Source: a virus. From it: a DNA stretch of 52,318 nucleotides. The notes below the pieces were generated by a model, which was not told the DNA's origin, made no database searches, and saw nothing but the letters and a program-made list of their open reading frames with translations. The translations under genes were made by a program, and so were the position numbers. Positions within the stretch are counted from its first letter, which is position 1. Each line of letters starts with the position of its first letter. This document shows, piece by piece, positions 1 through 52,318 of the stretch. The stretch is from positions 1-52,318 of IMG/VR virus record IMGVR_UViG_3300006870_000021, one strand, 5' to 3'.

Positions 1-843
1 ACTCATGAAAATCCCCAGATAGTACAGCAAGGAGATCAATTAGGTACTTTAAAGTTTAACGCATATACAGGCGCTGCTGGCGAACCTTATGGAAATGCTG
101 CATTTATAAGTGCAATAGCAAGTGAAACTCCTAGTTTTGGGCAAAAAACTATAGATGCAGAACTTTTATTAGGATCTATTAACAGTGTTGCAACAGGAGA
201 CTTTGTTACAATAAATTCTAAAGGTATTATTAAACCAAAAGGAATTATAATAGAACACACTCTTAATAGTGTGGCGCAACGTGATAAATCAAAACCTTGG
301 TGGCTTTCCGGAGGAACAGATTTTAGTTATCCGGTCCCTATAACAATAAACACAACTAGCACAGGTATACTTATTGCACAAACAGGAAACTTTAAACAAC
401 CTGCTATGCGTTTTGAAAGTTATGATAACAATCCATTAAAAGCTGGGTGGACTACTTTTAACAGATTTCGAGGTACACCCGATAATCCTGAATCTTTAAA
501 AAATGGTGACTTCATATATGCATTTGACTGGATGGGAAAATCATCAGATGAACCATGGGAATGGGGAATGGCTCAAACTGCAATTATAGATGACGATCCG
601 GGTGAGGGATATTTACCTACAAGTATGAACTGGGTTACTAGATTAGAACCATTCGGTGAACCAAAGGTTGCAGTAAAGATTAGTAGTAATGGCACACTTA
701 CTACTAATTACGGTAGTGTAATAAATGAAAATTTAGAGTTAAACGTAGAAGAAGTAAAAAATGTTAACTTAGAAGATGTAAAATTTGTTAAAGTAAAAGT
801 TAACGGTGAGTATAGAGCAATGCCTACTTATTCATTTGGATGA
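1..843 (+). CDS. Tail-fibre-like structural protein, C-terminal part (5' end outside window)
   Basis: The frame is open from base 1 to the TGA at 841-843, so this is the 3' part of a larger gene. The GTG at 271 lies inside the frame and is not a likely start. Residues encoded by 1-240 (GTLKFNAYTG, AAFISAI, and later TINSKGIIKPKG) align by eye with the central/C-terminal part of the fibre protein at 21844-23301 (GTLNFKAYDG, SAYISAL, SVSYMKLKG). The two are therefore paralogues. The rest is a unique C-terminal domain rich in Trp, Asn and Gly with no family I recognise. The gene converges on the minus-strand gene at 828-1025, overlapping by 16 nt with no terminator visible. A receptor-binding fibre role is inferred from the paralogy. 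Confidence 0.7.
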   Translation, partial: THENPQIVQQGDQLGTLKFNAYTGAAGEPYGNAAFISAIASETPSFGQKTIDAELLLGSINSVATGDFVTINSKGIIKPKGIIIEHTLNSVAQRDKSKPWWLSGGTDFSYPVPITINTTSTGILIAQTGNFKQPAMRFESYDNNPLKAGWTTFNRFRGTPDNPESLKNGDFIYAFDWMGKSSDEPWEWGMAQTAIIDDDPGEGYLPTSMNWVTRLEPFGEPKVAVKISSNGTLTTNYGSVINENLELNVEEVKNVNLEDVKFVKVKVNGEYRAMPTYSFG

Positions 844-1025
844 ATACCAACCTCTTCAATTTTAATATCTTTTCCTTGCCATGACCAAATAGTATGATCG
901 TACCAAGTATGAGATCCTGTACTTTGCGATTCGGCAAAAATATACAAACTTGTTTCAAGTTGAACTATCTTCTTGCCATCTTTCCAGTGACTTATGTAAC
1001 TTAAACATTCTTTAAATTTAGACAT
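828..1025 (-). CDS. Small hypothetical protein (65 aa)
   Basis: This 65-residue protein contains many aromatic residues (HTWYDHTIWSWQ). No family is recognised and no signal peptide or membrane segment is visible. The ATG at 1025 is preceded by a GGA-containing purine run. Its 5' end overlaps the 3' end of the 1001-1798 gene by 25 nt, and its 3' end overlaps the convergent fibre gene by 16 nt. It is the last gene of the leftward run that begins near 6625. Confidence 0.5.
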   Translation of the reverse strand: MSKFKECLSYISHWKDGKKIVQLETSLYIFAESQSTGSHTWYDHTIWSWQGKDIKIEEVGIHPNE

Positions 1026-1798
1026 TTTTCTTTTCCGTATTCGCTTAAATTTTTTATAGTATCAAATAATAATCGTTCTGTCTCTAAACTGTAATCTGTT
1101 CTAGATCTATATGCATTGATTATACCTTCGGCTCTGCGAAATCCGTTAATGCTTGATTTCCAAAATTCGGCTGCATTATCTAAGTCTAACGCTGTATCGA
1201 CTTCAAAGAATACACTATCTTTAAAATAAAAATTTTCATTTACAAAGTGGTTTACTAAAACATGATTTGGACTGTAATATGCAAGATTCTTTTGTTTACA
1301 TTGTACTCCTAAGTTATAATATGCATCGACTACTTTTTTAATATATGATTTAAAGTCTTCAACAACATTATTACTATTCGTCATTATATTAAATAACATA
1401 TAAGGCGGCGGATAACCTAACTCGCCTGGGCTACTAAAATAAGTATAGATATATTGTTCACCTTCTATTTGAACAGATGAGTAATTTTTTAATGTAGGAA
1501 ATTCAGGCATGGGATCTAACTTTTGATAATTTGAAATACCCCTAATTTTATTAGGATGGTATTCTTGCAAACAATGCATGTCTCCGTTAACTTTTAGACA
1601 ATGAACATATCTATAGCTAATTGTTTTTATTTCCTCATCGGTTATGTCCCACACACAATAATCAGGTCTATCTTTATATATGTAAAGCTTAGTAATAGAA
1701 TCTCTTGGATTTTGTTTTACAAACTCGTCAAATGTTTTTGTCCAGTTATCAAAGGTATAACATTTATCAACTATTATTTGTTTTAAATCTTCAATCAA
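1001..1798 (-). CDS. Hypothetical protein (265 aa), TTG start
   Basis: No family is recognised with confidence. The start is a TTG at 1796-1798 that overlaps the TGA stop of the upstream oxygenase-like gene (TTGA) and follows an AAGGA ribosome site at about 7 nt. This supports TTG over later codons. A segment near residues 165-200 (YYSPNHVLVN, then an acidic FFEVD) loosely recalls the catalytic and metal loops of kinase-fold proteins, as in the 16484-17176 gene. That resemblance is too weak for a name. It is translationally coupled in the oxygenase array. Confidence 0.6.
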   Translation of the reverse strand: MIEDLKQIIVDKCYTFDNWTKTFDEFVKQNPRDSITKLYIYKDRPDYCVWDITDEEIKTISYRYVHCLKVNGDMHCLQEYHPNKIRGISNYQKLDPMPEFPTLKNYSSVQIEGEQYIYTYFSSPGELGYPPPYMLFNIMTNSNNVVEDFKSYIKKVVDAYYNLGVQCKQKNLAYYSPNHVLVNHFVNENFYFKDSVFFEVDTALDLDNAAEFWKSSINGFRRAEGIINAYRSRTDYSLETERLLFDTIKNLSEYGKEKCLNLKNV

Positions 1799-2340
1799 GG
1801 TATTTCCTTTTGACTTATTTGAAGTACAATTCTAGGTGTAAGTCCTATATTAACACTTCCGTGTAAGTCATTGTCTTGATCGTACCTAAACAAGTCACCT
1901 GACGCATATCCGCTAACAAATTTATTTTCGTGTATAAACACATGCCCAGGTTCATAATCTTTCCATGGCATCCAAAATCTATAATTATTGTCGTGTACAT
2001 TTACAGTATCTCTGTGTAGCGGCATAAACTGTCCCGGCATCTGCTTTACTATCCACCAGTCTCCTTGTAAATATTTGTTAAGCTCGCCCATATCTAAGTC
2101 AAAAGGACAGTTACGATTATCAAATATTTCAGCCATGATTAGATTATTTCCATACGGACCATTAGTAAACATATCGGCTTGGTTATCATCTGTGGCTAGT
2201 GTTTGGTCTACATTAATTTCAACGTCATCATCTTTGCCGTCATGATCTTTCCAAGGACTAATCTCTATACCCTTAGTAGAAATTAACGTATCTATCCATT
2301 CTTGTTTAACTAAGTGATTAAAATTACCGTAAAATTTCAT
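1795..2340 (-). CDS. 2OG-Fe(II) oxygenase-like protein, array copy 1
   Basis: This is a predicted double-stranded beta-helix dioxygenase. From the ATG at 2340 it has 181 residues with H109-x-D111 (PLHRD), H160 (DLHGS) and R170 (TPRIVLQ). That is the order of two metal His, metal Asp and 2-oxoglutarate Arg in this superfamily. The upstream ATG at 2355 is rejected because it would bury the GGAG ribosome site that lies 7 nt before 2340. The four paralogues also begin with M-[KEI]-x-[YF]-x-x-N. It overlaps the SGNH gene upstream by 17 nt. The substrate is unknown, and these folds can also act as small-molecule or protein hydroxylases. Confidence 0.72.
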   Translation of the reverse strand: MKFYGNFNHLVKQEWIDTLISTKGIEISPWKDHDGKDDDVEINVDQTLATDDNQADMFTNGPYGNNLIMAEIFDNRNCPFDLDMGELNKYLQGDWWIVKQMPGQFMPLHRDTVNVHDNNYRFWMPWKDYEPGHVFIHENKFVSGYASGDLFRYDQDNDLHGSVNIGLTPRIVLQISQKEIP

Positions 2341-3070
2341 ATAAGTGCTCCGCATATTTTATATGAGCATCTTTATTTGGATGCCCCCAGGCTAGTCGTT
2401 CTTCACAAAAAAAATCTAAACCTTTATCTGTTAAAAATTTAGATTTACTTTTTTCGTATAAATCTAATATTATAGGCATAGATGAAATAATATTATTATT
2501 CATAGCAGGAACAATATTTATATTGTAGTATTCTAATACTTGTAAGTTTTTGACAAAATCCCAAGATATTCTGTCATCCGAAAACCAATCTATTAGTGCC
2601 TTGTCAGTCTGTTCATTAATAACAGGTTTTATATCTCCTGTATCTTTTACTCCTAATAAACCTTTGTACGGCCATAATAATGATGGTAACTGAAAAGATT
2701 CTACAGTTTTATTAAATATTGCATTGCGTGTTGCTTTAGTGAGTGAGACAATTACTATATCATTGTTAGTAAACTTATAATTGTTTTCAAAAACTTGATA
2801 TACAATTTTATCTAAACTATTTCCGCTTTCGGCATAATTGCAACATTGTAAATTTAGTTTATCTGCTAATAATTGCGGCCAAGATATTAGTTTTTGTTTT
2901 TCTTTTATAGCGTTGTATTCTTCTTGTAGATTCTCAGTTTCTAACTTTTTAAAAAATTTACGTGGATCATCAGACGTTGCTAATCTATAGTCGTTAATAG
3001 ATAATTCGTGTGCTAATAATTCTTCACCAGTGGCATAACTACAACCAAATACATATAATTTACTCATCAT
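2324..3070 (-). CDS. SGNH/GDSL-like hydrolase-fold protein
   Basis: This 248-residue protein begins YVFGCSYATGEE, which resembles SGNH block I with Ser as nucleophile. YAESGNS follows near residue 80, like the block with catalytic Gly/Asn. RLAWGHPNKDAHIKYAE near the C-terminus resembles the Asp/His block. The family removes acyl groups from carbohydrates, lipids or peptides. It sits inside the oxygenase array between copies 1 and 2, sharing 11 nt with the gene before it and 17 nt with the gene after it. The start is one of two adjacent ATG codons (3070 or 3067), and the ribosome site does not decide between them. A second SGNH-like protein lies at 17167-17859. Confidence 0.6.
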   Translation of the reverse strand: MMSKLYVFGCSYATGEELLAHELSINDYRLATSDDPRKFFKKLETENLQEEYNAIKEKQKLISWPQLLADKLNLQCCNYAESGNSLDKIVYQVFENNYKFTNNDIVIVSLTKATRNAIFNKTVESFQLPSLLWPYKGLLGVKDTGDIKPVINEQTDKALIDWFSDDRISWDFVKNLQVLEYYNINIVPAMNNNIISSMPIILDLYEKSKSKFLTDKGLDFFCEERLAWGHPNKDAHIKYAEHLYEILR

Positions 3071-3614
3071 ATATTGTAAATTGAAACGTTAGTCTTTCTG
3101 ATAGCCCTATATTTGCTGCGCCGTGTATTGCAAATGGATCATCGAATTCATATACATCGCCTGCTTTATATGGCCCAATTAATTTATCATCGTATATTAA
3201 AATATGACCAGGTTCATAATCTTTCCAACTCATCCAATAACGTACACAATTTTTTTCAAACTTTGTTGTTCTATCGCTGTGTATAGGAAGTACATGACCG
3301 GGCTTATATTTAAATAGATTAAAATAAGTTCCGCTAGTTCCATCTTTGTATGTAGTTACCCAAGGCGGTATACCTATATCAAATGGAAAGTTTCTCCCGT
3401 CAAATATATAATACATTAAAGACTTAACATCGTAACCTGCATCGCCGTACTTTTTTTGAAAATCACAGAACTCTGCACGTTCTCCTCTTTCAATTGCACC
3501 TTCAATGTCATTATCAACAAACTCGGCTTTTGGTTGCTCTATGCCTTCATTCTCGAGAGCATATGCAATCCATTCGTCTTGTAGCCAGTCTCGATAATTT
3601 CCTATATACTTCAT
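3060..3614 (-). CDS. 2OG-Fe(II) oxygenase-like protein, array copy 2
   Basis: This paralogue of the neighbouring oxygenase-like genes has 184 residues, with H112-x-D114 (IHSDR), H164 (AIHGAANIG) and R174 (SERLTF). The shared KDYEPGHI motif near residue 131 occurs in copies 1 and 5 almost unchanged. The stop of copy 3 and the start of this gene overlap by 4 nt, so translation is coupled. The facial triad is complete, so it is probably catalytic. The substrate is unknown. Confidence 0.72.
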   Translation of the reverse strand: MKYIGNYRDWLQDEWIAYALENEGIEQPKAEFVDNDIEGAIERGERAEFCDFQKKYGDAGYDVKSLMYYIFDGRNFPFDIGIPPWVTTYKDGTSGTYFNLFKYKPGHVLPIHSDRTTKFEKNCVRYWMSWKDYEPGHILIYDDKLIGPYKAGDVYEFDDPFAIHGAANIGLSERLTFQFTIYDE

Positions 3615-4138
3615 TGTTCTTCCTCATATAATGTTACTTGTAAAACTACACGAGGTGTTAAACCTATATTTGCTGCTCCGTGTAGACCTTGTGCATCGTC
3701 GTATTCGTATATATCACCCTTTTTATAGTTTGTTACTATTTCATCTTGAAACTTAAATATATGTCCTATTTCCCAATCTTGTAAAGGGATCCAAAATCTC
3801 TGAGCATTTTTTTGTACAGTAGTGTGCGGGTCAACATGCATCGGCATAAAGTCTCCTGGCATCATTTTTGTTAACCACCAGTGTCTTGATCTTCCACATT
3901 TATGGAATTCTGGTAAATCAAAAGGACAATTGTTTTTATCAAACATTTGAAAGTAAGTAGCTGTTGGATCATATCCAGCATCGATTGCTTTTTGCCACTC
4001 TTTTTCTCCTTCAGGTCCCTGCGGCTTTCCTCCGTCTCTCGGCCTATGCAATCCTTCGTTTTCTAAAATTAATTTTCTCCAAGTATCGAGTGTTTCTTCA
4101 GATACATCTAAATTCTTCATGTTATCTATGTATTTCAT
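3611..4138 (-). CDS. 2OG-Fe(II) oxygenase-like protein, array copy 3
   Basis: The product has 175 residues with H101-x-D103 (MHVDP), H153 (GLHGAANIG) and R163 (TPRVVLQVT). The C-terminal half is very close to copies 1 and 2. The N-terminal third differs and is shorter, as if the array diversifies in the substrate-facing part. The ATG at 4138 follows a GGATGAAG purine run and overlaps the end of copy 4 by 17 nt. Confidence 0.72.
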   Translation of the reverse strand: MKYIDNMKNLDVSEETLDTWRKLILENEGLHRPRDGGKPQGPEGEKEWQKAIDAGYDPTATYFQMFDKNNCPFDLPEFHKCGRSRHWWLTKMMPGDFMPMHVDPHTTVQKNAQRFWIPLQDWEIGHIFKFQDEIVTNYKKGDIYEYDDAQGLHGAANIGLTPRVVLQVTLYEEEQ

Positions 4139-4688
4139 TTTTTACTTCATCCTTTTTATAATATGCAGAAACTTGCAATATTATACGAGTAGTCGAACCT
4201 ATGTTTATTGCTCCGTGTAGTGCTTTTGTTTCATTATACAAGTATAGATCACCTTTATTATATTTGCTTACGGTTATGTCTTCGTATACAAATATGTGTC
4301 CTGGGTCATATTCTGTTAATGGCATCCAATACCTTCGTGTGTTTTTGTCGTCACCTCTTGGATTATCTCTATGGACCGGTATATATTGTCCGGGATACAT
4401 TTTTATTATCCACCAAGTAAAGTCTTCATCTGGCTGAATCCAAGGAGGATCAATTTTAAAACTTAATCCATCCTTTTCTAAAAGTTGAAATTGTACTAAG
4501 TCAGTTCCGTAAACTTTATAAATTTCCTCCTCAGACTTATCCATCGGCTCACGCTTGCCGTTTTCAATTTCCTCAAAAATATTTATATTTTGAAACATGT
4601 CTTTCGGTACGGACAACCCGGGTGTGTTTGTTATTTCTTCAATCCAAGAAGGATTGATCCAGTTTTTATAATTTTTAACAAACTCCAT
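4122..4688 (-). CDS. 2OG-Fe(II) oxygenase-like protein, array copy 4
   Basis: From the ATG at 4688 the product has 188 residues. An in-frame TTG one codon upstream is rejected because AAGGA is spaced about 6 nt from the ATG. Triad residues are VHRD near 106-108, LHGAINIG with His near 158, and TTRIILQVS with Arg near 168. Two Trp residues precede the metal motif (TWWIIKMYPGQ), as in copies 1 and 5. It overlaps both neighbours by 14-17 nt. Confidence 0.72.
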   Translation of the reverse strand: MEFVKNYKNWINPSWIEEITNTPGLSVPKDMFQNINIFEEIENGKREPMDKSEEEIYKVYGTDLVQFQLLEKDGLSFKIDPPWIQPDEDFTWWIIKMYPGQYIPVHRDNPRGDDKNTRRYWMPLTEYDPGHIFVYEDITVSKYNKGDLYLYNETKALHGAINIGSTTRIILQVSAYYKKDEVKNEIHR

Positions 4689-5376
4689 CAATGTTCCTTG
4701 AAGGTTTATAGTCTACTATTTGTAAAATACATCTGTTTGTTGTACCTAAATTGCAAGCACCGTGCCAGTCACCTGCGTAGTCAAACTTATACACATCACC
4801 TTTTTTATAATTAGAAACTTCTTTATCACCTATAATAAATATGTGTCCTGGTTCGTAATCAGTCCAAGGCATCCAATATTTATTTATAGGTATATCAGGT
4901 TTTGCTCTATCAGTATGTACAGGCATTAAGTCTCCTGGTTTCATTGTACTAAACCACCAAGTAATGTGTTTACCTTTATAGTCTAAAAATGGCGGAGGAT
5001 TGTCTAAAAGGTCAAATGATAAATCAAATTTTTCTAGTAGACTAAAATGATTCGCATATACATCATATCCTGAGTTTGTATACATGTCATATTCTTCGCC
5101 CATTTCTCGATCCGGATCGAGATAATCTATATGTATCTTTGCATGTTTAACTGCTTTATCATTAGGATCTAATGTGTTTAGATGTTCTTGTATATTTAGA
5201 TAATCTTCCTTTGTATGTATGTAACTTATGTCTTGTATAAATTCACGTAGTATCGGATTAAATCTTGCTTCATTTCGCAAACTATGTTTTGGCATTTCAA
5301 ACCCAGGATTTGACAACACTTCTTTACACCAGGTATCCGGTATCCAATCTGCATAATTACCAATATATTGTATCAT
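4675..5376 (-). CDS. 2OG-Fe(II) oxygenase-like protein, array copy 5 (long)
   Basis: This is the longest paralogue at 233 residues, with about 45 extra residues before the core (the segment near 45-100, rich in charged residues). The core has H154-x-D156 (VHTDR), H205 (DWHGACNLG) and R215 (TTNRCILQI), plus the YEPGHIFI motif. The ATG at 5376 follows a GAGGAAATTAA ribosome site. It is the first gene of the five-copy array in the direction of transcription. Confidence 0.72.
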   Translation of the reverse strand: MIQYIGNYADWIPDTWCKEVLSNPGFEMPKHSLRNEARFNPILREFIQDISYIHTKEDYLNIQEHLNTLDPNDKAVKHAKIHIDYLDPDREMGEEYDMYTNSGYDVYANHFSLLEKFDLSFDLLDNPPPFLDYKGKHITWWFSTMKPGDLMPVHTDRAKPDIPINKYWMPWTDYEPGHIFIIGDKEVSNYKKGDVYKFDYAGDWHGACNLGTTNRCILQIVDYKPSRNIDGVC

Positions 5377-5405
5377 TTAATTTCCTCTACGGAAATACTT
5401 ATGTT

Positions 5406-5966
5406 TTATAAATTAGTTTCTATGTTAAATCGAACACTTAATAAGTATCTAGGGTGTTTTGAAAAATTTGTAACACTATGTGGTGTAGTTACTTTTACAA
5501 CTTTTGGTTTATCTATAGAACACTCGTCTATAACTTTAGGATTACCTATCCATATTGGTCTTAAATGTTGCGAATCATCTGCTGGTAAATTTGGTTTATT
5601 TGTAGGAGTTGCGTATCCAATGTCATAATTACTATCATACCAATACATTGTTGTATCTTGGCAATTAAATATAGGAATATTTAATGCCCAATGTTGATCC
5701 GGTGTAGGAGGATTATGTCCATCTATATGAACTCGTAAACTTTCATTTCCGCTTAACCCACCTAGCACACATATTTTAATTTTTGGATCTTCTGAGAATA
5801 TATCGATGATATCATCTATAATTTTTTCTCGTAACCAGATGATATCATTGTCTGTTTTATCAAATACTGTTATTGATTGCCCGATTAGATCTTTATTAAT
5901 ATACTTGCTAAAACGTTCCTGTATATCTATAAAATTTTTTAAATCTATATCATAGTGTAAGGGCAT
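5406..5966 (-). CDS. Aspartyl/asparaginyl beta-hydroxylase-like 2OG-Fe(II) protein
   Basis: The 186-residue product has H80-x-D82 (RVHIDG) followed by PPTPDQHWALNIPIFN, then H163 (TPHSVTNF) and R173 (HPRYLLSVRF). This layout is that of the Asp/Asn beta-hydroxylase branch of the superfamily and is distinct from the five-copy array next to it. Its ATG shares one base with the TAA of the nitroreductase gene, so the two are coupled. It may be a target-specific hydroxylase, but the substrate cannot be read. Confidence 0.65.
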   Translation of the reverse strand: MPLHYDIDLKNFIDIQERFSKYINKDLIGQSITVFDKTDNDIIWLREKIIDDIIDIFSEDPKIKICVLGGLSGNESLRVHIDGHNPPTPDQHWALNIPIFNCQDTTMYWYDSNYDIGYATPTNKPNLPADDSQHLRPIWIGNPKVIDECSIDKPKVVKVTTPHSVTNFSKHPRYLLSVRFNIETNL

Positions 5967-6625
5967 TAATATTCTACGACTGGAACTTCTTGTCTTTTAT
6001 TTGTAGGATATAAAATTTCATCGTCAACTTGATGTTTTCTGCGGCTTACACCTTCTTGTTTAAACCCTACACCCATTATCAATAAAGGATCATTCTCTAA
6101 ATTTAGTGCTTCTTTAACTTTTACATGATCCATACTTAAACAACAACCAGTTGCATAACCTAACATCTGAGCAGTTAAATTTAAATAACCAGAAACTATA
6201 CCTAAAGCTACATTTTTATCAAAATCTTTCGGTTCGTCAGCAATTCTTTTTTCTTTAAAGTGTGATTCTACTTTATAATAGTCTTCAAAAACTACAACAA
6301 GATTTGCTAATGTTTGACTTTGTGTAGCATCTCCCATTTCGTGATATTTGTCTTCGTCTCGTGGATGCGGATCAACTATTTTAGTACCATCTTCTGCAAT
6401 AGCGTACGGTGCACCGTGTGTTGCTGCGTGTACTTTTTCGATAGTCTCTCTATCTTGTATAAAGTGAACCTTATAGAATGCCACATTTTGTAAACTAGGA
6501 GCTTGTGTTAAGCTTGTTTTAAGTATGTCTAAATCTTCTTGAGGTATTACTTTATCTAAATCCCAATTACGCTGACAGTGTTGGCTGCGAATTATAGCTT
6601 TGCTTAAATTTTTTCTTATGTCCAT
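5966..6625 (-). CDS. Nitroreductase-family FMN oxidoreductase
   Basis: The product has 219 residues. The N-terminal block AIIRSQHCQRNWDLDKVIP with APSLQN is the FMN-phosphate-binding region of the nitroreductase fold. The later segment ALGIVSGYLNLTAQMLGYATGCC and the LIMGVGFKQ strand match the usual C-terminal half. Members reduce nitro groups, quinones or flavins with NAD(P)H, and some fragment FMN. An AGGAG site precedes the ATG. It is the first gene of the leftward run ending at 828 and is divergent from the radical-SAM operon at 6668. It may supply reductant to the redox enzymes around it, which is inference. Confidence 0.75.
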   Translation of the reverse strand: MDIRKNLSKAIIRSQHCQRNWDLDKVIPQEDLDILKTSLTQAPSLQNVAFYKVHFIQDRETIEKVHAATHGAPYAIAEDGTKIVDPHPRDEDKYHEMGDATQSQTLANLVVVFEDYYKVESHFKEKRIADEPKDFDKNVALGIVSGYLNLTAQMLGYATGCCLSMDHVKVKEALNLENDPLLIMGVGFKQEGVSRRKHQVDDEILYPTNKRQEVPVVEY

Positions 6626-6652
6626 CTTGGTTCTCCTATACAGTTATTTAGT

Positions 6653-6660
6653 CATAAATA
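6653..6660 (+). promoter_or_regulatory. Late-promoter-like octamer CATAAATA, leaderless arrangement
   Basis: The octamer CATAAATA fits the T4-type late -10 element. It ends 7 nt before the ATG at 6668. With the usual 5-6 nt to the start point, transcription would begin at or next to the ATG. No Shine-Dalgarno sequence lies between. A TATAAT hexamer at 6664-6669 overlaps the ATG and is an alternative reading. Confidence 0.45.
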
Positions 6661-6667
6661 TTCTATA

Positions 6668-7750
6668 ATGTTCCATTTTAACGAGCTAACACAAATCCAT
6701 CTTGAAATTACAAATCGCTGTCAAGCAAGCTGTCCTATGTGTAATAGAAATATTAGAGGCGGTTTAGATAATCCTTTAATAAAGAATAATGATTGGACAG
6801 TATCTGATTTTAAGAAAATTTTATCTCACAGTGTTTTAGATAAAATCACTGGTTTTTATTTCTGTGGAAATTTTGGCGATCCTATTATTAATAATGATTT
6901 AATAGATATGTGCAAATATGCAGTAGAGTATAAACCTGAAATAAACATCGCTATACATACAAATGGTAGCGCACGTACTACACAGTGGTGGGAATTGTTA
7001 GCCCAAACATTACCCAAAGATAGTAGAGTAGTTTTTGCACTGGATGGTTTAGCCGATACACATTCATTATATAGGATCGGTACTAGTTTTGAAAAAATTA
7101 TTTCAAATGCTCGGGCATTTATTAATGCAGGAGGAACTGCTGAATGGTGTTTTATTAAATTTAAACATAACGAGCACCAAGTAGGAGAAGCAGAAAAATT
7201 AGCAAAAGAAATGAAATTTAAACATTTTTCAGTAAAGAATAGTAGTCGATTTATCGGTGAACCAAAATATGCTGTTTTAGATTCAAATGCAACTACTACA
7301 CATTATATAGAACCTCCTAGTGATAACAAGATGTCTTTTATAAGTAACGATGTTATTAAAAACTATAAAGAAATAGTTAATAATAGTGAGATAAATTGTT
7401 ATGTTTTACACACGAAGGAAATATATATTGATGCTAATAGGATAGTATATCCTTGTTGTTATCTTGCAAGTGTGCCGTTTACAAATATACCAAAAGATGA
7501 GACAACTCAGGCTCGAATAGATATAAGAACACAGCACGAAGAATATATTACAGATCTTGGCGGATATGATAATATTAATTCTTTACAAAAATCTATCGAA
7601 GATATTGTAAATGCAAAGTTATGGCATACAGTTTGGAACAAATACTGGTTTAAACAAAAAATGATTACCTGTGCAAGAAGTTGTGGCACAATTAAAGAAA
7701 TATCAAAACCTTATGAGCAGATTGTTACTACGGAAACTATAAATGGATAA
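6668..7750 (+). CDS. Radical SAM enzyme (SPASM-like C-terminal Cys region)
   Basis: The product has 360 residues. C18-x3-C22-x2-C25 (CQASCPMC) is the 4Fe-4S/SAM-binding motif. GNFGDP near residue 75 and TNGS near 107 match the following SAM-contact strands. Cysteines near 250-275 (INCYVLH, YPCCYL) and near 338-345 (TCARSCG) resemble an auxiliary-cluster region. It overlaps the next gene by 8 nt and starts a three-gene radical-SAM operon. Enzymes of this architecture modify peptides or small molecules, and no precursor is seen beside it. Confidence 0.8.
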   Translation: MFHFNELTQIHLEITNRCQASCPMCNRNIRGGLDNPLIKNNDWTVSDFKKILSHSVLDKITGFYFCGNFGDPIINNDLIDMCKYAVEYKPEINIAIHTNGSARTTQWWELLAQTLPKDSRVVFALDGLADTHSLYRIGTSFEKIISNARAFINAGGTAEWCFIKFKHNEHQVGEAEKLAKEMKFKHFSVKNSSRFIGEPKYAVLDSNATTTHYIEPPSDNKMSFISNDVIKNYKEIVNNSEINCYVLHTKEIYIDANRIVYPCCYLASVPFTNIPKDETTQARIDIRTQHEEYITDLGGYDNINSLQKSIEDIVNAKLWHTVWNKYWFKQKMITCARSCGTIKEISKPYEQIVTTETING

Positions 7751-9125
7751 AATTAAATCTTACCAAACTGAAATTAAAAAAGTAAGTGGTAGTGATACGT
7801 TTTGTGTTCTTCCTTGGATACACTTAGCAACTCGACCAAATGGTGATATGCGATTATGTTGTACAGCAAATGCTAGTGGAGCAGGCGAAGACCATGAAGT
7901 TGGTTTAATAAAAGGAGACGACGGTCGTCCTGCAAACTTTGCTAAGACTACTCCTATGGAAGCGTGGAACAATCAATATATGCGTAATGTAAGATTAGAT
8001 ATGCTTAACGGAAATAAACCAGCAAGTTGTATGGGATGTTATAAAGAAGAAGAACAAGGAATTGTTAGTAAACGTATATGGGAAACTGGAACGTGGTATA
8101 AAGACGAAGGTATAGATATACCAGATCTTATTAAACAAACTGAAGAAGACGGCACTGTTCCTGAACAATTGCAATATTTAGATTTAAGGCTTGGTCATAC
8201 TTGTAACATTAAATGTGTAATGTGCAGTCCGCACGATAGTTCTAAATGGGTACAAGATTGGAAGCTGCTGTATCCCCAGTTAGAAAATCCTGAAGTAAAA
8301 CAACAAATGGGCTGGGAGAAAAAAGAATTTAATAATAAGTGGCATGAAAAGGACACATTTTGGGGAGAGTTATATAAACAAATTCCTAATTTAAAACAAG
8401 TATATTTTGCAGGCGGCGAGCCTTTAATGATAAAAGAACATAAAATGTTTATTAAAGAAATTATCCGCCAAGGCTATCAATCTAGTATATTGCTAAGATA
8501 TAACTCTAATGGATTATTAGTAGATAATGAACTTATTGATCTGTGGAGTAAATTTAGAAAAGTAAAGTTTGCAGTAAGTGTTGATGCAATAGAACAGCGA
8601 GATGATTATATAAGATATCCAACTAAATTTGACGAAGTAAGTCGTACACTACATTTATTAGATTCAACACCTGATAATATACATGTTAGTATGGCAACCG
8701 CAGTACAAATTTTTAACATTAAACATCTACCAGATTTTATAAAATGGAAAGTTAATCAAAATTTTAAAAAAATGAATGTTGGTTTAGTTGGTGGAGTTCT
8801 TATGGGCGGCGGTTTAGTAAATATGCACTTGGTACATATACCTACATTTTTAAATATTACAATACTTCCAAAAGAAGATAAAGAAGATGTACACCGTAGA
8901 TTTGCAGATTTTAAAGAGTGGCTTTGGAATAACTATACTCAAGATGACGATTATTGGAATGTTAATCCTTATGGTTGGAGACGCTGGGAAGCATTACTAG
9001 AACATATGGATTCGGTTGATAATAGTTATAGGCTTAGCGGTTTTAAAGAATATGTAACTAAATTAGATAAAATAAGAAATCTAAACGCCGCTTCTGTATT
9101 TCCTGAACTGGCACACTTGTTATGA
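7743..9125 (+). CDS. Radical SAM enzyme with N-terminal auxiliary-cluster domain
   Basis: The 460-residue product has an inverted layout. A Cys-rich auxiliary-like module comes first (C21, C39, C40, C96, C99; FCVLPWIHL, RLCCTA, CMGCYKEEE). The radical-SAM core follows, with C154-x3-C158-x2-C161 (CNIKCVMC) and AGGEPL near 225. The same layout occurs at 10909-12213, so the two are paralogues. It overlaps the first operon gene by 8 nt and the third by 4 nt (ATGA). Confidence 0.8.
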   Translation: MDKIKSYQTEIKKVSGSDTFCVLPWIHLATRPNGDMRLCCTANASGAGEDHEVGLIKGDDGRPANFAKTTPMEAWNNQYMRNVRLDMLNGNKPASCMGCYKEEEQGIVSKRIWETGTWYKDEGIDIPDLIKQTEEDGTVPEQLQYLDLRLGHTCNIKCVMCSPHDSSKWVQDWKLLYPQLENPEVKQQMGWEKKEFNNKWHEKDTFWGELYKQIPNLKQVYFAGGEPLMIKEHKMFIKEIIRQGYQSSILLRYNSNGLLVDNELIDLWSKFRKVKFAVSVDAIEQRDDYIRYPTKFDEVSRTLHLLDSTPDNIHVSMATAVQIFNIKHLPDFIKWKVNQNFKKMNVGLVGGVLMGGGLVNMHLVHIPTFLNITILPKEDKEDVHRRFADFKEWLWNNYTQDDDYWNVNPYGWRRWEALLEHMDSVDNSYRLSGFKEYVTKLDKIRNLNAASVFPELAHLL

Positions 9126-10036
9126 AGTTAACAAAAATTATAACAACACGACCTTACAACGAATTAGATATCACATTCTGGCCAACTGATATTTGTAACT
9201 TTAATTGTTCATATTGCTTTCCGGGTAGTAAGGATGGCATATATAGATTTGAAAAAAATTTAGATATTGTATTAAACAAATTTAAAAAGTTATTTGCAGA
9301 TTATTCTTCGATAGGTAAAGATAAATTTAATATTACTATAGCAGGCGGAGGTGAACCTACACTTTGGCCTATACTTGATCAATTTTGTTCTCAAATTACA
9401 TTATTAGAAAATGTAAAAATTCAACTAGTAACAAATGGTAGTAGAACTTTAAAGTGGTGGAGTAATAATGCAAAATATTTAGATAAGGTACATTTAAGTT
9501 GTCATTCTGAAGACGTTGATATAGATCATTTTATTAATGTTGCAGACGTACTTACACAAAAAGGCACTGAAGTTACGGCAATGATGCTTATGGATGCAAA
9601 ACGTTGGGATCTCTGTGTTAGTTATATTGATAAGATGCAACATAGTAAAGAACAATGGAAAATTTTAGCCAAAGAAGTAGTTGCTGCGCCTGGACATGAT
9701 ATAGATAGTTATACTAATGAACAACTAGAATACATAAAACGTTCTACTAAAAGATTTGTATTTTTTGAAAAGGATATAAGCGAATACAGGACAGTAGAAA
9801 GTTTAGGATTTTATGATGACAAATCTTTTCCTGCATATAATAATACCTATATAGCAAACAAACAAAATTATTTTAAAGGTTGGAACTGTAATATGCCTGT
9901 TGAACGGATAAGTGTCGACGCAGGACTTAATATAAAAGGAAGTTGTGGAGTAAACTTTGATAAACTAGACTCTATTATTTGCCCGCTAGACTGCTGTGAT
10001 TGTCAACCTGATACACATATTACTAAGTTTATTTAA
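9122..10036 (+). CDS. Radical SAM enzyme
   Basis: The product has 304 residues. C25-x3-C29-x2-C32 (CNFNCSYC) is the cluster motif, and AGGGEPTLW near 77-86 is the glycine-rich SAM strand. The C-terminus holds many Cys (WNCNM, GSCGVN, ICPLDCCDC), likely an auxiliary cluster site. It is close in organisation to the opposed gene at 10029-10916, and the two converge with an 8-nt overlap. It is the third gene of the operon and is joined to the previous one by ATGA. Confidence 0.78.
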   Translation: MKLTKIITTRPYNELDITFWPTDICNFNCSYCFPGSKDGIYRFEKNLDIVLNKFKKLFADYSSIGKDKFNITIAGGGEPTLWPILDQFCSQITLLENVKIQLVTNGSRTLKWWSNNAKYLDKVHLSCHSEDVDIDHFINVADVLTQKGTEVTAMMLMDAKRWDLCVSYIDKMQHSKEQWKILAKEVVAAPGHDIDSYTNEQLEYIKRSTKRFVFFEKDISEYRTVESLGFYDDKSFPAYNNTYIANKQNYFKGWNCNMPVERISVDAGLNIKGSCGVNFDKLDSIICPLDCCDCQPDTHITKFI

Positions 10037-10916
10037 ATTTTGTTAAAGGAATATCAGCAGCACAAGTACAAAATTTACGTGTGCAGTCTATATACTCGGT
10101 AGGGCGTGTAAAACTACCGTTGTAAATGTTACCTAAACTACCTCCTACTCGACAAGTTGCTCTATGTACTTCACCGTCCCAATTTATCATTAAACTTTCA
10201 ATGCCAGCAGCACACTTCCATCCCTCAAATTGATTACGTTTTGTTTTAATTATGTCATTAGCATGTGCTAGTTCTTCTTCGTCAACAACACAATTTGGTT
10301 TTGCAGTTGCATTTACACTTAACAGCCATTCTAAGTCCTGTGCATCATATCGCATATCGTCAAACCAGTCATGCTTCTCTGTCCATCTAATTCTACGTAA
10401 TGCAAACGGAATACCATACCCTACTAACCGTGCTGTTGCTTCTTTTACTCTTTTCATATGGTCATGATGAGCCATTACATTTACATGAAAGGGTATCTTC
10501 TGTGTATTCTGCTGATTAAACCAAAGTATGTTGCCTAATGCTCTTGTCCAACTTTCGTTGTCAAAGTGTAAACTAAAAACATAATGATCAACTGGTGCTT
10601 CTGCATACCATACAGGTTTTCGTAATCCGTTAGTTGTTATATTGACCCAACTTAGTTTTGATTTTGTATGTTTAACTAATTCTTCGAAGTGAGGATGTAC
10701 TGTTGGTTCTCCGCCTGTAAAACTAATTCTCACAGGTTTATCAAATTCTTCTAATATGTCAACTGTATTTTTTAATGTATCTATATTAGTGTGTGGAGAT
10801 GTCATGTCGTGTATCTCAGGAGGACAATACGCACAGTCTAAATTACAACGCTTTCCGAGGTTCCATTCAATTTTAACAGAGTCTTGATGCGGCCACCTAC
10901 TAGTTACTTTATACAT
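10029..10916 (-). CDS. Radical SAM enzyme
   Basis: The product has 295 residues from the ATG at 10916. An in-frame TTG three codons upstream is less likely. C24-x3-C28-x2-C31 (CNLDCAYC) binds the catalytic cluster, and SFTGGEPTVH follows near 65. The tail has GWKCAAGIES, HRATCRVGGS and DCTRKFCTCAA, a probable auxiliary-cluster region. Its start overlaps the end of 10909-12213 by 8 nt, giving a two-gene radical-SAM unit behind the QueC-like gene. The layout resembles the convergent gene at 9122-10036. Confidence 0.78.
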   Translation of the reverse strand: MYKVTSRWPHQDSVKIEWNLGKRCNLDCAYCPPEIHDMTSPHTNIDTLKNTVDILEEFDKPVRISFTGGEPTVHPHFEELVKHTKSKLSWVNITTNGLRKPVWYAEAPVDHYVFSLHFDNESWTRALGNILWFNQQNTQKIPFHVNVMAHHDHMKRVKEATARLVGYGIPFALRRIRWTEKHDWFDDMRYDAQDLEWLLSVNATAKPNCVVDEEELAHANDIIKTKRNQFEGWKCAAGIESLMINWDGEVHRATCRVGGSLGNIYNGSFTRPTEYIDCTRKFCTCAADIPLTKFK

Positions 10917-12213
10917 AAGGAGCAAACTCAGGGTTAGAATCTAAAAAACTTTGATTGCGAGTCTTGTCTAAAGCACGATTAAAATTTATACAATCTTGCC
11001 AATACTCACTTAGATCTCTTGCTTTTAAAAAATTAATGTTGTCGGCCACTTGCCTCTCAGTAATAGGTATAAGCACAGGATGATCTCGTACAATCGGATA
11101 ATCACGGAAGGTCTCTTGTATGGTTTGTAAGTTTTCAATTACTTTCTCCTTTAATGCATTAGGCAATGTTTGTGCGCTTAATGGGCGTGGATAGTTTACT
11201 CTATGCGAATAAAACACAATGCCCATTTCGTTTAAAAAGTAATCTATTACTTTGTCAATTTGCATAATATTATTTGCTTGTACAGTAAACGCACCTACTA
11301 CTCTATTTACATTAGGAAAGCTTTTAAACACTTTTACATTTTCTTCAACTTCTGTAAAATCACCATTACCTCTAATATATTCATATGTGTCGTGTATACC
11401 GTCTATGCTTACATTTACAGCAATGCTACGAAACTTAGGCCAATAGTCGTGTATAGTACGTCCGCCTTTTATGCCTAGCGTAGTGCCGTTAGTAGCATAT
11501 TTTAGTTCAATGTTGTCTCCATACTCTGCAAGTCTGTCTAGTATCTTATAGTGGTACGGATCCATTAACGGCTCACCACCTGCAAATTCTACACGTCTAA
11601 AGTGTGGTAGTAATTTCTCAAATGATGACCACCAGTTGTCTGAGTTATCAAACGGGCCAATATATTTGCCCGGAGTGTCAGTAAGTTTGTCGATAATTGG
11701 AATTAAGATATTGTTTTCTTTTTCGTAAAAAGGCTTTACTTCATTCCAGTCTTTCCAACTAGTTGAATCAAGTGGGTTACACATTCGACATTTTAAATTA
11801 CATAGATTGTTTAGTTTAATTTCCATAGTAGGAAGTTCAAACGGCATTGTAAAATCGTCTTGTAGTGCATCTAACGCATCTGGATATAAGTTTATACGTG
11901 CTTCGGGTATTACTCCCGCTATATGACGCTGTCGTAAGCTCTCTACACCCTGATCTTCTAAATCAAAACACGGCTTGCAAACATCAGGTCGTTCGTTGTT
12001 TAACACTTGCTGGCGAACTTCTTGCATGGATTTATTATTCCATGCATCTTCTAAAGATTCGTTTTGGATATAACCGATCGGCTGGCTACGGCAGCACACT
12101 TTTATAGCACCGTCTTCTCGTGTTGCTAAACCTGTAAAAGGGTGCATACAAAATGTACAACTATTTGATTTGATCAATAGCCCATTCTCTCTCTTTACAC
12201 CAAAAACATTCAT
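10909..12213 (-). CDS. Radical SAM enzyme with N-terminal auxiliary-cluster domain (paralogue of 7743-9125)
   Basis: The 434-residue product has an N-terminal Cys module (CTFCMHPF, VCCRSQ, CKPCFDLEDQG), then C138-x3-C142-x2-C145 (CNLKCRMC) and FAGGEPLMD near 215. The match to 7743-9125 extends through DAWNN(K/Q) and the LATR..G segment. The start is uncertain. The ATG at 12213 has no ribosome site and would overlap the QueC-like gene by 53 nt. A TTG at 12177 after GAGAGAATGGGC is an alternative. Confidence 0.78.
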   Translation of the reverse strand: MNVFGVKRENGLLIKSNSCTFCMHPFTGLATREDGAIKVCCRSQPIGYIQNESLEDAWNNKSMQEVRQQVLNNERPDVCKPCFDLEDQGVESLRQRHIAGVIPEARINLYPDALDALQDDFTMPFELPTMEIKLNNLCNLKCRMCNPLDSTSWKDWNEVKPFYEKENNILIPIIDKLTDTPGKYIGPFDNSDNWWSSFEKLLPHFRRVEFAGGEPLMDPYHYKILDRLAEYGDNIELKYATNGTTLGIKGGRTIHDYWPKFRSIAVNVSIDGIHDTYEYIRGNGDFTEVEENVKVFKSFPNVNRVVGAFTVQANNIMQIDKVIDYFLNEMGIVFYSHRVNYPRPLSAQTLPNALKEKVIENLQTIQETFRDYPIVRDHPVLIPITERQVADNINFLKARDLSEYWQDCINFNRALDKTRNQSFLDSNPEFAPYV

Positions 12214-12832
12214 TACATATTGGAACAGACTGGCCTGGTGTATATGTTAAATAATCTATTTCGTCAAACTCACCTTCGCAACTTCTAGTTAAGTTTAGTA
12301 AGTCCTTAATATTATGTTCGTAGTATTGTTTTATAATCCAGTCTTTACTAGTATACACGAAAGGATGTAAAATGTCAACCCCCATATGCTTCATATGTAA
12401 TGGTAAAACTCCTTCGTTACGTTCAGGAAGTGCGCCGGGTATATCTATATCTGGATTTTTGTTAACAGCAGCATACCATGCATCTAAATTATAAGTATGT
12501 GCCACCCATTCGTTATGAGCTCGTAATATTATTCTATTTCCAGGTTTAAGTGCTCCGTATTCGTCGGTAATAAATGTTGTATTAGGTTCTTCCATTTCTG
12601 GAGGAATAAAATTTTCTATATGTTCTATAGGATTTTTAAACCTTTGTCGGAACCATTCCACAACTTCGATAGCAATATACCTTTGCCATGGTCGAGTTTT
12701 CCAACAACGTATTTGTGTAGTAAAGTATATTTCTGCATTAGTTTGTGATAATATAAGATATGATAATAACGCACTATCGGCACCGCCACTTAAACTTATT
12801 CCTATACGTTTCCAGTTTTTGCTAACATCCAT
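12161..12832 (-). CDS. QueC-like PP-loop ATPase
   Basis: The product has 223 residues. SLSGGADSALL (residues 13-23) is the PP-loop of N-type ATP pyrophosphatases. Four cysteines, C185, C206, C209 and C212 (CNECFWCKERE), match the zinc site spacing of QueC, the 7-cyano-7-deazaguanine (preQ0) synthase. HPFVYTSKDWIIKQYY is also QueC-like. It could supply the preQ0 step missing from the folE/queD/queE/DpdA cluster 20-28 kb away. Its neighbours are radical-SAM enzymes, so a different amidation or thiolation in this island is equally possible. No Shine-Dalgarno is seen before the ATG. Confidence 0.6.
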   Translation of the reverse strand: MDVSKNWKRIGISLSGGADSALLSYLILSQTNAEIYFTTQIRCWKTRPWQRYIAIEVVEWFRQRFKNPIEHIENFIPPEMEEPNTTFITDEYGALKPGNRIILRAHNEWVAHTYNLDAWYAAVNKNPDIDIPGALPERNEGVLPLHMKHMGVDILHPFVYTSKDWIIKQYYEHNIKDLLNLTRSCEGEFDEIDYLTYTPGQSVPICNECFWCKEREWAIDQIK

Positions 12833-12857
12833 ATTTTATTTACTTAAATTAGAGACA

Positions 12858-12865
12858 TATAAATA
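12858..12865 (+). promoter_or_regulatory. Late promoter octamer TATAAATA, leaderless arrangement
   Basis: The exact T4 late consensus TATAAATA ends at 12865. If the octamer spans -13 to -6, position +1 is 12871, the first base of the ATG of the next gene. No Shine-Dalgarno sequence is present. This argues that the in-frame ATG at 12865, which overlaps the octamer, is not used. Confidence 0.55.
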
Positions 12866-12870
12866 TGTTT

Positions 12871-13542
12871 ATGATAAAAGATACACAATATAGTGTTGAT
12901 ACAAAATTTATCGATCAAGCACTCGACACTACAGATTTTAATACAGGTAAACATACATTAAACAACCCTACTGGTGATTTTTTCTATGATCCTTGGGAAA
13001 TATCTCCTAAGTACAAAGGAACAGTGTGGGATTGGATATTAAGTACGCTTAGAGAACCACACGGTGAAGCAAGAATTATTACAATGGAAAGTAAGAGTAA
13101 CTATGTTGGTCATAGTGATATTGATGATAGATGGCATCTAAATCTTAGCGGAATAGATTGTTATTTAATTGACATTAGTAATGAAACTATGCATAAATGT
13201 GTAAAAGACGGCAAGTGGTATTTAATGGATACAGGTGTTATACACTCAGCAGCTAATTTTGGTAATAGATACAGGCACCAGTTAGTTGTAAGAAAATTAT
13301 TAAATAAAGTTAATATAACTGAAACTAAAACAATAAGAATTGTTCCTTTAATAAAAGATTTAGACGAAGTTCGATACGAATTTGATAAAAATTTAAGTCC
13401 TGTTTTAAATAAAGCAAATAAACAATATCAAATAAGCGATTTTAGATTAGAGAATGGATTACCCGTATTCAAGTGCGGGCAACTACTTTCTACTATAATT
13501 AAAAATAACTTAGGTACTTGTTTAGGAATGGAGACAGAATGA
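12871..13542 (+). CDS. 2OG-Fe(II) oxygenase-like protein
   Basis: The product has 223 residues from the ATG at 12871, chosen because the earlier ATG at 12865 lies within the promoter octamer. H81-x-D83 (GHSDID), H125 (GVIHSAANFG) and R135 or R141 (RHQLVVRKL) give a complete triad. About 80 residues follow the core, with no recognised domain. It overlaps the next oxygenase-like gene by 4 nt (ATGA). Confidence 0.65.
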   Translation: MIKDTQYSVDTKFIDQALDTTDFNTGKHTLNNPTGDFFYDPWEISPKYKGTVWDWILSTLREPHGEARIITMESKSNYVGHSDIDDRWHLNLSGIDCYLIDISNETMHKCVKDGKWYLMDTGVIHSAANFGNRYRHQLVVRKLLNKVNITETKTIRIVPLIKDLDEVRYEFDKNLSPVLNKANKQYQISDFRLENGLPVFKCGQLLSTIIKNNLGTCLGMETE

Positions 13543-14096
13543 AACTTTTTATCGATAACTTAGCAGATAGAATAGATCTAGATGCGCTTATAGACACTTG
13601 CGTTAAAGCCGGTGGACATGAGCAATACGGGCCAAAGCCCATCGAAGAAGGTAAACATTATCATGAGGAGTATATACATCAAGTAAATTTAATGGAAAAG
13701 GCAGGATACTTAGGTAACGGACAATGTAGGTTTAAACATTATTATCCTGATCAACAGTTTCCTAAAAGCATTTCTTTACAAGTTGCAGAAGCAGCAGGTG
13801 TTGAACATTTAGGAAGTTTTATAAGTAGTGTTGATCCTGGATATTGTGCACCTTGGCACACAGATATCTTTAATAATTATTATAGAGAAATGGAAGACGA
13901 AGGTGTTGATATGCGTAGATTTGTAATGTTTATCTCAAAACCGCAACCTGCTGTAGGCTTTGTAATTGAAGATGAGTGCTTTTATATGGAAAAACAGGGT
14001 AATTTATATGAATTTCCGCATATAAAAAATTGGCATGCTGGATTTAATGCAGGACTAGAAACAAAATTTATCTTCACGCTTACTGGTAGGAAGTGA
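13539..14096 (+). CDS. 2OG-Fe(II) oxygenase-like protein
   Basis: The start is the ATG at 13539, which overlaps the preceding TGA and follows GGAG at 6 nt. An upstream in-frame ATG at 13518 is rejected. The 185-residue product has H107-x-D109 (PWHTDI), H166 (NWHAGFNAG) and a Lys at 176 (ETKFIFTLTG) where most relatives have Arg. The Lys variant is known for some 2OG enzymes. It converges on the B12-type radical-SAM gene, with a 42-nt overlap of coding ends and no visible terminator. Confidence 0.6.
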   Translation: MKLFIDNLADRIDLDALIDTCVKAGGHEQYGPKPIEEGKHYHEEYIHQVNLMEKAGYLGNGQCRFKHYYPDQQFPKSISLQVAEAAGVEHLGSFISSVDPGYCAPWHTDIFNNYYREMEDEGVDMRRFVMFISKPQPAVGFVIEDECFYMEKQGNLYEFPHIKNWHAGFNAGLETKFIFTLTGRK

Positions 14097-15674
14097 TACT
14101 AATTTTTTGTGCAAGAATTTAATTAGCGGCTTGAAATATTTTTCTTCAATCTGTTCCTTCATAAGTTGTTGTTCGTCTACACCAGACATGTATTCGTAAT
14201 ATTCGCGTCCAGTTTTAAAACTCATTAGTTTATTAAAATCAAAATGATCATTGTCTATACAACTTATATAAAAGAAATTTCGTTTAAAATCTATATGAGA
14301 GTCTAATCGCTTTTGCCACTTAACTGCAAGGTCAGTTGCCTTCTCAAATGTATCAATATCAGTTCCGTCATTTTTAATCCAGCGCCACGGTACATCTTCG
14401 TATGGAAACTCATAGCCGTATTTTTCTGCTTCTAGTTCAAATGCAGCGTTAAATCTATGTTTTGTAAACTCGGTATGTTTTATTATACGTAGGGGTGTTG
14501 TGTTAATGTGTCCTACCGGTCTATCAGGTCTATCAAAATACTTACAACTATTCTCAAATGCTTCTACAGTATCTTTTGGCAACCCGCAGATCATCCCAGT
14601 CATTATCCAAGTATCATGACCCCATACCCTAGCACACTCTTCTAACGTATCAGTAATGCGTTTGGGATCCATCCCCTTACCAATAACTTTACCTGCTTCT
14701 CTATTAAGTGTTTCTATGCCAAAGTAGACTTCTCTTATGCCTATATCTTTTGCAAGTTGAATATGATCTCTATTATTAACTATAATGTCTAATCTCATGT
14801 AGCACCAGAATGCAGGCTTAAACGGTAAACGATCAACAACACGCTTCACCATTTGTAATTTTTCAGTACTATCATTAAACGTGTCATCTACTATTGTGTA
14901 CTTCCAAGTACCAAAGCGTTTCCAATTATCCATTAGTTCATTGTATAAACATTCTTCAAATTTTAAATAATCACTTACACGTTTTTGTCCTATTAGCGGA
15001 AAACTGCAAAATTTACAATTAAATCTGCAACCTCGTCCTACTTCTAAAAGCAATGTTTCACTTGGAAGTATAAATGCTTCTGGTTCGTAATCTATCCTGC
15101 TACTCCTAAAATCCCAACTAGGCGATTGTCCTTTCTTGTCATAGTCAATAATTTTAGGATATGAACCAACATTGCCTTTTTTAAGATCTTTCATATAATC
15201 AACTATCATCGTTTCGGCATGTCCGATAAAAACATTATCTATACCAGGAATGTTAATATACATAAACGCCTTAGCTCCGCCTAATATAATTTTACACTTA
15301 GGAGATAAACTTTTTATCTTATTAAAGTATAAGTCGACGTTTGGTCCTGCAAACTCCATACTTAAACTGTCTAATTCATTTTCACTATTTGGATTAAATC
15401 GCATAGATGGCTTACTTGGTTCTCGATGGCTTGATGATCCGTCTGGTAATATAAACGGAAACCATGTACTACTAAATCCTACAGCTAATGTATCTTCATT
15501 CATTGCAAGATCGAGTATTTCACAAAACCTGTCGTAATTTATATAATTTGAAAAGTCAATTACTAGAACAGAATAACCATGCTCACGTAATTCTGTAGCA
15601 ATTCTATGCGAACCACTAGCCCTAGAATAAGTTTCTAGGTCAGGCATATCTCCAAATAATATTATATCATACAT
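14055..15674 (-). CDS. B12-binding-type radical SAM protein
   Basis: The product has 539 residues. Residues 1-180 form a Rossmann-like region as in cobalamin-binding radical-SAM proteins (IILFGDMPDLETYSRASGSHRIA, CKIILGGAKA, VFIGHAE), but the classical DxHxxG motif is not evident. The core follows, with C216-x3-C220-x2-C223 (GRGCRFNCKFCSFP), TIVDDTFN and YFGIETLNREAGKVIGKGM. This is the Elp3/MiaB-like core common to methyltransferases and methylthiotransferases. The substrate is unknown. It is the end of the leftward run from 19811. Confidence 0.75.
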   Translation of the reverse strand: MYDIILFGDMPDLETYSRASGSHRIATELREHGYSVLVIDFSNYINYDRFCEILDLAMNEDTLAVGFSSTWFPFILPDGSSSHREPSKPSMRFNPNSENELDSLSMEFAGPNVDLYFNKIKSLSPKCKIILGGAKAFMYINIPGIDNVFIGHAETMIVDYMKDLKKGNVGSYPKIIDYDKKGQSPSWDFRSSRIDYEPEAFILPSETLLLEVGRGCRFNCKFCSFPLIGQKRVSDYLKFEECLYNELMDNWKRFGTWKYTIVDDTFNDSTEKLQMVKRVVDRLPFKPAFWCYMRLDIIVNNRDHIQLAKDIGIREVYFGIETLNREAGKVIGKGMDPKRITDTLEECARVWGHDTWIMTGMICGLPKDTVEAFENSCKYFDRPDRPVGHINTTPLRIIKHTEFTKHRFNAAFELEAEKYGYEFPYEDVPWRWIKNDGTDIDTFEKATDLAVKWQKRLDSHIDFKRNFFYISCIDNDHFDFNKLMSFKTGREYYEYMSGVDEQQLMKEQIEEKYFKPLIKFLHKKLVSLPTSKREDKFCF

Positions 15675-15675
15675 A

Positions 15676-16491
15676 CTAGTAATTATCTAAATGATCTATA
15701 CCTAATTGTTTTCTAAATGATTCTGTAAACTTACCGTCTATGCGCAACCCATAAGTTGGCGACATCACTCTGTTACCACCGTGCCAGTCTTGATCATTCC
15801 AGAATGCAGCGCGAGTGTTTATACCGTGTTTCATCTTTTTATCAGGATCCCATATATAAAACTGATTCCTTGTATCTGGACGTATATGTATAAATTCGTT
15901 ATTGTGTGGCTCGTACCTATCTTTAGGCCATATACCATTATGGGCGCCTAAATCTCTATGTTCAAACGGCAATCCATCTGCTTCGCAATGAAAGAACATA
16001 ACACGACCAAATGATTCAAATATCTCATTAGTTTTAAAGTCTTCTAGCCATTTCATTACATTAGGAAAGTATTCAGACTCTTCTGTTTTCTTTTTCTCAC
16101 CCGGTCTATCATCCCAGTCGCCTTCTTCATATAAAAAATAGTATATGTAAGGATCATATGCCTCCATTGCCATCTTTAAATAACGAGTTATTAGGTTACG
16201 TTGTTTATAATCCTTAAAGTCAGTAGGCCATATTTTCATACCTTCTACTTTTATAGGATCATCATCTGGTAGTGCTTGAAATTCTTCCATTGCAGCATAT
16301 ATAGGTTTCCAATTGAGAATATAACTCATATCTTTAAATTCAAAACCCGGCTTCATCCAAGTGCCTTCTTTTGCAAACCATCTTGCTTCAGCAAATCCTC
16401 GAATTATTTCAGGTTGTAATTTTTCAAATGTAGACATATCTATATATGGTTCTACATCAATATATGTATTACTGTTAATTCCTTTAATCAC
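15676..16491 (-). CDS. 2OG-Fe(II) oxygenase-like protein (large, GTG start)
   Basis: The start is a GTG at 16491 that overlaps the TAA of the upstream gene by 8 nt, with AAAGGA upstream. The 271-residue product has H178-x-D180 (FEHRDL), H237 (DWHGGNR) and R250 (YGLRIDG). The N-terminal 150 residues are rich in Trp, Tyr and acidic residues and are not recognised. The order of motifs supports a dioxygenase of the same broad class as its neighbours. Confidence 0.62.
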   Translation of the reverse strand: MIKGINSNTYIDVEPYIDMSTFEKLQPEIIRGFAEARWFAKEGTWMKPGFEFKDMSYILNWKPIYAAMEEFQALPDDDPIKVEGMKIWPTDFKDYKQRNLITRYLKMAMEAYDPYIYYFLYEEGDWDDRPGEKKKTEESEYFPNVMKWLEDFKTNEIFESFGRVMFFHCEADGLPFEHRDLGAHNGIWPKDRYEPHNNEFIHIRPDTRNQFYIWDPDKKMKHGINTRAAFWNDQDWHGGNRVMSPTYGLRIDGKFTESFRKQLGIDHLDNY

Positions 16492-17176
16492 TATAAATTT
16501 CCTTTGCTTGATTTATAAAACTATCTGTATAATTTGTTCTAAAACTCTCAAAACATAAATGTTGTAGAACAACTAGTGGTTCAGGATCGTTCCAACTTAT
16601 ACCCATTGCTTCGACTTGTTCTTTCATTATACTTTGACGTGTACTATATATATGACTTGCATGATTTGCAATGCTAACTGGTCCTTCTGTATTCAGATAA
16701 TGAAAGAAGTAGTTAAAACTTTTTAATTTACCATCTATAATAAAATAACTAGACGGATGTAAACTATACTTGTACATTCCAATATTTTTATGCGCCTGTA
16801 AGATATCTAACATTTGTTGTTCCCAGTTAGGTATAACTTTGCTATAGTTCTCTACATTACATTTTGCTTTATTCCAAAAATCAATACCGTCAATATCAAA
16901 ATATATTTTCTTTTCTTTGGTACTTATGGTAAACTCTGGAATTAAATGTTGATAACCTTTTAGTTTCATAAATCTTAAACCAAATGATTCTCTATTCATC
17001 TTTTCTTGCATAAGATTAGGATCAACTACTTCGTTTTGTCCTCCGTGATATCCTTCGTCGTTGTAGTACCATTGACAAAATGTTTTTTTATCGTCTGATA
17101 TAAGACTTGTGTAAATTAAGTTGTTTCTACACTTGCCTTCGCCGGGAATATCATTCCAATAATAATTCATTTCCAT
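16484..17176 (-). CDS. Kinase-fold-like protein, probably inactive
   Basis: The product has 230 residues. The segment SLHPSSYFIIDGKLKSFNYF (near 135-155) has the shape of a kinase or aminoglycoside-phosphotransferase catalytic region (HxDxxxxN then DGKLKxIDF). The catalytic Asp, the Asn and the DFG-type Asp are replaced (HPSSYF, SFNYF). FTISTKEKKIYFDIDG could be an earlier hairpin. I infer a pseudokinase or a scaffold. The start could also be the ATG at 17170, which overlaps the upstream stop as ATGA. Confidence 0.4.
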   Translation of the reverse strand: MEMNYYWNDIPGEGKCRNNLIYTSLISDDKKTFCQWYYNDEGYHGGQNEVVDPNLMQEKMNRESFGLRFMKLKGYQHLIPEFTISTKEKKIYFDIDGIDFWNKAKCNVENYSKVIPNWEQQMLDILQAHKNIGMYKYSLHPSSYFIIDGKLKSFNYFFHYLNTEGPVSIANHASHIYSTRQSIMKEQVEAMGISWNDPEPLVVLQHLCFESFRTNYTDSFINQAKEIYSD

Positions 17177-17859
17177 TCTTTTACTAACTCGGTTAATATA
17201 TCTGCAACTTTTTTATGCGTTAAAGGACCCGGATGCAAGTTATCTTTTCCTTTATCTAGGATTGGTGTAAGTTGATTAATGTCAAGAACTTCGTTAGAAT
17301 TGAATGTAAATTCTATACTAGGAATATCTTTAATCTTATCTCGCACGTTGTCTATTACTCTTTTGTTTACTTTTATTATACTTTCGTCTGCTAATAATCT
17401 CAAATATTCTTTATATGCCTTAGGATATAACATTTTACAACCAAAGTGATTATTATGATAAAATATATTGTCCAGTCTTGCCGGTGACCATAATACTCTG
17501 CTACCAAATGCTGTATAATGTTGCCACCTTATGCTGCTAGGCCATGCAATAATTATTCCTTTTGGTGTTAACCTTTTATTCAACAAGGAGTCTATTTCGT
17601 CGGCTACTGTCATAGGTCCTGCACCGTTAATACCTAAATTTAGGACTTTTATTCCTAATTGTTTTTCGAGTATATAACCACAGTTTTCTTTATCTTCAAC
17701 ACCTATGCCCCATACGTGACTGCAACCAAAAAACCAAATTGCATTGTTTGCATATTTTTTAAAATTTGTCTGTCCTAATTTCCTTCTTTTTCCGTATACT
17801 CCGAGATATTCTTTTATATTTGATTTTTTAAATTCTATTAACCTTTTAAGATAGTTCAT
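17167..17859 (-). CDS. SGNH/GDSL-like hydrolase-fold protein
   Basis: The product has 230 residues. WFFGCSHVWGIGVEDKEN is block I with the nucleophile Ser, LNLGINGAGP matches the Gly-containing block, IIIAWPSS is a central strand, and DNLHPGPLTHKKVADIL carries the C-terminal Asp/His. These are better preserved than in 2324-3070. Such enzymes esterify or de-esterify sugars and lipids. Overlaps of 4-10 nt tie it to its neighbours. Confidence 0.65.
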   Translation of the reverse strand: MNYLKRLIEFKKSNIKEYLGVYGKRRKLGQTNFKKYANNAIWFFGCSHVWGIGVEDKENCGYILEKQLGIKVLNLGINGAGPMTVADEIDSLLNKRLTPKGIIIAWPSSIRWQHYTAFGSRVLWSPARLDNIFYHNNHFGCKMLYPKAYKEYLRLLADESIIKVNKRVIDNVRDKIKDIPSIEFTFNSNEVLDINQLTPILDKGKDNLHPGPLTHKKVADILTELVKEWK

Positions 17860-18497
17860 ACTTGTATAACCTTTTTAGCAAATTTTTTAATGCTGCGGCT
17901 GATTAATTCTTCGTGCTTTTGTTTGTTAATAATACCAACAGTGCTTAATAATATTTTAGTTCTATCAGTAGGATCAGCACCGTGTTGAATGTCGTTATTG
18001 TTAAAAGCAAAACACCTATATTTTTCATCTATGTCTGGATATATTTTAACACCATTATGTTCTAAGTAAAACGTATTATGTTTAGGATCAGTTACATATA
18101 TGATATATCTTCTTGGTTCACTTGCATCGTGGTCTGTTTTTGCATCTTGGTGTGCTGGTATTTCGCCCATTTGCATAATAAATCCACTAGTACCTATCTG
18201 ATCAAACGGTAATTCTCTTACACATTTAGCAAGTCCTGGAAACGTATCTTCAAATCCAGGATGAAACACTAAAGATGTGTTGTCTATTGCTTTACGTTCC
18301 TTACTCCAGTCTAACCAAGCATCGTATGTATACCAGCTTTTCGGCTCTTGGCGCAGTGCTACGTAACACCAAGTATGACGATTCTCAGAAAACTCCCAAT
18401 AGTCTGTGTCTTTAATTTTATGTTCATGAAACCAGTCTATTATATCTTGTTCAGGAGGCATATCGAATTCAATATCAATTGGAGTATATAATATCAA
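17856..18497 (-). CDS. 2OG-Fe(II) oxygenase / Asp-hydroxylase-like protein
   Basis: The product has 213 residues with H116-x-D118 (PAHQDA), H172 (IQHGADP) and K181 in place of Arg (RTKILLSTVG). The motif PRRYIIYV and the C-terminal KHEELI.RS match the gene at 19128-19811 (PKRYNVLM, RHKEIIKRS). The two are paralogues flanking the 18494-19126 gene. Overlaps of 4 nt on both sides suggest one coupled operon. Confidence 0.65.
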   Translation of the reverse strand: MILYTPIDIEFDMPPEQDIIDWFHEHKIKDTDYWEFSENRHTWCYVALRQEPKSWYTYDAWLDWSKERKAIDNTSLVFHPGFEDTFPGLAKCVRELPFDQIGTSGFIMQMGEIPAHQDAKTDHDASEPRRYIIYVTDPKHNTFYLEHNGVKIYPDIDEKYRCFAFNNNDIQHGADPTDRTKILLSTVGIINKQKHEELISRSIKKFAKKVIQV

Positions 18498-19126
18498 CTT
18501 ATTTCTCCTACAATTTTTTGCAATTTTGGTAAATCTTTTCTAAAAAATCTAAAAACTAAACCTACTCTATTTGTATCACTATAATTCTCTGTTTCGTGTG
18601 ATATAATAGTATCAACTAAGTACACACTACCGTCAGCATTAAACGTAAAATCTTTGCGTGTTTCGTTTTCATCCCAAAATTTGAATACTGCTTTTGGTGC
18701 TTCGTATATAGGTATGTGTGCTGTATATTGATCCCCTGCATCTACGTGTCTAGATACCTTTCCTTCAGGCGGCTGAACTACCATACTCCATCTAAATGTA
18801 TAAGGCATCATATCTTTTAATTTTTTGACTAGGCCAAACATTAATTCGGTGTCTTCATATAGTCCTCTAGGATGAATGCTTATATTATAAGGAGGACACG
18901 GTATTGACTTATCTATAAGATTACTCTGTATTGCCCATCCATATGGATATGTACACCCAATACCGTTACTTATTATTCTGTCATACCACTCTTCGGTAAT
19001 TTCGTTACCGTTTTTATCCCACGCCCATCTAAGATGCTCGTAGTCATTAACTAATGTATCGTAGTATTCACGTAATGAATCTAGATTTACAGTAAAATTT
19101 AATTTTGTTATTGCATTATCTAACAT
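18494..19126 (-). CDS. Aspartyl/asparaginyl beta-hydroxylase-like 2OG-Fe(II) protein
   Basis: The product has 210 residues with H127-x-D129 (SRHVDAG), H177 (IISHETENYS) and R187 (TNRVGLVFRF). YTAHIPIYEAPKAVFKFWDE matches the strand pair after HxD in Asp/Asn hydroxylases. It lies between two Lys-type paralogues, one base downstream of 19128. Confidence 0.65.
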   Translation of the reverse strand: MLDNAITKLNFTVNLDSLREYYDTLVNDYEHLRWAWDKNGNEITEEWYDRIISNGIGCTYPYGWAIQSNLIDKSIPCPPYNISIHPRGLYEDTELMFGLVKKLKDMMPYTFRWSMVVQPPEGKVSRHVDAGDQYTAHIPIYEAPKAVFKFWDENETRKDFTFNADGSVYLVDTIISHETENYSDTNRVGLVFRFFRKDLPKLQKIVGEIS

Positions 19127-19127
19127 A

Positions 19128-19811
19128 TTAAAACACGATCATTTTATCTTTGTTTACTTCTGTACTTCTTTTAATAATTTCTTTATGTCTTTCTTCATCT
19201 AAAGAACCAGAAACAAATGCCATTATTTTATCTGGTCCAGCATAAGTTGCACCATGTGCATGTTCGTCTAAGGAAAAAGCAAAACATGGTTTTTCTTTTG
19301 TTATATTAGGGTATATAGGTGTGTCTTTTTCGTCCTTACATACATAAAAACTTTTATAATCAAATTTTGTCATTAATACATTATAGCGTTTGGGTTCTAG
19401 ATGCAATCTTCTAGGATCATTGTTTTGTATGCTTAGAGTATCGTCTAATGTTTCACCTTCTATACGATCAGTATGAGCACCGACTTCTTGTCTTTGCCTA
19501 AACAGCACAATATATGAGATATCTTTAAATGGTAATTGCATAAGTTGTTTAGAAAATACAGGAAATGTAGTGTCAAATCCGTTGTAGAATTTACCTTTTT
19601 TCCCAGTATAGACTGTTTTATTTTTTATTTCGTGCCAACACACGTTAATGTCTTTCCACGAGTCTTGTTCTAATCTACTGTAGATTATATATGTATGCCA
19701 TTGAGTACCTAATTCTTCGCTTAACGGTTCGATGCTATCACAGAAATTAATTATATCTTGCTCGTCTGGTAAAGTGAAGTCTAAATCTATAGGTAAAAAT
19801 GCTGTACTCAT
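19128..19811 (-). CDS. 2OG-Fe(II) oxygenase-like protein (first gene of operon)
   Basis: The product has 227 residues with H113-x-D115 (GAHTDR), H186 (HAHGATY) and K195 (PDKIMAFVSG). It is a paralogue of 17856-18497. An AGGAGGT site at 19819-19825 is the strongest ribosome site in the island, and a late octamer AATAAATA lies at 19832-19839. It therefore heads the leftward operon 19811 to 14055, which holds four oxygenase-like proteins, one SGNH, one kinase-like and one radical-SAM protein. Confidence 0.65.
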   Translation of the reverse strand: MSTAFLPIDLDFTLPDEQDIINFCDSIEPLSEELGTQWHTYIIYSRLEQDSWKDINVCWHEIKNKTVYTGKKGKFYNGFDTTFPVFSKQLMQLPFKDISYIVLFRQRQEVGAHTDRIEGETLDDTLSIQNNDPRRLHLEPKRYNVLMTKFDYKSFYVCKDEKDTPIYPNITKEKPCFAFSLDEHAHGATYAGPDKIMAFVSGSLDEERHKEIIKRSTEVNKDKMIVF

Positions 19812-19831
19812 TATTTGTACCTCCTATTGAA

Positions 19832-19839
19832 TATTTATT
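19832..19839 (-). promoter_or_regulatory. Late promoter octamer AATAAATA with strong ribosome site
   Basis: Read on the minus strand, AATAAATA is followed after about 6 nt by AGGAGGT (19819-19825) and, 7 nt further, the ATG at 19811. The predicted start point near 19826 falls just before the ribosome site. This is a conventional late-gene layout for the operon 19811-14055. Confidence 0.6.
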
Positions 19840-19845
19840 TAAATA
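19838..19845 (+). promoter_or_regulatory. Late-promoter-like octamer TTTAAATA, leaderless arrangement
   Basis: One mismatch from NATAAATA. It ends 4 nt before ATG 19850 and 7 nt before ATG 19853, with no Shine-Dalgarno sequence between. It overlaps the oppositely directed octamer at 19832-19839 by two bases, so the two promoters would be mutually exclusive on one DNA molecule. Confidence 0.3.
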
Positions 19846-19849
19846 TAAT

Positions 19850-20470
19850 ATGATGGGATACCGATACGACTTATCAGACACACACTGTAAAATTTATTAT
19901 GAAAGCACTCCTGAATTTGAAGAAGTGCGCGATCTCTGCCTTCAAGAAGACAACTGGCTTAGAAATAATTATATAAAAGAAAATTTAAAATTAGAAGAAC
20001 ACACAGGTTACGGTGTACTATATCAGACTAGCACCGGTAAACCTATGGTAATGGGCGGAGTTTTTAACGACGGTAGATATCCTAGTAATGTAGCTAAACA
20101 AATAAATAGACTTTATACATTCCCTGACTTTAGGATGACAGCAACAGATATGACTGATGGGTTTAGATGTACTTGTAAACTTATTAACGAGCTTGAAGCG
20201 GTAAATAATTACGAAGTATATTTAATAACTATGCAAAATAGAAAGGCTCGTCCGAATAAAGGATATTGGAAGGTTTGGCGCAAGCATATGGATATAGCAA
20301 GTAATGGTGCATGGAATGAGGGTGCAGGATATATACAAACTTGTCCATATCCAGTACAAAAATGTTGGCAAAATTTTGTGTGGCAAGAAAAAGTAAACGG
20401 TGCTATGCTAGAATGGTCACCGAATATAATAGATGATACAGTTTGGTTAGGATTAGAAGAAGGTAAATGA
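19850..20470 (+). CDS. Hypothetical protein, possible GNAT-like acyltransferase fold
   Basis: The start is ATG 19850 or the adjacent 19853. The in-frame ATG at 19799 lies inside the divergent gene and is rejected. The product has about 206 residues. The mid-region GYGVLYQTSTGKPMVMGGVF, followed by a YPSNVAKQINRLYTFPDF segment, has a GNAT-like strand pattern, but the acetyl-CoA loop is not clear. It is coupled to a desaturase and a sulfotransferase by overlapping starts and stops, so a role in modifying a lipid or glycan is inferred only from neighbours. Confidence 0.5.
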   Translation: MMGYRYDLSDTHCKIYYESTPEFEEVRDLCLQEDNWLRNNYIKENLKLEEHTGYGVLYQTSTGKPMVMGGVFNDGRYPSNVAKQINRLYTFPDFRMTATDMTDGFRCTCKLINELEAVNNYEVYLITMQNRKARPNKGYWKVWRKHMDIASNGAWNEGAGYIQTCPYPVQKCWQNFVWQEKVNGAMLEWSPNIIDDTVWLGLEEGK

Positions 20471-21237
20471 ATTTAAATACTAAAATACGATTATTACAAG
20501 CATTCAATCATATTGCAACAGTGCCTGCTGTAGCGTATGCAATATACACACAGCAATATAATTTGTTCTGGGTTGCATTATCTGTATGGTTTATTATAGG
20601 ACCCGTAAGCAGCGTTATAACGCTTCATAGACTGCTTACACATAGAAGTTTTGAAACATATGCATGGCTTGAAAAAATTCTTACATATATTAGTGTAATT
20701 AGTACAGTAGGTCCTACTATAAGTTGGGTTGCATTGCATCGTCAACACCATTCTAAATCAGATAGAGAAGGTGATCCACATTCGCCGTACGTTGACGGTA
20801 AGTTTAGTATAATAGAATCTATTAAAGTATGGCTAGGTTATGACTGGAAGGTTCCAAACATACCTGTGCGTTATGTTAAGGATTTATTTCGTAGTAAAAC
20901 GCATAAATTTATTTTTAATAATTATTTTAAAATAATATTTGCTTATTGTGCAATATTATTAGCAGTTGATCCTATGCTATTTTTGTTTGCATATGTAGTA
21001 CCTGCTAGTATGACAGTACACCTAATTGGATTTGTCAATGTGCTAGGGCATAAACATGGATATAGGAATTATGAAACAAAAGACGGTAGCACAAATAGTT
21101 GGATTGCTAATATTATAAGTTTAGGAGAAGGATGGCATAATAATCATCATGCAAAGCCTAACAAATACTATACCGGTGAACGTTGGTATGAATGGGATCT
21201 AATGGGATTGTTAATTAAAGTCATAAAAACAAACTAA
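20467..21237 (+). CDS. Fatty-acid desaturase
   Basis: The product has 256 residues. Three His boxes are intact: HRLLTH (54-59), HRQHH (91-95) and HNNHH (224-228), the di-iron ligands of membrane acyl-CoA/acyl-lipid desaturases. Hydrophobic segments lie near 12-32, 35-55, 70-90, 155-190. GLGEGWHNNHH-type context (LGEGWHNNHH) is typical of delta-9 enzymes. The ATG overlaps the preceding TGA (ATGA), and the stop overlaps the next start (TAATG). It would introduce a double bond into host membrane lipids during infection, which is inference from the family. Confidence 0.85.
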   Translation: MNLNTKIRLLQAFNHIATVPAVAYAIYTQQYNLFWVALSVWFIIGPVSSVITLHRLLTHRSFETYAWLEKILTYISVISTVGPTISWVALHRQHHSKSDREGDPHSPYVDGKFSIIESIKVWLGYDWKVPNIPVRYVKDLFRSKTHKFIFNNYFKIIFAYCAILLAVDPMLFLFAYVVPASMTVHLIGFVNVLGHKHGYRNYETKDGSTNSWIANIISLGEGWHNNHHAKPNKYYTGERWYEWDLMGLLIKVIKTN

Positions 21238-21842
21238 TGGGAACATTTTATATAGACACACCAGAACTTGCGTATGTACATGTACCAAGAACAGGAATGG
21301 CTATGAAAAAAGTGATTGCTGAATGGTTGCGTCCTAATTTTAATGTGCTTAGTCACGTAGATTGGATGGTAGATCATCCTCACTTAGGTACTGTGAAAGA
21401 ATATTATCCTATAGCAAAGACAATTAGTGTAGTACGAAACCCTTGGCAACGAGTTTTTAGTTTATACCGTAAAGTAAGAGACGAAGGTTACTGGTTAGAT
21501 TGGAACGGACAAACTGTTCTCGAACTAAAACCTATTAATGAATGGGTTGCTGACTATTGCAATCCTAATGTGCCTTTTGAATTTCCACGTTGGTTTAATC
21601 GCTTTACTAATCAAATAGACTTTATAAATGTAAATGGCGAATGGGTTGATTACATATGTAAAGCAGAAAACTTAGAACAAGATCTAAAACCTGTGCAAGA
21701 ATATCTAGGCTGTGATCTACCATTGCCTAATATTTCAGGATATGATCATTGGGAATTTAAAGATTATTTTAATAGTAATAGTATAGCAGCCATAAAAAAA
21801 GTCCACGAACGAGATGTGGACTTTTTTAAATATGTTATCTAA
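21237..21842 (+). CDS. Sulfotransferase-family protein
   Basis: The product has 201 residues. AYVHVPRTGMAMKKVI near residue 12 corresponds to the 5'-phosphosulfate loop. SVVRNPWQRVFSLYRKV near 62 is the 3'-phosphate-binding motif of PAPS-dependent sulfotransferases. It could sulfate a lipid or surface glycan. It is the last gene of a three-gene set with the desaturase. A strong terminator hairpin is encoded inside its last codons, ending 15 nt before the stop. A degenerate relative is at 44327-44818. Confidence 0.72.
   Translation: MGTFYIDTPELAYVHVPRTGMAMKKVIAEWLRPNFNVLSHVDWMVDHPHLGTVKEYYPIAKTISVVRNPWQRVFSLYRKVRDEGYWLDWNGQTVLELKPINEWVADYCNPNVPFEFPRWFNRFTNQIDFINVNGEWVDYICKAENLEQDLKPVQEYLGCDLPLPNISGYDHWEFKDYFNSNSIAAIKKVHERDVDFFKYVI
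21795..21827. terminator. Bidirectional intrinsic terminator within the sulfotransferase 3' end
   Basis: A perfect 12-bp stem, AAAAAAGTCCAC pairing with GTGGACTTTTTT, surrounds a 9-nt loop. On either strand a GC core is followed by a T run, so it can stop both the rightward sulfotransferase operon and the leftward fibre gene (stop at 21844). It lies wholly within coding sequence for the residues KKVHERDVDFF. Confidence 0.85.
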
Positions 21843-21843
21843 C

Positions 21844-23301
21844 TTAGTGGAAGTCTTGCCAAGCAGTTCCGTCCCACCCTTTAAACTTTTTAGTAGTAGA
21901 ATCAAATACCATTGTGCCTTCTTCAGGAGTTGCTGGTTCTGCTCCGGTTGCATACCCTTTTAGTTTCATATAGCTAACACTAGTTTTACCATCTACATCA
22001 AGTTGTAACCAATCACCATTTGGTTGACCATTATTTATACCTATAACAACACTTGCATCAGGTACTGATCCTTGAGATAATGAAGTATCGTTTACTAAAG
22101 CACTTATATATGCCGAGCTTTGATAAACAGCTCCATCATACGCTTTAAAGTTTAATGTTCCGATTAAATCTTGATCAGCATTTGCAGTTGGTGCACTGTG
22201 CGTTCCGTTTTGTGATTGAAGAGTTATTGCAGGTCCAGCACCAGTAGAAAAGTTTCCTGATGTAGCAGTAATTTTAAAATCGCCGCCTGTTCCATCACCT
22301 AAAATACTTATTTCAGCAGTATCTGTAGCGTTTCCTATTATTAATAATCCGTCATTATCATTGGTCATTTTTATATCACCGATTGATACAACATCTGAAC
22401 CCGAAGTTACAGATAAAGTACCAGCTGATACGTTACCTGAAATATTACCTGTAACATTACCAGTTAGATCACCTGTGAACACTGCCGGGATGCTTGTTCC
22501 ATCTATAATAGTAACACCGTCTGTTGATCTTAAAACGTTGCCTCTAAATGATCCGTCAGTACCGTCTGACCCGTTTGCAACAATTACTTGCCCGCCTGTT
22601 GCATTTACACTCCCAACTAGGTTGCCTCCAACATTACCTGTAACATTACCTGTTAAATTACCAGCAAAGTTACTAGATGCTGATATCACTGTTCCTGTGA
22701 TTGCTGCTGGAGATGCTCCACCGATAACACCGTTAAATGTTCCAGTATGATTACCATCTGCATCACCTGTTAAATTGCCTATAACGTTTATAGTTGCTGT
22801 GCCGTTTAATACTGCTGCTGGAATTAAATTCCTTACTCCGTCTACAAGTAACGTACTATCATCACCAAATATAGAACCGTTTATGTCTAAGTTTCCAGGA
22901 ACTTCTGACAATAGTGTTGAAAGATCGGGAGGAGTATAAGTAAACACGCCAGTGAGGTTATTATAAGTTAATGTTGCTGATCCTGGAGATGCTGTTGTAA
23001 CACTTAAATCAGTTAGTGCAAGGCCACCGCCACCGCCGCCACTATTGTCATCAACTCCAATTTCCCAACTAGTACCATTATATTTAATAACACTACCAGT
23101 AACTGCACCTGCTGTATCAACATCAGTAAGTCCGTCTAAAGTTCCACTAAATTCAGCAGTGGTATCAACGGCATTACCGCCTAGTGTTGTTCCGTCTCCA
23201 ACGTATAGTTTTTTTGTGTCGGTTGTATATATTGGTTCGCCAGCAGCCGGCGTAACTGTTTGGCGTTCGGCATCTGTACCGCGTCTCAATTTTAAAGGCA
23301 T
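21844..23301 (-). CDS. Tail-fibre-like structural protein
   Basis: The product has 485 residues. The N-terminus (MPLKLRRGTDAERQT, then AAGEPIYTTDTKKLYVGDG) is the module that opens many marine T4-like fibre and baseplate-wedge proteins and resembles the attachment domain of tropism-determinant proteins. After a Gly run near 88-93 comes a low-complexity shaft rich in LTGNVTGN-type repeats. The C-terminus ends EGTMVFDSTTKKFKGWDG, as in many fibre tips. Late octamer CATAAATA and AGGAG precede the ATG. It is paralogous to the fragment at 1-843. Confidence 0.8.
   Translation of the reverse strand: MPLKLRRGTDAERQTVTPAAGEPIYTTDTKKLYVGDGTTLGGNAVDTTAEFSGTLDGLTDVDTAGAVTGSVIKYNGTSWEIGVDDNSGGGGGGLALTDLSVTTASPGSATLTYNNLTGVFTYTPPDLSTLLSEVPGNLDINGSIFGDDSTLLVDGVRNLIPAAVLNGTATINVIGNLTGDADGNHTGTFNGVIGGASPAAITGTVISASSNFAGNLTGNVTGNVGGNLVGSVNATGGQVIVANGSDGTDGSFRGNVLRSTDGVTIIDGTSIPAVFTGDLTGNVTGNISGNVSAGTLSVTSGSDVVSIGDIKMTNDNDGLLIIGNATDTAEISILGDGTGGDFKITATSGNFSTGAGPAITLQSQNGTHSAPTANADQDLIGTLNFKAYDGAVYQSSAYISALVNDTSLSQGSVPDASVVIGINNGQPNGDWLQLDVDGKTSVSYMKLKGYATGAEPATPEEGTMVFDSTTKKFKGWDGTAWQDFH
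22380..22780 (-). repeat. Repeat-coded fibre shaft (Gly-Asn-[VL]-Thr-Gly type)
   Basis: This stretch encodes several copies of short GNLTGNVTGN, GDLTGNVTGN and GNISGNV units separated by unique segments. The DNA copies of acctgttaa/acctgtaac are correspondingly similar. Such repeats commonly form fibre shafts and are prone to length change by slippage or recombination. Confidence 0.55.
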
Positions 23302-23330
23302 TTACATCTCCTAGAATACTTCTATGCTAG

Positions 23331-23338
23331 TATTTATG
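23331..23338 (-). promoter_or_regulatory. Late promoter octamer CATAAATA for the fibre gene
   Basis: CATAAATA on the minus strand is followed by about 20 nt to AGGAG and then the ATG at 23301. It lies next to the stop of the upstream gene (23341), so it gives the fibre gene its own late promoter. Confidence 0.65.
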
Positions 23339-23340
23339 CC

Positions 23341-23661
23341 TTATTTGTGTTTTTTGAGGAATGTCTTTGTTCTTTTTTGTATATCTTGCTTAACTTTTGG
23401 TGTATCAATGCTAAAGTCTATACTTTTGATTACATTATCGTATTGTTTAAAAAAAGAATCAAGTGACTCTTCTAAAGAATTTGTATCTTGGTATTTGTGG
23501 CGCTCGAGTCGCACATCAATTGTAAATATTTTTCCATTATTAAAAAATACATTAATATTGCTAATGTAATCAATTGGCACAGAGCGTATCTCAACATCGT
23601 TAAATACCTCTGGCCAATGATTAACTATTTCGGGTGGTAACTTTTGTGTTTTGTTAGTCAC
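23341..23661 (-). CDS. Conserved T4-like marine phage protein (106 aa), GTG start
   Basis: The start is the GTG at 23661, which overlaps the TAA of the upstream gene by 8 nt. The longer reading from an ATG at 23781 would overlap the upstream gene by 128 nt in another frame and is rejected. The protein begins VTNKTQKLPPEIVNHWPEVF, with a later VFFNNGKIFTIDV. From memory this matches a small conserved protein of T4-like cyanophages of unknown function. The C-terminus is Lys-rich. Confidence 0.65.
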   Translation of the reverse strand: MTNKTQKLPPEIVNHWPEVFNDVEIRSVPIDYISNINVFFNNGKIFTIDVRLERHKYQDTNSLEESLDSFFKQYDNVIKSIDFSIDTPKVKQDIQKRTKTFLKKHK

Positions 23662-24247
23662 TAACTTCTTCAGCTTTTCTTTTCTTTTTAGTAGGAACGA
23701 GATCTTCTGCTTGTTCTCTAAGTTTTTTCGCTTCTTTAAATAATGCATCGGCTTGTGACCGATATGAAGCTGCCAACTCATCGTCAGTTAATACTTCGTT
23801 TTGAGTTGTTTTTTCTACTGGTTGTTCAGTGCTAGTTTCGTTCTCTTGAGATTTACTAGTTGGTTTTACAGCTAGTTCTTCAAGAGTAACACCTTTCTGT
23901 TGAGCAATAAGATTGTTTAGTTCACTGAGTAAAATTGTAGTAGTACGGTTAGGTACTAATTCAACTTCAGTGGTAGGCATCTTCATTAACTTACCAGTAG
24001 TATGAAACGCGGCTAACATAGGGCGCCCGTCTGGCAGTACTATACGAGACATTACATCTGCCATTTCGTTTGCTTGCTGTCCGGCTTCTGATTCGACTGC
24101 GTTCATTAGCGTGTCGTGCTCGTCAGAGTTTAAACTCTCTGACGCTACGACTATACAGTTATCGGGCTCACCCGGTACAACTCTATAAGCAACTACTACA
24201 CGTCTTTTGCTTTTAACAAGTCGCCCGACGTGTTTTAAATTACTCAT
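23654..24247 (-). CDS. Conserved T4-like marine phage protein (197 aa)
   Basis: The N-terminal 125 residues (SNLKHVGRL, VVVAYRVVPGEPDNCIVV, LSELNNLIAQQKGV) are recognisable as a protein conserved in marine T4-like phages, with no assigned function that I know. The C-terminal 70 residues are charged (KKLREQAEDL, KKKRKAEE) and look like a flexible or coiled-coil tail. It sits directly downstream (1 nt gap) of the 108-residue gene and upstream of the GTG-start gene. Confidence 0.6.
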   Translation of the reverse strand: MSNLKHVGRLVKSKRRVVVAYRVVPGEPDNCIVVASESLNSDEHDTLMNAVESEAGQQANEMADVMSRIVLPDGRPMLAAFHTTGKLMKMPTTEVELVPNRTTTILLSELNNLIAQQKGVTLEELAVKPTSKSQENETSTEQPVEKTTQNEVLTDDELAASYRSQADALFKEAKKLREQAEDLVPTKKKRKAEEVSD

Positions 24248-24574
24248 TTATGCACCTGTACCTTCAGCAGCAGCTTGTGCTTGCTGTGATGCTGCAATCG
24301 CTGCTAGAAACTGCTCTAGCTTTGTATATGTAGCACCTACTGTTGTCATTTCGTTTGGACGAAATGCACCACGCTGACTTGCAACGTCAATAATTACTTT
24401 TAATGCTTGTAGATCTTGTACTGTTAGATCTGCTGGACCACCTGCAGGTGCTTCTGCGGCAGTTGCTGTTGCGTCAGAGGTTTCCGCTGCTGCGCTTTCC
24501 ATTTGTTCTTCCATTGTATTAGTTCCTTCTGTTGTTGCATCCAATGTTGTTTCTTTTGTAGTTGTTTTAGCCAT
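24248..24574 (-). CDS. Conserved Ala/Thr-rich phage protein (108 aa)
   Basis: A low-complexity N-terminal half (Thr, Glu, Ala) is followed by a compact block, LTVQDLQALKVIIDVASQRG, then AFRPNEMTTVGATYTKLEQFL, a conserved block in marine T4-like phages. AAAGGAGA precedes the ATG. Function is unknown. An abundant structural or DNA-packaging accessory role is a guess from its position beside conserved late genes. Confidence 0.6.
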   Translation of the reverse strand: MAKTTTKETTLDATTEGTNTMEEQMESAAAETSDATATAAEAPAGGPADLTVQDLQALKVIIDVASQRGAFRPNEMTTVGATYTKLEQFLAAIAASQQAQAAAEGTGA

Positions 24575-24614
24575 ATCGTTGTCTCCTTTATTAATAGTAA
24601 TTATCTATAGCTTG

Positions 24615-24899
24615 TTAATTGTATTTTAAATATGGACAGGCTAACATAAAGTAAGATAGTTCTTTTGGATCCTCAAAACCTATGCAGACGTTTTCAGTTA
24701 CAGATCTTTCAGCATCTAAACTTATTGATTTACCTAAATAGTATCTACCTTTGCAGTTAGTTTCTATCCATTTTGTTAGTGCATCCTTTAAATTGTATGT
24801 AAAGTGAATAACACTATAGTCGAAATGCTCTGGCGGAAAATCACACCTTCGCATATCAAATACATTATAGACGTTAGGTTTGTCTAGTATTTCTGTCAC
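24615..24899 (-). CDS. Hypothetical protein (94 aa)
   Basis: A short protein with FDMRRCDFPPEHFDYSVIHF and a C-terminal FMLACPYLKYN. No family is recognised. Its ATG overlaps the stop of the VWA-domain gene by 1 nt, so it probably belongs to the moxR/VWA operon. Confidence 0.5.
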   Translation of the reverse strand: MTEILDKPNVYNVFDMRRCDFPPEHFDYSVIHFTYNLKDALTKWIETNCKGRYYLGKSISLDAERSVTENVCIGFEDPKELSYFMLACPYLKYN

Positions 24900-26239
24900 T
24901 AAGCAGCCTCATCATAGTGCAATGTTTGACCGAACGGACCTTCTAAGCCTTTATCGTGGTGACTGTGAACTAAAAAGATTGTATCACAGTATTCTGGATC
25001 TCCCCAGCTATCCCAAGCATAGCCGTCTGTAAACATAATAAATTTCTTAGGAACGATATCTTCTTCCTTCATATAATGCCAATTGGCCATAAAGTCAGTT
25101 CCACCGCCACCTATAACTTCGTACTCGGATAAGTCTTCACCGTTTTCAGATGTAAAGTCTTGTTCGTTGTAAACTTTAGTATCAAAACACCATACTTTAA
25201 TTTTATAGTCTCTAAACTCTTCCATAATGCCTTTTATTTCACTAAGAAAGTCTTTAGCTTGCTCGTCACCTATAGAACCACTCATATCGATACTAACACA
25301 AATATCTAAAGATTCTTGAAAATCCATACCTGGAAGTATAGCACCAGTATGCCAACTTTTGCGATTAGGACGTTGGAAAGTAAAATCATCTTTAATTGTA
25401 CTTTGTATTTGCTGCCGGATAATTTCACGCCAGTTCATCTTAGGTTCTGTTAGATCTTTAATAATACGTTGTACACCAGCCGGAGTATTACCTGCGCCTG
25501 CAGACTGCGCGGCTGAAATCATATTCTCTTTAATTTCGTCTCTAATCTGCTTTAGTTCTTCTTTAGTGTAACTAGGACGACCTTTACCTTTCCCCTCACC
25601 GCCGCCTTCTTTGTCTTTACCTTCACCTTCGTTGCCGTCACCATCTTCCCAGTCAATATGCTCATCTAGCATTTCGCCTAGTTGCTTTAAAAAGTCTTCA
25701 CCGTTCTTTTTAGCTTCTTCGAACAAGTCGTCATAGACTTCTTCTGAAGTCCAGCCTTCATATTTAAAGTCTTGGTAACAGTCTACAATTGAAGGCTTCT
25801 TACCAATACGATCACGTACTAGTAAGTTATTTACAATGTAATCTGCTGAGATGTTATAAAGCATTGGGTTGCGATCTTCTCTACGAATAAGATGATCAAA
25901 TACGCAATGTAAAATTTCGTGTGCAATAACAAATTCTACTTCTTTATTGTCCATTGCATTAAAGAATTGAGTATTAAAATAAAGGTTGCGACCATCTACA
26001 GCCGCAGTGCCTAACCACTCATCAGCCGCAACAATGCGTAGACGAGTGGCCATATTACCAAAGAAAGGATGTCGTAGGAGTAAACCAATTCTTGCTGTAA
26101 TAATACGATCCATAACTTCTTCACGCATTACTTTTAGTTCAGATTCGGTGATGTCAGGATTTGGAGCCCAACCTTTAGTTTTGCTTGCAGTATCTTTTAC
26201 TGCCATTGTAAAACTATCACTTCCAAATGGATAAGACAT
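24899..26239 (-). CDS. VWA-domain metallopeptidase-like protein, MoxR partner
   Basis: The product has 446 residues. HEILH (107-111), followed by ISADYIVNN, is a zinc HExxH-type site. A Lys/Glu/Gly-rich linker (near 195-230) follows. The C-terminal VWA domain carries SIDMSGSIGDEQ (MIDAS DxSxS near 315) and GGGGTDF. Proteins of this layout pair with MoxR AAA ATPases in metal-cofactor or complex maturation, and pairs occur in T4-like marine phages. Its own consensus promoter lies at 26264-26292, with GAGGAG before the ATG. Confidence 0.78.
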   Translation of the reverse strand: MSYPFGSDSFTMAVKDTASKTKGWAPNPDITESELKVMREEVMDRIITARIGLLLRHPFFGNMATRLRIVAADEWLGTAAVDGRNLYFNTQFFNAMDNKEVEFVIAHEILHCVFDHLIRREDRNPMLYNISADYIVNNLLVRDRIGKKPSIVDCYQDFKYEGWTSEEVYDDLFEEAKKNGEDFLKQLGEMLDEHIDWEDGDGNEGEGKDKEGGGEGKGKGRPSYTKEELKQIRDEIKENMISAAQSAGAGNTPAGVQRIIKDLTEPKMNWREIIRQQIQSTIKDDFTFQRPNRKSWHTGAILPGMDFQESLDICVSIDMSGSIGDEQAKDFLSEIKGIMEEFRDYKIKVWCFDTKVYNEQDFTSENGEDLSEYEVIGGGGTDFMANWHYMKEEDIVPKKFIMFTDGYAWDSWGDPEYCDTIFLVHSHHDKGLEGPFGQTLHYDEAA

Positions 26240-26263
26240 TGTTTACTCCTCTACAACTGTTTT

Positions 26264-26292
26264 ATTATAGCAATATTTATAGGCATTGTCAA
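26264..26292 (-). promoter_or_regulatory. Early sigma70-type promoter for the VWA gene
   Basis: On the minus strand TTGACA (26287-26292) and TATAAT (26264-26269) are both exact consensus hexamers with a 17-bp spacer. The spacer contains CTATAAATA, which could also be read as a late octamer (TATAAATA), giving a possible early/late dual promoter. Confidence 0.8.
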
Positions 26293-26311
26293 CCAAAATA
26301 TATAAGATCGA

Positions 26312-27403
26312 CTACGCTCCTTGAGCCGCTTTAATATATTTGCCATATCGATCGTGGAATTCGTCAAAACAATCGACAGCGTCTGGATCAATTGGCAATC
26401 CGTATTGTGTAAGAGCAAGTTTGATACCCATAACAACTAGTTCTGTATCAAAGTTATCCATTGAGAACCGCAAAAAGTTATTAACCTTGTCATCAAACTT
26501 CTTGTCATTCTTGTCTGATGCGTCTTTAAGCTCGTAGCACAATGAAACAGTCAAAGAATACATAGCACTAATTTCTTTAGTTTTAAGTTCTTTAACTTTA
26601 CCAATTAAGATGTCTGACGGATTAGGCATTGAACTAGCAATTTTACGATGTGCCATAAATTTTACAGCAAGACCTTCTCCGACTGATCCTGCAACTAAAT
26701 CTGTAGTTGTTACGTCATCTCCGTCTTCGTCATCTAATAATTCACTAACAAACGACCACGAACGAGGAGTAGCAAAAGAACGACTTGGTGACTTAGGATC
26801 AAATGTATACAAGTCTTGTTTTGCAAATTGCAAGTAGCCTATAACATCAGATTCGATGTTGTTTTCAACAGCCCATTCGAACCAATCGTCGAAGTCTACT
26901 GCAAGTTCCAAGTGAACAAAACGGTTAGCCAACGGAGCAGGCATACGATATGTAACACCTTTGTCTGCTTCGCGGTTACCTGCCGCAACAATCATTACAT
27001 TGTCAGGCAGTTTATATTGTCCTACTTTACGATTTAGGATAAGTTGATAAGCAGCCGCTTGCACACTTGGTGCAGCACTATTCATTTCATCTAAAAACAG
27101 AACAATGTTGTCATAAGCACTAGCCATCTCTTCGTCTGGAAGTTCGCTCGGCGCTCCCCAAACCATTTTGCCTTGATTACTGTCGAAGTATGGAATACCT
27201 TTAATATCTGTAGGTTCCCAAAGAGATAAACGAATATCAATTAAGTGAGAGTTTGGAAGATCGTTTGTAATTTGTTCAACTACTTCTGACTTTCCGATGC
27301 CGGGAGGACCCCACAAAAAGACAGGACGTTTTTTACGTAGTGCTCTACGAATGCTATTTTTTGCTTTGTTAGGAGTTACTGTGCGATTTAATACTTCTGA
27401 CAT
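26312..27403 (-). CDS. MoxR-family AAA ATPase
   Basis: The product has 363 residues. Walker A is GPPGIGKS (32-39), Walker B is IVLFLDEMN near 100, and sensor 1 is VMIVAAGNREAD near 138. RFVHLELAVDFDDWFEW matches the MoxR lid region. It is predicted to remodel a target together with the VWA protein encoded just downstream. A TTGACT promoter lies upstream of the ATG. Confidence 0.85.
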   Translation of the reverse strand: MSEVLNRTVTPNKAKNSIRRALRKKRPVFLWGPPGIGKSEVVEQITNDLPNSHLIDIRLSLWEPTDIKGIPYFDSNQGKMVWGAPSELPDEEMASAYDNIVLFLDEMNSAAPSVQAAAYQLILNRKVGQYKLPDNVMIVAAGNREADKGVTYRMPAPLANRFVHLELAVDFDDWFEWAVENNIESDVIGYLQFAKQDLYTFDPKSPSRSFATPRSWSFVSELLDDEDGDDVTTTDLVAGSVGEGLAVKFMAHRKIASSMPNPSDILIGKVKELKTKEISAMYSLTVSLCYELKDASDKNDKKFDDKVNNFLRFSMDNFDTELVVMGIKLALTQYGLPIDPDAVDCFDEFHDRYGKYIKAAQGA

Positions 27404-27436
27404 AATAAAGCCCTCTTTGTTTGCTGTTATACATAT

Positions 27437-27464
27437 AATATAACATCTAATAACATAAAGTCAA
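27437..27464 (-). promoter_or_regulatory. Early sigma70-type promoter for the MoxR gene
   Basis: TTGACT (27459-27464) and TATATT (27437-27442) are separated by 16 bp on the minus strand. The TGA within the -35 hexamer is the stop codon of the upstream gene (27461-27463). Confidence 0.65.
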
Positions 27465-27844
27465 CCGTTTTCATCCAATTTCATAGCTTTATTTAGGCCG
27501 TACTTTCTTAAGTCTCCAGAGAAAAGAGTTAGTTCGACTGCTTTTTTTTCGTTCGTTACTGTGATACTGCGGTTAGTAAGGTAATATGGGCAGTCAATAA
27601 ATTTATCTAGATAGATAATAACTTGCGTAGTAAGAGGCATTTCGACTGGATACGGAATGTCATATGTTGTAAGGCCAATTTCTTGTATAGTTTCATAACC
27701 GAGTTGTGTAAGTCTAAGACCACCGTTGTTTTTTTCTCTAGTGTTCTGCCACCACAACGGCATATACTCTTTAACCGCAACATCATTGCAAGTTTTTCCA
27801 AGTTCTTTCAAGAATATTTTAGTGTAAGTTTCTTTCCAGTTCAT
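27461..27844 (-). CDS. Conserved phage hypothetical protein (127 aa)
   Basis: Recognisable conserved ending (AVELTLFSGDLRKYGLN) shared with marine T4-like phage proteins of unknown function. Also has FIDCPYYLTNRSITV. No domain name applies. Its stop codon TGA is part of the -35 element of the next promoter. It overlaps its upstream neighbour by 4 nt. Confidence 0.6.
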   Translation of the reverse strand: MNWKETYTKIFLKELGKTCNDVAVKEYMPLWWQNTREKNNGGLRLTQLGYETIQEIGLTTYDIPYPVEMPLTTQVIIYLDKFIDCPYYLTNRSITVTNEKKAVELTLFSGDLRKYGLNKAMKLDENG

Positions 27845-28224
27845 TCTTCGTGTACTATTTCACCGTCGGTCAGCTTGTGAACGTTAAAATCATTACATTC
27901 AAACATTTCATTTAGTTTGTTAGCTAAATTATGAGCATGACCAGGATTAGAAAAAGACACTTTCTTGTACTTAGGACCTGGATAGTTTGTAAGCATATTC
28001 GAACTTTTTAAATTAAAGGGTTTGTTCATATAGAACACAGCCCAAATGGCTTCAGCCTCAAGTATTTGTTCACACTTATAAGTTGTATTATCAGTGTGTT
28101 CTAAAATTACATTTGGTTTTGGCCTACTCAAGTCCGAACTCTCCTCAATATATACATTATTTAGCATATTCTCAAGGATTTCGTCTTCTATTTCGTCTAG
28201 TTCAATTGAAATTCGTGCCGCCAT
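27841..28224 (-). CDS. Hypothetical protein (127 aa)
   Basis: The acidic N-terminus (ISIELDEIEDEILENML) is followed by a mixed domain with WAVFYMNKPFNL. No family is recognised. It overlaps the 82-residue gene upstream by 23 nt and the next gene by 4 nt, inside a six-gene run ending at the exonuclease. Confidence 0.5.
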   Translation of the reverse strand: MAARISIELDEIEDEILENMLNNVYIEESSDLSRPKPNVILEHTDNTTYKCEQILEAEAIWAVFYMNKPFNLKSSNMLTNYPGPKYKKVSFSNPGHAHNLANKLNEMFECNDFNVHKLTDGEIVHEE

Positions 28225-28450
28225 CTACTCTTACCTCTATTATTTCTTCAGTTTCGTTTGACGTTTTATTTAATAAAAGTTCTTCAAGGTCACCATTTAA
28301 TCTGGCCATAATTTCGCCAAGTGTAAATGCAAGCGTTTTTGCTTGTTGTATGTTAACTTTAATTTCTTTTGCACCACTTGCCTCTGCACCTTTTACAACT
28401 TGTATAAACTGTTGCACAGGCATTGTGTTTAACGGAGTTTTATTTTGCAT
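28202..28450 (-). CDS. Conserved small phage protein (82 aa)
   Basis: The block VQQFIQVVKGAEASGAKEIK, then QAKTLAFTLGEIMARLNGDLEE, is familiar from T4-like marine phages. Function is unknown. It is likely all-helical and small enough to be a subunit or regulator. It overlaps both neighbours. Confidence 0.55.
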   Translation of the reverse strand: MQNKTPLNTMPVQQFIQVVKGAEASGAKEIKVNIQQAKTLAFTLGEIMARLNGDLEELLLNKTSNETEEIIEVRVDGGTNFN

Positions 28451-28898
28451 TCCAAAGTGCTTCTTTCATTGATGATTCAGTCTTAAAAGGACCTTTAGAA
28501 ATATAGCGTTCGATAGTAATTAGTTTAGGACAAAACGATTTTACCCAACCTTTTTCAAACTTAATAATATAATAACCTGCGCAATACAGGCTTTTAGATT
28601 TATCACTCTTTGTAAACAATGGAAGTTGCCTTTTTACATCATACATTGTATTATATGGTGTAACACTTGTAGGATAACCATGTACTTCTAATTCTGTTAC
28701 GGGTGAATCAGAAATTGTTACACCTTTAGAAAGGTCAATTCCTAATACTTCTTTAATTTCAGACTGTGAGTTTAAAAATTTAGTTTCCTTGGGACTTGCA
28801 AATACATATCTTTCTTCGTCCCAAGACAGCGTACCTACTTGTACACCTTCTTTTTCTAAAATCCAAAATTTATCTTGTAATAAAGCTTTTACTTCCAT
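28440..28898 (-). CDS. Conserved T4-like marine phage protein (152 aa)
   Basis: The C-terminal half (QLPLFTKSDKSKS, CAGYYIIKFEKGWVKSFCPK, RYISKGPFKTE) is a strongly conserved block in T4-like cyanophage relatives. Its function is unassigned to my knowledge. It starts one base after the exonuclease stop, so it is probably co-transcribed from the exonuclease promoter. Confidence 0.6.
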   Translation of the reverse strand: MEVKALLQDKFWILEKEGVQVGTLSWDEERYVFASPKETKFLNSQSEIKEVLGIDLSKGVTISDSPVTELEVHGYPTSVTPYNTMYDVKRQLPLFTKSDKSKSLYCAGYYIIKFEKGWVKSFCPKLITIERYISKGPFKTESSMKEALWNAK

Positions 28899-29882
28899 CT
28901 ATTTTATATACCTCGCTTGTAAGGGTTCAGCAAATGATGCAGCCTGATCTGCAATACGTTGCATATCCCACTTAGCACAAAACTTCATAAGCCTCATACC
29001 TACTTGTGTAACATTTTTACTTTCTACGTTATTGATTTGTTCGTTAATAATTGCTCTAATGTCTTCGGGTTGTGCTGTCAAGTCACATAGTGTAACATTG
29101 CGTGTGTAGTCATCAAGAACACGATGCTCTACACCTTCATGATCTACCCAACGCTGTAACATCATGTTATTCCAGTTAAAGCCTTTAGTATTCTTATCTT
29201 CAAATGCTTCAATAAGGCCTACTTTGTTTTTAGTGCCTTTTTTGCGTACACCTGGATATGCACTAAACACGTTGTCACTAGTGTCACCACGCATACATTT
29301 TTCAAACAACATGAATTGAGGATCGGGTGCAGGACGAGGTCCGCCTAGTTTTTTATCAATAACTTCTTTGCCTTTATCATCAAAGTAGCCTTCGTGTGTA
29401 ATAGTCATGTTAGCAATACCATTATACTGACGTACACGAGGACTAATAAGTTGTGCAAAGTCACCGTCTGTTGAAATAATAATATGTTTGTCATTAGGAT
29501 GATTCTGTATCCAACCTGCAATCAAGTCATCTGCTTCTAGTTGCGGATGTTGCATAACAGTACAGTTAGTCTTACTAGAAATAAATTCTTTAAACTCGTC
29601 GAAACATTCCCAAAATACTGTGTCTTCTTCTTGTTGTGCCGGTGTAAGTGCATCACGACTTTCTTGTCTATTACGTTTGTAAGGTTCATAATAATCTTTA
29701 CGCCAACTGCGACCTTCTAAACAAAACACAACATGATCTGCGTTAAAGTCACGCCACGCTTTCTTAACACCTGCAAGTGTGATATGAAACGCCATACCTA
29801 CTTTAGTATCTATGTCACCACGTACTACATGCCTAGCACGAAAGAATGTGTTAGCAGTGTCTACAAGAATGTAAGTCGCCAT
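28899..29882 (-). CDS. rnh: T4-type RNase H / 5'-3' exonuclease
   Basis: The product has 327 residues of the FEN/5'-nuclease family. Early metal ligands occur in ILVDTANTFFRA, DHVVFCLEGRSWRKDYYEPYK is the clamp strand and helix, LEADDLIAGW and IISTDGDFAQLI carry clustered acidic ligands, and RGDTSDNVFSAYPGVRKKG is the H3TH DNA-binding turn. In T4 the protein removes lagging-strand RNA primers. A consensus early promoter overlaps a 10-bp tandem repeat upstream. Confidence 0.85.
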   Translation of the reverse strand: MATYILVDTANTFFRARHVVRGDIDTKVGMAFHITLAGVKKAWRDFNADHVVFCLEGRSWRKDYYEPYKRNRQESRDALTPAQQEEDTVFWECFDEFKEFISSKTNCTVMQHPQLEADDLIAGWIQNHPNDKHIIISTDGDFAQLISPRVRQYNGIANMTITHEGYFDDKGKEVIDKKLGGPRPAPDPQFMLFEKCMRGDTSDNVFSAYPGVRKKGTKNKVGLIEAFEDKNTKGFNWNNMMLQRWVDHEGVEHRVLDDYTRNVTLCDLTAQPEDIRAIINEQINNVESKNVTQVGMRLMKFCAKWDMQRIADQAASFAEPLQARYIK

Positions 29883-29909
29883 TAGTTTGCCTATTGTTGT
29901 TTATATACA

Positions 29910-29939
29910 TACGATTATATACGATTTTATACGATTAGT
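29910..29939. repeat. Three direct 10-bp repeats TACGATTNNN across the exonuclease promoter
   Basis: TACGATTATA, TACGATTTTA and TACGATTAGT follow without gaps (29910-29919, 29920-29929, 29930-29939). The 10-bp period is one helical turn, and the array fills the space from the -10 to the -35 hexamers, so it may be a regulator-binding array. Confidence 0.6.
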
Positions 29940-29942
29940 CAA
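29914..29942 (-). promoter_or_regulatory. Early sigma70-type promoter for the exonuclease
   Basis: TTGACT (29937-29942) and TATAAT (29914-29919) with a 17-bp spacer on the minus strand. The TGA in the -35 hexamer (29939-29941) is the stop of the upstream 85-residue gene. Overlaps three 10-bp repeats. Confidence 0.78.
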
Positions 29943-30196
29943 CCTTTTAAATCGTCTAACATCTTTGCTTGATCCTTTTTAAAATCTGTATATCGATCGT
30001 GTACTACAGTAACAATAATATCTATACACATTGCAATAGGCCAAACTATAGCTGCTTCTGCACCAAATATGAGGGCCAGTAAGATTGCTGTACCAACATA
30101 CGCAAGGAAGCGTTTGTTATAAGGTTGCATGTCGCTAAAGTTCCATTTTAAAAAATAATATAAGTTTTTCATTTTCTTAGTCCCATAAGTTTTCAT
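29939..30196 (-). CDS. Small membrane protein (85 aa)
   Basis: Two adjacent hydrophobic segments near residues 29-47 and 48-64 (FLAYVGTAILLALIFGA, AAIVWPIAMCIDIIVTVV) are followed by a charged tail. The ATG at 30196 or the later ATG at 30172 could start it, and neither has a clear ribosome site. No function is recognised. Its TGA forms part of the next promoter. Confidence 0.5.
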   Translation of the reverse strand: MKTYGTKKMKNLYYFLKWNFSDMQPYNKRFLAYVGTAILLALIFGAEAAIVWPIAMCIDIIVTVVHDRYTDFKKDQAKMLDDLKG

Positions 30197-30206
30197 ACGT
30201 AAAAGT

Positions 30207-30214
30207 GATAAATA
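30207..30214 (+). promoter_or_regulatory. Late promoter octamer GATAAATA for the homing endonuclease
   Basis: GATAAATA lies 28 nt before the ATG at 30243, with AAAGGAG (30229-30235) between. It gives the inserted rightward gene its own late promoter. Confidence 0.55.
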
Positions 30215-30242
30215 ACTATAACAGAGTTAAAGGAGTTTGTCA

Positions 30243-30809
30243 ATGGCTTACACATATCTAATAGGATGGAGCAACCACGATAAGTTTTACTACGGTGCTC
30301 GCTGGGCAAAAGATTGCTCACCTGACGATTTATGGAATACATATTTCACTTCCTCTAAACACGTTAAAGCGTTTCGTAAAGAACACGGCGAACCTAATGT
30401 TATACAAGTTCGCAAAGTGTTCAATGATGTTGATAAGTGTAAACTTCATGAGCGTAAAGCCCTAGAGAAGTTAGACGTACTTAACAACGATAAATGGTTA
30501 AACAAGAACATCAATGGTATGTTCCTCCCTACTGGTCCTATGTCTGAAGAGCATAAGCGAAAGAAAGTTGAGAGCTTTAAACGCACTATGCAAGGCAAAG
30601 GCACTCGCACTGGTAAGAAAAACTCTCCAGAACATCGAGAAAAGAATAGACAAGCAATGCTCGGAAGACCTAAGTCTGAGGAACATATTGCCAATATGCG
30701 TAAGCGTCCACAAGACACTATGCGTCTTACTTGCCCACATTGTAACAAAGAGGGCGACTATAAGAATATGAAGCGTTGGCATATGGACCGTTGTAAGCAT
30801 AAGGTCTAA
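30243..30809 (+). CDS. GIY-YIG-type (Seg-like) homing endonuclease
   Basis: The product has 188 residues from the ATG at 30243 (an upstream TTG is rejected because AGGAG fits the ATG). TYLIGW plus FYYGARW corresponds to the GIY and YIG strands. CSPDDLWNTYFTSSKHV, with a later LHERKAL Glu, is the phage-type nuclease fold. Then come a basic NUMOD3-like region (SEEHKRKK, SPEHREKNRQAM, SEEHIANM) and a C-terminal CPHC...H...C zinc-finger-like motif. It is the only rightward gene in 30 kb of leftward genes and is convergent with 30806. A mobile intron-less element is inferred. Confidence 0.75.
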   Translation: MAYTYLIGWSNHDKFYYGARWAKDCSPDDLWNTYFTSSKHVKAFRKEHGEPNVIQVRKVFNDVDKCKLHERKALEKLDVLNNDKWLNKNINGMFLPTGPMSEEHKRKKVESFKRTMQGKGTRTGKKNSPEHREKNRQAMLGRPKSEEHIANMRKRPQDTMRLTCPHCNKEGDYKNMKRWHMDRCKHKV

Positions 30810-31168
30810 TCCCACAAACTCTCGAAGTACTCTCCAAATAATTTAAATGCGTTTGTCATGCGTTCTTGTGTATCTTCTAAACAGGCTTTGCATGCCGGAT
30901 CACCAAAGTTAGAACATTTGTCATGACATACATCAAGTGGGTCAATATGCTTTACTTTTTGTTCAAACGCCCATATCATTTCATCTAGTATTTCGTTCCA
31001 GCGTTCTTCAGAAAGATTGCTAGGAAATCCATGTGTTGTTGCTTTGAGTTGTACAAGCATAGGATGAATAATCATAGCAAGTGTACAATCCATATTCCAA
31101 GTGTCAAACGGTTCTATTTCAACATGTTCGGCTCTGTTCTTACGATATGGACCTATGCGGACTTTCAT
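30806..31168 (-). CDS. Conserved T4-like marine phage protein (120 aa)
   Basis: KVRIGPYRK, FDTWNMDCTLAMIIHPML and WNEILDEMIWAFE are a conserved signature in marine T4-like phages with unassigned function. Four cysteines in CHDKCSNFGDPACKAC could bind a metal. It overlaps the convergent endonuclease by 4 nt. Confidence 0.6.
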   Translation of the reverse strand: MKVRIGPYRKNRAEHVEIEPFDTWNMDCTLAMIIHPMLVQLKATTHGFPSNLSEERWNEILDEMIWAFEQKVKHIDPLDVCHDKCSNFGDPACKACLEDTQERMTNAFKLFGEYFESLWD

Positions 31169-31548
31169 GATACTTCACTTTTACCTTTGTCAAGAGGAAC
31201 AATATTAATCATTCCTGCGTCTCTACTAGTATCCATACCTTCTTCTGCTAACATGTTATATACAATGTCTCTAAACCAACGATCTACAATATCTTCTTCT
31301 TTGTCAGATTCAGTACCATAGTCGTTTGCAATAAGTTCTTGAATAAAGTAACTGTTCCAATCAAGTTCGAAGAATCCGTTGCGGATGTTGTCTTCGTTTA
31401 CTTGCATATCAAGTACATTAACCCAAGGTAATTTCTTACGTGTAGCATATGCCTTTGGATCACGAACTTTGATAACTTCTAATTCTTTGGCTTCTAGTTC
31501 TTTTTCCTTAGCAGTGATACCAGTAATATCTTTTAGCCATTTTTTCAT
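31165..31548 (-). CDS. Conserved T4-like marine phage protein (127 aa)
   Basis: RDPKAYATRKKLPWVNVLD and GFFELDWNSYFIQEL are conserved blocks known from T4-like marine phages, function unassigned. A two-strand, helix-rich small protein. ATGA overlap with the downstream 30806 gene. The ATG follows AGGA 5 nt upstream. Confidence 0.6.
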   Translation of the reverse strand: MKKWLKDITGITAKEKELEAKELEVIKVRDPKAYATRKKLPWVNVLDMQVNEDNIRNGFFELDWNSYFIQELIANDYGTESDKEEDIVDRWFRDIVYNMLAEEGMDTSRDAGMINIVPLDKGKSEVS

Positions 31549-31584
31549 AATCCTAGTTTCCTTAATTTATCTGCGTCTACTACT

Positions 31585-32478
31585 TTAGGTTCCCCAGGCG
31601 TTGCCGAAGAGCGAGATGTGAAGTCTTGGGGTAAAACGCCAGCCCCTTTCCATACATGCTTCTGCGACATCTTTGACGTTGAGGTTGTATTCTTCCGACC
31701 TACCACCGAGCGGCATAAGATACACAGGGCATTCCACACCTTTGTTACGATACGCTTCAACAGCCCGAGTAACTTCATCAAAGTCGTCGTTACTAGCGAC
31801 AACAAACTTGAGATAAATGTCACTACCGTCAACACTGCTATACTCGCGAGCAACATCAGGCAATATAGCAGTTTCCCAAGGTTCTCCCGAAACACTAAGT
31901 TTTGGGGAACAACTCCAAGTAACTTCAAATCTGTCTTGATCCATGAGATAGTTGAAGAAATCGTCGTGTAAAGGTTGTGTAGTGTTTGTTTCAAATGTAA
32001 CATTTTTTAAATCCTGCATACGGGGATGTTCGAACAGTTCGATATACAATCGCTGCCACGCTAATAACGGTTCACCACCTGTCATAATAAGGTGTACATC
32101 CTGACCATTATCCATTGTCCACTTGCCTTCTGGTGTAAGTGACAATAGGTGTTCAACTACTTCGTCAATAGTTGCTTCTTTGTTAAAGTGTTTGAATTCT
32201 GGATAGATACTTGCATATGTATCACAGCCTGTATGAATAATTGGCAAGTCTTCAAACTTTTCAGTTGTTTCGTGTACACCTGCGTCAATTAATGCTTTTA
32301 CTTCTGCATTATAACGGTTACCTTCTGCATGTTGCTCCCAACGATTTTTTGTTTCGTTAGTACCAAAGTTCATACAACGAAAGTTACAACCAAATGTACG
32401 CAAGAATACACTTGGTACTCCTACATACTTGCCTTCACCTTGCACACTATAAAATGCTTCTGAATAGCGTAGTTTCAT
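31585..32478 (-). CDS. queE: QueE-like 7-carboxy-7-deazaguanine synthase
   Basis: The 297-residue radical-SAM protein begins RYSEAFYSVQGEGKYVGVPSVFLRTFGCNFRC, diagnostic of QueE. Ligand Cys are C31 and C35. The usual third Cys after CxxxC is Phe, and C85 (HTGCDTY) is the likely third ligand, as I recall for phage-type QueE. GGEPLLAW and FETNTTQPL match SAM and substrate strands, and LHISLFGNAWGT the C-terminus. It converts 6-carboxy-tetrahydropterin to 7-carboxy-7-deazaguanine. It is coupled by ATGA to the small membrane gene upstream. Confidence 0.85.
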   Translation of the reverse strand: MKLRYSEAFYSVQGEGKYVGVPSVFLRTFGCNFRCMNFGTNETKNRWEQHAEGNRYNAEVKALIDAGVHETTEKFEDLPIIHTGCDTYASIYPEFKHFNKEATIDEVVEHLLSLTPEGKWTMDNGQDVHLIMTGGEPLLAWQRLYIELFEHPRMQDLKNVTFETNTTQPLHDDFFNYLMDQDRFEVTWSCSPKLSVSGEPWETAILPDVAREYSSVDGSDIYLKFVVASNDDFDEVTRAVEAYRNKGVECPVYLMPLGGRSEEYNLNVKDVAEACMERGWRFTPRLHISLFGNAWGT

Positions 32479-32645
32479 TCACACGCTCCTTCTTTTAAAT
32501 ATTCAGGCTTAACCATTTCACAAACAACTTCTTGTGTTGCGCCGTCATAAAACAACCAAGCATTGATTTCACGCTTTAGATACCAGCCACCGACACCTAT
32601 CGCAATAGCAATTAAAAGTCCAATAGTATATATTGCAATTTTCAT
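32475..32645 (-). CDS. Small membrane protein (56 aa)
   Basis: Read directly: a single hydrophobic segment at residues 2-20 (IAIYTIGLLIAIAIGVGGW), then a hydrophilic tail with two Cys (VVCEMVKPEYLKEGACE). It looks like an anchored peptide facing either side. Its ATG overlaps the stop of a ten-codon mini-ORF (32642-32674), and its stop overlaps the queE start, so translation is coupled from hemJ to queE. Confidence 0.6.
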   Translation of the reverse strand: MKIAIYTIGLLIAIAIGVGGWYLKREINAWLFYDGATQEVVCEMVKPEYLKEGACE

Positions 32646-32674
32646 CTCGATGCAAACTCCTGTTGTAGTTTCAT
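32642..32674 (-). CDS. Ten-codon mini-ORF duplicated from the folE 3' end
   Basis: ATG...TGA encodes MKLQQEFASR, the last residues of the FolE product (IKLQQEFASR) preceded by a new ATG. AGGAG at 32680-32684, overlapping the hemJ stop, is spaced 5 nt. The TGA overlaps the next ATG, exactly as the folE stop overlaps the next gene at 33287. It probably works as a translational coupling cassette rather than as a peptide. Confidence 0.5.
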   Translation of the reverse strand: MKLQQEFASR

Positions 32675-32677
32675 ATT
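32642..32677. repeat. 36-bp direct repeat, copy 1 (34 of 36 identical to 33284-33319)
   Basis: The two copies differ only at the sixth coding codon position near TCATCT(C/T)GATG and at one base after GTAGTTT. Copy 2 is the folE 3' end. Copy 1 lies between hemJ and the 56-residue gene. Both carry CAGGAG upstream of an overlapping ATG. Confidence 0.8.
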
Positions 32678-32682
32678 AACTC

Positions 32683-33108
32683 CTAATACTGTATTATAAC
32701 ACTGATGACAATAATAGTCAACAATATTGTTGGCACTTCGTTTAATATACGCATTTGCCTACCTGTGTAACTAAAGTCACCGTCTGCCATTTTTCTTCGT
32801 GTTGAACTTAACCAACCATGAAACCCGAACATAAGAAACACTGCTCCTGCTTTGACCCAAGGCCAAGTAAGACTCCAGTCAACTACACCGAAACTTACTA
32901 GTGTCAGCCCTGACACTAGTGTAGCAACCATAGCAGGAAGCATAATAAACTTTTGAAGCTTATATTCCATAGTTTCTAAAATGCGATATACTTCATCAGA
33001 ATAACCTTTATACTCTAAATGATATACCATAATCCTTGGTAAGTAGAATAGTGCCGCCATCCAACTAATGAGCGACACTATGTGAATTACAAGAACCCAA
33101 TCATACAT
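32683..33108 (-). CDS. hemJ: HemJ-like protoporphyrinogen IX oxidase (membrane)
   Basis: The product has 141 residues. The opening WVLVIHIVSLISWMAALFYLPR, then VYHLEY, is the hallmark of HemJ/UPF0093 with His and Arg that bind heme in the family. Four hydrophobic segments lie near 4-22, 52-75, 80-100 and 122-140. In bacteria HemJ oxidises protoporphyrinogen IX to protoporphyrin IX. It is in the folE-queE operon, and heme oxygenase is 1.3 kb upstream. Finding it in a phage is unusual to my knowledge. Confidence 0.78.
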   Translation of the reverse strand: MYDWVLVIHIVSLISWMAALFYLPRIMVYHLEYKGYSDEVYRILETMEYKLQKFIMLPAMVATLVSGLTLVSFGVVDWSLTWPWVKAGAVFLMFGFHGWLSSTRRKMADGDFSYTGRQMRILNEVPTILLTIIVISVIIQY

Positions 33109-33287
33109 TAACGTTCAACCAACGGTTTAGTATTGTTTGAGTCGTGATAATCGCCTGATTTGTAATAATCACGACTTGCTTCTTCTTTAACCATAATGCC
33201 ATTACGCATACGATATGTAATAATTTCTCTACGAATTACTCCGCTTGTGTCAGCATCGAATGCTGCTTTAAATGGTCCTTCACTCAT
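33108..33287 (-). CDS. Small hypothetical protein (59 aa)
   Basis: Read directly: MSEGPFKAAFDADTSGV, then REIITYRMRNG and SGDYHDS. It resembles a short conserved protein seen in marine T4-like phages, function unknown. The ATG overlaps the folE TGA, and AACAGGAG lies upstream. Its TAA overlaps the hemJ ATG (TAATG), so folE, this gene and hemJ form one coupled unit. Confidence 0.6.
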   Translation of the reverse strand: MSEGPFKAAFDADTSGVIRREIITYRMRNGIMVKEEASRDYYKSGDYHDSNNTKPLVER

Positions 33288-33319
33288 CTTGATGCAAACT
33301 CCTGTTGTAGTTTAATATT
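33284..33319. repeat. 36-bp direct repeat, copy 2 (folE 3' end)
   Basis: Original location of the repeat: the end of folE with the internal AACAGGAG that serves as ribosome site for the gene starting at 33287. Confidence 0.8.
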
Positions 33320-33970
33320 GTCAAAAAACTCTTTCTTTGTACCTGCGTCATCTTTAAATGCACCACGCAACACAGTTGTTTGTGTAAGACTACTGGTTGC
33401 CATAATACCTCGATTTTCACAACAACCGTGTGTTGCTTGGATATATACACCTAAGTGTTCTGCACCTGTTGCTTTTGCAATCTCACGTGCAATGTCATTT
33501 GCAAGTTCTTCTTGTAGCGTCCCACGTCTAGCACACCATTGTGCAATACGTGTATACTTGCTCAAACCAATCAGTTTGTCTGCGGCAATAATACCAATGT
33601 ATGCAACACCTGCTACTGGCTGGTGATGATGCGAACACATACTTTTAAGTTCACTTCGCACAACAAGCATACCTTCGTAACGATCGTCTGAATCGTTTGG
33701 AAATGCTGTTGCTGTTGGTGCAGGATCATAACGTCCCGCCATAATCTCATTAAAGTACATCTTAGCAAGACGTCTTGCTGTACCTTGTGAATTAGGATCG
33801 TTATGACGATCAATTAATAGTGCATCTAACACACCTTCAAATGCTACTGTAGCATTTTCAATAAGTTCTTCTTTATCACCTTTTTGTAGGACTTTAGAAA
33901 TGTTGTCGCCAGCCCAGTAACGAATGCCTAGATCTTCTAGACGGGCTTTTAATTGTTCCGCTTTGCTCAT
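33284..33970 (-). CDS. folE: GTP cyclohydrolase I
   Basis: The product has 228 residues. Zinc ligands are in MCSHHHQP (C112, H115) and HGCCENRG (C183), and GLSKYTRIAQWCARRGTLQEEL is the conserved core. It opens GTP to dihydroneopterin triphosphate, the first step to preQ0 and also to folate. It is the first gene of the folE-59aa-hemJ-56aa-queE unit, under a consensus early promoter that contains a palindrome over its -10 element. Confidence 0.88.
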   Translation of the reverse strand: MSKAEQLKARLEDLGIRYWAGDNISKVLQKGDKEELIENATVAFEGVLDALLIDRHNDPNSQGTARRLAKMYFNEIMAGRYDPAPTATAFPNDSDDRYEGMLVVRSELKSMCSHHHQPVAGVAYIGIIAADKLIGLSKYTRIAQWCARRGTLQEELANDIAREIAKATGAEHLGVYIQATHGCCENRGIMATSSLTQTTVLRGAFKDDAGTKKEFFDNIKLQQEFASR

Positions 33971-34010
33971 TTATGTCTCCGATGTTTAGGCAGTGGATTG
34001 CCATGAAAAA

Positions 34011-34034
34011 TGGTATACTAATAAAAGTATACCA
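34011..34034. promoter_or_regulatory. Palindrome over the folE promoter -10 (possible operator)
   Basis: TGGTATAC - 8 nt - GTATACCA is a perfect inverted repeat of 8-bp arms. The right arm contains the -10 hexamer of the folE promoter (34026-34031), a typical position for a repressor site. Confidence 0.5.
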
Positions 34035-34054
34035 TGTATTTAGGTAATTGTCAA
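34026..34054 (-). promoter_or_regulatory. Early sigma70-type promoter for folE
   Basis: TTGACA (34049-34054) and TATACT (34026-34031), 17-bp spacer on the minus strand, about 55 nt upstream of the folE ATG. An A+C-rich leader with CGGAGA before the ATG follows. Confidence 0.78.
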
Positions 34055-34055
34055 G

Positions 34056-34274
34056 TTAAAAATATTTTTCTAACATTTCTAGTTGATCATTATACTCTGC
34101 TACAATTTTAAGTTCTTGTTCAATTGCTTCGAGTACATCAGGGTGTTCTCCGACACCTGCTGAACTTCGTAGATAAACTTCTACGTTCATTGCATGTTTA
34201 GCAATATGGCCTTTAGCATGATCCTTGATTGCTTGGATCATATTCTCTCTAGTGTACTGTCCTACGCTTGCCAT
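34056..34274 (-). CDS. Conserved small phage protein (72 aa)
   Basis: The start is set at ATG 34274 (or adjacent 34277). A more distal in-frame codon at 34304 would lie within the -10 region of its promoter, so it is rejected. IQAIKDHAKGHIAKHAMNVEVYL and AGVGEHPDVLEAIEQEL match a small conserved marine T4-like phage protein of unknown function. AAGGA precedes the ATG. Confidence 0.6.
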   Translation of the reverse strand: MASVGQYTRENMIQAIKDHAKGHIAKHAMNVEVYLRSSAGVGEHPDVLEAIEQELKIVAEYNDQLEMLEKYF

Positions 34275-34305
34275 CATAAATCCTTTTGTGTTTATTGATA
34301 ACAAT

Positions 34306-34334
34306 ATAATAACATAAATTTAAACTAAAGTCAA
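34306..34334 (-). promoter_or_regulatory. Early sigma70-type promoter for the 72-aa gene
   Basis: TTGACT (34329-34334), TATTAT (34306-34311), 17-bp spacer. The -35 includes the TGA stop (34331-34333) of the 36-residue mini-protein gene. Confidence 0.7.
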
Positions 34335-34441
34335 CCTTTTTTCTTTGCTTCCCATTCTGCTTTTTTCTTTTGGTACTCTGATTCGCTTAGCCTGTGCCAG
34401 CCAATACATTTACCTGTTGGTGATCTTCCACATCCGCACAT
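34331..34441 (-). CDS. 36-residue Cys/His mini-protein, CDGSH-like
   Basis: Read directly: MCGCGRSPTGKCIGWH, then a charged helix SESEYQKKKAEWEAKKKG. C2-x-C4, C12 and H16 follow the 3Cys-1His order of CDGSH iron-sulfur (2Fe-2S) motifs. Spacing C4 to C12 is 8 instead of 9, and CDGSH is altered to CIGWH. The TAA of heme oxygenase abuts its ATG, so the two are coupled. A 2Fe-2S or zinc site is likely. The function is not known. Confidence 0.55.
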   Translation of the reverse strand: MCGCGRSPTGKCIGWHRLSESEYQKKKAEWEAKKKG

Positions 34442-34978
34442 TTATTCTTCCAGTTCTTTAAAAAGTTGCATTGCAAACTCAAATGCTCTATTTGCTTCGT
34501 CTGCCATATCGTCATGTAATTTAGCTCTAGTATCTTGTATTAGTTTATACGAATCTTCAAAATCGTACATTTTACCTGATCCAGGAGCACGTTTCTTAAT
34601 CATTTGCCCACCGTGCAATTCACCAAAGTGTCTTACATAAATGTGTGCAATTAGTCCTTCGCCTTCTAAGTTGTTAACATAGTCGACATACTCTTGAACA
34701 ACTGGACACAATACAGATTCGTCTCTTTCGATGCCGAACTCTTCTTCCAGTTCTTCCATATCTGCGAGCATACCAGGTGCTCTGCAAATTCCTTCAATGC
34801 CTTCTAGCATACCAGCATCTCTTGCTGCTACCTCTAGTGCTTCGTACTGTACATATTGATTGTAAATAAATCTATGATATTCGGGTGCAGGCATACCTTT
34901 AAGTAGTTTACGTGCAACAACCATACGTTCTGCGTTTTGGTGATTCTCCCAAGTGAGTTCTTTTAGTTTTGCACTCAT
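34442..34978 (-). CDS. ho1: Heme oxygenase
   Basis: The product has 178 residues, shorter than bacterial and cyanobacterial enzymes. The proximal His is H13 in LTWENHQNAER. The distal helix is AHIYVRHFGELHGGQMIKK. Splits heme to biliverdin, CO and iron. Cyanophages carry ho1 for bilin synthesis, but no bilin reductase (pcyA/pebS) is in this window. It is coupled to a membrane gene upstream and the mini-protein downstream. Confidence 0.85.
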   Translation of the reverse strand: MSAKLKELTWENHQNAERMVVARKLLKGMPAPEYHRFIYNQYVQYEALEVAARDAGMLEGIEGICRAPGMLADMEELEEEFGIERDESVLCPVVQEYVDYVNNLEGEGLIAHIYVRHFGELHGGQMIKKRAPGSGKMYDFEDSYKLIQDTRAKLHDDMADEANRAFEFAMQLFKELEE

Positions 34979-35277
34979 AGTAAGGTCCTTAGTGCTCTGT
35001 AAATCTTAGGAACATATACCCCAAAAAATACTAAACCCCAAAAGCCTGCCATTAGTATAGCATACTCGGGCCATCTTTCAAAATCTAAATACAAACCTAA
35101 GCTGATTAGTATAATCCACGACCAGTCAGTATAGCCGTGTATTCTTTTAACCTTTTGAGCGCCAAATTTTTCGTGTAATTCGCTGCGTAGTTTAGCAAAC
35201 CAAGGACACACGTGACGTAATATCACAAAACCTTCGTTTACTACCATTATTAAATAACCTATAATAAAAGCAATCAT
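34975..35277 (-). CDS. Membrane protein (100 aa)
   Basis: Hydrophobic segments near residues 2-19, 54-63 and 72-90 (IAFIIGYLIMVVNEGFVIL, WIILISLGLYL, ILMAGFWGLVFFGVYV), with a basic loop between. Not a recognised family. It is the first gene of the heme-oxygenase unit with late octamer GATAAATA and GGAG upstream. A role in supplying or anchoring heme degradation is only positional. Confidence 0.5.
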   Translation of the reverse strand: MIAFIIGYLIMVVNEGFVILRHVCPWFAKLRSELHEKFGAQKVKRIHGYTDWSWIILISLGLYLDFERWPEYAILMAGFWGLVFFGVYVPKIYRALRTLL

Positions 35278-35296
35278 ATTAATTCTCCATCATAGT

Positions 35297-35304
35297 TATT
35301 TATC
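35297..35304 (-). promoter_or_regulatory. Late promoter octamer GATAAATA for the heme-oxygenase unit
   Basis: GATAAATA on the minus strand is followed by GGAG (35284-35287) and the ATG at 35277. Predicted start near 35291. Confidence 0.6.
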
Positions 35305-35321
35305 ATTAAATGCTAGTTTAA

Positions 35322-35870
35322 CTAATCGTACTCATATGGGTATACTAACCAAATATCTTCTTCTGCTTTATTTACTTCGTCCCAATAGTATCTTACTTCA
35401 CCGAAATCGCTGCTTAGATTTTCTGTCATTACAGCAAATCTTACATTCTGGCCCCATACAGTATCCCAATTAGGATGATCAGGCAAACATCCACTTTGCC
35501 AATCTTGTTTAATCCAGTTAAACGTAGCACCAGTGTCGTTGATATCATCTACGATAAGTATGTTTTTCTTTTTATCCGGATGATTAGTCGACTTTTCAAA
35601 AATGCCATCTCTGTCATATGCTTGCAAGTAACCAAAAGCATCTTCTGCCATCCAGCAGTTACTTTCACTTTCTCTGTCGTCATCTCGTAAACTAACTTTG
35701 AGTGCATTACATGGTATGTCTAACATGTGACTTAGTATAACTGCTAAAGGCATTCCGCCTCTGGTAATACCTACAATATAGTCAGGCCGCCAGTTGTCTT
35801 TGTACATTTGTAATGCAATATGTGCTGCTGTTTTATGTAAATCTTCCCAATTATAGTGTTTTTTATTCAC
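35322..35870 (-). CDS. Phosphoribosyltransferase-family protein, GTG start
   Basis: The product has 182 residues from the GTG at 35870, which overlaps the upstream TAA by 8 nt and follows GGAG at 7 nt. The longer reading from an ATG at 35921 is rejected. IVGITRGGMPLAVIL and NILIVDDINDTGAT are the PRPP-binding loop motifs. It is likely a purine-type transferase (xanthine/hypoxanthine/guanine), possibly related to purine supply for the deazaguanine pathway. Overall length fits the family. Confidence 0.75.
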   Translation of the reverse strand: MNKKHYNWEDLHKTAAHIALQMYKDNWRPDYIVGITRGGMPLAVILSHMLDIPCNALKVSLRDDDRESESNCWMAEDAFGYLQAYDRDGIFEKSTNHPDKKKNILIVDDINDTGATFNWIKQDWQSGCLPDHPNWDTVWGQNVRFAVMTENLSSDFGEVRYYWDEVNKAEEDIWLVYPYEYD

Positions 35871-36087
35871 TTTTGTACTCCATTTCAGTTTTAATTTCGG
35901 TGCCTTGTTTGTCGTTTGCAATTCCTAATGCCATAGATTGTATCTGCTCTATTAAATGATTGCAAGTGTCATGGTCGTAATCTTTTTCTGCCTGTTCAGA
36001 AAACTCGTTGCGTAAACGATGCACTTGAATCGCCAAGTCGTGCATAACATTTATACGTTTAATTAGATCTTCAATTGTATGTTGCAT
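35863..36087 (-). CDS. Hypothetical protein (74 aa), helical
   Basis: Predicted helical by residue pattern (IEDLIKRINVMHDLAIQVHRL), no family recognised. The ATG overlaps the TAA of the gene upstream by one base (TAATG). Downstream overlap carries the GTG start of the phosphoribosyltransferase. Confidence 0.5.
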   Translation of the reverse strand: MQHTIEDLIKRINVMHDLAIQVHRLRNEFSEQAEKDYDHDTCNHLIEQIQSMALGIANDKQGTEIKTEMEYKSE

Positions 36088-36452
36088 TAAAACGGCACCT
36101 CGTCATCTTTTTCATGGTTACCTACATAGTCTTGATGTACCATTTTGTAGATAGATTTAAGATTTTCAAATGCTTTTTCAAGTGCAGGATAGTGTTCGCA
36201 CATATTATTGATTTTGTCTAAACTAGGCATTATATCTACAAACTCAGTTTGTTCCCAAGTAATACCATCCCAACGAGTTGAATCTTCAAGTGTAATAGTA
36301 TCTGGACCTAGAGTAATAGTACTAACACTAATACCATCCACAGTATATAGATCTTCGTTTATAGATGTGTCTATAGTAACATTGGTATCCATATCTTTTG
36401 TTATCCACTCACTTGTAATATCAAAAACATAATCATTATCTTTATCACTCAT
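36087..36452 (-). CDS. Conserved small phage protein (121 aa)
   Basis: The start is the ATG at 36452 in ATGAGTGA, which overlaps the glycosyltransferase stop by 8 nt. GGAG lies 9 nt upstream. The longer reading to 36551 is rejected. The C-terminal NNMCEHYPALEKAFENLKSIY, then a DDEVPF tail, recalls a short conserved phage block. The tail resembles single-stranded-DNA-binding acidic tails, but this is only suggestive. Confidence 0.5.
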   Translation of the reverse strand: MSDKDNDYVFDITSEWITKDMDTNVTIDTSINEDLYTVDGISVSTITLGPDTITLEDSTRWDGITWEQTEFVDIMPSLDKINNMCEHYPALEKAFENLKSIYKMVHQDYVGNHEKDDEVPF

Positions 36453-37509
36453 TAGCAATTGCTCCATATAATGCTTTACCAGAGAAATAGTTATGTGAAA
36501 GTGTCGCAGCTTGTTCGTAGATATCAAATTCATAAGTGTCGTAATTTTCAATGTAGTCTCTTAATTTTGCGATTACTTTATCTTTGTTTGCAATATATGC
36601 ATCAAAGTTCTCTGTCCATTCGCTAGGATATTTAAATTTATCTCTAGCCATTTCACTGTAACTTAATCTATCAGGCACCATTGGAATAGCATCTAACAAC
36701 GCACCTTCATACCAACTAATACCTAATGTCTCTTGCAAGTTCGCACTAAACACAACCTTTGCTTGACCTAATAGTTTGTGATATTCGTGCTTGGATAGTT
36801 CCTGCTCTTGACATATAACAAATTCATATTCAGGCATAGACTCTGCTAAGTCTCTAAATATTTCAACTTGCTTCTCAGGCGCTACTCGATGCGGAAAGAG
36901 TATTAAGTTACGTTTTTCTTGTTCGTCGTATTCTGAAATACATAGTTCATCTGACAAATATTCCATAGGCCAGCCTACACGATGTATTTTATCATAATCA
37001 ATATTATAGTCTTCCATCATTACATCTGTAAACATATCAATATGGAAGTCAGTTGCAAAGAAGTTATGATCATAGCATTCAAACATTGACATTTCAGCAT
37101 GTCTGACCCAAGGCTTATCGCCTATTAGTCGTCCAAGGAAATCTGCAGGGTCGTAGGAGCCGGCGTGCCAAAGCCCTCCGACTCTAATACGTACTCCCAA
37201 TAACTCTGCCATATACCGTAACTGAATAACAGTTGGGTTCCAAGCATCTGTGTATAAAAAGTAATCATTGTCTTTAATTATCCCATCACAAAACATTTCA
37301 CCAATTAGTTCAAGTTGCTTAGACTTGTATACATTAGTGCCTCCGAAGTTAAGAAAAGCCCCAGGCGTAGTAGCCTGAGGCGTCTCTCCCCCAGATACGA
37401 CTTCAACTGTTTGATTAGTTGCAAGCCGTATCTGTTCTGGTAAATGTGTCTTCCACTGCTTAGTATATCGAGTGTCGACGGCTTCTATATCTACAATATA
37501 GATTGTCAT
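36445..37509 (-). CDS. GT-B-fold glycosyltransferase
   Basis: The product has 354 residues. The C-terminal half has LILFPHRVAPEKQVEIFRDLAESMP and a donor-site region VFSANLQETLGISWYEGALLDA, as in GT4-type enzymes. The N-terminal half opens with DFxx-type sites not readable. It could glycosylate DNA, a modified base, or a surface glycan. It is 3 nt downstream of a small gene and near the deazaguanine cluster, so DNA modification is possible but not shown. Confidence 0.68.
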   Translation of the reverse strand: MTIYIVDIEAVDTRYTKQWKTHLPEQIRLATNQTVEVVSGGETPQATTPGAFLNFGGTNVYKSKQLELIGEMFCDGIIKDNDYFLYTDAWNPTVIQLRYMAELLGVRIRVGGLWHAGSYDPADFLGRLIGDKPWVRHAEMSMFECYDHNFFATDFHIDMFTDVMMEDYNIDYDKIHRVGWPMEYLSDELCISEYDEQEKRNLILFPHRVAPEKQVEIFRDLAESMPEYEFVICQEQELSKHEYHKLLGQAKVVFSANLQETLGISWYEGALLDAIPMVPDRLSYSEMARDKFKYPSEWTENFDAYIANKDKVIAKLRDYIENYDTYEFDIYEQAATLSHNYFSGKALYGAIANE

Positions 37510-37511
37510 AA

Positions 37512-37700
37512 CTAACGCCTATTTGCGTTTCTTGCCTTTGCACGTAACCAGTTCTTGTACTTTTCGTACGCTTGCCAATTACGGTCGTCTCTCTTATAAA
37601 GAGCTTTTTCATCAAAGACCTTGCCTTCAAAACGGCAATAGTCGCGGTATTCGTCTAAGTCACTAAAAATTTTATTAACAACTGGGTTATTGATCGACAT
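37512..37700 (-). CDS. Small conserved phage protein (62 aa)
   Basis: FDEKALYKRDDRNWQAYEKYKNWLRA is reminiscent of a short conserved block in T4-like phages; no function recognised. Basic C-terminus. Preceded by AAGGGAACC before the ATG. Confidence 0.5.
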   Translation of the reverse strand: MSINNPVVNKIFSDLDEYRDYCRFEGKVFDEKALYKRDDRNWQAYEKYKNWLRAKARNANRR

Positions 37701-37721
37701 TATGGTTCCCTTTATTATGTC

Positions 37722-38180
37722 TTATGGATATACTATTTGGCAGCCGTTTTCGCCATCTTCGGCTACATCGATGACTACAAAACGGCCTGGATACTTTTCG
37801 TTAATCTGTAAGTACAAATCGTCTGCGATCATCTCGCATGACTTATAGTCTAACTGAAGTAGATCTTCTTTATATAAGTTTTCCAACCAACGTTTGAATT
37901 GGATAAACTCAATATCTCTGTCATTGTGTGTTACTTGTATCTGCACTTTAAAATGAAACGTATGACGATGTGGATAGCCTAAGAAGCTTACATCATATTC
38001 ATCCCCTGTTGCTAGTGCTGGATCTTCTAACGCTGCTGGATACTTATGAATACCTTCTTTGGTAAACGTTACCCAGATGCTGCGTTTTGCATTTTCTAGT
38101 TTAGACATCTTAGCGTCCTCTTCTTTGTTACGCCGTTTCATGTAATTGTAATATGATTCTTGCTGTGCTTCTTCGGTCAT
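37722..38180 (-). CDS. queD: QueD-like 6-carboxy-tetrahydropterin synthase
   Basis: The product has 152 residues. Zinc ligands H45, H71 and H73 (GIHKYPAA, PHRHTFHF) match the QueD/PTPS family. HNDRDIEFI and LDYKSCEMIADDLYL follow in order. It converts dihydroneopterin triphosphate to 6-carboxy-tetrahydropterin, between FolE and QueE. The ATG at 38180 overlaps the upstream stop (ATGA). A later ATG at 38108 has a better GAGGA site and is an alternative. Confidence 0.78.
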   Translation of the reverse strand: MTEEAQQESYYNYMKRRNKEEDAKMSKLENAKRSIWVTFTKEGIHKYPAALEDPALATGDEYDVSFLGYPHRHTFHFKVQIQVTHNDRDIEFIQFKRWLENLYKEDLLQLDYKSCEMIADDLYLQINEKYPGRFVVIDVAEDGENGCQIVYP

Positions 38181-38701
38181 TTTAAGATAACATCGTTACG
38201 ATATTTTAACCAATCAGTAAATTTGTCATGTGCCATTAAGTCATGTAGACTGTGACACCAGACACCTGGATTAGTTGCTCTGTAAGATTTGTCATCTATC
38301 TTAACCATTGTATTATAGTTCCATAATTTAACATATGGTATCGGGACTCTTATTTGCGGAATAAAGTTATCAAATTCACATAATCCGCCTTCGTGAAAGT
38401 TTTCTACACATTGCATAGGAATATCTAGTGTGCAAAGATAATCTTGTTTTAGGAAACTTAAGATTAAATTTTCCCAAGGAGCCCATTCTTCAGATACACC
38501 AGCGGCAGGGCTAAAACTATGATTAGCACCAAAAAATATGTGTTTACAGTTATTGTTTTCGTATAACTGTTTTATTTTATCTTCACGTTGCACGCCATCG
38601 ACAAATAAGGTTCGTAAACCAAATGCCGGTGTTTGCTCAACTTCTATCCCTATAAAGAAGGACGCATCGTCTGCTTCACCATCTTGGTATTCTCTTCTCA
38701 C
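38177..38701 (-). CDS. Hypothetical protein next to queD (174 aa)
   Basis: ASFFIGIEVEQTPAFGLRTLFV, then HIFFGANHSFSPAAG and VPIPYVKLWNYNTMVKI; no family name is certain. From memory it recurs beside queD in marine T4-like phages. Position between queD and dpdA suggests a role in the 7-deazaguanine pathway or in recognising the modified base. Coupled by ATGA to queD. Confidence 0.5.
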   Translation of the reverse strand: MRREYQDGEADDASFFIGIEVEQTPAFGLRTLFVDGVQREDKIKQLYENNNCKHIFFGANHSFSPAAGVSEEWAPWENLILSFLKQDYLCTLDIPMQCVENFHEGGLCEFDNFIPQIRVPIPYVKLWNYNTMVKIDDKSYRATNPGVWCHSLHDLMAHDKFTDWLKYRNDVILK

Positions 38702-38704
38702 TTT

Positions 38705-38899
38705 TTAGTCCTTCAACCGTCGTTCGATTCTGTATATTTCATCCTTGAGCCACAATTTTTTAGTTTTTAGGCGGTATAGCTCGTCTCCGCTTGTATAATT
38801 ATTATATAGTATTTTTATTTTATTGTCAAGTTCTTTATGCTCTTTATATAATTTATCTAATTGCATCTTCATAACTTTATTAAATGGCTTTTCACTCAA
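38705..38899 (-). CDS. YdcH/DUF465-like small helical protein (64 aa)
   Basis: LDKLYKEHKELDNKIKIL and LKTKKLWLKDEIYRIERRL match the two-helix YdcH/DUF465 pattern. It starts within 8 nt of the DpdA-like stop. Function of the family is not established. Confidence 0.6.
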   Translation of the reverse strand: MSEKPFNKVMKMQLDKLYKEHKELDNKIKILYNNYTSGDELYRLKTKKLWLKDEIYRIERRLKD

Positions 38900-40430
38900 A
38901 TAACTCTCCGAAGTACGTTTGGTTATTTACAGTCTTTTTACCAATTGCACCTCTAGTTCCGGGAATTTCTGTCCAAAACATAGAATGTTCGTCTATAAGT
39001 TTAATAGATTCTTCTTTATTTGTACAAGAGAAAATTCTATCTACTACATCTCTAAAAAAGATTCTATCATGTTTTTCTTGCACAAGCATGTTAGGCACAA
39101 CACCATTATCGTATTGTCTATTTGCTTCTTGTACTGCATTAATATGACTCCATACATTATGACCCATTTGTATAGCGTAACTAAAACTATCCCAACTAGT
39201 GCTGTCTTTTTTCCTAACAATTGGTGATCCATTTTCGTCAAGCACCGGTTGATCATTCTTATCCAGTTCAACTTCGCCTGCTAGTACCTTAGGTGTACCT
39301 ATCTTATTTCTATCGCCTTTGTTGTATATACATACTTCATTAACCAGTAAACCATCAGTTAACGGGCTATTTTCGAACTTAGGAAATATTCCATCTTGTA
39401 CTGTAGCATTTTGAAATGTTCTAGTATCAGTTGCATATTTAAGTTCGTCTACACTCGGCAACATTCGATACGTCCATTTGCCTCTATCAGGTGTTTCGTT
39501 TGATGTATATACTTGTCCGTTAGCAGTTGCTAAGAAAGGAGAAGCACAATCAAATGTAATCATAAAACTAGGATTATAATACTTACGAACTGCTCTTTGT
39601 ATGTCAGTTAGTAAACAAGCCCATTCTAATTTACTAGTACCAAGGAAGTGCATAACATCATGATAACCTTCTTGTAGCAAATTATCAAAATGAAGTGTAA
39701 CTAAACGTTTTAAAACAAGATCAACATCGCACATGTTCTGACCACCCATTGACCAGCCATTAAAATGATTGTCTGGGTATTTGATTGGATCGCAGTAATC
39801 TTTCATCTGTTCATACCAGTCGTTGGCATCTTTATGTGTTTCACCTTGTAATACATTTAAGAATTTACAAGATCCGGTTCTATGTTTCATCCAGTAGTCG
39901 TTGTTGATACGTGTAGCGTTCACAGCATCTTGATATGTACTAATACCTGTTGCTTTTGCTCCTTTAGGAGAACGTGCAACCCAGGCTGGAATATCAAGTA
40001 TCATTCCATAGTCCATGTAAGCATCCATCCAACGAAGAACGCCATCACGTTTTGCTTGTGCTTTAGGACAGTTGGGATCTTTCCAGTCGCCTTCCCAAAC
40101 ACCTTTACCAATCTGGAAGCCACCTGAGTCACCTAGTAACCAAGTGTTTTCTCTATCTCTATTACGTACCATGTCTTCTTTAGGAACAACTTTAGTTGTA
40201 TCCAAGTCAGCATGTCCTGCTGAATATAAGCTCCATTTATATTGGAATTGACCTTCTTTAGCATTAAGATAATTTAAACTTTCTATACCGCTATTCCAAA
40301 AAGAAGGGATACGATCTTTAGGAACGTATTCTTCAAAACGTTGTTTACCTACATAAGTAGCATAGAAACCACTTAGTGCAGGAAGAAAGTGTGCATAATC
40401 TTCTTGTGCTTCAGTAAGATCTGTTCTCAT
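38892..40430 (-). CDS. dpdA: DpdA-like DNA transglycosylase (TGT-family)
   Basis: The product has 512 residues. LLGDSGGFQIGKG (DSGGFQ at 101-106) is the TGT/archaeosine-transglycosylase signature. MITFDCASPFL with D294 is the candidate nucleophile. GWSMGGQ (near 226) and HFLGTS (near 261) are further TGT-like strands. In DpdA families the enzyme swaps guanine in DNA for a 7-deazaguanine such as preQ0. Together with folE, queD and queE this implies modified phage DNA. The start of the gene overlaps the clamp stop. Confidence 0.8.
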   Translation of the reverse strand: MRTDLTEAQEDYAHFLPALSGFYATYVGKQRFEEYVPKDRIPSFWNSGIESLNYLNAKEGQFQYKWSLYSAGHADLDTTKVVPKEDMVRNRDRENTWLLGDSGGFQIGKGVWEGDWKDPNCPKAQAKRDGVLRWMDAYMDYGMILDIPAWVARSPKGAKATGISTYQDAVNATRINNDYWMKHRTGSCKFLNVLQGETHKDANDWYEQMKDYCDPIKYPDNHFNGWSMGGQNMCDVDLVLKRLVTLHFDNLLQEGYHDVMHFLGTSKLEWACLLTDIQRAVRKYYNPSFMITFDCASPFLATANGQVYTSNETPDRGKWTYRMLPSVDELKYATDTRTFQNATVQDGIFPKFENSPLTDGLLVNEVCIYNKGDRNKIGTPKVLAGEVELDKNDQPVLDENGSPIVRKKDSTSWDSFSYAIQMGHNVWSHINAVQEANRQYDNGVVPNMLVQEKHDRIFFRDVVDRIFSCTNKEESIKLIDEHSMFWTEIPGTRGAIGKKTVNNQTYFGELFE

Positions 40431-41173
40431 TATTTTGTTTTCGCAGGTAGTATATAATCATAGGTTGCCATTCCGCTATTAACACTAATTTGCATAGCAC
40501 CTTGATTTGAAATAGACATAGTTGTGTCGCCTGATAAGTTTAAAATAGATTTTACTTCAGATACTGGCCAAGTAAATTTACCTTGTAACGATCCGTTTAC
40601 GTTATTTTGAAACACAAACTCGCCACTGTGTGTACTTTCGTCACCAAAACTAAAATACAAATCGGTTACATCACCTGTGTCTTTTGTGTACACATTAAAG
40701 TTCTCCATATCGCTATGCGCATCACTTTGTAATTTTAATCTAGCAATACTGGCTACACTTGGTGTAAATTCTACATTCCATTGAGCACCTTTAAACTTTA
40801 CAGTTTTTAATTGCTCTTCAATAATTGCTTTTGCCATAAAGCGATAATTGTTTTCAAAGTCGCCTATTGAGTTTTCAAAGTGAATATGTGTTGGAACTAC
40901 TTCTCCGTTACGTTCAGCCTTTACAACTTCAATTTTTGCATCTTTTTGATACTCTGGATTCTTCAAATGCAAATTTAGTTTGTCTAAATTAGTCATACCA
41001 AATGTACCAGTAAATTCTGTAACTTTATTATGCGTTGCTGCACTCATAACAACGGCTCTATTTTCAGCCATACTATTCATAGTAGTTTCGTTATCTTCGT
41101 TAGTAACCTTCACAAGACTTAAAAATCCTAGTGAATGTGTGTGTGCAACGATGTCTTGTAAAATGTCTTTCAT
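40430..41173 (-). CDS. 45: Sliding clamp, gp45-like
   Basis: The product has 247 residues, close to the T4 clamp. TGTFGMTNLDKLNLHL, FRFMAKAI-type FRFMAKAII (here YRFMAKAII) and SGEFVFQNN follow the two-domain clamp pattern. In T4 it also activates late transcription with gp33/gp55, which fits the late octamers here. An exact-consensus early promoter lies upstream, with GGAGAATATAT before the ATG. Confidence 0.85.
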   Translation of the reverse strand: MKDILQDIVAHTHSLGFLSLVKVTNEDNETTMNSMAENRAVVMSAATHNKVTEFTGTFGMTNLDKLNLHLKNPEYQKDAKIEVVKAERNGEVVPTHIHFENSIGDFENNYRFMAKAIIEEQLKTVKFKGAQWNVEFTPSVASIARLKLQSDAHSDMENFNVYTKDTGDVTDLYFSFGDESTHSGEFVFQNNVNGSLQGKFTWPVSEVKSILNLSGDTTMSISNQGAMQISVNSGMATYDYILPAKTK

Positions 41174-41186
41174 ATATATTCTCCAA

Positions 41187-41918
41187 TCATATATAAATTA
41201 TATTATCTAAGTCCTTGTTTGTCAAGAAGTTTTGTATGTTATATTTAGGTTTGTAGCCTAAGGTATTAATTATTTCTAAGTTAGCACAGGTGTACTCTCT
41301 TTCGTTCGGGGTATTTAGACGGATAGGAAGATTAGGAGCTAAGTCACGGACTTTAACAGGTATCCCTGATCCGATATCTAATTCACCTGTTATGTTACTC
41401 CATAAGCAAAGTACAATTCCTGTACATAGGTCATCTATATGTACAAAATCTCTATAGTGTGTTGTAACGTATTCAAGTTCGTTATCTATTAACTTTTGTA
41501 AAAACATTCCTTTTCTTGGTGTACTAGAATATACTGTATGAAATCTCATTCCTAATATATTGATATTACAAGCTGCTGCTTCTTCTATAACAAATTTGCT
41601 CGCAGCATAAGGATTTAGATGAGGTTCATATGCACTACTTGAACTAGCCCATATTATTCGTTTATCGTGATACCTATCAAATATTCTTTTAGATACTTCC
41701 ACATTGTTACGCCAATATGCTGCTGGGTCTCCCATGCTTTCTCTTACACCACTTTTACCAGCTAAGTGTATAATCATATCAACTTCAGGAAGATCACAAG
41801 TTAGCAAGTCGTCTCCATCTTGCAAGTCTATTCCGATTATCTCGTGCTTACCTCCGGATATTAAATTATATAAGTGTGAACCTATAAATCCTTTATGACC
41901 GGTTATTAAAATTTTCAT
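41187..41918 (-). CDS. NAD-dependent sugar epimerase/dehydratase
   Basis: The product has 243 residues of the extended SDR family. ITGHKGFIGSHL is the nucleotide-binding GxxGxxG, WASSSSAYE holds the catalytic Ser/Thr, and YAASK has Tyr and Lys. At about 240 residues it is shorter than most (300+). It probably acts on a nucleotide-sugar for glycan or DNA sugar modification. Confidence 0.8.
   Translation of the reverse strand: MKILITGHKGFIGSHLYNLISGGKHEIIGIDLQDGDDLLTCDLPEVDMIIHLAGKSGVRESMGDPAAYWRNNVEVSKRIFDRYHDKRIIWASSSSAYEPHLNPYAASKFVIEEAAACNINILGMRFHTVYSSTPRKGMFLQKLIDNELEYVTTHYRDFVHIDDLCTGIVLCLWSNITGELDIGSGIPVKVRDLAPNLPIRLNTPNEREYTCANLEIINTLGYKPKYNIQNFLTNKDLDNIIYI
41197..41225 (-). promoter_or_regulatory. 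Early sigma70-type promoter for the clamp
   Basis: TTGACA (41220-41225) and TATAAT (41197-41202) are exact, spacer 17 bp. The element lies inside the last codons of the upstream epimerase gene. Confidence 0.8.
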
Positions 41919-42657
41919 CTCTTATACTCTCATTATAAGAATCTATTTCTTCTACGATACTAAGTTTAACATTTTGTTGTTTTGCTGTACCTATTATTGC
42001 TTTTACATCTTTAGGAAGGCACTTACCACCATATCCACGCTCGGGTGTAATTGACATATGACTATGGCCAATTCTGCTATCATTTCCTACACCGAGTGCA
42101 ACTTTTTCAAAATCTACACCCAAGGATTCGCATAGTTCGTATGCTTGATTAAAAAATGCAACCTTAGTAGCCAAAAAACTATTTCTTAGATATTTTGTTA
42201 AAATAAGTTCTTCGGCTTCTTGTTGTACAATGTTAATTGATTTGTTATATCCTTGATGGAATATGTCTGACCAGAAATGCGTACTGCCACCTCCCATTAC
42301 CATGTATTGAATACTCTTAAAGTCTTCATCAGCAGTAGCCTCACGTAAAAATTCTGGAGAAAATGTAAAACTATACTTAGGAAACTCGTATTGTAGTTTT
42401 CGCCAGCTTTCTATACTAATAGTACTTCTAACTAAAATAGGAACATTAGGTGCTTTTTTAATTACCGGAATAAATTGATCAATATTGCATACTCCGTTAA
42501 TAGTAGGAGTAGGTAAACAAATAATTAATCCGTCACAGTGTTTTAGTTTTGTTTTATATCCCAAAGGAGGATCGTAGATCATAATATCAAAGTGAGGCTG
42601 TAATAATTCAACATGTACCTTTCCTAGTACACCATATCCAGCAACTGCTATTTTCAT
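41893..42657 (-). CDS. UDP-glucose/nucleotide-sugar 6-dehydrogenase, truncated
   Basis: From the ATG at 42657 (ATGA overlap with the upstream stop) the product has 254 residues. VAGYGVLGKVH is the NAD site, SPEFLREATADED and GGKCLPKD carry the active-site block with catalytic Cys. Family members have about 390-450 residues, so the C-terminal UDP-binding domain is missing. Either it is a variant that uses a different partner or it is decaying. Its ORF is otherwise intact. Confidence 0.75.
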   Translation of the reverse strand: MKIAVAGYGVLGKVHVELLQPHFDIMIYDPPLGYKTKLKHCDGLIICLPTPTINGVCNIDQFIPVIKKAPNVPILVRSTISIESWRKLQYEFPKYSFTFSPEFLREATADEDFKSIQYMVMGGGSTHFWSDIFHQGYNKSINIVQQEAEELILTKYLRNSFLATKVAFFNQAYELCESLGVDFEKVALGVGNDSRIGHSHMSITPERGYGGKCLPKDVKAIIGTAKQQNVKLSIVEEIDSYNESIRDENFNNRS

Positions 42658-43355
42658 AGATCTTTTAAAATCTGCCATGTGTCTCGCCAGTCAGTAACAG
42701 CAAACACTTTACTTGGGTGCTTTAGTAGTTTTGCAAGTGGGTAGTCATTGCCGCCGGGCAAAACTTTATCACCAAAAAAGTATAGCGTATCATGATCGTT
42801 AAATTCATAAAACACTTGCCCTTTGTCACAGCCCGTAGGGTAAATGTCTATACCTGTTTCTCCGCCTATAGTTGCAGTTATATCTTCATAATGTGAATTA
42901 ATTTGGTGTGCAATCGTTTCTCGTTCACGCATACTCTCATCATGCTCGATATAAAGTTTACGTTCACCTAGCGTAGCGTTTCTGCCAACAATTGAAAAGT
43001 TTGCACATCCTGGTCGTTCTTCTATATGATTACCTGTCCGTAATACAAAACTACTTTGTTGTAGCCAACCATTGAGCATACTACGCAATGTGTCCGGCAT
43101 CGTCCATTCACTTCTGCGAACGTTTACACCAGCACTCCAAATATCATTACCTGAACAATTGAATACAACTTTAGCAAGATCTATAGTATGTCCAATTTGC
43201 TCAAATGTTTTATCTCTGTCACTGCCAGTTACTAGATACACATCATTTACTAGACAGAATGTGTTAAACCATGCTTTGAAGTTTAGATCCATTAGTCCAC
43301 GACTAGGAGTTAGGGTACCGTCTACATCAAAAATATATTTAATCGTCATCTTCAT
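42654..43355 (-). CDS. HAD phosphatase of the eukaryotic-type phosphomannomutase family
   Basis: The product has 233 residues. FDVDGTLTP is HAD motif I. GRNATLGERKLYIE, GGETGIDIYPTGCDKGQ and FFGDKVLPGGNDYPL are signature segments of the PMM family. It could interconvert hexose phosphates before nucleotide activation. Neighbours are a cytidylyltransferase, dehydrogenase and epimerase, so it fits a nucleotide-sugar path. ATG overlaps the end of the 45-residue gene by 17 nt. Confidence 0.75.
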   Translation of the reverse strand: MKMTIKYIFDVDGTLTPSRGLMDLNFKAWFNTFCLVNDVYLVTGSDRDKTFEQIGHTIDLAKVVFNCSGNDIWSAGVNVRRSEWTMPDTLRSMLNGWLQQSSFVLRTGNHIEERPGCANFSIVGRNATLGERKLYIEHDESMRERETIAHQINSHYEDITATIGGETGIDIYPTGCDKGQVFYEFNDHDTLYFFGDKVLPGGNDYPLAKLLKHPSKVFAVTDWRDTWQILKDL

Positions 43356-43476
43356 TTCTTACCATAAAGTGTACTTTTACAATATTGTCTTTTTGTTTCT
43401 TTACGTAAAAATCTAAACCAGTGTTAGCAAGAATTTGTGTTAGTTCACTAAGTGTTACATCATTATCGTTGGGCAT
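43339..43476 (-). CDS. Small protein (45 aa)
   Basis: Read directly from the gap: MPNDNDVTLSELTQILANTG, then DFYVKKQKDNIVKVHF and an acidic end (EDDD). Fully open between the cytidylyltransferase stop (14-nt overlap) and the PMM start. No function is recognised. The tight overlaps on both sides are the main evidence that it is translated. Confidence 0.45.
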   Translation of the reverse strand: MPNDNDVTLSELTQILANTGLDFYVKKQKDNIVKVHFMVRNEDDD

Positions 43477-43888
43477 TTATTCCTCGTTGCGTTACACGTT
43501 CTCTTAGATCACTGCTGCTAAATCTATGATCACGTTTGTTAAAATATAGTTCTATGCCTCTCTTTGCACAAGTAGATCTACCTGTGAAAGTTTTATTTTT
43601 ATACTCTTCTCCTAGTATTCTAACATGAATTGTGTACATTGTCAAGATATCTTCTAGATCTTTTTCACTATTATACGGAATTATTTCATCTACATATTTT
43701 ATTCCATTTAATTGTGTATAACGCTCAACAACAGTTTGAACTGGAGCGTTCTTTTCAGGCCTATCTATACTAGGATCTGTTTGTAATCCTACTATAAGAT
43801 AGTCGCATTGATCTTTTGCTTCACGCAACATAGTAACATGTCCTGCGTGAAGTAAATCGAAGGTCGATGCGGTGAAACCAATTCTCAT
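43463..43888 (-). CDS. Cytidylyltransferase-like nucleotidyltransferase
   Basis: The product has 141 residues. ASTFDLLHAGHVTML contains HxGH, and HRFSSSDLRERV is the second signature (RxSSS). ILGEEYKNKTFTGR lies between them. This is the glycerol-3-phosphate/phosphosugar CTP-transferase fold. It could activate a sugar or alditol phosphate before transfer. It starts three bases inside the end of the 59-aa gene. Confidence 0.75.
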   Translation of the reverse strand: MRIGFTASTFDLLHAGHVTMLREAKDQCDYLIVGLQTDPSIDRPEKNAPVQTVVERYTQLNGIKYVDEIIPYNSEKDLEDILTMYTIHVRILGEEYKNKTFTGRSTCAKRGIELYFNKRDHRFSSSDLRERVTQRGINAQR

Positions 43889-44064
43889 TGTTTTTTACTT
43901 TCTTCTGCTATTTTTTCCCAATACTCTTCTAGTGATAGTTTAGGCATTGCTGCTAAACGCTTTTCATTTTCTATTCTATGTTTGCGGGCTTGTCTAATAC
44001 CCCACCAAAACCATAGCCGCCAAAATATTTTTGTAGATGTAAGCCAATCTTTTATTCGTACCAA
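43885..44064 (-). CDS. Small basic Trp-rich protein (59 aa), TTG start
   Basis: Read directly: (TTG)VRIKDWLTSTKIFWRLWFWW, then a charged helix IRQARKHRIENEKRLAAMP. The TTG at 44064 follows AAAGGA by about 11 nt and overlaps the upstream TAA. The N-terminal part may bind a membrane or pair with the 91-residue gene upstream, which has the same basic/aromatic style. Start and function are uncertain. Confidence 0.4.
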   Translation of the reverse strand: MVRIKDWLTSTKIFWRLWFWWGIRQARKHRIENEKRLAAMPKLSLEEYWEKIAEESKKQ

Positions 44065-44327
44065 TGAAATTTATTCCTTTTACCAAAACCCATATGATTA
44101 TCGTATCTACGAATTGCGTGATTAATAATTGTCCATTTAACCCAACTGTCTTGACAATGACCTTTTTGCCACCAAAATAATCTATCTATAATAGGAACAA
44201 TATGCCATTTACGATCACGTTTTCTTTGCCACATCCTTGCACTTATAGTTTGATTATTTCTGCCACCAAACACTGTATTCCAAAAAATACTCCATGCTAC
44301 GAATATTCTTTTAAAATACCGTTTCAT
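44052..44327 (-). CDS. Small basic Trp-rich protein (91 aa)
   Basis: A short protein with an amphipathic N-terminus (YFKRIFVAWSIFWNTVF) and a body rich in Arg, Lys, Trp, His (RMWQRKRDRKWHI). No family is recognised. Its ATG overlaps the preceding stop by one base. Similar composition to the gene downstream suggests a related pair. Confidence 0.45.
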   Translation of the reverse strand: MKRYFKRIFVAWSIFWNTVFGGRNNQTISARMWQRKRDRKWHIVPIIDRLFWWQKGHCQDSWVKWTIINHAIRRYDNHMGFGKRNKFHWYE

Positions 44328-44818
44328 TAAAACCCAAGTTTATCTTTAATTAATCTATAATCTTCGCTATATGTTGATTTTATTATTCTCGGTAATGTAG
44401 ATAAATTTTCAAGGTCATTTCCAAGTGTACTAATACTATACGATGATAAGGGTAGACTTTCTGCAATATTATATTTTTTGTTTAAAGACTCTAAGTTATC
44501 ATAATAGTAAAATTCTATATTAGCTTTTGTTTTGCGAAGTAAATTTGCTATCCACGTATTTTGTAAACTAGTATTATCGTCATACATTAGTGTATTAGCA
44601 TAATCATCTAAAACTTGCTGTTCAAGATCGACATCACCGCTTGTATATTTTACTACATTATCAATCCAACGAGTTAGAGGATCTCTTAATATAACAACAT
44701 ACTGACTGTAATCTTTACGGACAATATCTCCAGTTTCAGAAATATTATCCTTTAGCCAATCATCTGCGTTACCTGGTATCCACATAAATGCTACACCATC
44801 TTTTACGCTACAATCCAT
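44327..44818 (-). CDS. Degenerate sulfotransferase-like protein
   Basis: From ATG 44818 (GGAGAGAGAAA upstream; overlap with the upstream TAG) the product has 163 residues. YVVILRDPLTRWIDNVVKY resembles the 3'-phosphate motif of sulfotransferases. The 5'-phosphosulfate loop is not evident (AFMWIPGNADDW). A relative of 21237-21842 or a fold-only homologue. The 194-residue longer reading is rejected. Confidence 0.5.
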   Translation of the reverse strand: MDCSVKDGVAFMWIPGNADDWLKDNISETGDIVRKDYSQYVVILRDPLTRWIDNVVKYTSGDVDLEQQVLDDYANTLMYDDNTSLQNTWIANLLRKTKANIEFYYYDNLESLNKKYNIAESLPLSSYSISTLGNDLENLSTLPRIIKSTYSEDYRLIKDKLGF

Positions 44819-44996
44819 TTTCTCTCTCCCAAAGCCATTCATGACAGTAAAACATAACACTGCCTGCTGGAATACTTGCAAGAGATAAACCCAATGTATA
44901 CATAAGATCACCTCCGGTTAGTAATGCATAAGACATAAACCAAATAAGCCCAGTTAGTTGCCAAGTGCAAGTTTTTATAATACGCCTATAATTCAT
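44808..44996 (-). CDS. DUF2061-like membrane protein (62 aa)
   Basis: RRIIKTCTWQLTGLIWFMSYALLTGG, then VMFYCHEWLWERE, is the DUF2061 pattern. Two membrane segments. Overlaps the degenerate sulfotransferase gene by 11 nt and starts right after the polymerase stop. In some bacteria the family is next to sulfate assimilation genes, which would suit a sulfotransferase partner. Confidence 0.6.
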   Translation of the reverse strand: MNYRRIIKTCTWQLTGLIWFMSYALLTGGDLMYTLGLSLASIPAGSVMFYCHEWLWERENGL

Positions 44997-47666
44997 TTAA
45001 TCTCCAAATTCAAACAAACTGCCGAACGTAGTATGCTGTTTAGTATCTTCTAATGGATAGTTAAGCACACCAATTAAGTTATCTAATTTGTTGTCAATAA
45101 TAGTTTCTGCCATTGCATCATCATCAAATGGCAATTCCTTAAACCAATCTGGCAAGCGTAGTTCATCTGTTGGATACGCAACGCTAGTATAGCCTAACGG
45201 ATTTGGTTTTAATTTACAAACAATAACTTTCATACCATCTACTATCTCTTGCGAATATTTATCGCCGTTCATACGCTTGAGTGTATTCCAGTTTATTGAA
45301 GCTCGAACGTGTCCTGGCATATTTGCTCTGCCTTGCTTTTCTTCAAGACGTTGATAATGACCTACTTTATTTGCACGTTTGGGAGAACCTTTTTCCCAAC
45401 CTGGGCGATTACTAAATTCTTTACGGAATTCTGTAATACTATCAAGTATTTCTTTTTGTGGTACATCAGTAAGCACCATAAGCAATAGCTCACTTAAAAA
45501 CTGCTGCATAAAAACCGGAGTATCCGAACGGCGCAAGTCCAAGCCCATTGCTTTTACTTTGCCCGGCTTTCCGTCTGTATCACTTCTAAAGCCTTCTATG
45601 TCATACACAAGTGCAGCGTAACGCTTCTTAGTAATATATAAGCCGGATTCTGCTACAATTTCTCTTGCTGCTGCAATAACATCTGAACGGCTTTTAGGGC
45701 AATGAAATGCTTGCATCATAAAGTCTGGAAACGTTGCATTTGCTGCTTCGCATACCTGATCATACAGTTTGATTACATTGTCTTTGTCCCACGGCAAGTT
45801 ACCTGCATCAATTTCACTTTTAAGCGTAGGATATCCACTAAAATAACAAGAGTCAGTGTCGCCGTATATCATTGCTTCACCAACATGATCATACGTGCCT
45901 GTAATGACCTTGTTTACTTCTGCTGACATATGTTTAACAATAGTACGTCCTGTTAGTGTAGTAGACTGCCCAATACGTTTATCGAAAAAACGGCACCCAG
46001 GGTTGAGAATAGCACCATACAAACTGTTCAAGTTAATCTTCTTAACCAACTGACGTTTGTCCCAGTATTCAATCTCTGCTGTGTTACCTGCGTCTTTTGC
46101 TTTCTTCAGCATTTTCTGCAAGTCTTTACGTTCGCTATACCAGCGTTTTAAGATACCCGGAATAACGCCTTCGAACTCTGTTGTAAATATAGTACCGTTT
46201 GAACTAAGCATCCAAGGTTGATTACTATCAAAGATTAATTTGTGTATTTCAGCACCGCTTAGTACGTCACTACCACCGTTTTCCCAGTCAATAGTAAGTG
46301 CAATGTCCTTGCGTTGCTCCATAACTGCTTCGTATTCTTCTGTGCTAAAACGCCCTTCCCAACTGCCTGCAAAAGATTTTTTCTTTAGACCCATGTCTTC
46401 TGTTACACGAGCATCTGATATTTCAGGACGTATTTGTCCTACAACTGTTTCAGGTGCCATATTCAATGCACGAATCACACTCGGATACAGTGAGTTCAAA
46501 TCCATCGAACCAATCCACTTGTGCAATCCCTTCTTTGGAAATGCAACATATGCACCTGCTGCTTGTGTGTTTTCGTCATCACGCTTTGGACGATTAGGAA
46601 CCTGTAATCCTCTGTGATGTGCTTCATTAACAATAGCTTGTTCTGTAACAGCAACAGCGCCCATTGTAGTGGCTAGCAAAACAGTGTTTGCATGTGCTAG
46701 TTCGTTTGACAGATCAATAAAACGTAGTTTCTTATCTAATTTGTCAAGTAGTGCAGTATCCTGAATGTTATATTCAATAAACTTACGGAAGTCATTGTTA
46801 TATAGTTGATCAAGTGTGCCTTCATATGGCACTTTGTTTTCACCTACTTCGATCTCGCCAATTGCATCCAATCGATATGAGTGACGTTCTTCGTATGTGT
46901 ACTTGCGATACAGTTCTAAACTGTCTAAGTGTACACGACCTACTAAGTCAAATGTAACTGCTTGCTTCCCGTATTTTTCATATTCACGCTTCTTAGGCAG
47001 TTGTCCCCACAAGCAAAAACGTCTAGTGTCATCTTTGCTTAGTACACGCATAGTTCTGTTTACAGTATACGGAATATCATAACCTTCTGAGTTCCAACCG
47101 CTTAAAATATCAGCGTCTTCGATTAGCGTTAAGAAAGTGTCGATCATATCGCCTTCACGTTCAAACAGCATTACATTTTCAATACCTTCAAGTTCTGCTT
47201 TTGCTTGATCCATTGTAAGTGTTTTTGGCGGCACTGCTAAACACACCATTGTTTCTAACCACTGTAAGTATACAGATATAGAAGTAATAGGCATAAATGG
47301 ATCAGCAGGATCAGCAAACCCACGCTCTGGATCAAAGTCAGTCTCAATATCGAAGAACGCAATATTAAGTTTAGGCGCATCTTGATTGAGGTAGTTTTCA
47401 GATAATGACTGAAATATTGGATTAATATCACTCTCAAAAAGTTCCTTGCCTTTGTTTATTGCTACTTCTTTACGAAAGTCTTTTGTATTCTTGCATACAA
47501 CTCTACTAAGAGGATCTCCGTACACACTCTTGTACTTGCCTCTTGGGTCTTTATAATAAAATGTATATTTTGCTTGATATTCGCGGTATTCTCTTTTACC
47601 GTCTTTGCGTTCAACTACACGGATCATATCTTGATCACGATCAAACAATGCGTCTACATAACTCAT
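44997..47666 (-). CDS. 43: DNA polymerase, family B (gp43-like)
   Basis: The product has 889 residues, close to T4 gp43. Exonuclease motif FFDIETD with D106 and E108; polymerase motif A MDLNSLYPSV (388-397), motif B LVKKINLNSLYGAIL near 560, motif C YGDTDSCYF near 625. C-terminal LFEFGD is the likely clamp-binding tail. Replicates phage DNA with the gp45 clamp. SD AGGAG before the ATG, 70-nt leader with a weak hairpin. Confidence 0.92.
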   Translation of the reverse strand: MSYVDALFDRDQDMIRVVERKDGKREYREYQAKYTFYYKDPRGKYKSVYGDPLSRVVCKNTKDFRKEVAINKGKELFESDINPIFQSLSENYLNQDAPKLNIAFFDIETDFDPERGFADPADPFMPITSISVYLQWLETMVCLAVPPKTLTMDQAKAELEGIENVMLFEREGDMIDTFLTLIEDADILSGWNSEGYDIPYTVNRTMRVLSKDDTRRFCLWGQLPKKREYEKYGKQAVTFDLVGRVHLDSLELYRKYTYEERHSYRLDAIGEIEVGENKVPYEGTLDQLYNNDFRKFIEYNIQDTALLDKLDKKLRFIDLSNELAHANTVLLATTMGAVAVTEQAIVNEAHHRGLQVPNRPKRDDENTQAAGAYVAFPKKGLHKWIGSMDLNSLYPSVIRALNMAPETVVGQIRPEISDARVTEDMGLKKKSFAGSWEGRFSTEEYEAVMEQRKDIALTIDWENGGSDVLSGAEIHKLIFDSNQPWMLSSNGTIFTTEFEGVIPGILKRWYSERKDLQKMLKKAKDAGNTAEIEYWDKRQLVKKINLNSLYGAILNPGCRFFDKRIGQSTTLTGRTIVKHMSAEVNKVITGTYDHVGEAMIYGDTDSCYFSGYPTLKSEIDAGNLPWDKDNVIKLYDQVCEAANATFPDFMMQAFHCPKSRSDVIAAAREIVAESGLYITKKRYAALVYDIEGFRSDTDGKPGKVKAMGLDLRRSDTPVFMQQFLSELLLMVLTDVPQKEILDSITEFRKEFSNRPGWEKGSPKRANKVGHYQRLEEKQGRANMPGHVRASINWNTLKRMNGDKYSQEIVDGMKVIVCKLKPNPLGYTSVAYPTDELRLPDWFKELPFDDDAMAETIIDNKLDNLIGVLNYPLEDTKQHTTFGSLFEFGD

Positions 47667-47735
47667 TCATTCTCCTGTTGCTTGTGGCCAACTAACCTTC
47701 TACCTGTCCGTGAGTGGACGACTCTATAATATATA

Positions 47736-48017
47736 TTACAGTATGAATAACTGCACCATAGCAATTGAGTTCATTACAACAAACCAACTACATAGCACAA
47801 TTGCAAATGCTGCTTTTCTAATAACTGTACTAACTACACCAAGTATACTACCAATTAAGTATAATGGAATAAAAAGTTCTGTTGCAGGATCAAGCACTGT
47901 AAATGTAAGTATAGCACTTGCTGCAATCAAAACTGTTGTTTCTACCATTTCGCAATAAAATGCTAGAGGAGAAAGCCTGTAACTTTCTTTACAAAAGTCT
48001 ATGACAGACTTTATCAC
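47736..48017 (-). CDS. Membrane protein (93 aa)
   Basis: Hydrophobic segments near residues 26-42, 48-66 and 72-91 (TTVLIAASAILTFTVL, LFIPLYLIGSILGVVSTV, FAIVLCSWFVVMNSIAMVQLFIL). No family recognised. A small integral membrane protein between dsbA-like and polymerase genes; overlaps the dsbA gene by 4 nt. Confidence 0.5.
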   Translation of the reverse strand: MIKSVIDFCKESYRLSPLAFYCEMVETTVLIAASAILTFTVLDPATELFIPLYLIGSILGVVSTVIRKAAFAIVLCSWFVVMNSIAMVQLFIL

Positions 48018-48274
48018 TTGTCGACGCCAACTGTAGCAACAATAGTTTCCAAGTCTTCAAACTCGTCTTGATGCTTGTCCCAGTCACGTTTCATTGCAAC
48101 TTTAATTGCTTTATTAATAAGAGAAGGCTTTACGTTCAATTCTTCTGCTACTGCCTTTACAGTATCTTTAAGTCCTGCGTTTAGATCTTCAATTTCTTGT
48201 AAAACAGTTACGCCTTCTTTGACTAGACGTTCTAGTTTTGCTTTTTCTTCTTGCCCGTAGGTACGATCACTCAT
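48014..48274 (-). CDS. dsbA: DsbA-like double-stranded DNA-binding protein
   Basis: The product has 86 residues, close to T4 DsbA. EIEDLNAGLKDTVKAVAEEL and KPSLINKAIKVAMKR match the phage DsbA pattern. In T4 it binds late promoters. The presence of NATAAATA promoters here fits that role. Early promoter and AAGGAG lie upstream. Confidence 0.65.
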   Translation of the reverse strand: MSDRTYGQEEKAKLERLVKEGVTVLQEIEDLNAGLKDTVKAVAEELNVKPSLINKAIKVAMKRDWDKHQDEFEDLETIVATVGVDK

Positions 48275-48295
48275 ATAAATACTCCTTATATGATT

Positions 48296-48324
48296 ATTAT
48301 ATATGCATTAAGGATAAAAGTCAA
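48296..48324 (-). promoter_or_regulatory. Early sigma70-type promoter for dsbA
   Basis: TTGACT (48319-48324) and TATAAT (48296-48301), 17-bp spacer, 22 nt before the ATG region with AAGGAG. Confidence 0.78.
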
Positions 48325-48330
48325 GTGTTA

Positions 48331-48549
48331 TTACCACTTGACGGAAAGTTTTTTTGTAAGATCTCTTTGGGCTTTTACAGCGTTCATACAATTTAGTATA
48401 CGCTTTGTTTTTTCGTAAGGGCGATGATAGTGATGCTTTGAATCCCATGTTTTATCTGCATCCATTTCTTTGCGTAGTTCACTACCTAGTAATTGTTCTA
48501 TATACCGCAAATCGTCTTCAGTTAAGTTTTCAAATTGTTTAGCAACCAT
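48331..48549 (-). CDS. Small hypothetical protein (72 aa)
   Basis: FENLTEDDLRYIEQLLGSELR, then KTWDSKHHYHRPYEKTKRIL; no family recognised. Preceded by a late octamer (48575-48582) and GGGGGATCC. Possibly a regulatory or small structural protein. Confidence 0.5.
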   Translation of the reverse strand: MVAKQFENLTEDDLRYIEQLLGSELRKEMDADKTWDSKHHYHRPYEKTKRILNCMNAVKAQRDLTKKLSVKW

Positions 48550-48566
48550 TGGATCCCCCTTATTGG

Positions 48567-48764
48567 CTATGAGTTATTTATCTTTGCCCAAAGTACTTCA
48601 AAATCTTCCGAGTATGCATAAAGGGGCGCTCCGTCTGCACCATCCGACCAGAGTCGTTTAAAATACCCGTCGGCACAATCTATTACTGTTTCGGGAGATG
48701 CGTTAAGATGGCCTTTGACCATATAAAATAATCTATATTCCTCTTTAAGGTCATTTCTTAACAT
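48567..48764 (-). CDS. Small hypothetical protein (65 aa)
   Basis: EYRLFYMVKGHLNASPETVIDCADGYF then a Trp/Asp-rich segment. No family recognised. A late octamer for the next gene lies inside its 3' end. No ribosome site stands out before the ATG. Confidence 0.45.
   Translation of the reverse strand: MLRNDLKEEYRLFYMVKGHLNASPETVIDCADGYFKRLWSDGADGAPLYAYSEDFEVLWAKINNS
48575..48582 (-). promoter_or_regulatory. Late promoter octamer GATAAATA for the 72-aa gene
   Basis: GATAAATA on the minus strand lies inside the end of the 48567-48764 gene, about 26 nt before the ATG at 48549. Confidence 0.5.
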
Positions 48765-48802
48765 AACGTATTTAACTGATAGTATAAGTTAGAGCGCTAA
48801 CA

Positions 48803-49237
48803 TTACTCAAATACGCCTGGTGAATTGTATGTAATTATTTCAAATCCTTTAAGCTCTTGTTTGTAACTATACATATCACCTAGTATAAGATAATTAAATC
48901 CTTGCTCTCTAAAGTATGCACATTCACTACGTAAACTTTTGTAACCTAATTTAAGTTTAGGATTTTTATAATTCCACGCAAATTGATCAGCATGAGCAAT
49001 CTTTTTACTTGGATACACATAATAACAACTCCATGCTGCTAGTTCATCGTTGTCGTAATATCCAAACACTGTTCCTCGAGTCCAGTCCTCTCTGTATATA
49101 GGATAAATGCTATCAAATTTTTTATACTCTATATACTCTTTATATATATTTTCACATTCAGTAAAGTGAGAATCGTCGAGTAGTTTAAAGTCTATAGTTT
49201 TATATTTTGTCTTTTGTAAATTAAGTCGAGTAGTCAT
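48803..49237 (-). CDS. GNAT-like acyltransferase-fold protein
   Basis: The product has 144 residues with FGYYDNDELAAWSCYYVYPSKKIAHADQFAWNYKNP and a final LGDMYSYKQELKGFE. The pattern of a central strand pair with a hydrophobic bridge resembles the GNAT fold, as in arginyl/leucyl-transferase-like proteins. No substrate is visible. ATGA-type overlap with the gene upstream. A 5-bp inverted repeat follows the stop. Confidence 0.5.
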   Translation of the reverse strand: MTTRLNLQKTKYKTIDFKLLDDSHFTECENIYKEYIEYKKFDSIYPIYREDWTRGTVFGYYDNDELAAWSCYYVYPSKKIAHADQFAWNYKNPKLKLGYKSLRSECAYFREQGFNYLILGDMYSYKQELKGFEIITYNSPGVFE

Positions 49238-49725
49238 CTACTTTGCACATCTTTTTTATAATCTTCAGGCCAGTACTTGTAGTATCCTAATGAGTCAAGA
49301 TGCTTACGTGCTTCTTCTAGTTTAGAACGCTCTTGTAGTAGAACAAGTCCGTGCTCGCCATTGTTTAAAACGACAGTGTCAATTTCTTCAACTTCGTCTG
49401 GATGATCTTCAAGCGCAACAAGACCCCAGTTATTTAGAACTTTTCGCTGTACACTTTCTACTAATTCTGTAAGTTCGTATGCAGATATTTTGGTAGGGTC
49501 AAATGCAAAAATTATGACTTCTTTACCGGGCCACTGATATGCATAATTACTTAATTCTGTCTTAAGATTATATGCTACGGGATCTTTTATTTCTTTAACC
49601 AATACATTTCCTTCTATCCAAGATTTTTTAGCATATGGACAAGGAGGAAGATTATTAAAGACTGGATTGGGTTTACTTAAATGATTTAAGATCCAGTCTT
49701 TAATATTTGCATTAAGTTCGTTCAT
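49234..49725 (-). CDS. Conserved hypothetical protein (163 aa)
   Basis: Opening WILNHLSKPNPVFNNLPPCPYAKKSWIEGNV is a conserved style also seen in marine bacterial and phage proteins (PCPYA). The C-terminal LVLLQERSKLEEARKHLDSLGYYKYW is helical. Function is unassigned. Overlaps the gene upstream by 14 nt. Confidence 0.5.
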   Translation of the reverse strand: MNELNANIKDWILNHLSKPNPVFNNLPPCPYAKKSWIEGNVLVKEIKDPVAYNLKTELSNYAYQWPGKEVIIFAFDPTKISAYELTELVESVQRKVLNNWGLVALEDHPDEVEEIDTVVLNNGEHGLVLLQERSKLEEARKHLDSLGYYKYWPEDYKKDVQSR

Positions 49726-50506
49726 TCTTTTCGTTTAACTTGCGTAGTAACATTTCTTTAATGCTGCTTTCATACGCTTTGCCCTTATGTTTTTCTTTAC
49801 GTGGTAGAACTTTTTTCTTCTGTTTGTGAGCGCCCCCTGCTCCACTACGTCTTAGTGCGTCAAGATCTTTTGAACTTGGATCTCTTGGTTTTGGTGTTTC
49901 TTGTGCTTCACCTATTTTAGCCATAAATTGATCAAATGCTTGTTTCTTTGCAGGATCACCTGCTATTTGTTGTAGTTGTTTAGTGTGCTGTTGTAAGAAC
50001 ACTTTCCAACTAACTGCTTTCTTTTTTGCTAAAGCAGGATCTGCCTTAGTTGTAGGTGCTGCCTTGTTAGGTTTACCAGATCCACCGACAACATCTTTAA
50101 CTTTTTTCTCAAATGAATCTGGAGCTAATGCACCTTTAGTTGCTAATTTATATCCTTTTTGTAGGATAGAATCATTATCTTCTTCACCTACAAGTTTACC
50201 CGTATCTGGATGATTAGTACGTCCAGGTTTTGCTTTAGGCATTTTTCCACCATGTCTTGATTGCTCACCTGGCTTACCTGCTCTAGTTTCATCTATACGT
50301 ACACCTGCTAGTGCAGCAAAGTCAGCCACACTATCGATACCCAATGGCATGCTACCTGGCGCAACTTCAACACTTTCTTTTACATAATCTTTTGTAGGCG
50401 CTGCTTCTACGGAGCTATTAGCTGCACCTGTCAACTTTGCTAAATCAGCATTTCTATCTGTTGGTTCAATTTCAAAAAGAGTGTGTTGTAGTTTATGCCA
50501 GTCCAT
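49712..50506 (-). CDS. Low-complexity phage protein, probable virion/assembly component
   Basis: The product has 264 residues, rich in Ala, Lys, Gly and Pro, with KKKVLPRKEKHKGKAYE and an ending SSIKEMLLRKLNE. It looks disordered, like proteins of the internal virion or prohead core of marine T4-like phages. No catalytic motif. 9 nt downstream of the Cys-rich gene. Confidence 0.5.
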   Translation of the reverse strand: MDWHKLQHTLFEIEPTDRNADLAKLTGAANSSVEAAPTKDYVKESVEVAPGSMPLGIDSVADFAALAGVRIDETRAGKPGEQSRHGGKMPKAKPGRTNHPDTGKLVGEEDNDSILQKGYKLATKGALAPDSFEKKVKDVVGGSGKPNKAAPTTKADPALAKKKAVSWKVFLQQHTKQLQQIAGDPAKKQAFDQFMAKIGEAQETPKPRDPSSKDLDALRRSGAGGAHKQKKKVLPRKEKHKGKAYESSIKEMLLRKLNEKNERT

Positions 50507-50515
50507 AACTTTTCC

Positions 50516-51340
50516 TTAATCACACTTGCATGAGCCCGGCTCACCGCGTGGTACGCCTGCTACTTTACGACAGCCTTTCCAGCACTTCTTGTAGATTTTG
50601 CTGTTGCCGTGACGCTTACCTTCTGGCAGATTTGCTAGTTCTTTTTTCTCGGTAGCAGTTAACATAGTTTTGCCACATTCGTTGCAAGTTTGTGTTGCTT
50701 CAGAAAGTTTGGCTGCTAGTTTGTTTTGGAGTGATTCTTTTTTTAGATCGTTTTTGCCTTTGCCATCTGCTGCATAGTCTGGTACCATTTTTCCTGTTTT
50801 AGGATCTTTTACCATTTTCTTTTTGGCTTCTTTAACTGCCGGCTTTTTATCTTTCTTGCCATGGTCCATTACTTTTTTACCAATAGCAGTTAGTGTACCG
50901 TCTTTGTTATACATTTTGTCTACAAGCTTTTTATCTTCAGGTGATAATGTTTCGTTTACTGCATTGCAGTTACAGTGAGGACAACTTGGTTTACAAGTAC
51001 AATCTTCTGCTTTTACGTCAGCACCGCAACACTTGTCTGAACAATGTGTATCTTTTGCTTCTTTTACAGGATTAAGTGCATCTGGTTCCATTGGTTCACT
51101 TGCTTCTTCGTAATCCATATGATGATATACGCTACTAATCATATCAGCTGATTTAGTAATTTTAGATTGTACCCAACCTTCTAGGCCTTCTGCTTCGCTA
51201 ACACCTTTTAAGATGTCGTGTAGTTTAATAGCATACTTTGCTAATTTATATAGTTCACTGCGGGCCATTTGCACTTCGTGATCACGCTCTGCACGATCTG
51301 CTAATTCTCCCAGGCCTTCGCTAATCTCTTGTTCTCTCAT
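50516..51340 (-). CDS. Cys-rich phage structural-like protein
   Basis: The product has 274 residues. The N-terminal RSELYKLAKYAIKLHDILKGV, then EGWVQSKITKSADMISSVYHHMDY, matches a conserved T4-like marine phage protein. A Cys/His cluster lies near 100-130 (CSDKCCGADVKAEDCTC, CPHCNCN) and another at the end (CNECGKTM, KKCWKGCRKV, SCKCD), so it probably binds zinc. Late octamer CATAAATA upstream indicates late, probably virion, expression. Confidence 0.55.
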   Translation of the reverse strand: MREQEISEGLGELADRAERDHEVQMARSELYKLAKYAIKLHDILKGVSEAEGLEGWVQSKITKSADMISSVYHHMDYEEASEPMEPDALNPVKEAKDTHCSDKCCGADVKAEDCTCKPSCPHCNCNAVNETLSPEDKKLVDKMYNKDGTLTAIGKKVMDHGKKDKKPAVKEAKKKMVKDPKTGKMVPDYAADGKGKNDLKKESLQNKLAAKLSEATQTCNECGKTMLTATEKKELANLPEGKRHGNSKIYKKCWKGCRKVAGVPRGEPGSCKCD

Positions 51341-51366
51341 GAGTTACTCCGTAATACGTTATAGTG

Positions 51367-51374
51367 TATTTATG
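51367..51374 (-). promoter_or_regulatory. Late promoter octamer CATAAATA for the Cys-rich gene
   Basis: CATAAATA on the minus strand overlaps the stop of the 59-aa gene (51370) and precedes GGAG (51346-51350 region) and the ATG at 51340. Confidence 0.6.
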
Positions 51375-51549
51375 CCTTTTTCTTAGTCTTGCGTTTTTTC
51401 ATGTTGCCGCTTAGGACAGCATTATCACCGTCTAATGCATTTGGTACAGTACCGTCTGGATTGCGCTTAATTGGTTTCATACCTATTGGTTGTACAACAA
51501 CACTGACTGCGGATGCTGTATTTTCAGTTATAATTTCATTCATCTTCAT
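51370..51549 (-). CDS. Small phage protein (59 aa)
   Basis: The start is placed at ATG 51549 (MKMNEIITENTAS). The longer reading from 51621 overlaps a real 38-residue gene in another frame. VVVQPIGMKPIKRNPDGTV and a Lys-rich end suggest a small DNA- or virion-associated protein. Unknown family. Confidence 0.5.
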   Translation of the reverse strand: MKMNEIITENTASAVSVVVQPIGMKPIKRNPDGTVPNALDGDNAVLSGNMKKRKTKKKA

Positions 51550-51550
51550 A

Positions 51551-51667
51551 TTAAAATTTTCCCATATTAAAACTTGTTTCGGGATCAAGTATACGCTGCG
51601 AATGTTTTCGCCAAAACTCATTACGTTCGTTAGTAGAGGTTCTATTTGCCTCGTGAAATTTACTCAT
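51551..51667 (-). CDS. 38-residue phage protein
   Basis: Read directly: MSKFHEANRTSTNERNEFW, then HSQRILDPETSFNMGKF, ending TAA one base before the next ATG. It matches the style of short conserved T4-like phage proteins (LDPET). A 7-bp inverted repeat (51665-51681) covers its ATG. No Shine-Dalgarno is visible, so translation probably depends on coupling. Confidence 0.55.
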   Translation of the reverse strand: MSKFHEANRTSTNERNEFWRKHSQRILDPETSFNMGKF

Positions 51668-51681
51668 TTTACAATAAAATG

Positions 51682-52318
51682 CTACTTCTTCTTCCGTCCT
51701 GATTTCATGTTTGCGCACCAATGGTACATCCTCCCTTTTTCGCCACCTGCTTTGGCCTTCTTACGCAGGGATGTAACACTTCCGTTACAACTAGCACCTG
51801 AGCGTTTTACACGTCCTGGTCTGCTTTTGCCTTTTTTCTTACCGTCAGCAAAGTTTTCTTTTACTTTTGGATCATAATCCTGTAGTGACTTACGTATCAT
51901 TCTTTCAGCTCGTAAGTATACTTGCCTAGCACGATCGATACTTGTGCCAATTTCATCTCCAATTTGCTTGAATGTCATGTTATGTTGATAACGCATTATA
52001 AAGACATCTACTAAACGCTCACCGTTTGTTGCGTTCTTAGATATTTTTTCTAATGCGTTTTTTAGATCAATAGTTGTTATGCCTTCATTAAAGTTTTCAT
52101 TCAATCCAAGTTGATCAACCATTATTTCTAACGCTGAATCTACATCATTTAAACCATTTTCTTCTTTTGTTTTCTCATACCAACTTCTTACAAAGTTTGA
52201 TGCTGAGTGTCCATAAGTATCTGGAGCCATCATCATTTGATAAAGAACTTGATCAGGTGCTTCTCGTTGAGATCTAACAAATTTTCTAAGACTATTTAAG
52301 TCTGTACTTTCATTATAT
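51682..52318 (-). CDS. Sigma-region-4-like HTH protein with C-terminal basic domain (5' end outside window)
   Basis: The frame is open to the window edge (codons upstream read LNSLRKFVRSQREAPDQVLYQ), so the start is outside. ERLVDVFIMRYQHNMTFKQIG then GTSIDRARQVYLRAERMIRK resembles sigma-70 region 4. The C-terminal KKGKSRPGRVKRSGASCNGS and MYHWCANMKSG recalls a short conserved T4-like marine phage protein, here fused on. It could be a sigma factor or an endonuclease/terminase accessory. T4 gp55 is a possible role but length and domain order differ. Confidence 0.55.
   Translation of the reverse strand, partial: YNESTDLNSLRKFVRSQREAPDQVLYQMMMAPDTYGHSASNFVRSWYEKTKEENGLNDVDSALEIMVDQLGLNENFNEGITTIDLKNALEKISKNATNGERLVDVFIMRYQHNMTFKQIGDEIGTSIDRARQVYLRAERMIRKSLQDYDPKVKENFADGKKKGKSRPGRVKRSGASCNGSVTSLRKKAKAGGEKGRMYHWCANMKSGRKKK

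Follow-up and report, generated by a model that had tools for sequence, protein, structure and literature searches.

Results

A densely packed enzyme island adjoining tail-fibre genes

The window analysed here (52,318 nucleotides of virus record IMGVR_UViG_3300006870_000021) contains a tightly packed run of 27 open reading frames at positions 1001-21842. The first-pass annotation had described a gene-rich redox island at this locus, and both its density and its enzyme content are real. The island genes and the fibre genes at either end of the run are listed below with strand and evidence.

1..843, +, fibA, fibre/adhesin protein (last 280 of its 318 aa; internal to the larger island rather than at its edge)
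1001..1798, -, 265-aa protein of no family, possibly kinase-like by eye (no Pfam match; no relative among 80 loci)
1795..2355, -, OXm oxygenase with HRD...H (motif, family alignment)
2324..3070, -, SGNH-like hydrolase (motif GCSxxxG ... HPxxxxH by reading; no Pfam match)
3060..3614, -, OXm oxygenase (motif, family alignment)
3611..4138, -, OXm oxygenase (motif, family alignment)
4122..4691, -, OXm oxygenase, Asp_Arg_Hydrox-like (PF05118, 0.011; family alignment)
4675..5376, -, OXm oxygenase, Asp_Arg_Hydrox-like (PF05118, 0.0025; family alignment)
5406..5966, -, oxygenase-like protein with HID...H, 186 aa (motif only)
5966..6625, -, nitroreductase (PF00881, 6e-10)
6668..7750, +, core radical SAM, rS360 (PF04055, 1.6e-7)
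7743..9125, +, core twitch radical SAM (TW), 460 aa (NF033640, 1.5e-118)
9122..10036, +, core radical SAM (RS) (PF04055, 7.6e-13)
10029..10925, -, core RS, convergent with the preceding RS (PF04055, 1.1e-12)
10909..12213, -, core TW, 434 aa (NF033640, 2.7e-97)
12161..12832, -, core QueC-family PP-loop ATPase, QueCl (SGGADS, C(x)20CxxCxxC; AF2 model)
12865..13542, +, core beta-hydroxylase-like 2OG oxygenase, ox225, 225 aa (profile versus 7v4f)
13518..14096, +, OXm oxygenase (motif, family alignment)
14055..15674, -, B12-type radical SAM, rSB12 (PF04055, 1e-14; TIGR04072-like)
15676..16491, -, core oxygenase, ox271, 271 aa (AF2 model, Foldseek)
16484..17176, -, core protein-kinase-fold protein, g230 (profile versus TTK kinase, 7.6e-5)
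17167..17859, -, SGNH/GDSL-like hydrolase (NF047474, 7e-5)
17856..18497, -, oxygenase-like protein with HQD...H, 213 aa (motif only)
18494..19126, -, oxygenase, Asp_Arg_Hydrox-like (PF05118, 1.9e-4)
19128..19811, -, oxygenase-like protein with HTD...H, 227 aa, clustering with the 213-aa protein (motif only)
19799..20470, +, 223-aa protein, possibly acetyltransferase-like by eye (no Pfam match)
20467..21237, +, fatty-acid-desaturase-family protein (PF00487, 2.1e-22)
21237..21842, +, sulfotransferase-like protein (PF13469, 9e-4; phrog_3347, 3.5e-5)
21844..23301, -, fibB, tail-fibre protein, Mtd_N (PF18454, 7e-13; phrog_9729), the constant right edge of the island

The nitroreductase and desaturase named earlier are thus confirmed. 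The sulfotransferase assignment has matches in both Pfam and PHROG, with a Pfam score below the cut-off, and of the two proposed SGNH-like proteins one has HMM support and the other the motif only. The protein-kinase-fold family at 16484-17176 had been missed.

Radical-SAM and oxygenase families

All six proteins previously called radical SAM score above the PF04055 cut-off. Both TW proteins also match NF033640 ("N_Twi_rSAM"), a family for which we found no assigned function, over its full length (396 and 326 bits; curated cut-off, 170 bits).

The twelve proteins reported as HxD...H oxygenase-like all contain HxD and a later histidine, but for three of them the support is the motif only. A loose HxD...H expression matches 14 of the 27 island proteins and up to 13 in shuffled sets (mean 6.2), and because shuffled proteins nearly reach the same count we dropped it as stand-alone evidence. 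An alignment of 38 diverse homologues of six of the oxygenases has a mean column identity of 23%, with G101, H107, D109, G147, and H159 invariant. The ox225 family profile matches the solved beta-hydroxylase 7v4f at 9.5e-14. The AF2 model of ox271 (pLDDT 84) matches double-stranded beta-helix hydroxylases in Foldseek, among them PHD2, proline hydroxylase, and AspH (2e-5 to 1e-4; probability 0.99-1.00; TM about 0.35). Except for the three motif-only proteins, the twelve fit the AspH type of 2OG-Fe(II) oxygenase, with an HxD...H triad on a double-stranded beta-helix.

QueCl is a divergent member of the QueC family

The QueC-like PP-loop ATPase was recognised earlier, and its SGGADS loop, four-cysteine site, and AF2 model agree with that assignment: the best PDB matches of the model are QueC (3bl5, 1.5e-6; 2pg3, 1.9e-6), followed by Cap9-CdnD (9nto, 7.4e-6). 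QueCl has at least 357 viral relatives. In the QueCl alignment the SGGxDS P-loop and the four-cysteine site are invariant, with altered cysteine spacing. The catalytic motifs of canonical QueC are YxQxHxxE, VPxRN, and YPDC (PMC13329287). Aligned with E. coli QueC, QueCl has none of the three intact and does not retain the catalytic tyrosines; it preserves the Gln, the loop PG, and a later Lys and nothing more of these motifs, and we rejected it as an ordinary QueC.

Genes for a QueE-like protein and a GTP cyclohydrolase, also missed by the first-pass annotation, lie elsewhere in the window:

31585..32478, -, QueE-like radical SAM (phrog_2076, 8.6e-52), outside the island and a possible source of CDG
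33284..33970, -, GTP cyclohydrolase FolE (phrog_2197, 1.6e-44)

A QueE homologue, together with FolE, is present in 12 of the 16 QueCl-bearing contigs examined, and a PF06508 QueC in only one of these 16. FolE (PF01227) was found in 14 of 18 contigs and QueD in some.

A conserved core in environmental phages and a bacterial island

In the narrow sense the core is QueCl, TW, and RS; in the wider sense it takes in rS360, ox225, ox271, and g230, with an MTase-like gene nearby. The comparison set comprised 86 non-redundant phage loci, and adjacency was scored in 80. With QueCl as anchor, a TW gene follows in the same orientation in 78 of the 80 loci and RS in 79, at a mean pairwise QueCl identity of 57%. 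Independent anchoring on ox225, in 57 loci of at least 15 kb, recovered QueCl in 53, TW and RS in 55 each, rS360, ox271, and g230 in 52 each, and the MTase-like gene in 45. The rS360 family occurs in 71 of 81 records compared. Where unsaturated, dN/dS is 0.09-0.29, and the core is under purifying selection. The double-stranded beta-helix and radical-SAM families are supported, and in relatives the core recurs together rather than as unrelated single insertions; the reading as a modification system withstands both refuting conditions set by the first-pass annotation.

At least several hundred phage contigs from the environment carry the module, whereas sequenced isolates practically lack it: across 50,697 phage records, the only BLAST relatives of the tested core proteins were remote TW homologues from Vibrio jumbo phages. 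A bacterial chromosomal island between tuf and secE carries the same toolkit: relatives of TW, RS, rS360, rSB12, QueCl, and the GT9 family, plus a GT2-like protein, with the TW and QueC-like genes adjacent. The bacterial TW-QueCl pair is followed by two membrane genes. An initial genome scan with the QueCl alignment gave no match, and these bacterial members surfaced only via the MTase family and in a subsequent profile search. On Rhizobiales chromosomes, most relatives of the MTase-like gene lie outside such clusters and carry little functional information; the MTase-like profile had no match among PDB sequences.

The island is part of a larger host-recognition region

The fibre genes are alike and oppositely oriented, as first noted, in that they have a single 86-aa domain in common, aligned at 35% identity (E 8e-10; 51.2 bits versus a shuffle maximum of 27.7). 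The further claim that they bracket the island is wrong. The complete fibA (318 aa) is internal. A 127.6-kb contig, whose QueC-like and oxygenase genes are 100% identical to those of the window, carries ~30 kb more island to the left of fibA, past the end of the window and up to tail structural genes, with further radical-SAM, sugar-nucleotide, and glycosyltransferase-like genes. The same locus recurs on several contigs of 115-357 kb (C34-C50-C35-C31-C30-fibB to tail structural genes), and the gene order flanking fibB is the same in many loci. On our reading, the window segment covers roughly one half of a host-recognition island that spans ~50 kb in a large T4-like phage.

The same-phage contig encodes, within the island, PfkB, CTP_transf_like, cupin/MannoseP_isomer, Aminotran_3 (7.5e-42), GDP_Man_Dehyd-type epimerase (1.7e-32), and dTDP_sugar_isom (2.6e-28) proteins; the glycan/LPS biosynthesis genes among them (PfkB, CTP_transf_like, epimerase, dTDP_sugar_isom) lie on this matching contig outside the window. 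In MTase-anchored loci, a DxD-motif family (GT9) is present in 26 of 27 and a nucleotide-sugar-dehydrogenase-like family in 14 of 27. No glycosyltransferase scored above a family cut-off in the window, and the GT9 and GT36 families had no match in Pfam or PDB sequences, so that "GT-like" here denotes a DxD motif and reading.

Discussion

The first-pass annotation proposed an undescribed modification system beside receptor-binding genes. The module itself is supported, but the two-fibre bracket is not, and the setting is not new, because the genes are embedded in a host-recognition region as described for pelagimyophages (PMC7029224). We propose that two TW and two RS proteins, rS360, the QueC-family ligase, two oxygenases, and the kinase-fold protein form one biosynthetic module, with the MTase-like gene nearby. 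Its activity, substrate, product, and benefit are inferred, and with moderate confidence we favour an undescribed multi-enzyme pathway within a T4-like host-recognition cluster, yielding a heavily modified glycan-type product. A glycan is preferred because sugar-nucleotide genes lie in the same island. The module would make a small building block, an unusual sugar or something similar, and decorate it for incorporation into a surface glycoconjugate: the sugar-nucleotide enzymes would supply an activated sugar, the radical-SAM and 2-oxoglutarate enzymes C-H chemistry and hydroxylation, and the QueC-like enzyme would adenylate a carboxylate and couple it to an amine, after which GT-like proteins may transfer the product. 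The likely outcome would be a changed host envelope that blocks rival phages, or a decorated virion fibre. Against a glycan, no glycosyltransferase in the window exceeds a family cut-off, and the sugar-nucleotide genes, peripheral and variable beside a constant radical-SAM/QueC core, might be cargo of their own. Protein modifiers are also known among both QueC-family and AspH-type enzymes.

The chief rival, because the QueCl model resembles both QueC and Cap9, is protein modification, which is possible though rather unlikely. In this reading a protein amine would accept a carboxylate, of the deazaguanine type or another, from QueCl, a reaction carried out by Cap9 and probably by QatC; the AspH-type oxygenases and radical-SAM enzymes would further modify phage fibres or host proteins. 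The QueC-family fold makes a protein target possible, and the position beside fibre genes, the AspH-like and kinase folds, and the frequency of QueE and FolE in contigs in which PF06508 QueC is rare and no TGT-family enzyme was found are consistent with it. However, partners of Cap9 and QatC begin with an MGxS substrate motif (PMC13279940), and no conserved family starting MGxS was found in the loci; a single lineage encodes an MGTS protein between QueE and FolE, and we rejected such a partner as not conserved. The missing YxQxHxxE and YPDC motifs, and two contigs (G019 and G020) with QueE/FolE but no QueCl, also count against this reading. A bolder version, similarly doubtful, is an undescribed system that jumbo phages share with some bacteria. 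Its QueC-family ligase, acting together with paired radical-SAM enzymes, would attach a carboxylate to a protein or surface molecule, and the phage QueE/FolE might supply that carboxylate as 7-carboxy-7-deazaguanine; if true, this conjugation would be a new class of biological modification.

It is unlikely that the module makes a nucleoside, small-molecule, or peptide natural product during infection, such as an antibiotic or signalling molecule. In profile, RS is similar to MoaA, viperin, and cytosylglucuronate decarboxylase, the hydroxylase nearest to ox225 is assigned to nucleoside-antibiotic biosynthesis by its PDB entry title, and the island holds amidinotransferase-like and aminotransferase genes; but the gaps between genes of the window segment are short, too small for most precursor-peptide genes, neither a transporter nor an immunity gene was recognised, and the module is always sited with fibre genes. 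Base modification, with QueCl as a phage preQ0 synthase for 7-deazaguanine in DNA or tRNA, is very unlikely. FolE, QueE, and sometimes QueD are present, but the catalytic tyrosines are not kept, and QueCl neighbours TW and RS, not FolE-QueE. A PF01702 search, in which positive controls worked, found no TGT-family enzyme or DpdA in 18 contigs, which are incomplete and from which a divergent DpdA could escape; a CAjan DpdA query also gave no match in the 18, uninformatively, as it had no positive control. Random cargo of a hypervariable region, with no joint function, is highly improbable: the desaturase, sulfotransferase, nitroreductase, and OXm copy number vary across loci, but reciprocal linkage and order, preserved at about 57% mean identity, contradict random insertion for the core, and we rejected it there.

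Most likely, the one set of unusual radical and oxygen enzymes that recurs beside host-gripping fibre genes, in hundreds of large uncultured bacterial viruses, builds or decorates a sugar-type molecule at the surface of the cell or the virus. The conserved radical-SAM/oxygenase module points to a common but unseen way in which surfaces or proteins are modified when aquatic phages and hosts are in conflict. With QueCl, a fold for which protein modification in anti-phage defence was recently demonstrated also occurs on the phage side. The bacterial homologues offer a smaller system for testing the chemistry.

Comparison with known systems

Like the QueC family (PF06508: QueC, Cap9, QatC), QueCl has SGGxDS, PF(x)4K, a C-terminal four-cysteine site, and its best fold matches there, but it falls below the Pfam QueC cut-off, has C(x)20CxxCxxC spacing, and is encoded beside twitch radical-SAM genes. 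Cap9 of type IV CBASS, a QueC-family enzyme that deazaguanylates a protein, has an adjacent CD-NTase with an MGGS N-terminus, whereas no CD-NTase was recognised in the loci here. The island oxygenases share the triad, fold, and profile of aspartyl/asparaginyl beta-hydroxylase-type 2OG oxygenases (PF05118; 7v4f) but are mostly under the Pfam cut-off and have many paralogues. The TW proteins far exceed the N_Twi_rSAM cut-off and differ in being paired with RS and QueCl. The Vibrio jumbo phage K566 cluster also groups several radical-SAM genes, TW-family included, but at 20-24% identity and with no QueCl or oxygenase core recognised.

The closest setting is the host-recognition cluster of T4-like pelagimyophages and cyanomyophages, which is hypervariable, has a mean size of 35-45 kb, and carries tail fibres and sugar/LPS genes; in pelagimyophages these include rfaE, UDP-glucose dehydrogenase, GT8, and radical-SAM cassettes, the last mentioned in passing only (PMC7029224). 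Passing mentions were likewise all that we found in the literature of a radical-SAM/oxygenase phage cluster. Those clusters lie between VrlC and the neck protein gp14. The present island is likewise large and variable, lies in the structural region with tail fibres, has fibB at one edge and tail/baseplate-type genes at the other, and includes glycan/LPS biosynthesis genes on the matching contig. It differs in having a specific radical-SAM/QueC/oxygenase core whose gene order is kept across hundreds of contigs.

A Conserved QueC/Radical-SAM/Oxygenase Module

Searches of viral contigs with the island's QueC-family PP-loop ATPase (QueCl) recovered 199 relatives when the single protein was used and 357 when an alignment was used, and our locus comparison drew on at most 80 loci kept per search. 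ORF clustering of these loci revealed a repeated order in which a 225 aa oxygenase (ox225) is followed by QueCl, a twitch radical-SAM protein (TW), and a partner radical-SAM protein (RS) on one strand, with a convergent RS-TW pair on the other. Near the QueCl-TW-RS run lie a further radical-SAM family (rS360), an MTase-like family, a 271 aa oxygenase (ox271), and g230, a 230 aa member of a protein-kinase-fold family. After dereplication at 95% QueCl identity (86 loci), TW was on the same strand as QueCl and no more than three genes away in 78 of the 80 loci with enough sequence, and RS in 79 of them; a convergent TW was present in 65 of 77 dereplicated loci, and ox225 lay at most three genes upstream of QueCl in 65.

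Because these loci were selected on QueCl, we retested the linkage from ox225. The 57 ox225-anchored loci of at least 15 kb contained QueCl in 53 cases, TW and RS in 55 each, rS360, ox271, and g230 in 52 each, and the MTase-like gene in 45, in a scan that has some contigs in common with the QueCl scan and so is not fully independent of it. QueCl was found in only 17 of 27 MTase-anchored loci, which indicates that QueCl and ox225 form a sub-module. Between the window and its relatives, dN/dS was 0.09–0.29 where synonymous sites were unsaturated. The core is a unit.

Gene Content and Extent of the Island

The dense redox-enzyme content reported in the first-pass annotation is borne out by 27 closely spaced ORFs in 21 kb. 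All six radical-SAM proteins exceed the PF04055 cut-off, two of them also being members of N_Twi_rSAM, far above cut-off; the nitroreductase and desaturase were confirmed by family match, and the sulfotransferase match was weak. All twelve proposed oxygenases have HxD plus a later His, but this pattern alone is only modestly above shuffled expectation. The HxD...H triad is invariant in homologue alignments despite low identity elsewhere, one family matches a solved beta-hydroxylase (9.5e-14), and an AF2 model of ox271 (pLDDT 84) matches PHD2, proline hydroxylase, and AspH with a TM of ~0.35, which identifies the fold class only.

The left and right fibres (fibA and fibB) share an 86 aa domain, but this domain does not delimit the island, and the proposed bracketing fails: the island runs ~30 kb past fibA on IMGVR_UViG_3300025840_003418 (127,599 bases). 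The QueCl, ox225, and QueE of this contig are 100% identical to those of the window, and these identities suggest the same or a near-identical phage. Here fibA is a complete 318 aa gene. Beyond it lie more radical-SAM genes of the B12 type and the MTase-like gene, together with amidinotransferase-like, aminotransferase, and GT-like genes; others encode a sugar kinase (PfkB), a cytidylyltransferase, an epimerase, and a dTDP-sugar isomerase, and tail structural genes follow.

Distribution in Phages and Bacteria

The window, a 52,318-base virus contig from IMG/VR, encodes a DNA polymerase whose nearest relatives are in jumbo phages that infect Rhizobiales, namely Sinorhizobium phage Phosso (50%) and Agrobacterium phage Atu_ph07 (45%). 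A T4-type gp23 capsid gene on a related 357 kb contig that carries the core argues that phages of the window's type, the bearers of the core, are large and T4-like. PF04055 matches numbered 8–21 per large phage contig examined, a count that takes in two MTase-anchored contigs without QueCl. Among 50,697 phage records, tblastn at 1e-5 gave no match to QueCl, the multi-copy oxygenase family OXm, ox271, the MTase-like family, or the DxD-motif family GT9; TW matched only five Vibrio phages (20%–24%), one of which, K566, has its own, separate radical-SAM cluster with six or more such genes, mostly annotated as hypothetical proteins.

A ~52 kb island in a bacterial MAG (JAUHVL010000001.1), between tuf and secE-nusG-rplK-rpoB, contains TW, RS, rS360, rSB12 (another radical-SAM family), MTase-like, GT9, desaturase, and QueCl-family genes. 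Its ribosomal flanks point to a bacterial chromosome, not with full certainty, as MAG chimerism may still apply. A profile search found QueCl relatives in seven of 369 genomes of the same phylum, and several bacterial relatives adjoin TW genes, with two membrane-type proteins after them. These chromosomal relatives argue that the toolkit is not purely viral. In three bacterial loci (L379, L380, and L381), TW and the QueC-like gene precede a conserved membrane-type pair of about 166 and 320 aa. MTase-like relatives (35%–40%) occur in many Rhizobiales chromosomes (Bosea, Ensifer, and Mesorhizobium), where the other module genes are mostly absent.

Deazaguanine and Tetrapyrrole Genes

QueCl was present in 16 of the 18 large contigs examined. 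Among these 16, QueE and FolE homologues were each found in 12 and PF06508 QueC in only one; none of the 18 encoded a TGT-family enzyme. The presence of QueE and FolE in most QueCl-bearing contigs makes 7-carboxy-7-deazaguanine (CDG), the QueE product, a possible substrate of QueCl, in a link that is not exclusive, since two of the 18 have QueE/FolE without QueCl. The window genes are:

31585-32478, minus strand: QueE-like; no canonical QueC or TGT alongside in the contigs examined (canonical QueC in one QueCl-bearing contig)
32683-33108, minus strand: UPF0093 (HemJ-type), PF03653, 1.4e-46
33284-33970, minus strand: FolE; QueD only in some contigs
34442-34978, minus strand: heme oxygenase, PF01126, 1.8e-19

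The window QueE has, by eye, an unusual second-to-third cysteine spacing (CxxxC, then a distant CDT). Some phages have a second, divergent QueC-like paralogue beside a C12-family gene (L061:1323-2057, minus strand; L253:19308-19988, plus strand). We found no conserved partner with an MGxS N terminus in the loci. In one lineage only, a 124 aa protein whose N terminus reads MGTS, resembling the substrate motif of QatB, sits between QueE and FolE (L374:3952-4326, minus strand; L368:3795-4169, plus strand). The heme oxygenase and HemJ-type genes, with a porphobilinogen-deaminase-like gene recognized by eye on the matching contig (L086:15935-16774), possibly constitute a phage tetrapyrrole set.

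Comparison with Known Systems

The island was first proposed to be an undescribed modification system next to receptor-binding genes. Its setting is the known host-recognition cluster of T4-like marine phages, for which sugar genes and radical-SAM cassettes have already been reported (PMC7029224). In the literature searched, we found no description of the conserved radical-SAM/QueC/oxygenase module within this cluster. The sugar-nucleotide enzymes in the island, the GT-like neighbors, and the location beside receptor-binding genes favor a modified surface glycan as the putative product. Protein modification stays in play, because the module contains AspH-like oxygenases and QueCl resembles QueC and Cap9: its AF2 model (pLDDT 84) is nearest to QueC and next to Cap9, which conjugates deazaguanine to a protein N terminus (PMC11996544, PMC13279940). 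In sequence, QueCl retains SGGxDS, PF(x)4K, and four cysteines, but not the motifs described as catalytic in canonical QueC (PMC13329287).

Follow-up and report, generated by a model that had tools for sequence, protein, structure and literature searches.

An old five-gene array of predicted 2-oxoglutarate-dependent oxygenases in a radical-SAM island of uncultured phages

Layout of the oxygenase array

The window, i.e. the whole stretch of 52,318 nucleotides from IMG/VR virus record IMGVR_UViG_3300006870_000021 that was analysed, carries five homologous oxygenase-like genes (copies 1 to 5, c1 to c5) on the minus strand at positions 1795-5376. An ORF check located all five near-tandem genes where an earlier sequence-only reading had placed them, as well as the SGNH-like gene, called from its motifs, that separates copies 1 and 2. 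The region is organized as follows:

1001-1798, minus strand: uncharacterised gene downstream of c1, syntenic in type-1 arrays
1795-2355, minus strand: c1, 2OG-Fe(II) oxygenase-like; preferred start ATG at 2340
2324-3070, minus strand: SGNH-like hydrolase gene, a motif call (S11 in GCS, N84 and H230, invariant in 9/9)
3060-3614, minus strand: c2, 2OG-Fe(II) oxygenase-like
3611-4138, minus strand: c3, putative founder-like type
4122-4691, minus strand: c4, 2OG-Fe(II) oxygenase-like; preferred start ATG at 4688; sub-threshold PF05118 match
4675-5376, minus strand: c5, with an extra helical insert within the N-terminal half
5406-5966, minus strand: ox6, distant oxygenase-like gene upstream of c5, H-x-D and H...R recognized by eye; syntenic in type-1 arrays
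5966-6625, minus strand: nitroreductase-family gene (PF00881, E 6e-10), first gene of the array strand; syntenic
6668-12213, no strand given: rSAM1-5, five radical-SAM genes, two of the twitch/SPASM type; the block marks the array slot
12161-12832, minus strand: PP-loop/QueC-like gene (phrog_1550, E 7.9e-8)
12865-14096, plus strand: oxB (12865-13542) and oxC (13518-14096), oxygenase-like
14055-15674, minus strand: rSAM6, sixth radical-SAM gene
Within 15676-19811, minus strand: oxD (15676-16491), oxE (17856-18497), oxF (18494-19126) and oxG (19128-19811), oxygenase-like
Among oxD-oxG, minus strand: pseudokinase-like gene (16484-17176) and SGNH-like gene (17167-17859)
21844-23301, minus strand: tail-fibre protein (phrog_9729, E 1.6e-14) at the island border

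For c1, the internal ATG is favoured as start because it is preceded by CGGAG, a motif that the upstream ATG lacks. With the preferred starts, the previously described overlaps of 4-17 nt were reproduced (c5/c4 14, c4/c3 17, c3/c2 4, c2/SGNH 8, SGNH/c1 17 and c1/next gene 4 nt). Of 160 confirmed relatives the best 80 were retained, and among these c1 recurs at 100% identity in four separate IMG/VR contigs and at 96% in a fifth, indicating that the array is not an assembly artefact.

Homology is clear for every one of the ten pairs of copies; BLASTP E values range from 7e-23 to 9e-35 when calculated for a database size of 1e6. In an alignment of the five proteins 22 columns are invariant, with 32-36% identity between copy 1 and each of copies 2-5. 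Two motifs that had been ascribed to all five copies occur in four: the M-x-[YF]-x-x-N start, from which copy 5 deviates by one extra residue, and the EPGH-type motif, present as xPGH except in copy 3, which reads WEIGH. The N-terminal halves are indeed the more variable part. Among the window copies, 101-154 residues lie between the start and H-x-D, compared to 73-83 residues after H-x-D; pairwise identity averages 25% in the N-terminal half and 42% in the core.

Active site and fold

The metal-binding triad together with the arginine (H-x-D...H...R) is intact in all five copies, and the residues previously assigned in copy 1 (H109, D111, H160 and R170) are exact when numbered from the internal ATG. 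The same residues occur in 90/90 distinct relatives, five window copies included, and in each the arginine predicted to bind 2-oxoglutarate lies ten residues past the distal histidine. The family alignment (A3) comprised 82 of the 90 distinct sequences; the remaining 8 were checked separately for the triad.

AlphaFold models of c3 (pLDDT 95.8, pTM 0.90) and c5 (pLDDT 91.4, pTM 0.87) display the double-stranded beta-helix fold of 2OG-Fe(II) oxygenases. The c3 model aligns with 2OG enzymes along its entire length, with PiuC at Z 13.6 (151 residues, 3.2 A) and PHD2 and P4H at Z 11-12, and the c5 model behaves likewise (PiuC at Z 12.4). PiuC, PHD2 and bacterial P4H thus have fold and triad in common with the array enzymes (Z 11-13.6), but identity is just about 10-14% and a shared function cannot be read from the fold. 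Since PiuC, PHD2, P4H, SnoN, OkaE and AlkB score close together, the ranking for c3 and c5 mixes enzymes acting on proteins, DNA and small molecules and is unable to select a substrate. The best viral model match of c3 was A0A6J5KYJ0, an uncharacterised protein of an uncultured Caudovirales phage (TM 0.77, 31% identity).

Profile searches place the family near the Aspartyl/Asparaginyl beta-hydroxylases (PF05118), to which 22 of the 82 aligned members match at E<=0.01. Membership of the window copies was rejected by score, as c5 (18.1 bits) and c4 (16.0 bits) stay below the gathering cut-off of 22.6 bits and the other three were unmatched; one type-2 array relative (G007:C1:23259-23681) exceeds it at 23.3 bits. 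The array proteins further differ from the PF05118 type by their small size, variable N-terminal half and tandem arrangement. None of the five copies matched NCBIfam, c1 alone matched a PHROG (an unknown-function family, at 1.3e-4), and a PDB sequence-profile search with A3 gave weak matches only (best E 0.19). Based on conserved residues and models, the five gene products are probably catalytically intact oxygenases dependent on Fe(II) and 2-oxoglutarate, most similar to Asp/Asn/Pro-type hydroxylases.

AlkB chains are among the tied fold matches of c5 (Z up to 11.5). Other parts of the window contain QueE and GTP-cyclohydrolase genes, suggestive of base modification, and a DNA-repair role has been proposed for cyanophage 2OG-Fe(II) genes (PMC3037559). 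These observations could point to AlkB- or TET/JBP-like enzymes of nucleic-acid modification or repair. We consider such a function very improbable, as AlkB is tied with PiuC, SnoN and PHD2 and the genes that accompany the array are sugar and radical-SAM genes rather than replication genes.

Age of the expansion

The ordered array recurs in other uncultured phages at 49-77% identity, and the gene order nitro-ox6-c5-c4-c3-c2-SGNH-c1 is common to four other loci (L006, L007, L014 and L022). A tree was calculated from 63 of the 90 distinct sequences, comprising the array loci and 22 named single loci; 4 long-branch rows were deliberately excluded. In this tree the window copies pair with their positional counterparts in other arrays (c1 100/100, c2 99/98, c3 100/100, c4 100/96 and c5 100/100). 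A clade of just the five window copies was rejected (lnL difference 617, p-AU 2e-53). A recent local duplication inside this phage, as adjacent and overlapping paralogues might suggest, is therefore exceedingly improbable, also in view of the same-order orthologues in other phages.

One branch of the tree separates array-only copies (31 of the 63 rows) from the copy-3/single-copy type (32 rows) with bootstrap 94 and SH-aLRT 93. These values fall slightly short of the starred support level. Genes of the copy-3 type also occur singly in other phages, in the same slot beside rSAM3-rSAM2-rSAM1 that the arrays occupy. Copy 3 is 57-60% identical to single genes in L065, L066, L069 and L079 and about 32-38% to its full-length neighbours; it is thus closer to single genes of other phages than to the genes next to it, the kind of relationship that the earlier sequence-only reading had named as speaking against local duplication. 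Copies 1, 2 and 5 were seen just in arrays. Groups c1, c2 and c5 were found in 13, 19 and 12 contigs, respectively, all of them array contigs as far as their extent shows, and no lone-gene case occurred among the 19 contigs with c2. The local duplication proposed earlier hence holds as an expansion in place, supported in kind by the array-only branch and the shared slot, but not as a recent event: the sequences argue for an old expansion from a single copy-3-like gene, with copy 3 as the putative founder-like type.

Where dS was unsaturated, omega ranged from 0.02 to 0.13, indicating purifying selection; dS was saturated in 3 of 15 pairs (c3 in both comparisons and c1 in one). Each copy forms its own conserved group. 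Length changes fall in the N-terminal half and group-specific residues adjoin the active site, so that the suggested change of substrate specificity among the copies is plausible.

The radical-SAM/2OG-oxygenase island

The array forms part of a radical-SAM/2OG-oxygenase island that adjoins a tail-fibre gene. Of the oxygenase-like genes outside the array, oxC was the sole distant homologue picked up by the family profile. Near neighbours among 53 distinct loci were rSAM1/rSAM2 in 13 and oxD or the gene type at 16484 in 28; nine of the remaining 12 are array loci. For six array types with longer flanks, rSAM1 lies at the border of the extended locus. In a near-identical record that extends past the left end of the window, the genes that follow are of the radical-SAM, aminotransferase, PfkB-type kinase, epimerase and transketolase types. 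Radical-SAM matches numbered 6-19 per record in 14/14 records examined, a count that is no estimate for phages at large because these records were chosen for carrying the array family.

The SGNH-like gene follows immediately after c2 in both array types wherever the region is present. It had no match in Pfam, NCBIfam or PDB profiles, and an alkaline phosphatase assignment (PDB profile match at 0.11) was dismissed as chance. The PDB sequence-profile search gave no match for the gene at 1001 either. A fibre-like gene (window 1-843) is conserved beside type-1 arrays in L001, L005, L006, L007, L014, L022 and L057. As searches of Pfam, PHROG and PDB gave no match for this protein, its fibre nature was assigned by eye.

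The position of this gene and of the tail-fibre gene at the island border would fit five virion-protein hydroxylases that modify tail-fibre or baseplate proteins, for example the opposite-strand neighbour, and thereby tune receptor binding. PHD2 and P4H with EF-Tu, both protein hydroxylases, are among the closest folds. Given the by-eye fibre label and a structural ranking that fails to discriminate between substrate classes, we regard this explanation as unlikely. Tailoring of a phage-encoded ribosomal peptide by the radical-SAM/SPASM enzymes, the nitroreductase and the five oxygenases appears decidedly unlikely: the twitch/SPASM model NF033640 recognises two rSAM genes (396 and 326 bits) and the PF00881 gene lies upstream of the array, but no precursor-peptide gene was seen (short ORFs were not screened systematically) and the array is packed with almost no spacing. 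The neighbours on which the glycan reading relies (SPASM radical-SAM, nitroreductase and 2OG enzymes) are nevertheless also compatible with peptide tailoring.

Comparison with known phages

In 50,697 GenBank phage records, cyanophages included, tblastn returned no match for c3, oxD or the fibre-like neighbour, and for rSAM2 three records at about 23% identity. A scan of genome contigs with the copy-3-type alignment, which reaches near relatives only, produced 31 pattern matches and no cellular relative. Titles and abstract beginnings of the publications retrieved describe no tandem array of this kind.

Several 2OG-Fe(II) genes per genome are reported for marine T4-like phages (14/16 genomes; PMC3037559), a likeness to the phages studied here; the cyanophage proteins show fold matches only to the array enzymes, at 12-17% identity. 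Cyanophage clusters with 2OGFeDOs have been proposed to decorate the capsule or to make a metabolite (PMC7824862). Among these, the secondary-metabolite/capsule cluster of the jumbo cyanophage S-SSM6a is likewise a giant-phage cluster that combines several 2OGFeDOs with sugar enzymes, but the available text names carbamoyltransferases and a halogenase and describes neither a radical-SAM block nor a tandem oxygenase array. The host-recognition clusters of pelagimyophages hold LPS genes and radical-SAM cassettes, and an Asp/Asn beta-hydroxylase is core to these phages (PMC7029224). These clusters, defined between VrlC and gp14, are likewise large variable islands beside tail fibres, a feature mirrored here by the tail-fibre gene at the island border; they differ in that the available account describes no tandem array.

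Proposed role of the array

Homology, fold, intact site, orthologous groups, shared order, purifying selection and island context were computed; catalysis, division of labour and product are what we infer. At somewhat better than even odds, we favour that the genes are old in-place duplicates, kept as five distinct hydroxylases to tailor a phage-specified product, perhaps a surface glycan or a sugar/amino-acid metabolite. In this model, one copy-3-like gene beside radical-SAM genes in an uncultured giant myovirus lineage would have been the ancestor, and an old duplication in place would have given rise to five orthologous types retained in fixed order. Each enzyme would bind Fe(II) via H-x-D...H and 2-oxoglutarate via the arginine ten residues after the distal histidine, and would hydroxylate, or otherwise oxidise, a C-H bond at a position or on an intermediate of its own. 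Acting with the products of the island's radical-SAM, nitroreductase, SGNH and sugar-nucleotide genes, the five oxygenases may then tailor one product. A decorated surface glycan or a sugar/amino-acid metabolite, deposited on the infected host, would be the most likely candidate. The glycan is perhaps the target, as suggested by the neighbouring genes, whose names were in part assigned by eye. More tentatively, and with some doubt, the island with its 6-19 radical-SAM genes per record and a dozen 2OG oxygenases could represent a giant-phage assembly line in which the array sets defined hydroxylations on one product (peptide, glycan or metabolite) in the infected cell.

Reports of several 2OG oxygenases in marine phages go back to at least 2010, with generic explanations such as repair, 2OG drawdown, and metabolite or capsule decoration. 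The array marks a giant-phage radical-SAM/2OG island whose oxD and copy-3 genes stand apart from the GenBank phage records searched by tblastn. An old, conserved five-gene set within a block of unusual chemistry suggests that the phage decorates a molecule with several different hydroxyl groups. Five separable orthologous groups, founder-like single relatives in the same slot and an SGNH-like gene tied to copy 2 would provide a natural series for the search for the substrate.

Five homologous oxygenase genes form a real array

The sequence-only reading had placed five oxygenase-like paralogues at 1795-5376. This was borne out by the analysis, which found five homologous genes, all on the minus strand, with an SGNH-like gene between c1 and c2:

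1795-2355, minus, array copy c1
3060-3614, minus, array copy c2
3611-4138, minus, array copy c3
4122-4691, minus, array copy c4
4675-5376, minus, array copy c5

At a fixed database size of 1e6, BLASTP between pairs of array copies gave E-values from 7e-23 down to 9e-35, and the alignment of the five proteins contained 22 invariant columns. The metal and 2OG residues quoted for c1 (H109, D111, H160, R170) were exact, provided that c1 starts at an internal ATG, which has the better ribosome-binding motif. Using preferred starts, the overlaps from c5 down to the gene following c1 were 14, 17, 4, 8, 17, and 4 nt, matching the proposed range of 4–17 nt. The start motif and the xPGH motif, both thought to be common to all copies, were each present in four copies and missing in one. 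As predicted, the N-terminal half was more variable than the core (mean identity 25% vs. 42%); the window copies have 101–154 residues before HxD and 73–83 after it. An assembly artefact as the source of the array was ruled out, since c1 recurred in separate IMG/VR contigs, with 100% identity in four and 96% in a fifth.

Fold and active site

AlphaFold models of c3 (pLDDT 95.8, pTM 0.90) and c5 (pLDDT 91.4, pTM 0.87) aligned over their full length to 2OG-Fe(II) enzymes. PiuC matched the c3 model with a Z score of 13.6 (151 residues, 3.2 Å) and the c5 model with 12.4, while PHD2, P4H, and SnoN scored near 11–12 against the c3/c5 models. Because the top Foldseek ranks for c3 were cupins with TM < 0.45 by query length, the superfamily assignment rests on the second aligner and the catalytic residues. 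All of the 90 distinct relatives have the H, D, H, and R and, beyond these metal and 2OG residues, the equivalents of D142 and N157 of c3. The nearest Pfam family was PF05118, which only 22 of 82 members of the array family matched at E≤0.01; Pfam's own cut-off for it was reached by none of the five window copies and passed by one relative from a type-2 (rearranged) array of other phages. We are highly confident that all five are active-site-intact 2OG oxygenases.

The model of c5 shows its extra length as four helices, which follow the second strand and precede the next helix. Twelve positions carried group-specific residues (seven in the core, five in the N half); these clustered at c3 positions 85–98 and 112, adjacent to the metal site, and at 32–64 in the N-terminal half.

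Genomic context

The window, an IMG/VR fragment of 52,318 bases, encodes a PolB that shares 50% identity with its counterpart in Sinorhizobium jumbo phage Phosso and 45% with the one in Agrobacterium phage Atu_ph07. The array, also present on a record of 265,680 bases, lies in an island of radical-SAM and 2OG-oxygenase genes bordered by a tail-fibre gene. Six radical-SAM matches and at least seven further oxygenase-like genes (by motif or profile) occurred in the window; radical-SAM matches numbered 6–19 per record in 14 of 14 records, all picked for carrying the array family. Beyond the left end of the window, the island continues in a near-identical record (L184, G002:C1:57001-77000), where radical-SAM and B12-radical-SAM genes are accompanied by genes for a class-III aminotransferase, a PfkB-type kinase, and an epimerase, together with a transketolase-type gene. 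An amidinotransferase-like gene was recognized there by eye. By tblastn, copy 3 and the oxygenase-like oxD matched none of 50,697 GenBank phage records. By eye, the protein adjoining the array (window 1-843, plus; complete in L001:7513-8469, minus) is fibre-like and has two internal repeats, RGT..NP..NGD; searches of Pfam (above chance), PHROGs, the PDB, and GenBank phages gave it no match. Other genes of the window were:

12161-12832, QueC-like gene
15676-16491, oxD
16484-17176, minus, pseudokinase-like protein whose place beside oxD is conserved in other phages
20467-21237, plus, fatty-acid desaturase (PF00487, 2.1e-22)
21237-21842, plus, sulfotransferase-like gene (sub-threshold), adjoining the desaturase
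31585-32478, QueE (phrog_2076, 8.6e-52)
33284-33970, GTP cyclohydrolase (phrog_2197, 1.6e-44)
34442-34978, minus, haem-oxygenase-like protein (by eye only)
38892-40430, TGT/DpdA-like gene (by eye)

The QueE, GTP cyclohydrolase, QueC-like, and TGT/DpdA-like genes possibly serve 7-deazaguanine DNA modification. A profile of 26 relatives of the pseudokinase-like protein matched TTK kinase (E 2.1e-5, positions 62–163); by eye, its catalytic Asp, the next Asn, and the DFG Asp are all replaced.

Relatives and gene order in other phages

A scan of IMG/VR with the alignment of the five copies turned up 160 confirmed relatives; the analysis kept the best 80 of them (79 loci). The gene order of the window was repeated at four loci (L006, L007, L014, L022), and a rearranged set of four to six array members occurred at four others (L013, L025, L033, L036). 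The c1 group was found in 13 contigs, the c5 group in 12, and the c2 group in 19 (separate scans). These are the array contigs; two c2 contigs of about 4 kb, L109 and L117, are too short for the whole array to show. The c4 group comprised 12 contigs at ≥49%, below which the pattern matches the general family. Copy 3 was 57–60% identical to the lone genes of L065, L066, L069, and L079. Among 53 distinct loci, the radical-SAM genes rSAM1/rSAM2 were near neighbours at 13 and oxD or the 16484-type gene at 28; neither lay within the available flank at 12, nine of them array loci. In extended flanks, rSAM1 borders six array types (L177/L178, L180, L182, L183/L181, L107, L108, L116).

Between L014 and L022, c3 and c4 were 73–77% identical in nucleotides and c5, c2, the SGNH gene, c1, and the next gene 91–98%; judged from this comparison, c3-c4 appears to be an exchanged segment inside the array. 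At L057:3306-4685, a close relative of L006, c5, c4, and c3 are shortened to 219, 163, and 98 aa by either deletions or an assembly fault.

History of the expansion

In a careful tree of 63 rows, the window copies clustered with their positional counterparts (bootstrap/SH-aLRT: c1 100/100, c2 99/98, c3 100/100, c4 100/96, c5 100/100). A clade of the five window copies only was rejected (lnL difference 617, p-AU 2e-53). Of the local expansion proposed earlier, duplication in place stands, but the expansion is old. The branch separating the array-only types (31 rows) from the copy-3/single-copy types (32 rows) had a support of 94/93, and a quick outgroup-rooted tree gave an SH-aLRT of 82 for the array-only side. 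NG86 ratios were 0.02–0.13 for the pairs with unsaturated dS (12 of 15), indicating that all five copies are under constraint. The grouping with counterparts, the array/single split, the restriction to array contigs, and the shared rSAM/oxD neighbours together indicate old in-place duplication of a single copy-3-like gene and long retention. We consider an old in-place expansion with diverged roles quite likely.

Proposed function

Both 2OG oxygenases and radical-SAM cassettes are already known from phages. Literature searches, covering titles, abstract starts, and passages, returned no report of a conserved five-gene array tied to a radical-SAM-rich island in uncultured giant phages. Fold, intact site, orthologous groups, gene order, constraint, and context are computational results. 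The array enzymes may act on virion proteins, or they may act on peptides. As product class we tentatively favour a glycan or a sugar/amino-acid metabolite, because sugar-nucleotide-type and aminotransferase genes occur in the same island and because comparable clusters in other phages are so interpreted in passages of PMC7824862 and PMC7029224. Each of the five enzymes would bind Fe(II) and 2OG and would hydroxylate its own position of the island-made product.

Follow-up and report, generated by a model that had tools for sequence, protein, structure and literature searches.

The question raised by this locus is what a virus might make with five radical-SAM enzymes encoded side by side. The window, i.e. 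the whole stretch of DNA analysed (52,318 nt; IMGVR_UViG_3300006870_000021), comes from an uncultured ocean T4-like virus. The five radical-SAM ORFs described in an earlier note on this DNA are present, in two convergent operons, and their products (A–E) all have the CxxxCxxC core and pass the PF04055 cut-off, as does the product of a sixth gene at 14055–15674. C ends at 10036 on the plus strand and D at 10029 on the minus strand, which confirms the 8 nt overlap that had been reported. The unit is wider than first noted: the unusual QueC-like ATPase Q together with a large enzyme (E) and a small enzyme (D) faces A together with a large enzyme (B) and a small enzyme (C). Rfam and tRNA scans gave no matches. 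The features are as follows.

5966–6625, minus strand: nitroreductase-like gene, divergent from A (PF00881, 40 bits)
6668–7750, plus strand: A, radical SAM, 360 aa, C-terminal cysteines; W_rSAM_matur-like, far under the cut-off
7743–9125, plus strand: B, large N-twitch radical SAM, 460 aa (NF033640, 396 bits; PF13186 and PF04055; clade 99)
9122–10036, plus strand: C, small radical SAM, 304 aa, C-terminal Cys cluster
10029–10036, no strand: convergent operon overlap, 8 nt
10029–10916, minus strand: D, small radical SAM, 295 aa, twitch/SPASM-like fold (model pLDDT 89.5)
10909–12213, minus strand: E, large N-twitch radical SAM, 434 aa (NF033640, 326 bits; clade 100)
12161–12832, minus strand: Q, predicted QueC-family ATP pyrophosphatase, 223 aa, remodelled signature (alignment of 38 sequences; model pLDDT 92.6; folds)
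12865–13542, plus strand: c5, aspartyl/asparaginyl-hydroxylase-like, divergent from Q, conserved neighbour (PF05118, 20.4 bits, just under the cut-off of 22.6)
14055–15674, minus strand: F, B12-binding-type radical SAM, 539 aa, flanking (PF04055, 55.5 bits; B12-rSAM family matches under cut-off)
21844–23301: Mtd_N tail-tip gene

The longest ORF in the frame of D starts at 10925. The true start of E may be further downstream, as orthologues vary at that point.

The earlier note read the two operons as a duplicated pair, large plus small. Alignment of the eight window proteins in 28 pairs, scored against shuffles, showed that B and E are homologous over their whole length (453 aa at 27%, E-value 6e-49, z 73), as are C and D (301 aa at 21%, E-value 4e-8, z 16); the next-best pair is A and E (z 8.8). 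The pairing holds up because, among the radical-SAM pairs compared, B–E and C–D stand clearly closer than any other. An N-terminal SPASM/twitch module (PF13186) is common to B and E, and they belong to the N_Twi_rSAM family (NF033640), both scoring well above its cut-off of 170 bits, and C21, C39, C40, C96 and C99 are invariant in 22 B/E sequences together with the core C154, C158 and C161, bearing out the N-terminal cysteine module that had been proposed. The C-terminal cluster of the small proteins is equally real: C235, C255, C278 and C283 are invariant in 24 C/D sequences, alongside the core C24, C28 and C31. Each enzyme has one auxiliary Cys module, N-terminal in B/E and C-terminal in C/D. 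In the tree B and E each form one clade but are not sisters, B being grouped with bacterial proteins, and the AU test rejects a single B+E clade (p 9e-7); B and E are distinct, old lineages, and bacterial relatives lie between the two. C and D represent two among several small paralogue groups. What survives of the duplication is the repeated architecture, large then small in both A-B-C and Q-E-D; a recent duplication inside the phage is not supported by the trees or the AU test.

Recent reports describe QueC-family enzymes of bacterial immunity that attach nucleobases to proteins. The predicted fold of Q places it in this family, as the earlier note had suggested, the nearest folds being those of QueC, Cap9 and QatC. 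The SGGxDS ATP loop (SGGADS, S15–S20) is invariant in the 38 aligned Q sequences and the four zinc cysteines are kept, but their spacing in the window protein is C-x20-CxxCxxC rather than the canonical C(x)8CxxCxxC, and YxQxHxxE, VPxRN and YPDC are all absent from the alignment (motif definitions from PMC13329287). A Pfam search with Q at an E-value of 0.01 found no family, PF06508 included. Compared with Cap9 and QatC, Q has the QueC fold with CE...CxxCxxC and PF(x)4K; its cysteine spacing is nearer to that of QatC, and PF(x)4K is as in Cap9. Q thus shares the fold, the loop, the four cysteines and PF(x)4K with QueC, Cap9 and QatC, but differs in lacking the canonical substrate motifs and in having radical-SAM genes as its constant neighbours. 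A motif scan of 84,980 bacterial species genomes with two peptide patterns gave 155 pattern matches and no relative of Q, GenBank phage records gave no match, and a search of three genomes carrying A-B-small, run without a positive control, gave none either. NF033640 is a family named without a function, and no Q-like protein turned up in the flanks fetched for 63 bacterial loci that contain its members. A sequence search of solved structures found nothing for Q and nothing for the DpdA-like protein discussed below.

The arrangement recurs in 43 nonredundant IMG/VR loci, order being counted in those with enough flank. Q is followed by E in 41/41 and then by D in 40/40, and c5 lies directly upstream of Q in 30 of 40. 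The facing operon is less constant: B is convergent in 28/34 loci, C in 26/34 and A in 25/34. In 40 viral loci the same-strand order large to small was counted 56 times, with ten expected from gene-label shuffles, a count that overstates independence because the loci share ancestry; the reverse order never occurs. In four of four divergent contigs a same-strand N-twitch radical-SAM gene lies beside Q, and 36 of 1000 shuffles of these contigs reached as many cases of the Q-then-large order. Some bacterial genome records that gave no match for Q also contain A-B-small, and Q-E-D and A-B-C may be two sub-modules of different history. A plasmid search with B gave no match. The T4-like assignment is supported by the gp23 capsid protein (PF07068) in 7/13 contigs; it is not in the window or in G001, both of which are fragments. 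Across many uncultured marine T4-like viruses, Q forms a distinct branch of the QueC family that shares one operon with two radical-SAM enzymes.

G001 is a 127.6 kb contig of the same phage as the window. Its next 37 kb holds three tandem B12-type radical-SAM genes, one more N-twitch gene and one more small gene, together with two c11 proteins, an epimerase, a class-III aminotransferase, a PfkB kinase, a cytidylyltransferase and a cupin; genes of structural appearance come after this region. The cassette genes overlap tightly. Tail-tip, radical-SAM and sugar genes lie in one island, which by this content is best read as a swappable island of host-recognition type. Passages of PMC7029224 describe pelagimyophage host-recognition clusters with tail fibres, glycosyltransferases and radical-SAM cassettes. 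c11 is found in 12/12 other long viral contigs and in 3/3 bacterial genomes tested and is absent from the window fragment; it has no Pfam match, and one relative's weak GT2 match and its appearance hint weakly that it may be glycosyltransferase-like. A Halobacteriovoraceae bin has two GT2 genes downstream of A-B-small. The islands are mosaic, with C, A and c7 varying between loci.

What we tentatively favour is that the genes form a conserved cassette for tailoring a small molecule or glycan, sited in an island of host-recognition type in marine T4-like phages. Q would spend ATP to activate a carboxylate, giving an amide or similar bond, after which E and then D would oxidise or rearrange the same scaffold by radical chemistry, with A, B and C of the facing operon doing likewise. 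The scaffold may be a small molecule or sugar with which the surface glycan or lipid of the infected cell, or the phage's own adhesins, would be decorated, and the decoration would change receptor use or superinfection. We prefer this reading because the Q-E-D order is constant and B, C and A are mostly convergent with it; because of the sugar and aminotransferase genes of G001, the Mtd_N gene, c11 and, in the Halobacteriovoraceae bin, the GT2 genes; and because the nearest folds to the model of D are tied between BlsE (Z 18.6), a nucleoside-sugar enzyme, and SkfB (Z 18.5), a RiPP maturase, no precursor ORF was found, and the pelagimyophage description cited above, as far as those passages go, agrees. 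Counting against it, more distant N-twitch genes occur in varied contexts on bacterial chromosomes. The D fold would suit a peptide maturase equally, and FolE and QueE are encoded on the long contigs as well, a possible link to deazaguanine.

An unlikely alternative is protein modification, in which the radical-SAM enzymes and the many 2OG/aspartyl-hydroxylase-like proteins act on a host protein or on the tail adhesins, and no separate precursor gene is needed. Twitch/SPASM folds are common in peptide maturases (D matches SkfB, SuiB, anSME and EpeE), the block is near the Mtd_N gene and its neighbours are Asp_Arg_Hydrox-like; yet Q-E-D has no fixed adhesin partner in the listed loci, and the adjoining region is rich in sugar and aminotransferase genes.

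We think it rather unlikely that Q takes CDG from the phage FolE/QueE and converts it to an amide, nitrile or conjugate that E and D then alter. The nearest folds to Q fit such a route, as do FolE in 13/13 contigs, strong QueE in 12/20 (including all 11 over 115 kb), a TGT/DpdA-like protein, so named by appearance, in 10/13 and the absence of a PF06508 match in 18/20. The lost substrate motifs speak against it, as does QueD in just 4/20 contigs. QueE and Q are also uncoupled, which weakens the nucleobase-modifying role envisaged in the earlier note: among 13 QueE contigs of at least 48 kb, Q is full-strength in three, divergent in two, very weak in two and missing from six (one of 203 kb), and 135 GenBank phage records contain relatives of QueE, while none contains Q. 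An obligate 7-deazaguanine route fits poorly because long contigs without Q contain close relatives of the QueE of this phage. Distinctly unlikely, in our estimate, is that Q is a QueC-family conjugating enzyme made by the phage, joining a carboxylate (perhaps 7-deazaguanine acid, via the phage's QueE) to a sugar, lipid or protein, with the N-twitch/twitch partners reworking the adduct. If true, this would be a class of virus-made cell-surface or virion modification not described before.

That the genes share no pathway and are independent auxiliary enzymes collected in a hot spot is very unlikely: the mosaic islands with their variable C, A and c7 would suit it, but the fixed order of Q, E and D and the N-twitch gene beside Q in the divergent contigs do not. 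We give still less weight to counter-defence or nucleotide chemistry, such as making viperin-like products or interfering with immune systems of the QueC family. The fold of Q is common to Cap9 and QatC and pVip models match the cores of B, C, D and E, but those matches lie mainly over the radical-SAM core, viperin NF038283 scores 27.7–52 bits, far under its cut-off of 180, and Q scores 13 bits against PADLOC QueC. A RiPP cluster with its precursor elsewhere, the peptide-modifying unit of the earlier note, is hardly credible despite the twitch/SPASM architecture, because no precursor ORF adjoins: among ORFs of 20–110 aa in gaps up to 7 kb from Q in 80 loci none is conserved (the largest families have at most two distinct sequences), and overlapping genes leave the window without room for one.

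Publications since 2010 have described radical-SAM-rich swappable modules of T4-like phages; the Q-E-D triad was not found in the literature searched. The module of Campylobacter phages CP220 and CPt10 (PMC2853527) is likewise T4-related and block-swappable with five radical-SAM genes, and also holds an amidinotransferase and nucleotide-diphospho-sugar transferases. CP21 and CP220 have distant C/D-like and A-like proteins, but the 18.8 kb CP220/CPt10 region has no QueC-like protein by extended profile and no strong N-twitch match. Part of the text of PMC3322345 notes radical SAM in another Campylobacter phage, and passages from two marine virome studies (PMC7150976 and PMC9301287) mention radical-SAM or queC genes without a Q-E-D cassette. 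'Radical SAM cassettes' set two pelagimyophage clusters apart in the portion of PMC7029224 that describes them. The cluster of the Pelagibacter phage Mosig combines tail fibres with Asp_Arg_Hydrox, acetyltransferase, desaturase, nitroreductase and MoaA-like genes; its 18.5 kb region differs in having no QueC-like or N-twitch match, and Q-E-D was not found in it. Q, E and D offer a compact testable set for asking what such long-unexplained phage modules make. By description, the 183 kb marine T4-like virus TARA_ERS488813_N000010 (PMC5332604) is likewise rich in radical-SAM genes, with 12 of them. In Mosig the nitroreductase gene lies beside MoaA-like genes, just as a nitroreductase-like gene lies beside A in the window.

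The QueC-like gene at 12161–12832 (Q) belongs to a (−) strand operon with E and D, two of the five radical-SAM genes of the window:

6668–7750 (+), A, radical SAM
7743–9125 (+), B, large radical SAM with an N-terminal twitch module
9122–10036 (+), C, small radical SAM
10029–10916 (−), D, small radical SAM
10909–12213 (−), E, large radical SAM with an N-terminal twitch module
12161–12832 (−), Q, QueC-like ATPase

Scanning IMG/VR with Q gave 199 relatives, of which 80 were used and collapsed to 43 nonredundant loci. Where the flank was sufficient, E follows Q in 41/41 of these loci and D does so in 40/40. B is convergent in 28/34 loci, C is found in 26/34, A in 25/34 and c7, a neighbour with the appearance of a methyltransferase, in 26/34; c5, the hydroxylase-like neighbour, lies divergent and upstream of Q in 30/40. 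Scans with C and D as the query yielded 61 and 78 loci, respectively. The 13 records tested for Q, picked via Q, C or D and including the window itself, have one copy apiece. Four divergent contigs have a Q (25–39% identity to that of the window) touching a same-strand N-twitch radical-SAM gene; this is suggestive only, because the Q-then-large order was equally frequent in 36 of 1000 gene-label shuffles. Searches of the open-licence literature (QueC-like with radical SAM and phage; host recognition cluster; SPASM gene cluster) found no paper on the Q–E–D triad. The cluster of another neighbour, c3 (16484–17176), a conserved 230-residue protein, occurs in 69 of the 80 Q loci; the window copy has no Pfam match and an orthologue has no Pfam or PHROG match.

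The five radical-SAM genes are real open reading frames with the coordinates first assigned to them, each exceeding the PF04055 cut-off, and A–B–C and E–D do face each other as convergent operons with an 8-nt overlap. The earlier note took them for a duplicated large-plus-small pair. When eight window proteins were compared all against all, B matched E with an E-value of 6e-49 over 453 residues (shuffle z 73) and C matched D with an E-value of 4e-8 over 301 residues (shuffle z 16), while every other pair had a z of <9. B and E are both members of NF033640, with the twitch/SPASM module N-terminal to the core, and C and D have a C-terminal cysteine set in common. Homology within each pair stands; a duplication of B and E inside the phage is not supported. 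In a tree of 106 N-twitch proteins (12 rows for B and 13 for E) B and E form two well supported clades that are not sisters, and the AU test rejects B and E as one clade (p 9e-7). B groups with proteins of bacterial bins that share 47% (Halobacteriovoraceae), 42% (Neisseriaceae) and 43% (gammaproteobacterial) identity with the window B. In the small-enzyme tree D is a single clade (98*) and C is nearly so, with several further groups. The A–B–small order is found in one locus record, L238, and all three enzymes are present in two others, L223 and L233, which could be viral DNA within bins; Q was not found in these three genomes by a search run without a positive control. In a Thermoplasmata bin, a 3.5-kb contig that is probably misplaced viral DNA carries B (68% identity) with phage-like radical-SAM genes on either side.

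The 38 Q orthologues keep SGGADS and CE-(x)-CxxCxxC, most keep HPF(x)4K, and the family has strong motifs of its own (QxRxWKTRPWQ type). Compared with the QueC-family motifs listed in PMC13329287, Q is without YxQxHxxE, VPxRN and YPDC. Its cysteine spacing is similar to that of QatC (structure details from PMC13279940) and its PF(x)4K to that of Cap9; by analogy, the cysteines may bind zinc. According to VIA-align, the Q model (pLDDT 92.6) is most similar to Bacillus subtilis QueC (Z 15.4), followed by a second QueC (14.7), Cap9 (14.3), MesJ (13.6) and QatC (12.9); Foldseek ranks Cap9 first in the PDB and phage 7-cyano-7-deazaguanine synthases first in BFVD. A second, different QueC-like protein immediately follows a B12-type radical-SAM gene in another locus (L375, 12544–14878), hinting that the pairing arose more than once.

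The composition and order of the cassette, its cofactor-binding residues, predicted folds and island content are what the analysis shows. On these we would tentatively place a scheme, somewhat short of an even chance as a whole, in which Q would activate a carboxylate with ATP and the product would undergo radical chemistry, first by E and D and later by B, C and A; the target would be a small molecule, a sugar or a surface glycan. The remaining weight is spread over protein modification, a deazaguanine route and still other readings. The D model (pLDDT 89.5) aligns best with BlsE (Z 18.6, 264 residues aligned) and SkfB (Z 18.5), so a nucleoside-sugar enzyme and a RiPP maturase tie as the nearest match to its predicted fold.

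Three further genes of the window lie at a distance of at least about 19 kb from the cassette:

31585–32478 (−), QueE (phrog_2076, 177 bits)
33284–33970 (−), FolE (phrog_2197, 153 bits)
38892–40430 (−), TGT/DpdA-like protein, named by appearance (no NCBIfam, Pfam, PHROG or PDB sequence match)

Together these suggest 7-deazaguanine DNA or RNA chemistry in the phage. Among related contigs QueD is mostly absent, FolE is present in 13/13 and a strong QueE in 12/20, including all 11 longer than 115 kb; long contigs without Q hold closely related QueE genes (86–92% identity). Thirteen of the QueE contigs are at least 48 kb; leaving out three already known to have Q, a search of the remaining ten gave a divergent Q in two, a very weak match in two others and no Q in six. 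These absences are soft because contigs are fragments; one of the six is 203 kb long. QueE relatives occur in 135 GenBank phage records, and no Q was found in GenBank phages at an E-value of 1e-5. The occurrence of QueE without Q speaks against a purely nucleobase-directed pathway.

The window is a fragment of the phage represented by a 127.6-kb contig, G001. In GenBank, the DNA polymerase of the window comes closest to those of Sinorhizobium phage Phosso (50%) and Agrobacterium phage Atu_ph07 (45%). gp23 is present in 7/13 related contigs, and 20 contigs have 5–21 radical-SAM matches each. Left of the window, G001 has further radical-SAM genes, two c11 proteins and sugar-metabolism genes, then genes of structural appearance, together with

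54466–58834 of G001 (1667–6035 of locus L289), three tandem B12-type radical-SAM paralogues

The c11 protein (L046, 1664–3886) has repeated units, a 'VHGVKG' motif and no Pfam match; its last domain recurs in all 12 of the other long viral contigs checked for it, as well as in three bacterial bins. The radical-SAM block is flanked left and right (1795–5966 and 12865–19811) by densely packed 2OG/aspartyl-hydroxylase-like paralogues, whose scanned members gave weak Pfam matches only. The island content of G001 is similar to the host-recognition clusters of pelagimyophages (PMC7029224) and of Pelagibacter phage Mosig, and to the interchangeable module of radical-SAM genes that Campylobacter phages CP220/CPt10 carry (PMC2853527). 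A marine T4-like genome that contains 12 radical-SAM genes is already on record (PMC5332604).

Follow-up and report, generated by a model that had tools for sequence, protein, structure and literature searches.

HemJ-family genes in two lineages of phages, alongside heme oxygenase and other tetrapyrrole genes

Two phage lineages carry hemJ, a gene of tetrapyrrole metabolism: lineage A, which includes the stretch of DNA analysed here (the window; 52,318 nt, positions 1 to 52,318 of IMG/VR record IMGVR_UViG_3300006870_000021), and lineage B (contigs L015 and L019-L025). We consider it probable that hemJ, together with hemC, serves these phages as an auxiliary metabolic gene raising the supply of protoporphyrin IX and heme in the host, and that the phage heme oxygenase (HO) draws on that heme. 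Within the libraries searched, the presence of hemJ in a virus is apparently new. A phage hemJ was unfamiliar to the initial sequence-only reading of the window, and this agrees with what we found: there was no credible HemJ among 50,697 named phage records, and no literature linking hemJ to a phage gene was found, most subscription papers lying outside the searched libraries. The only matches among the named phages (36%) came from two 'Acinetobacter phage MD-2021a' records, which were set aside because records of the same name also contain hemC, suggesting that they are host contigs.

HemJ of the phage contig and its relatives

The window (G+C content of 35.5%) is part of a tailed phage genome that has been seen in environmental DNA only. 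A 127.6-kb contig of the same phage (G002), which may itself be incomplete, matches it in reverse orientation over positions 729-53046 with 99.994% identity, and genes for a DNA polymerase, baseplate wedge and hub proteins, a late sigma factor and an SbcD-like protein are found on these contigs. Outside the window, G002 also encodes hemC (125935-126774; PF01379, 222 bits; TIGR00212, 270 bits against a cut-off of 164), adjoining SbcCD-like genes; its product possesses both the dipyrromethane cysteine (GDC) and the catalytic aspartate (HSFKD). No match for bilin reductase, ferrochelatase, CPO (hemF), UROD (hemE) or AlaS was obtained on this possibly incomplete contig. The earlier statement that the window lacks a bilin reductase is thus correct and extends to G002, the PF05996 profile having no match in either. 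Radical SAM proteins are numerous for a phage (window 6668-15674 and G002 54466-58834), two of them with SPASM domains; IscU- and IscA-like genes are also present on L011, and an IscA-like gene on G012.

The hemJ gene (32683-33108, minus strand; UPF0093, protoporphyrinogen IX dehydrogenase/oxidase, PgdH2) encodes a 141-aa protein. Its identification as HemJ-like in the sequence-only reading is borne out by the UPF0093 profile PF03653 (158.8 bits against a cut-off of 34.2, E = 1.4e-46, profile positions 4-144 of 146), and the protein is, as judged from its sequence, a member of the HemJ/UPF0093 family. The score against the NCBIfam model TIGR00701, 'protoporphyrinogen oxidase HemJ', is 119.4 bits, below the equivalog cut-off of 138.05, which is a curator's threshold and no property of the enzyme; other phage copies score 115-127 bits. 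This shortfall is not peculiar to phages, since Roseobacter sp. GAI101 has a chromosomal HemJ that reaches 123.7 bits; another alphaproteobacterial copy scores 120.2, and other Rhodobacterales 137-139.

Thirty columns are at least 90% conserved among 49 cellular HemJ sequences, and every one of the 11 phage copies retains 29 of them. Absence of the His and Arg residues expected at the heme or substrate site had been put forward as the observation that would count against HemJ; when looked for, H9, H30, H97, R25 and R120 proved to be kept, along with K86, in 11/11 phage copies, as are N123, E124 and P126. The dN/dS ratio among phage copies (~0.07-0.18, calculated as the ratio of dN to dS values) indicates that phage HemJ is under purifying selection. 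The AF2 model (pLDDT 87.3) contains four long helices (2-32, 38-72, 81-108 and 124-140), which together with the hydrophobic segments describe a small four-helix membrane protein. A PDB fold search with this model returned no significant match and is uninformative, because the solved structures include no HemJ relative. Oxidation of protoporphyrinogen IX is a predicted activity of the phage protein, suggested by its family.

Three scans covering 2.9 million IMG/VR contigs retrieved HemJ from 23 contigs in total, and the survey of phage hemJ and its gene neighbours proposed in the sequence-only reading could be carried out on them, revealing the two lineages. The last scan, with a profile of cellular HemJ, added no contigs to these 23; distant viral HemJ could be missed, as the IMG/VR searches start from short conserved peptides. 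A chance ORF or a one-off assembly error is ruled out for both hemJ and HO by the profile scores and by the same gene order recurring in independent IMG/VR contigs.

All sampled phage HemJ form a single clade in the tree (support 100/99) on a long stem branch (0.95), nested in a Rhodobacterales-rich clade (support 100/100), and the cellular HemJ nearest to the phage copies are those of Rhodobacterales. The window copy shares its length, its helices and the conserved His, Arg, Lys, Asn and Glu residues with bacterial HemJ/PgdH2 (UPF0093, TIGR00701; Roseobacter/Sulfitobacter, Synechocystis slr1790), but sits on a phage, belongs to a distinct viral clade and shows ~48-54% identity to its closest cellular counterparts. 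The copies on L011 and L012, whose gene order is that of lineage A, cluster with the one on L015 (lineage B); at a support of 96/77 this suggests, without making certain, that hemJ has been exchanged between phages. A SAR11-like donor was also considered and rejected: two HemJ copies from 1.4-Mb genomes, whose SAR11 identity is a guess, fall outside the Rhodobacterales-plus-phage clade.

The long stem, a weak similarity to CopD besides UPF0093 and the TIGR00701 score below the equivalog cut-off could be taken to mean that the phage protein has kept the UPF0093 fold and acquired another activity, for instance as a quinone- or heme-handling membrane protein altering host respiration. We regard this as extremely unlikely, given the near-complete set of conserved columns, the similarly low score of the Roseobacter chromosomal protein and the heme and bilin enzymes encoded next to hemJ in lineage B.

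The lineage A locus and its heme oxygenase

In the window, hemJ lies between folE (GTP cyclohydrolase I; 33284-33970, minus strand; PF01227, 130.8 bits) and a queE-like radical SAM gene of the 7-deazaguanine pathway (31585-32478, minus strand; phrog_2076 QueE-like, 177 bits). A small ORF (orf59; 33108-33287, minus strand) links folE to hemJ, overlapping the stop of the former (ATGA) and the start of the latter (TAATG), and its homologues come after folE in relatives both with and without hemJ; in L009 and L017 the end of folE is overlapped directly by hemJ. Another small ORF (orf56; 32475-32645, minus strand), between hemJ and queE, is found in the closest relatives only. Among 62 folE/queE pairs on contigs with closely related queE, hemJ is placed in between in 6 and is missing from the other 56, so that hemJ is accessory and occupies a fixed position. 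As a host-type gene surrounded by phage genes and variable among relatives, it has the attributes of an auxiliary metabolic gene.

The orf59-hemJ segment is flanked by a 36-bp direct repeat, one copy of which is the 3' end of folE (33284-33319) and the other a duplicate of it just downstream of hemJ (32642-32677; 94% identity between the copies), detected by a repeat search. The duplicate is confined to the closest relatives. Its interpretation as a scar of hemJ insertion is not supported, because L007 and L009 possess hemJ without the second copy; the repeat is probably a recombination remnant.

Several further observations concern this region. A possible QueD-like protein, to which Pfam gave no match, was recognized by eye at 37722-38180, and 38892-40430 encodes a protein of 512 aa that has the DSGGFQ motif seen in tRNA-guanine transglycosylases and matches neither Pfam nor PHROG; together with folE and the queE-like gene, these may possibly constitute a 7-deazaguanine DNA modification cluster spanning 31585-40430. 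A homing-endonuclease-like ORF (30237-30809, plus strand; phrog_314) is oriented opposite to its neighbours.

The HO gene (34442-34978, minus strand; 178 aa) was likewise correctly recognized in the sequence-only reading, as was its distance of 1.3 kb from hemJ, the gap between the two (33109-34441) measuring 1,333 bp. The product matches PF01126 (70.8 bits, cut-off 23) and solved HO structures, including human HO-2 (E = 1.6e-13). Its AF2 model (pLDDT 93.3) has HmuO and other HO structures as its best fold matches (Foldseek to HmuO, E = 7.6e-9, TM 0.81), and on this combined evidence from sequence and model the protein is a heme oxygenase with the canonical fold. The proximal His13 aligns with the conserved histidine of human HO-2, and the distal helix reads GELHGGQ, with G119, G123 and G124 invariant in the HO alignment. 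At the position of the distal catalytic aspartate (Asp140 of human HO-1, Asp136 of HmuO), the window and lineage B proteins have a glutamate (GELHGGQ versus GDLSGGQ), whereas HO of phage Mosig has an aspartate; a structure of D136E HmuO is on record (1wnx) and was found by the fold search.

The start of HO is overlapped (ATGA) by ORF34975 (34975-35277, minus strand; phrog_31495), which encodes a hydrophobic, membrane-like protein of 100 aa. This protein is 96-100% conserved along with HO across lineage A, its gene is found beside HO and bilin reductase in L195, and homologues occur in some cyanophages and in single-cell marine virus records. It is thus ORF34975, not hemJ, that forms a unit with HO in lineage A. 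Moreover, L012 and L014 have kept hemJ and are missing HO, and the two are therefore separate modules in this lineage. Accordingly, the earlier placement of hemJ and HO in one phage segment holds as far as the phage context is concerned, but not in the sense of a single unit: hemJ is inserted as an accessory gene between folE and queE, and HO accompanies ORF34975. Since the genes are separate modules here, their functional coupling in lineage A is something that we infer, and their separability speaks for a core role of hemJ in supplying heme in these phages.

Lineage B and other phage tetrapyrrole genes

The more informative partners of hemJ lie outside the window, namely hemC on G002 and two gene groups in lineage B, hemE-hemF-hemC and hemJ-HO-bilin reductase. 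The gene order of lineage B runs from a weakly phosphate-transporter-like gene (PHO4 match of 21 bits, below the cut-off) through hemJ, a porin-like gene, HO and bilin reductase to helicase loader, gp32 and UvsX; phage genes of this lineage comprise gp32, UvsX, a DnaB-like helicase and topoisomerase. Five contigs extend far enough to include hemJ, HO and bilin reductase, and in each of them the three genes are located within ~4 kb. The two long contigs of this lineage (G012 and G013) possess a hemE-hemF-hemC operon (hemE, 192 bits; hemF, 314 bits, above the equivalog cut-off), plus the hemJ-porin-HO-bilin reductase group elsewhere on the contig. A functional coupling of HemJ with coproporphyrinogen oxidase, which hemF encodes, is reported in PMC11662147, citing Skotnicova et al. 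2018; this fits the presence of both hemJ and hemF, albeit not adjacent, in lineage B. Ferrochelatase (PF00762) had no match in the hemJ contigs.

Two side observations were made on G012. It encodes a cytochrome P450 (PF00067, 44.6 bits) with the Cys motif YGPHHCTG, near a tryptophan-halogenase-like gene (L133 1727-2974 and 91-1221, minus strand). A CsgF match (L132 2768-3244, minus strand) is located within a run of curli-like genes, as described for pelagimyophages (PMC7029224).

Both lineages combine hemC with hemJ. This pairing would also suit a protective HemJ, clearing the protoporphyrinogen built up by an early pathway sped up by HemC and so limiting non-enzymatic oxidation and photodamage; a cyanobacterium with impaired HemJ indeed accumulates coproporphyrin and protoporphyrin (PMC11662147). 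Two long contigs (109.9 and 70 kb) with a lineage A-type hemC are, however, devoid of hemJ, possibly because they are fragments, and we hold protection as the main function to be highly unlikely.

HO, bilin reductase and alaS have been described from phages before, and the reason for the presence of tetrapyrrole genes in phages of non-cyanobacterial hosts has been called enigmatic (Wegner et al. 2024, PMC11480375). Compared with the hemO-pcyA/X and alaS cassettes of that study, among them the one of Pelagibacter phage Mosig EXVC030M, the window has an HO of the same family (34% identical to that of Mosig, and up to 63% to those of IMG/VR phages outside its own lineage) and has in common with them an auxiliary function in tetrapyrrole metabolism, which has been proposed for alphaproteobacterial phages. 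Those cassettes, however, have a bilin reductase, sometimes AlaS, and no HemJ, whereas the window lineage is without the reductase and adds hemJ and hemC. In our own survey, bilin reductase follows HO in 32 of the 33 HO loci outside lineage A, the exception ending 37 bp past HO, and AlaS is present on two contigs, as published (PMC11480375). Of 29 records with HO or hemC, among them phage Mosig, none contains HemJ. The window lineage is thus the exception, with hemJ and hemC but no reductase beside its HO. Phages whose HO shares 68-70% identity with the lineage B protein also encode a bilin reductase, with no hemJ on their contigs. Separately, the 'putative ferrochelatase' annotated in Mosig EXVC030M (MT647606.1, 43207-43977; L016 4901-5671) looks by eye more like a 2OG-oxygenase, and the annotation may be wrong.

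Two other known systems bear comparison. In excerpts of the pelagimyophage paper (mSystems 2020, PMC7029224), coproporphyrinogen oxidase and porphobilinogen deaminase (hemF and hemC) are mentioned in one sentence, without analysis; lineage B has these two genes in common with that group, and its CsgF-like gene matches the curli cluster reported there, but neither hemJ nor hemE turned up for the group in those excerpts. Cyanophages with ho1, pcyA or pebS likewise carry HO in a tailed phage genome. Their bilin genes are generally taken to provide phycobilins. Cyanophage HO is usually accompanied by a bilin reductase (pcyA-type matches), whereas the window HO has no such partner and the window hemJ suggests that the gene came from an alphaproteobacterium.

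These comparisons bear on a further explanation, that HemJ feeds protoporphyrin IX mainly to host cytochromes or bacteriochlorophyll, sustaining energy metabolism, and that HO is an unrelated iron or bilin module. The closest cellular HemJ are from Rhodobacterales, an order that includes aerobic phototrophs; hemJ is separable from HO in lineage A (L012 and L014), and pairs of HO and bilin reductase are common without hemJ. The tight grouping of hemJ, HO and bilin reductase in lineage B, in every contig reaching that far, argues the other way, and we consider this explanation rather unlikely.

A role for phage HemJ in infection

The favoured reading, in which hemJ and hemC increase heme supply and HO draws on the product, can be set out as a sequence of proposed steps. 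Phage HemJ would derive from a Rhodobacterales-type alphaproteobacterium, and phages would since have retained the gene and passed it among themselves; this gene source suggests an alphaproteobacterial host. During infection, HemJ would insert into the host membrane and convert protoporphyrinogen IX to protoporphyrin IX there. HemC, acting at an early step, and HemJ, acting at a late one, would raise flux through the host heme pathway to the benefit of the phage, with HemB, HemD, HemE, HemF and ferrochelatase of the host supplying the remaining steps. Some of this heme would then be opened by phage HO, giving biliverdin, CO and iron, and in the sister lineage B the phage bilin reductase would take biliverdin further.

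More tentatively, some alphaproteobacterial phages could possess most of a route of their own from porphobilinogen to bilin (hemC, hemE, hemF, hemJ, HO and bilin reductase), with the lineage B P450 perhaps among the uses of heme and the window phage as a reduced version (hemC, hemJ and HO) ending at biliverdin and iron; we see this broader picture as possible rather than probable.

Phage tetrapyrrole genes have so far been interpreted mainly in terms of heme breakdown for bilins, to which supply of 5-ALA was added in 2024 (PMC11480375). The hemJ and hemC genes described here, and the hemE-hemF-hemC operon of lineage B, indicate that phages also carry later steps, up to protoporphyrin IX. Whether heme or porphyrin flux rises in infection, and whether the product is heme, iron or bilin, now become testable questions, and a lineage with HO but without bilin reductase separates the iron or biliverdin idea from the bilin idea. 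Taken together, these genes suggest that certain phages supply their hosts with a large part of a pigment pathway.

Follow-up and report, generated by a model that had tools for sequence, protein, structure and literature searches.

The viral record IMGVR_UViG_3300006870_000021, analyzed here over its whole length of 52,318 nucleotides (the window), carries on its minus strand a 36-codon ORF, MCGCGRSPTGKCIGWHRLSESEYQKKKAEWEAKKKG (34331-34441; direct translation and ORF list), that begins where a heme oxygenase gene ends. The mini-gene, the parts of its product, and its neighbors are as follows.

34331..34441, minus strand: mini-protein coding sequence (ATG 34441-34439, stop 34333-34331)
34394..34438, minus strand: core motif C2-G-C4-G-R-S-P-T-G-K-C12-I-G-W-H16 (C-x-C-x7-C-x3-H), proposed metal site
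34337..34384, minus strand: C-terminal helix, residues 20-35, after an L-[ST]-E-x-E-Y cap, as predicted by AlphaFold2
34447..34451, minus strand: GGAAG, Shine-Dalgarno-like, within the 3' end of ho1, 5 nt before the ATG
34442..34978, minus strand: ho1, heme oxygenase, upstream neighbor (PF01126, E=1.8e-19)
34056..34286, minus strand: small ORF, phrog_1811, next downstream gene (PHROGs, E=3.4e-29)
33284..33970, minus strand: folE, GTP cyclohydrolase I (PF01227, E=4.9e-38)

In the window, the ho1 stop codon TAA (34444-34442) abuts the mini-gene ATG without a gap, and the GGAAG is held in the sequence upstream of that ATG, ...GAACTGGAAGAATAAATG. An initial annotation of this DNA had placed the ORF here, with residues C2, C4, C12, and H16 and a start immediately after the ho1 TAA, and both translation on the minus strand and the sequence of the junction bear this out; read on the plus strand, the interval translates to nonsense. 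The phrog_1811 ORF also adjoins the mini-gene in four other viral loci. The commonest phage neighbor of the mini-gene family is folE, with a homolog in 42/120 viral loci; as a functional partner it was considered and rejected, being absent from all 118 cellular loci, and we read its presence as shared phage synteny.

Several other features of the window stand apart from the mini-gene. At 1001-6625, neighboring ORFs share a PGxxxxxHxD...H pattern that would fit 2-oxoglutarate/Fe(II) oxygenases and appear to be a local paralog array, one tested member having no Pfam match, and between such oxygenase-like arrays several radical-SAM-like ORFs lie in a row (6668-12213 and 14055-15674; PHROGs matches for two tested). 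QueE-like, FolE, and QueC-like genes suggest 7-deazaguanine chemistry (31585-32478, 33284-33970, 12161-12832, and 38892-40430), the last interval being a 512-residue ORF that is TGT/DpdA-like by eye and has no Pfam or PHROGs match. A phage fatty acid desaturase is found at 20467-21237 (PF00487, E=2.1e-22).

The mini-protein is a phage member of an unnamed family that is absent from Pfam, NCBIfam, and PHROGs. The window protein itself has no Pfam match even at E=10, none in NCBIfam, and no significant one in PHROGs; its relatives have no DUF1289 or CDGSH match in Pfam and nothing convincing in NCBIfam or PHROGs, and a literature search for the string 'CGCGRSP' found none. The initial annotation had proposed searching for CxC-x7-C-x3-H, and a degenerate DNA scan for CGCGRxxxGxCxGWH yielded at least 119 stretches in viral contigs and at least 119 in genome contigs, the matches being small ORFs with the common continuation xLTEEEYxxKL. 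The initial annotation had named a lack of conservation among related phages as refuting; instead, the family extends beyond phages to cells and archaea. The window protein is small and contains the family pattern CxCGRSP-x3-C-x-G-W-H-x-L; its identity to 96 diverse family members is 44-74%. A looser scan showed the residue between the first two cysteines and the TG pair to be variable (for example, CPCGRSPVGRCIGWH and CQCGRSPTQLCIGWH), with CxCGRS and CxGWH constant. Some longer viral members (L010, L022, L071, L090, and others) form a distinct subfamily; in these, an MQVRVKEN-like stretch lies at the N terminus, and a WNDSCTSGR-like tail at the C terminus contributes an additional Cys.

The mini-gene is a real gene selected at the protein level. 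Among the matches listed, positions that the scan pattern left unfixed are conserved in nearly all of 213 distinct proteins (Ser7 in 212, Pro8 in 213, and Leu18 in 211), and across the family these residues are encoded by 6, 4, and 6 synonymous codons, including all six for Ser and all four for Pro. In a scan that fixed none of the four ligand positions, all 110 family members had C2, C12, and H16, and 109 had C4 (one further match, in an unrelated frame, lies outside the 110); a scan with W15 and H16 unfixed recovered H in 100/100 cases and W in 97/100. Among the nucleotide differences that separate the window from near-identical relatives, synonymous codons account for 4/6 in L454, 6/7 in L455, 2/2 in L462, and 2/2 in L463. 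Two copies in decay agree with the near-invariance of the ligands: in a genome of the SAR86 order, C4 has become Phe and stops replace C12 and W15, and a second copy in the HIMB11 genome (that of locus L174) has C4 changed to Ser together with a premature stop.

By record title, the cellular carriers include Rhodobacteraceae HTCC2083, HIMB11, and IMCC1909, alpha proteobacterium HTCC2255, and beta proteobacterium KB13, as well as SAR86, SAR116, Methylophilales, Burkholderiales, Poseidoniales archaea, and Verrucomicrobia; the carriers listed are mostly aquatic and include roseobacters and OM43-type methylotrophs. The mini-gene is accessory and patchy across aquatic lineages: it occurs in 21/145 genomes from the order of a Poseidoniales carrier, in 16/151 from the order of a SAR86 carrier, in 7/248 from the family of HTCC2083, and in 1/299 from a phylum-wide draw, that one being the seed genome itself. 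Among 50,697 isolate-phage records, a set from which near relatives may be missing, tblastn with the window protein and two consensus-like queries gave only chance matches, as did a search of plasmids with the mini-protein.

The surroundings of the cellular copies follow a recurrent pattern. Divergent genes directly upstream encode 16 HxlR and 15 LysR regulators (31/81, vs 7/766 among other genes of the same loci), and same-strand genes within 1.5 kb downstream fall in 24/98 cases, vs 17/766 among other genes, into five families, namely glutathionyl-hydroquinone-reductase (GHR)-like GST, DoxX, cytochrome b561, pirin, and a glutamate synthase with two CDGSH motifs (Fisher p of 5e-28 for the upstream regulators and 4e-14 for the downstream families, values that overstate the evidence, since several of the positive genomes are near relatives). 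Clustering at 60% identity places the 31 regulators in 14 groups; the association is thus a recurrent one, across loci that are partly non-independent. The fullest cluster, L185, runs from a divergent LysR gene through the mini-gene to DoxX, pirin, GHR-like, and glutamate synthase genes, and L204 has a divergent HxlR gene followed by the mini-gene, a GHR-like gene, and pirin; many cellular copies have other neighbors, which make up more than half of the genes lying upstream in divergent orientation and three quarters of those downstream. Functions in these clusters were assigned from Pfam family membership and from E. coli homologs, and the GHR (YqjG-like) label combines Pfam GST domains with our reading of the sequence. 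In E. coli, yqjF and yhaK are under the control of the LysR regulator YhaJ, which hydroquinone, catechol, and DNT need in order to induce yqjF (PMC5031710); the DUF24/HxlR-type regulators YodB, CatR, and HypR use Cys sensing of quinones, HOCl, and diamide, HxlR itself being more specific to aldehydes (PMC6943732); and pirin, YqjG, and a DoxX protein are induced together in Pseudomonas facing Rhizoctonia (PMC5557065). By analogy with these systems, the cellular neighborhood suggests a quinone- or electrophile-response operon, and we hold a function of this kind for the mini-protein with moderate confidence. None of seven cellular-context families tested is present at any of 120 viral loci, so a role in phages would be a transfer from what is seen in cells.

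For the mini-protein, AlphaFold2 (monomer, 97-sequence alignment) predicts a confident motif loop followed by the helix at residues 20-35, with no strands and a mean pLDDT of 86; a 66-residue relative gives a similar loop and helix at lower confidence. Searches with the AlphaFold2 monomer models, which lack metal, returned no PDB match by Foldseek and VIA, and a PDB profile search with the mini-protein family returned nothing. The near-invariance of the C-x-C...C-x3-H set makes metal binding likely. C2, C4, C12, and H16 would form one metal site, most likely a single Zn(II) held by three S and one N in a knuckle followed by a helix, and the shortness of the loop and the small size of the protein make zinc more likely than a [2Fe-2S] cluster. 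The zinc mini-finger that the initial annotation had offered as an option stays a good candidate in light of the near-invariant ligand set, on sequence grounds.

The principal identity put forward in the initial annotation was a CDGSH-like one, with the ligand order of that motif, a spacing one residue short, and the flanking Asp changed. These details are accurate, and the four residues do supply the 3Cys-1His ligand set of zf-CDGSH (PF09360) in identical order; in a profile alignment with one gap, the four ligands fall into register, as do the Ser that follows CxC and the Gly that precedes H, and some cellular clusters hold, along with cytochrome b561, the glutamate-synthase protein that has two true CDGSH motifs. 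On these grounds the mini-protein could be a minimal CDGSH-like [2Fe-2S] protein, with one Fe on C2/C4 and one on C12/H16, serving as an electron carrier or redox sensor and perhaps as a dimer. We consider this unlikely, and reject CDGSH membership. The zf-CDGSH spacing, C-x-C-x2-[ST]-x3-P-x-C-D-G-[SAT]-H, does not occur in the family, every member of which has x7, and a version with x8 and GWH gave only two chance matches in the viral collection; I, V, C, or K stands in place of the CDGSH Asp, the Pro before the third Cys is absent, and neither the window protein nor its relatives reach the gathering score of the zf-CDGSH profile. Moreover, 36 residues seem too few for the beta-cap, the AlphaFold2 monomer model has no strands, 11/20 carrier genomes have no CDGSH match, and a literature search on CDGSH with phage gave nothing relevant. 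Comparison of profiles by hhalign assigned probabilities of 38-53% to DUF1289, 8-14% to CDGSH, and 1-2% to SEC-C, and because column shuffles with the ligands fixed reach the CDGSH score (6/60), the likeness to CDGSH is one of ligand layout only. SEC-C (PF02810) was likewise tried and rejected, 34/60 ligand-fixed shuffles reaching its score. The DUF1289 score, the strongest of the three, was reached by 0/60 full and 0/60 ligand-fixed shuffles, and overexpression of YdhL, the E. coli DUF1289 protein, was picked up in screens for resistance to H2O2 and HOCl (PMC8228696), so one might see in the mini-protein a shortened, rewired relative of DUF1289 (PF06945) with a shared GCxRS...W..[ML][ST]xxE. 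This too is improbable: neither the window protein nor its relatives exceeded the gathering score of the DUF1289 profile, the N-terminal C-x3-C pair that accompanies C-x2-C in DUF1289 is missing in the family members read, C12 aligns to a non-Cys column, which implies different metal sites, the L-[ST]-x-x-E segment is commonly seen as a helix cap, and 13/14 carrier genomes also encode ordinary DUF1289 proteins. Since the cysteines of DUF1289 have a different arrangement, we deny membership and treat the sequence likeness to DUF1289 as a lead.

The mini-protein might instead serve heme degradation together with HO1, as an electron donor or a handler of biliverdin or iron, and a coupling of this kind had been part of the initial annotation. 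In the window phage the two genes adjoin and are possibly translationally coupled, and 1.2 kb downstream of them lies a UPF0093 gene (PF03653, E=1.4e-46; 32683-33108, minus strand), of a family that we take to be the HemJ protoporphyrinogen oxidases, whose protein has only two matches, at 36% identity, among the 50,697 isolate-phage records. The linkage fails in both directions, however, and the mini-protein is for this reason not a conserved HO1 partner: an ho1 relative adjoins the mini-gene in 1/120 viral loci, the window's own, and in 0/118 cellular loci, whereas of 41 viral ho1 loci 8 have the mini-gene and 33 do not, the 8 being those with an ho1 90-100% identical to that of the window phage and thus of one lineage. 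Even there the junction varies, a 93% relative (L455) having TAGGAGAGAAATATG instead of TAAATG, and neither ho1 nor the UPF0093 gene has relatives in other mini-gene loci. In another ho1 phage (L457), ho1 is followed by a gene for a ferredoxin-dependent bilin reductase (PF05996, L457:3531-4217), as in the phage cassettes of heme oxygenase and bilin reductase already published (PMC11480375). A bilin reductase, judged by similar sequence, was also seen after ho1 in the similar loci L458-L468 and L485; at the corresponding place in the window phage stands the mini-gene. A part in heme degradation thus seems very improbable, and the two genes probably stand side by side by chance in a single phage lineage. 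The small size of the mini-protein, its invariant surface, its wide occurrence in phages, and its accessory status in cells would also suit an anti-host or anti-defense effector, a host-takeover mini-protein that is found in cells as well; since the cellular copies lie in ordinary, partly regulated metabolic surroundings, we think this quite unlikely.

Our preferred reading, to which we give a probability of about one half, is that the mini-gene is a phage copy of a gene for a cellular single-metal mini-protein for quinone or electrophile stress, carried as cargo. The mini-protein would be induced by reactive aromatic or quinone electrophiles and would help to withstand them, either as a redox- or electrophile-responsive metal-thiolate center or as a small docking adaptor whose invariant Arg/Pro/Trp face and helix contact a partner. 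The phage may carry the mini-gene as stand-alone cargo that keeps this protection working during infection, and in the window phage it would merely happen to sit behind ho1. More tentatively, and with the balance of our judgment against it, the family could be a new, horizontally spread class of mini-proteins of ~36-50 residues with a 3Cys-1His working site, acting in the quinone/electrophile response of pelagic bacteria and Poseidoniales and captured by phages for redox homeostasis.

The family is common in aquatic metagenomes and crosses the borders between bacteria, archaea, and viruses almost unchanged, yet it is missing from the protein-family libraries and isolate phages searched, probably owing to its shortness. 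Its gene clusters offer a concrete candidate role in quinone or electrophile stress, and the isolates HTCC2255, HIMB11, HTCC2083, and KB13 carry the mini-gene, opening that role to laboratory study. The analysis also corrects a tempting false link between the mini-gene and phage heme degradation. Were the metal a [2Fe-2S] cluster, the mini-protein would rank with the smallest iron-sulfur proteins found in nature.

Several known systems resemble the mini-protein or its setting in part. The NEET proteins of zf-CDGSH share with it the C-x-C...C-x3-H order, a Ser shortly after CxC, a Gly two residues before His, and an occurrence in redox gene clusters; the mini-protein differs in that x7 rather than x8 separates its second Cys from its third, neither the Asp nor the Pro is conserved, a beta-cap is not predicted, and it often has fewer than 50 residues. 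DUF1289 (E. coli YdhL) likewise comprises small Cys-rich proteins with GCxR[ST]...W..[ML][ST]xxE and a possible link to oxidant resistance, but it combines C-x3-C with C-x2-C, a different metal site from the C-x-C and C-x3-H of the mini-family. SEC-C has a similarly short CxC Zn motif with a small G-rich loop and, unlike the mini-protein, ends in C-[CH] without x3-H. Phage heme oxygenase-PcyX/PcyA cassettes contain a phage-borne heme oxygenase of the same kind as that of the window, which has no bilin reductase beside ho1; the mini-gene lies behind ho1 only in a single lineage. The cellular clusters have a parallel in the E. coli YhaJ regulon (yqjF, yhaK) and YqjG-type clusters, in which, as around the mini-gene, a LysR regulator accompanies DoxX, glutathionyl-hydroquinone-reductase-like, and pirin genes; we know of no comparable mini-protein in the YhaJ/YqjG system, and archaeal mini-gene loci have HxlR in place of LysR.
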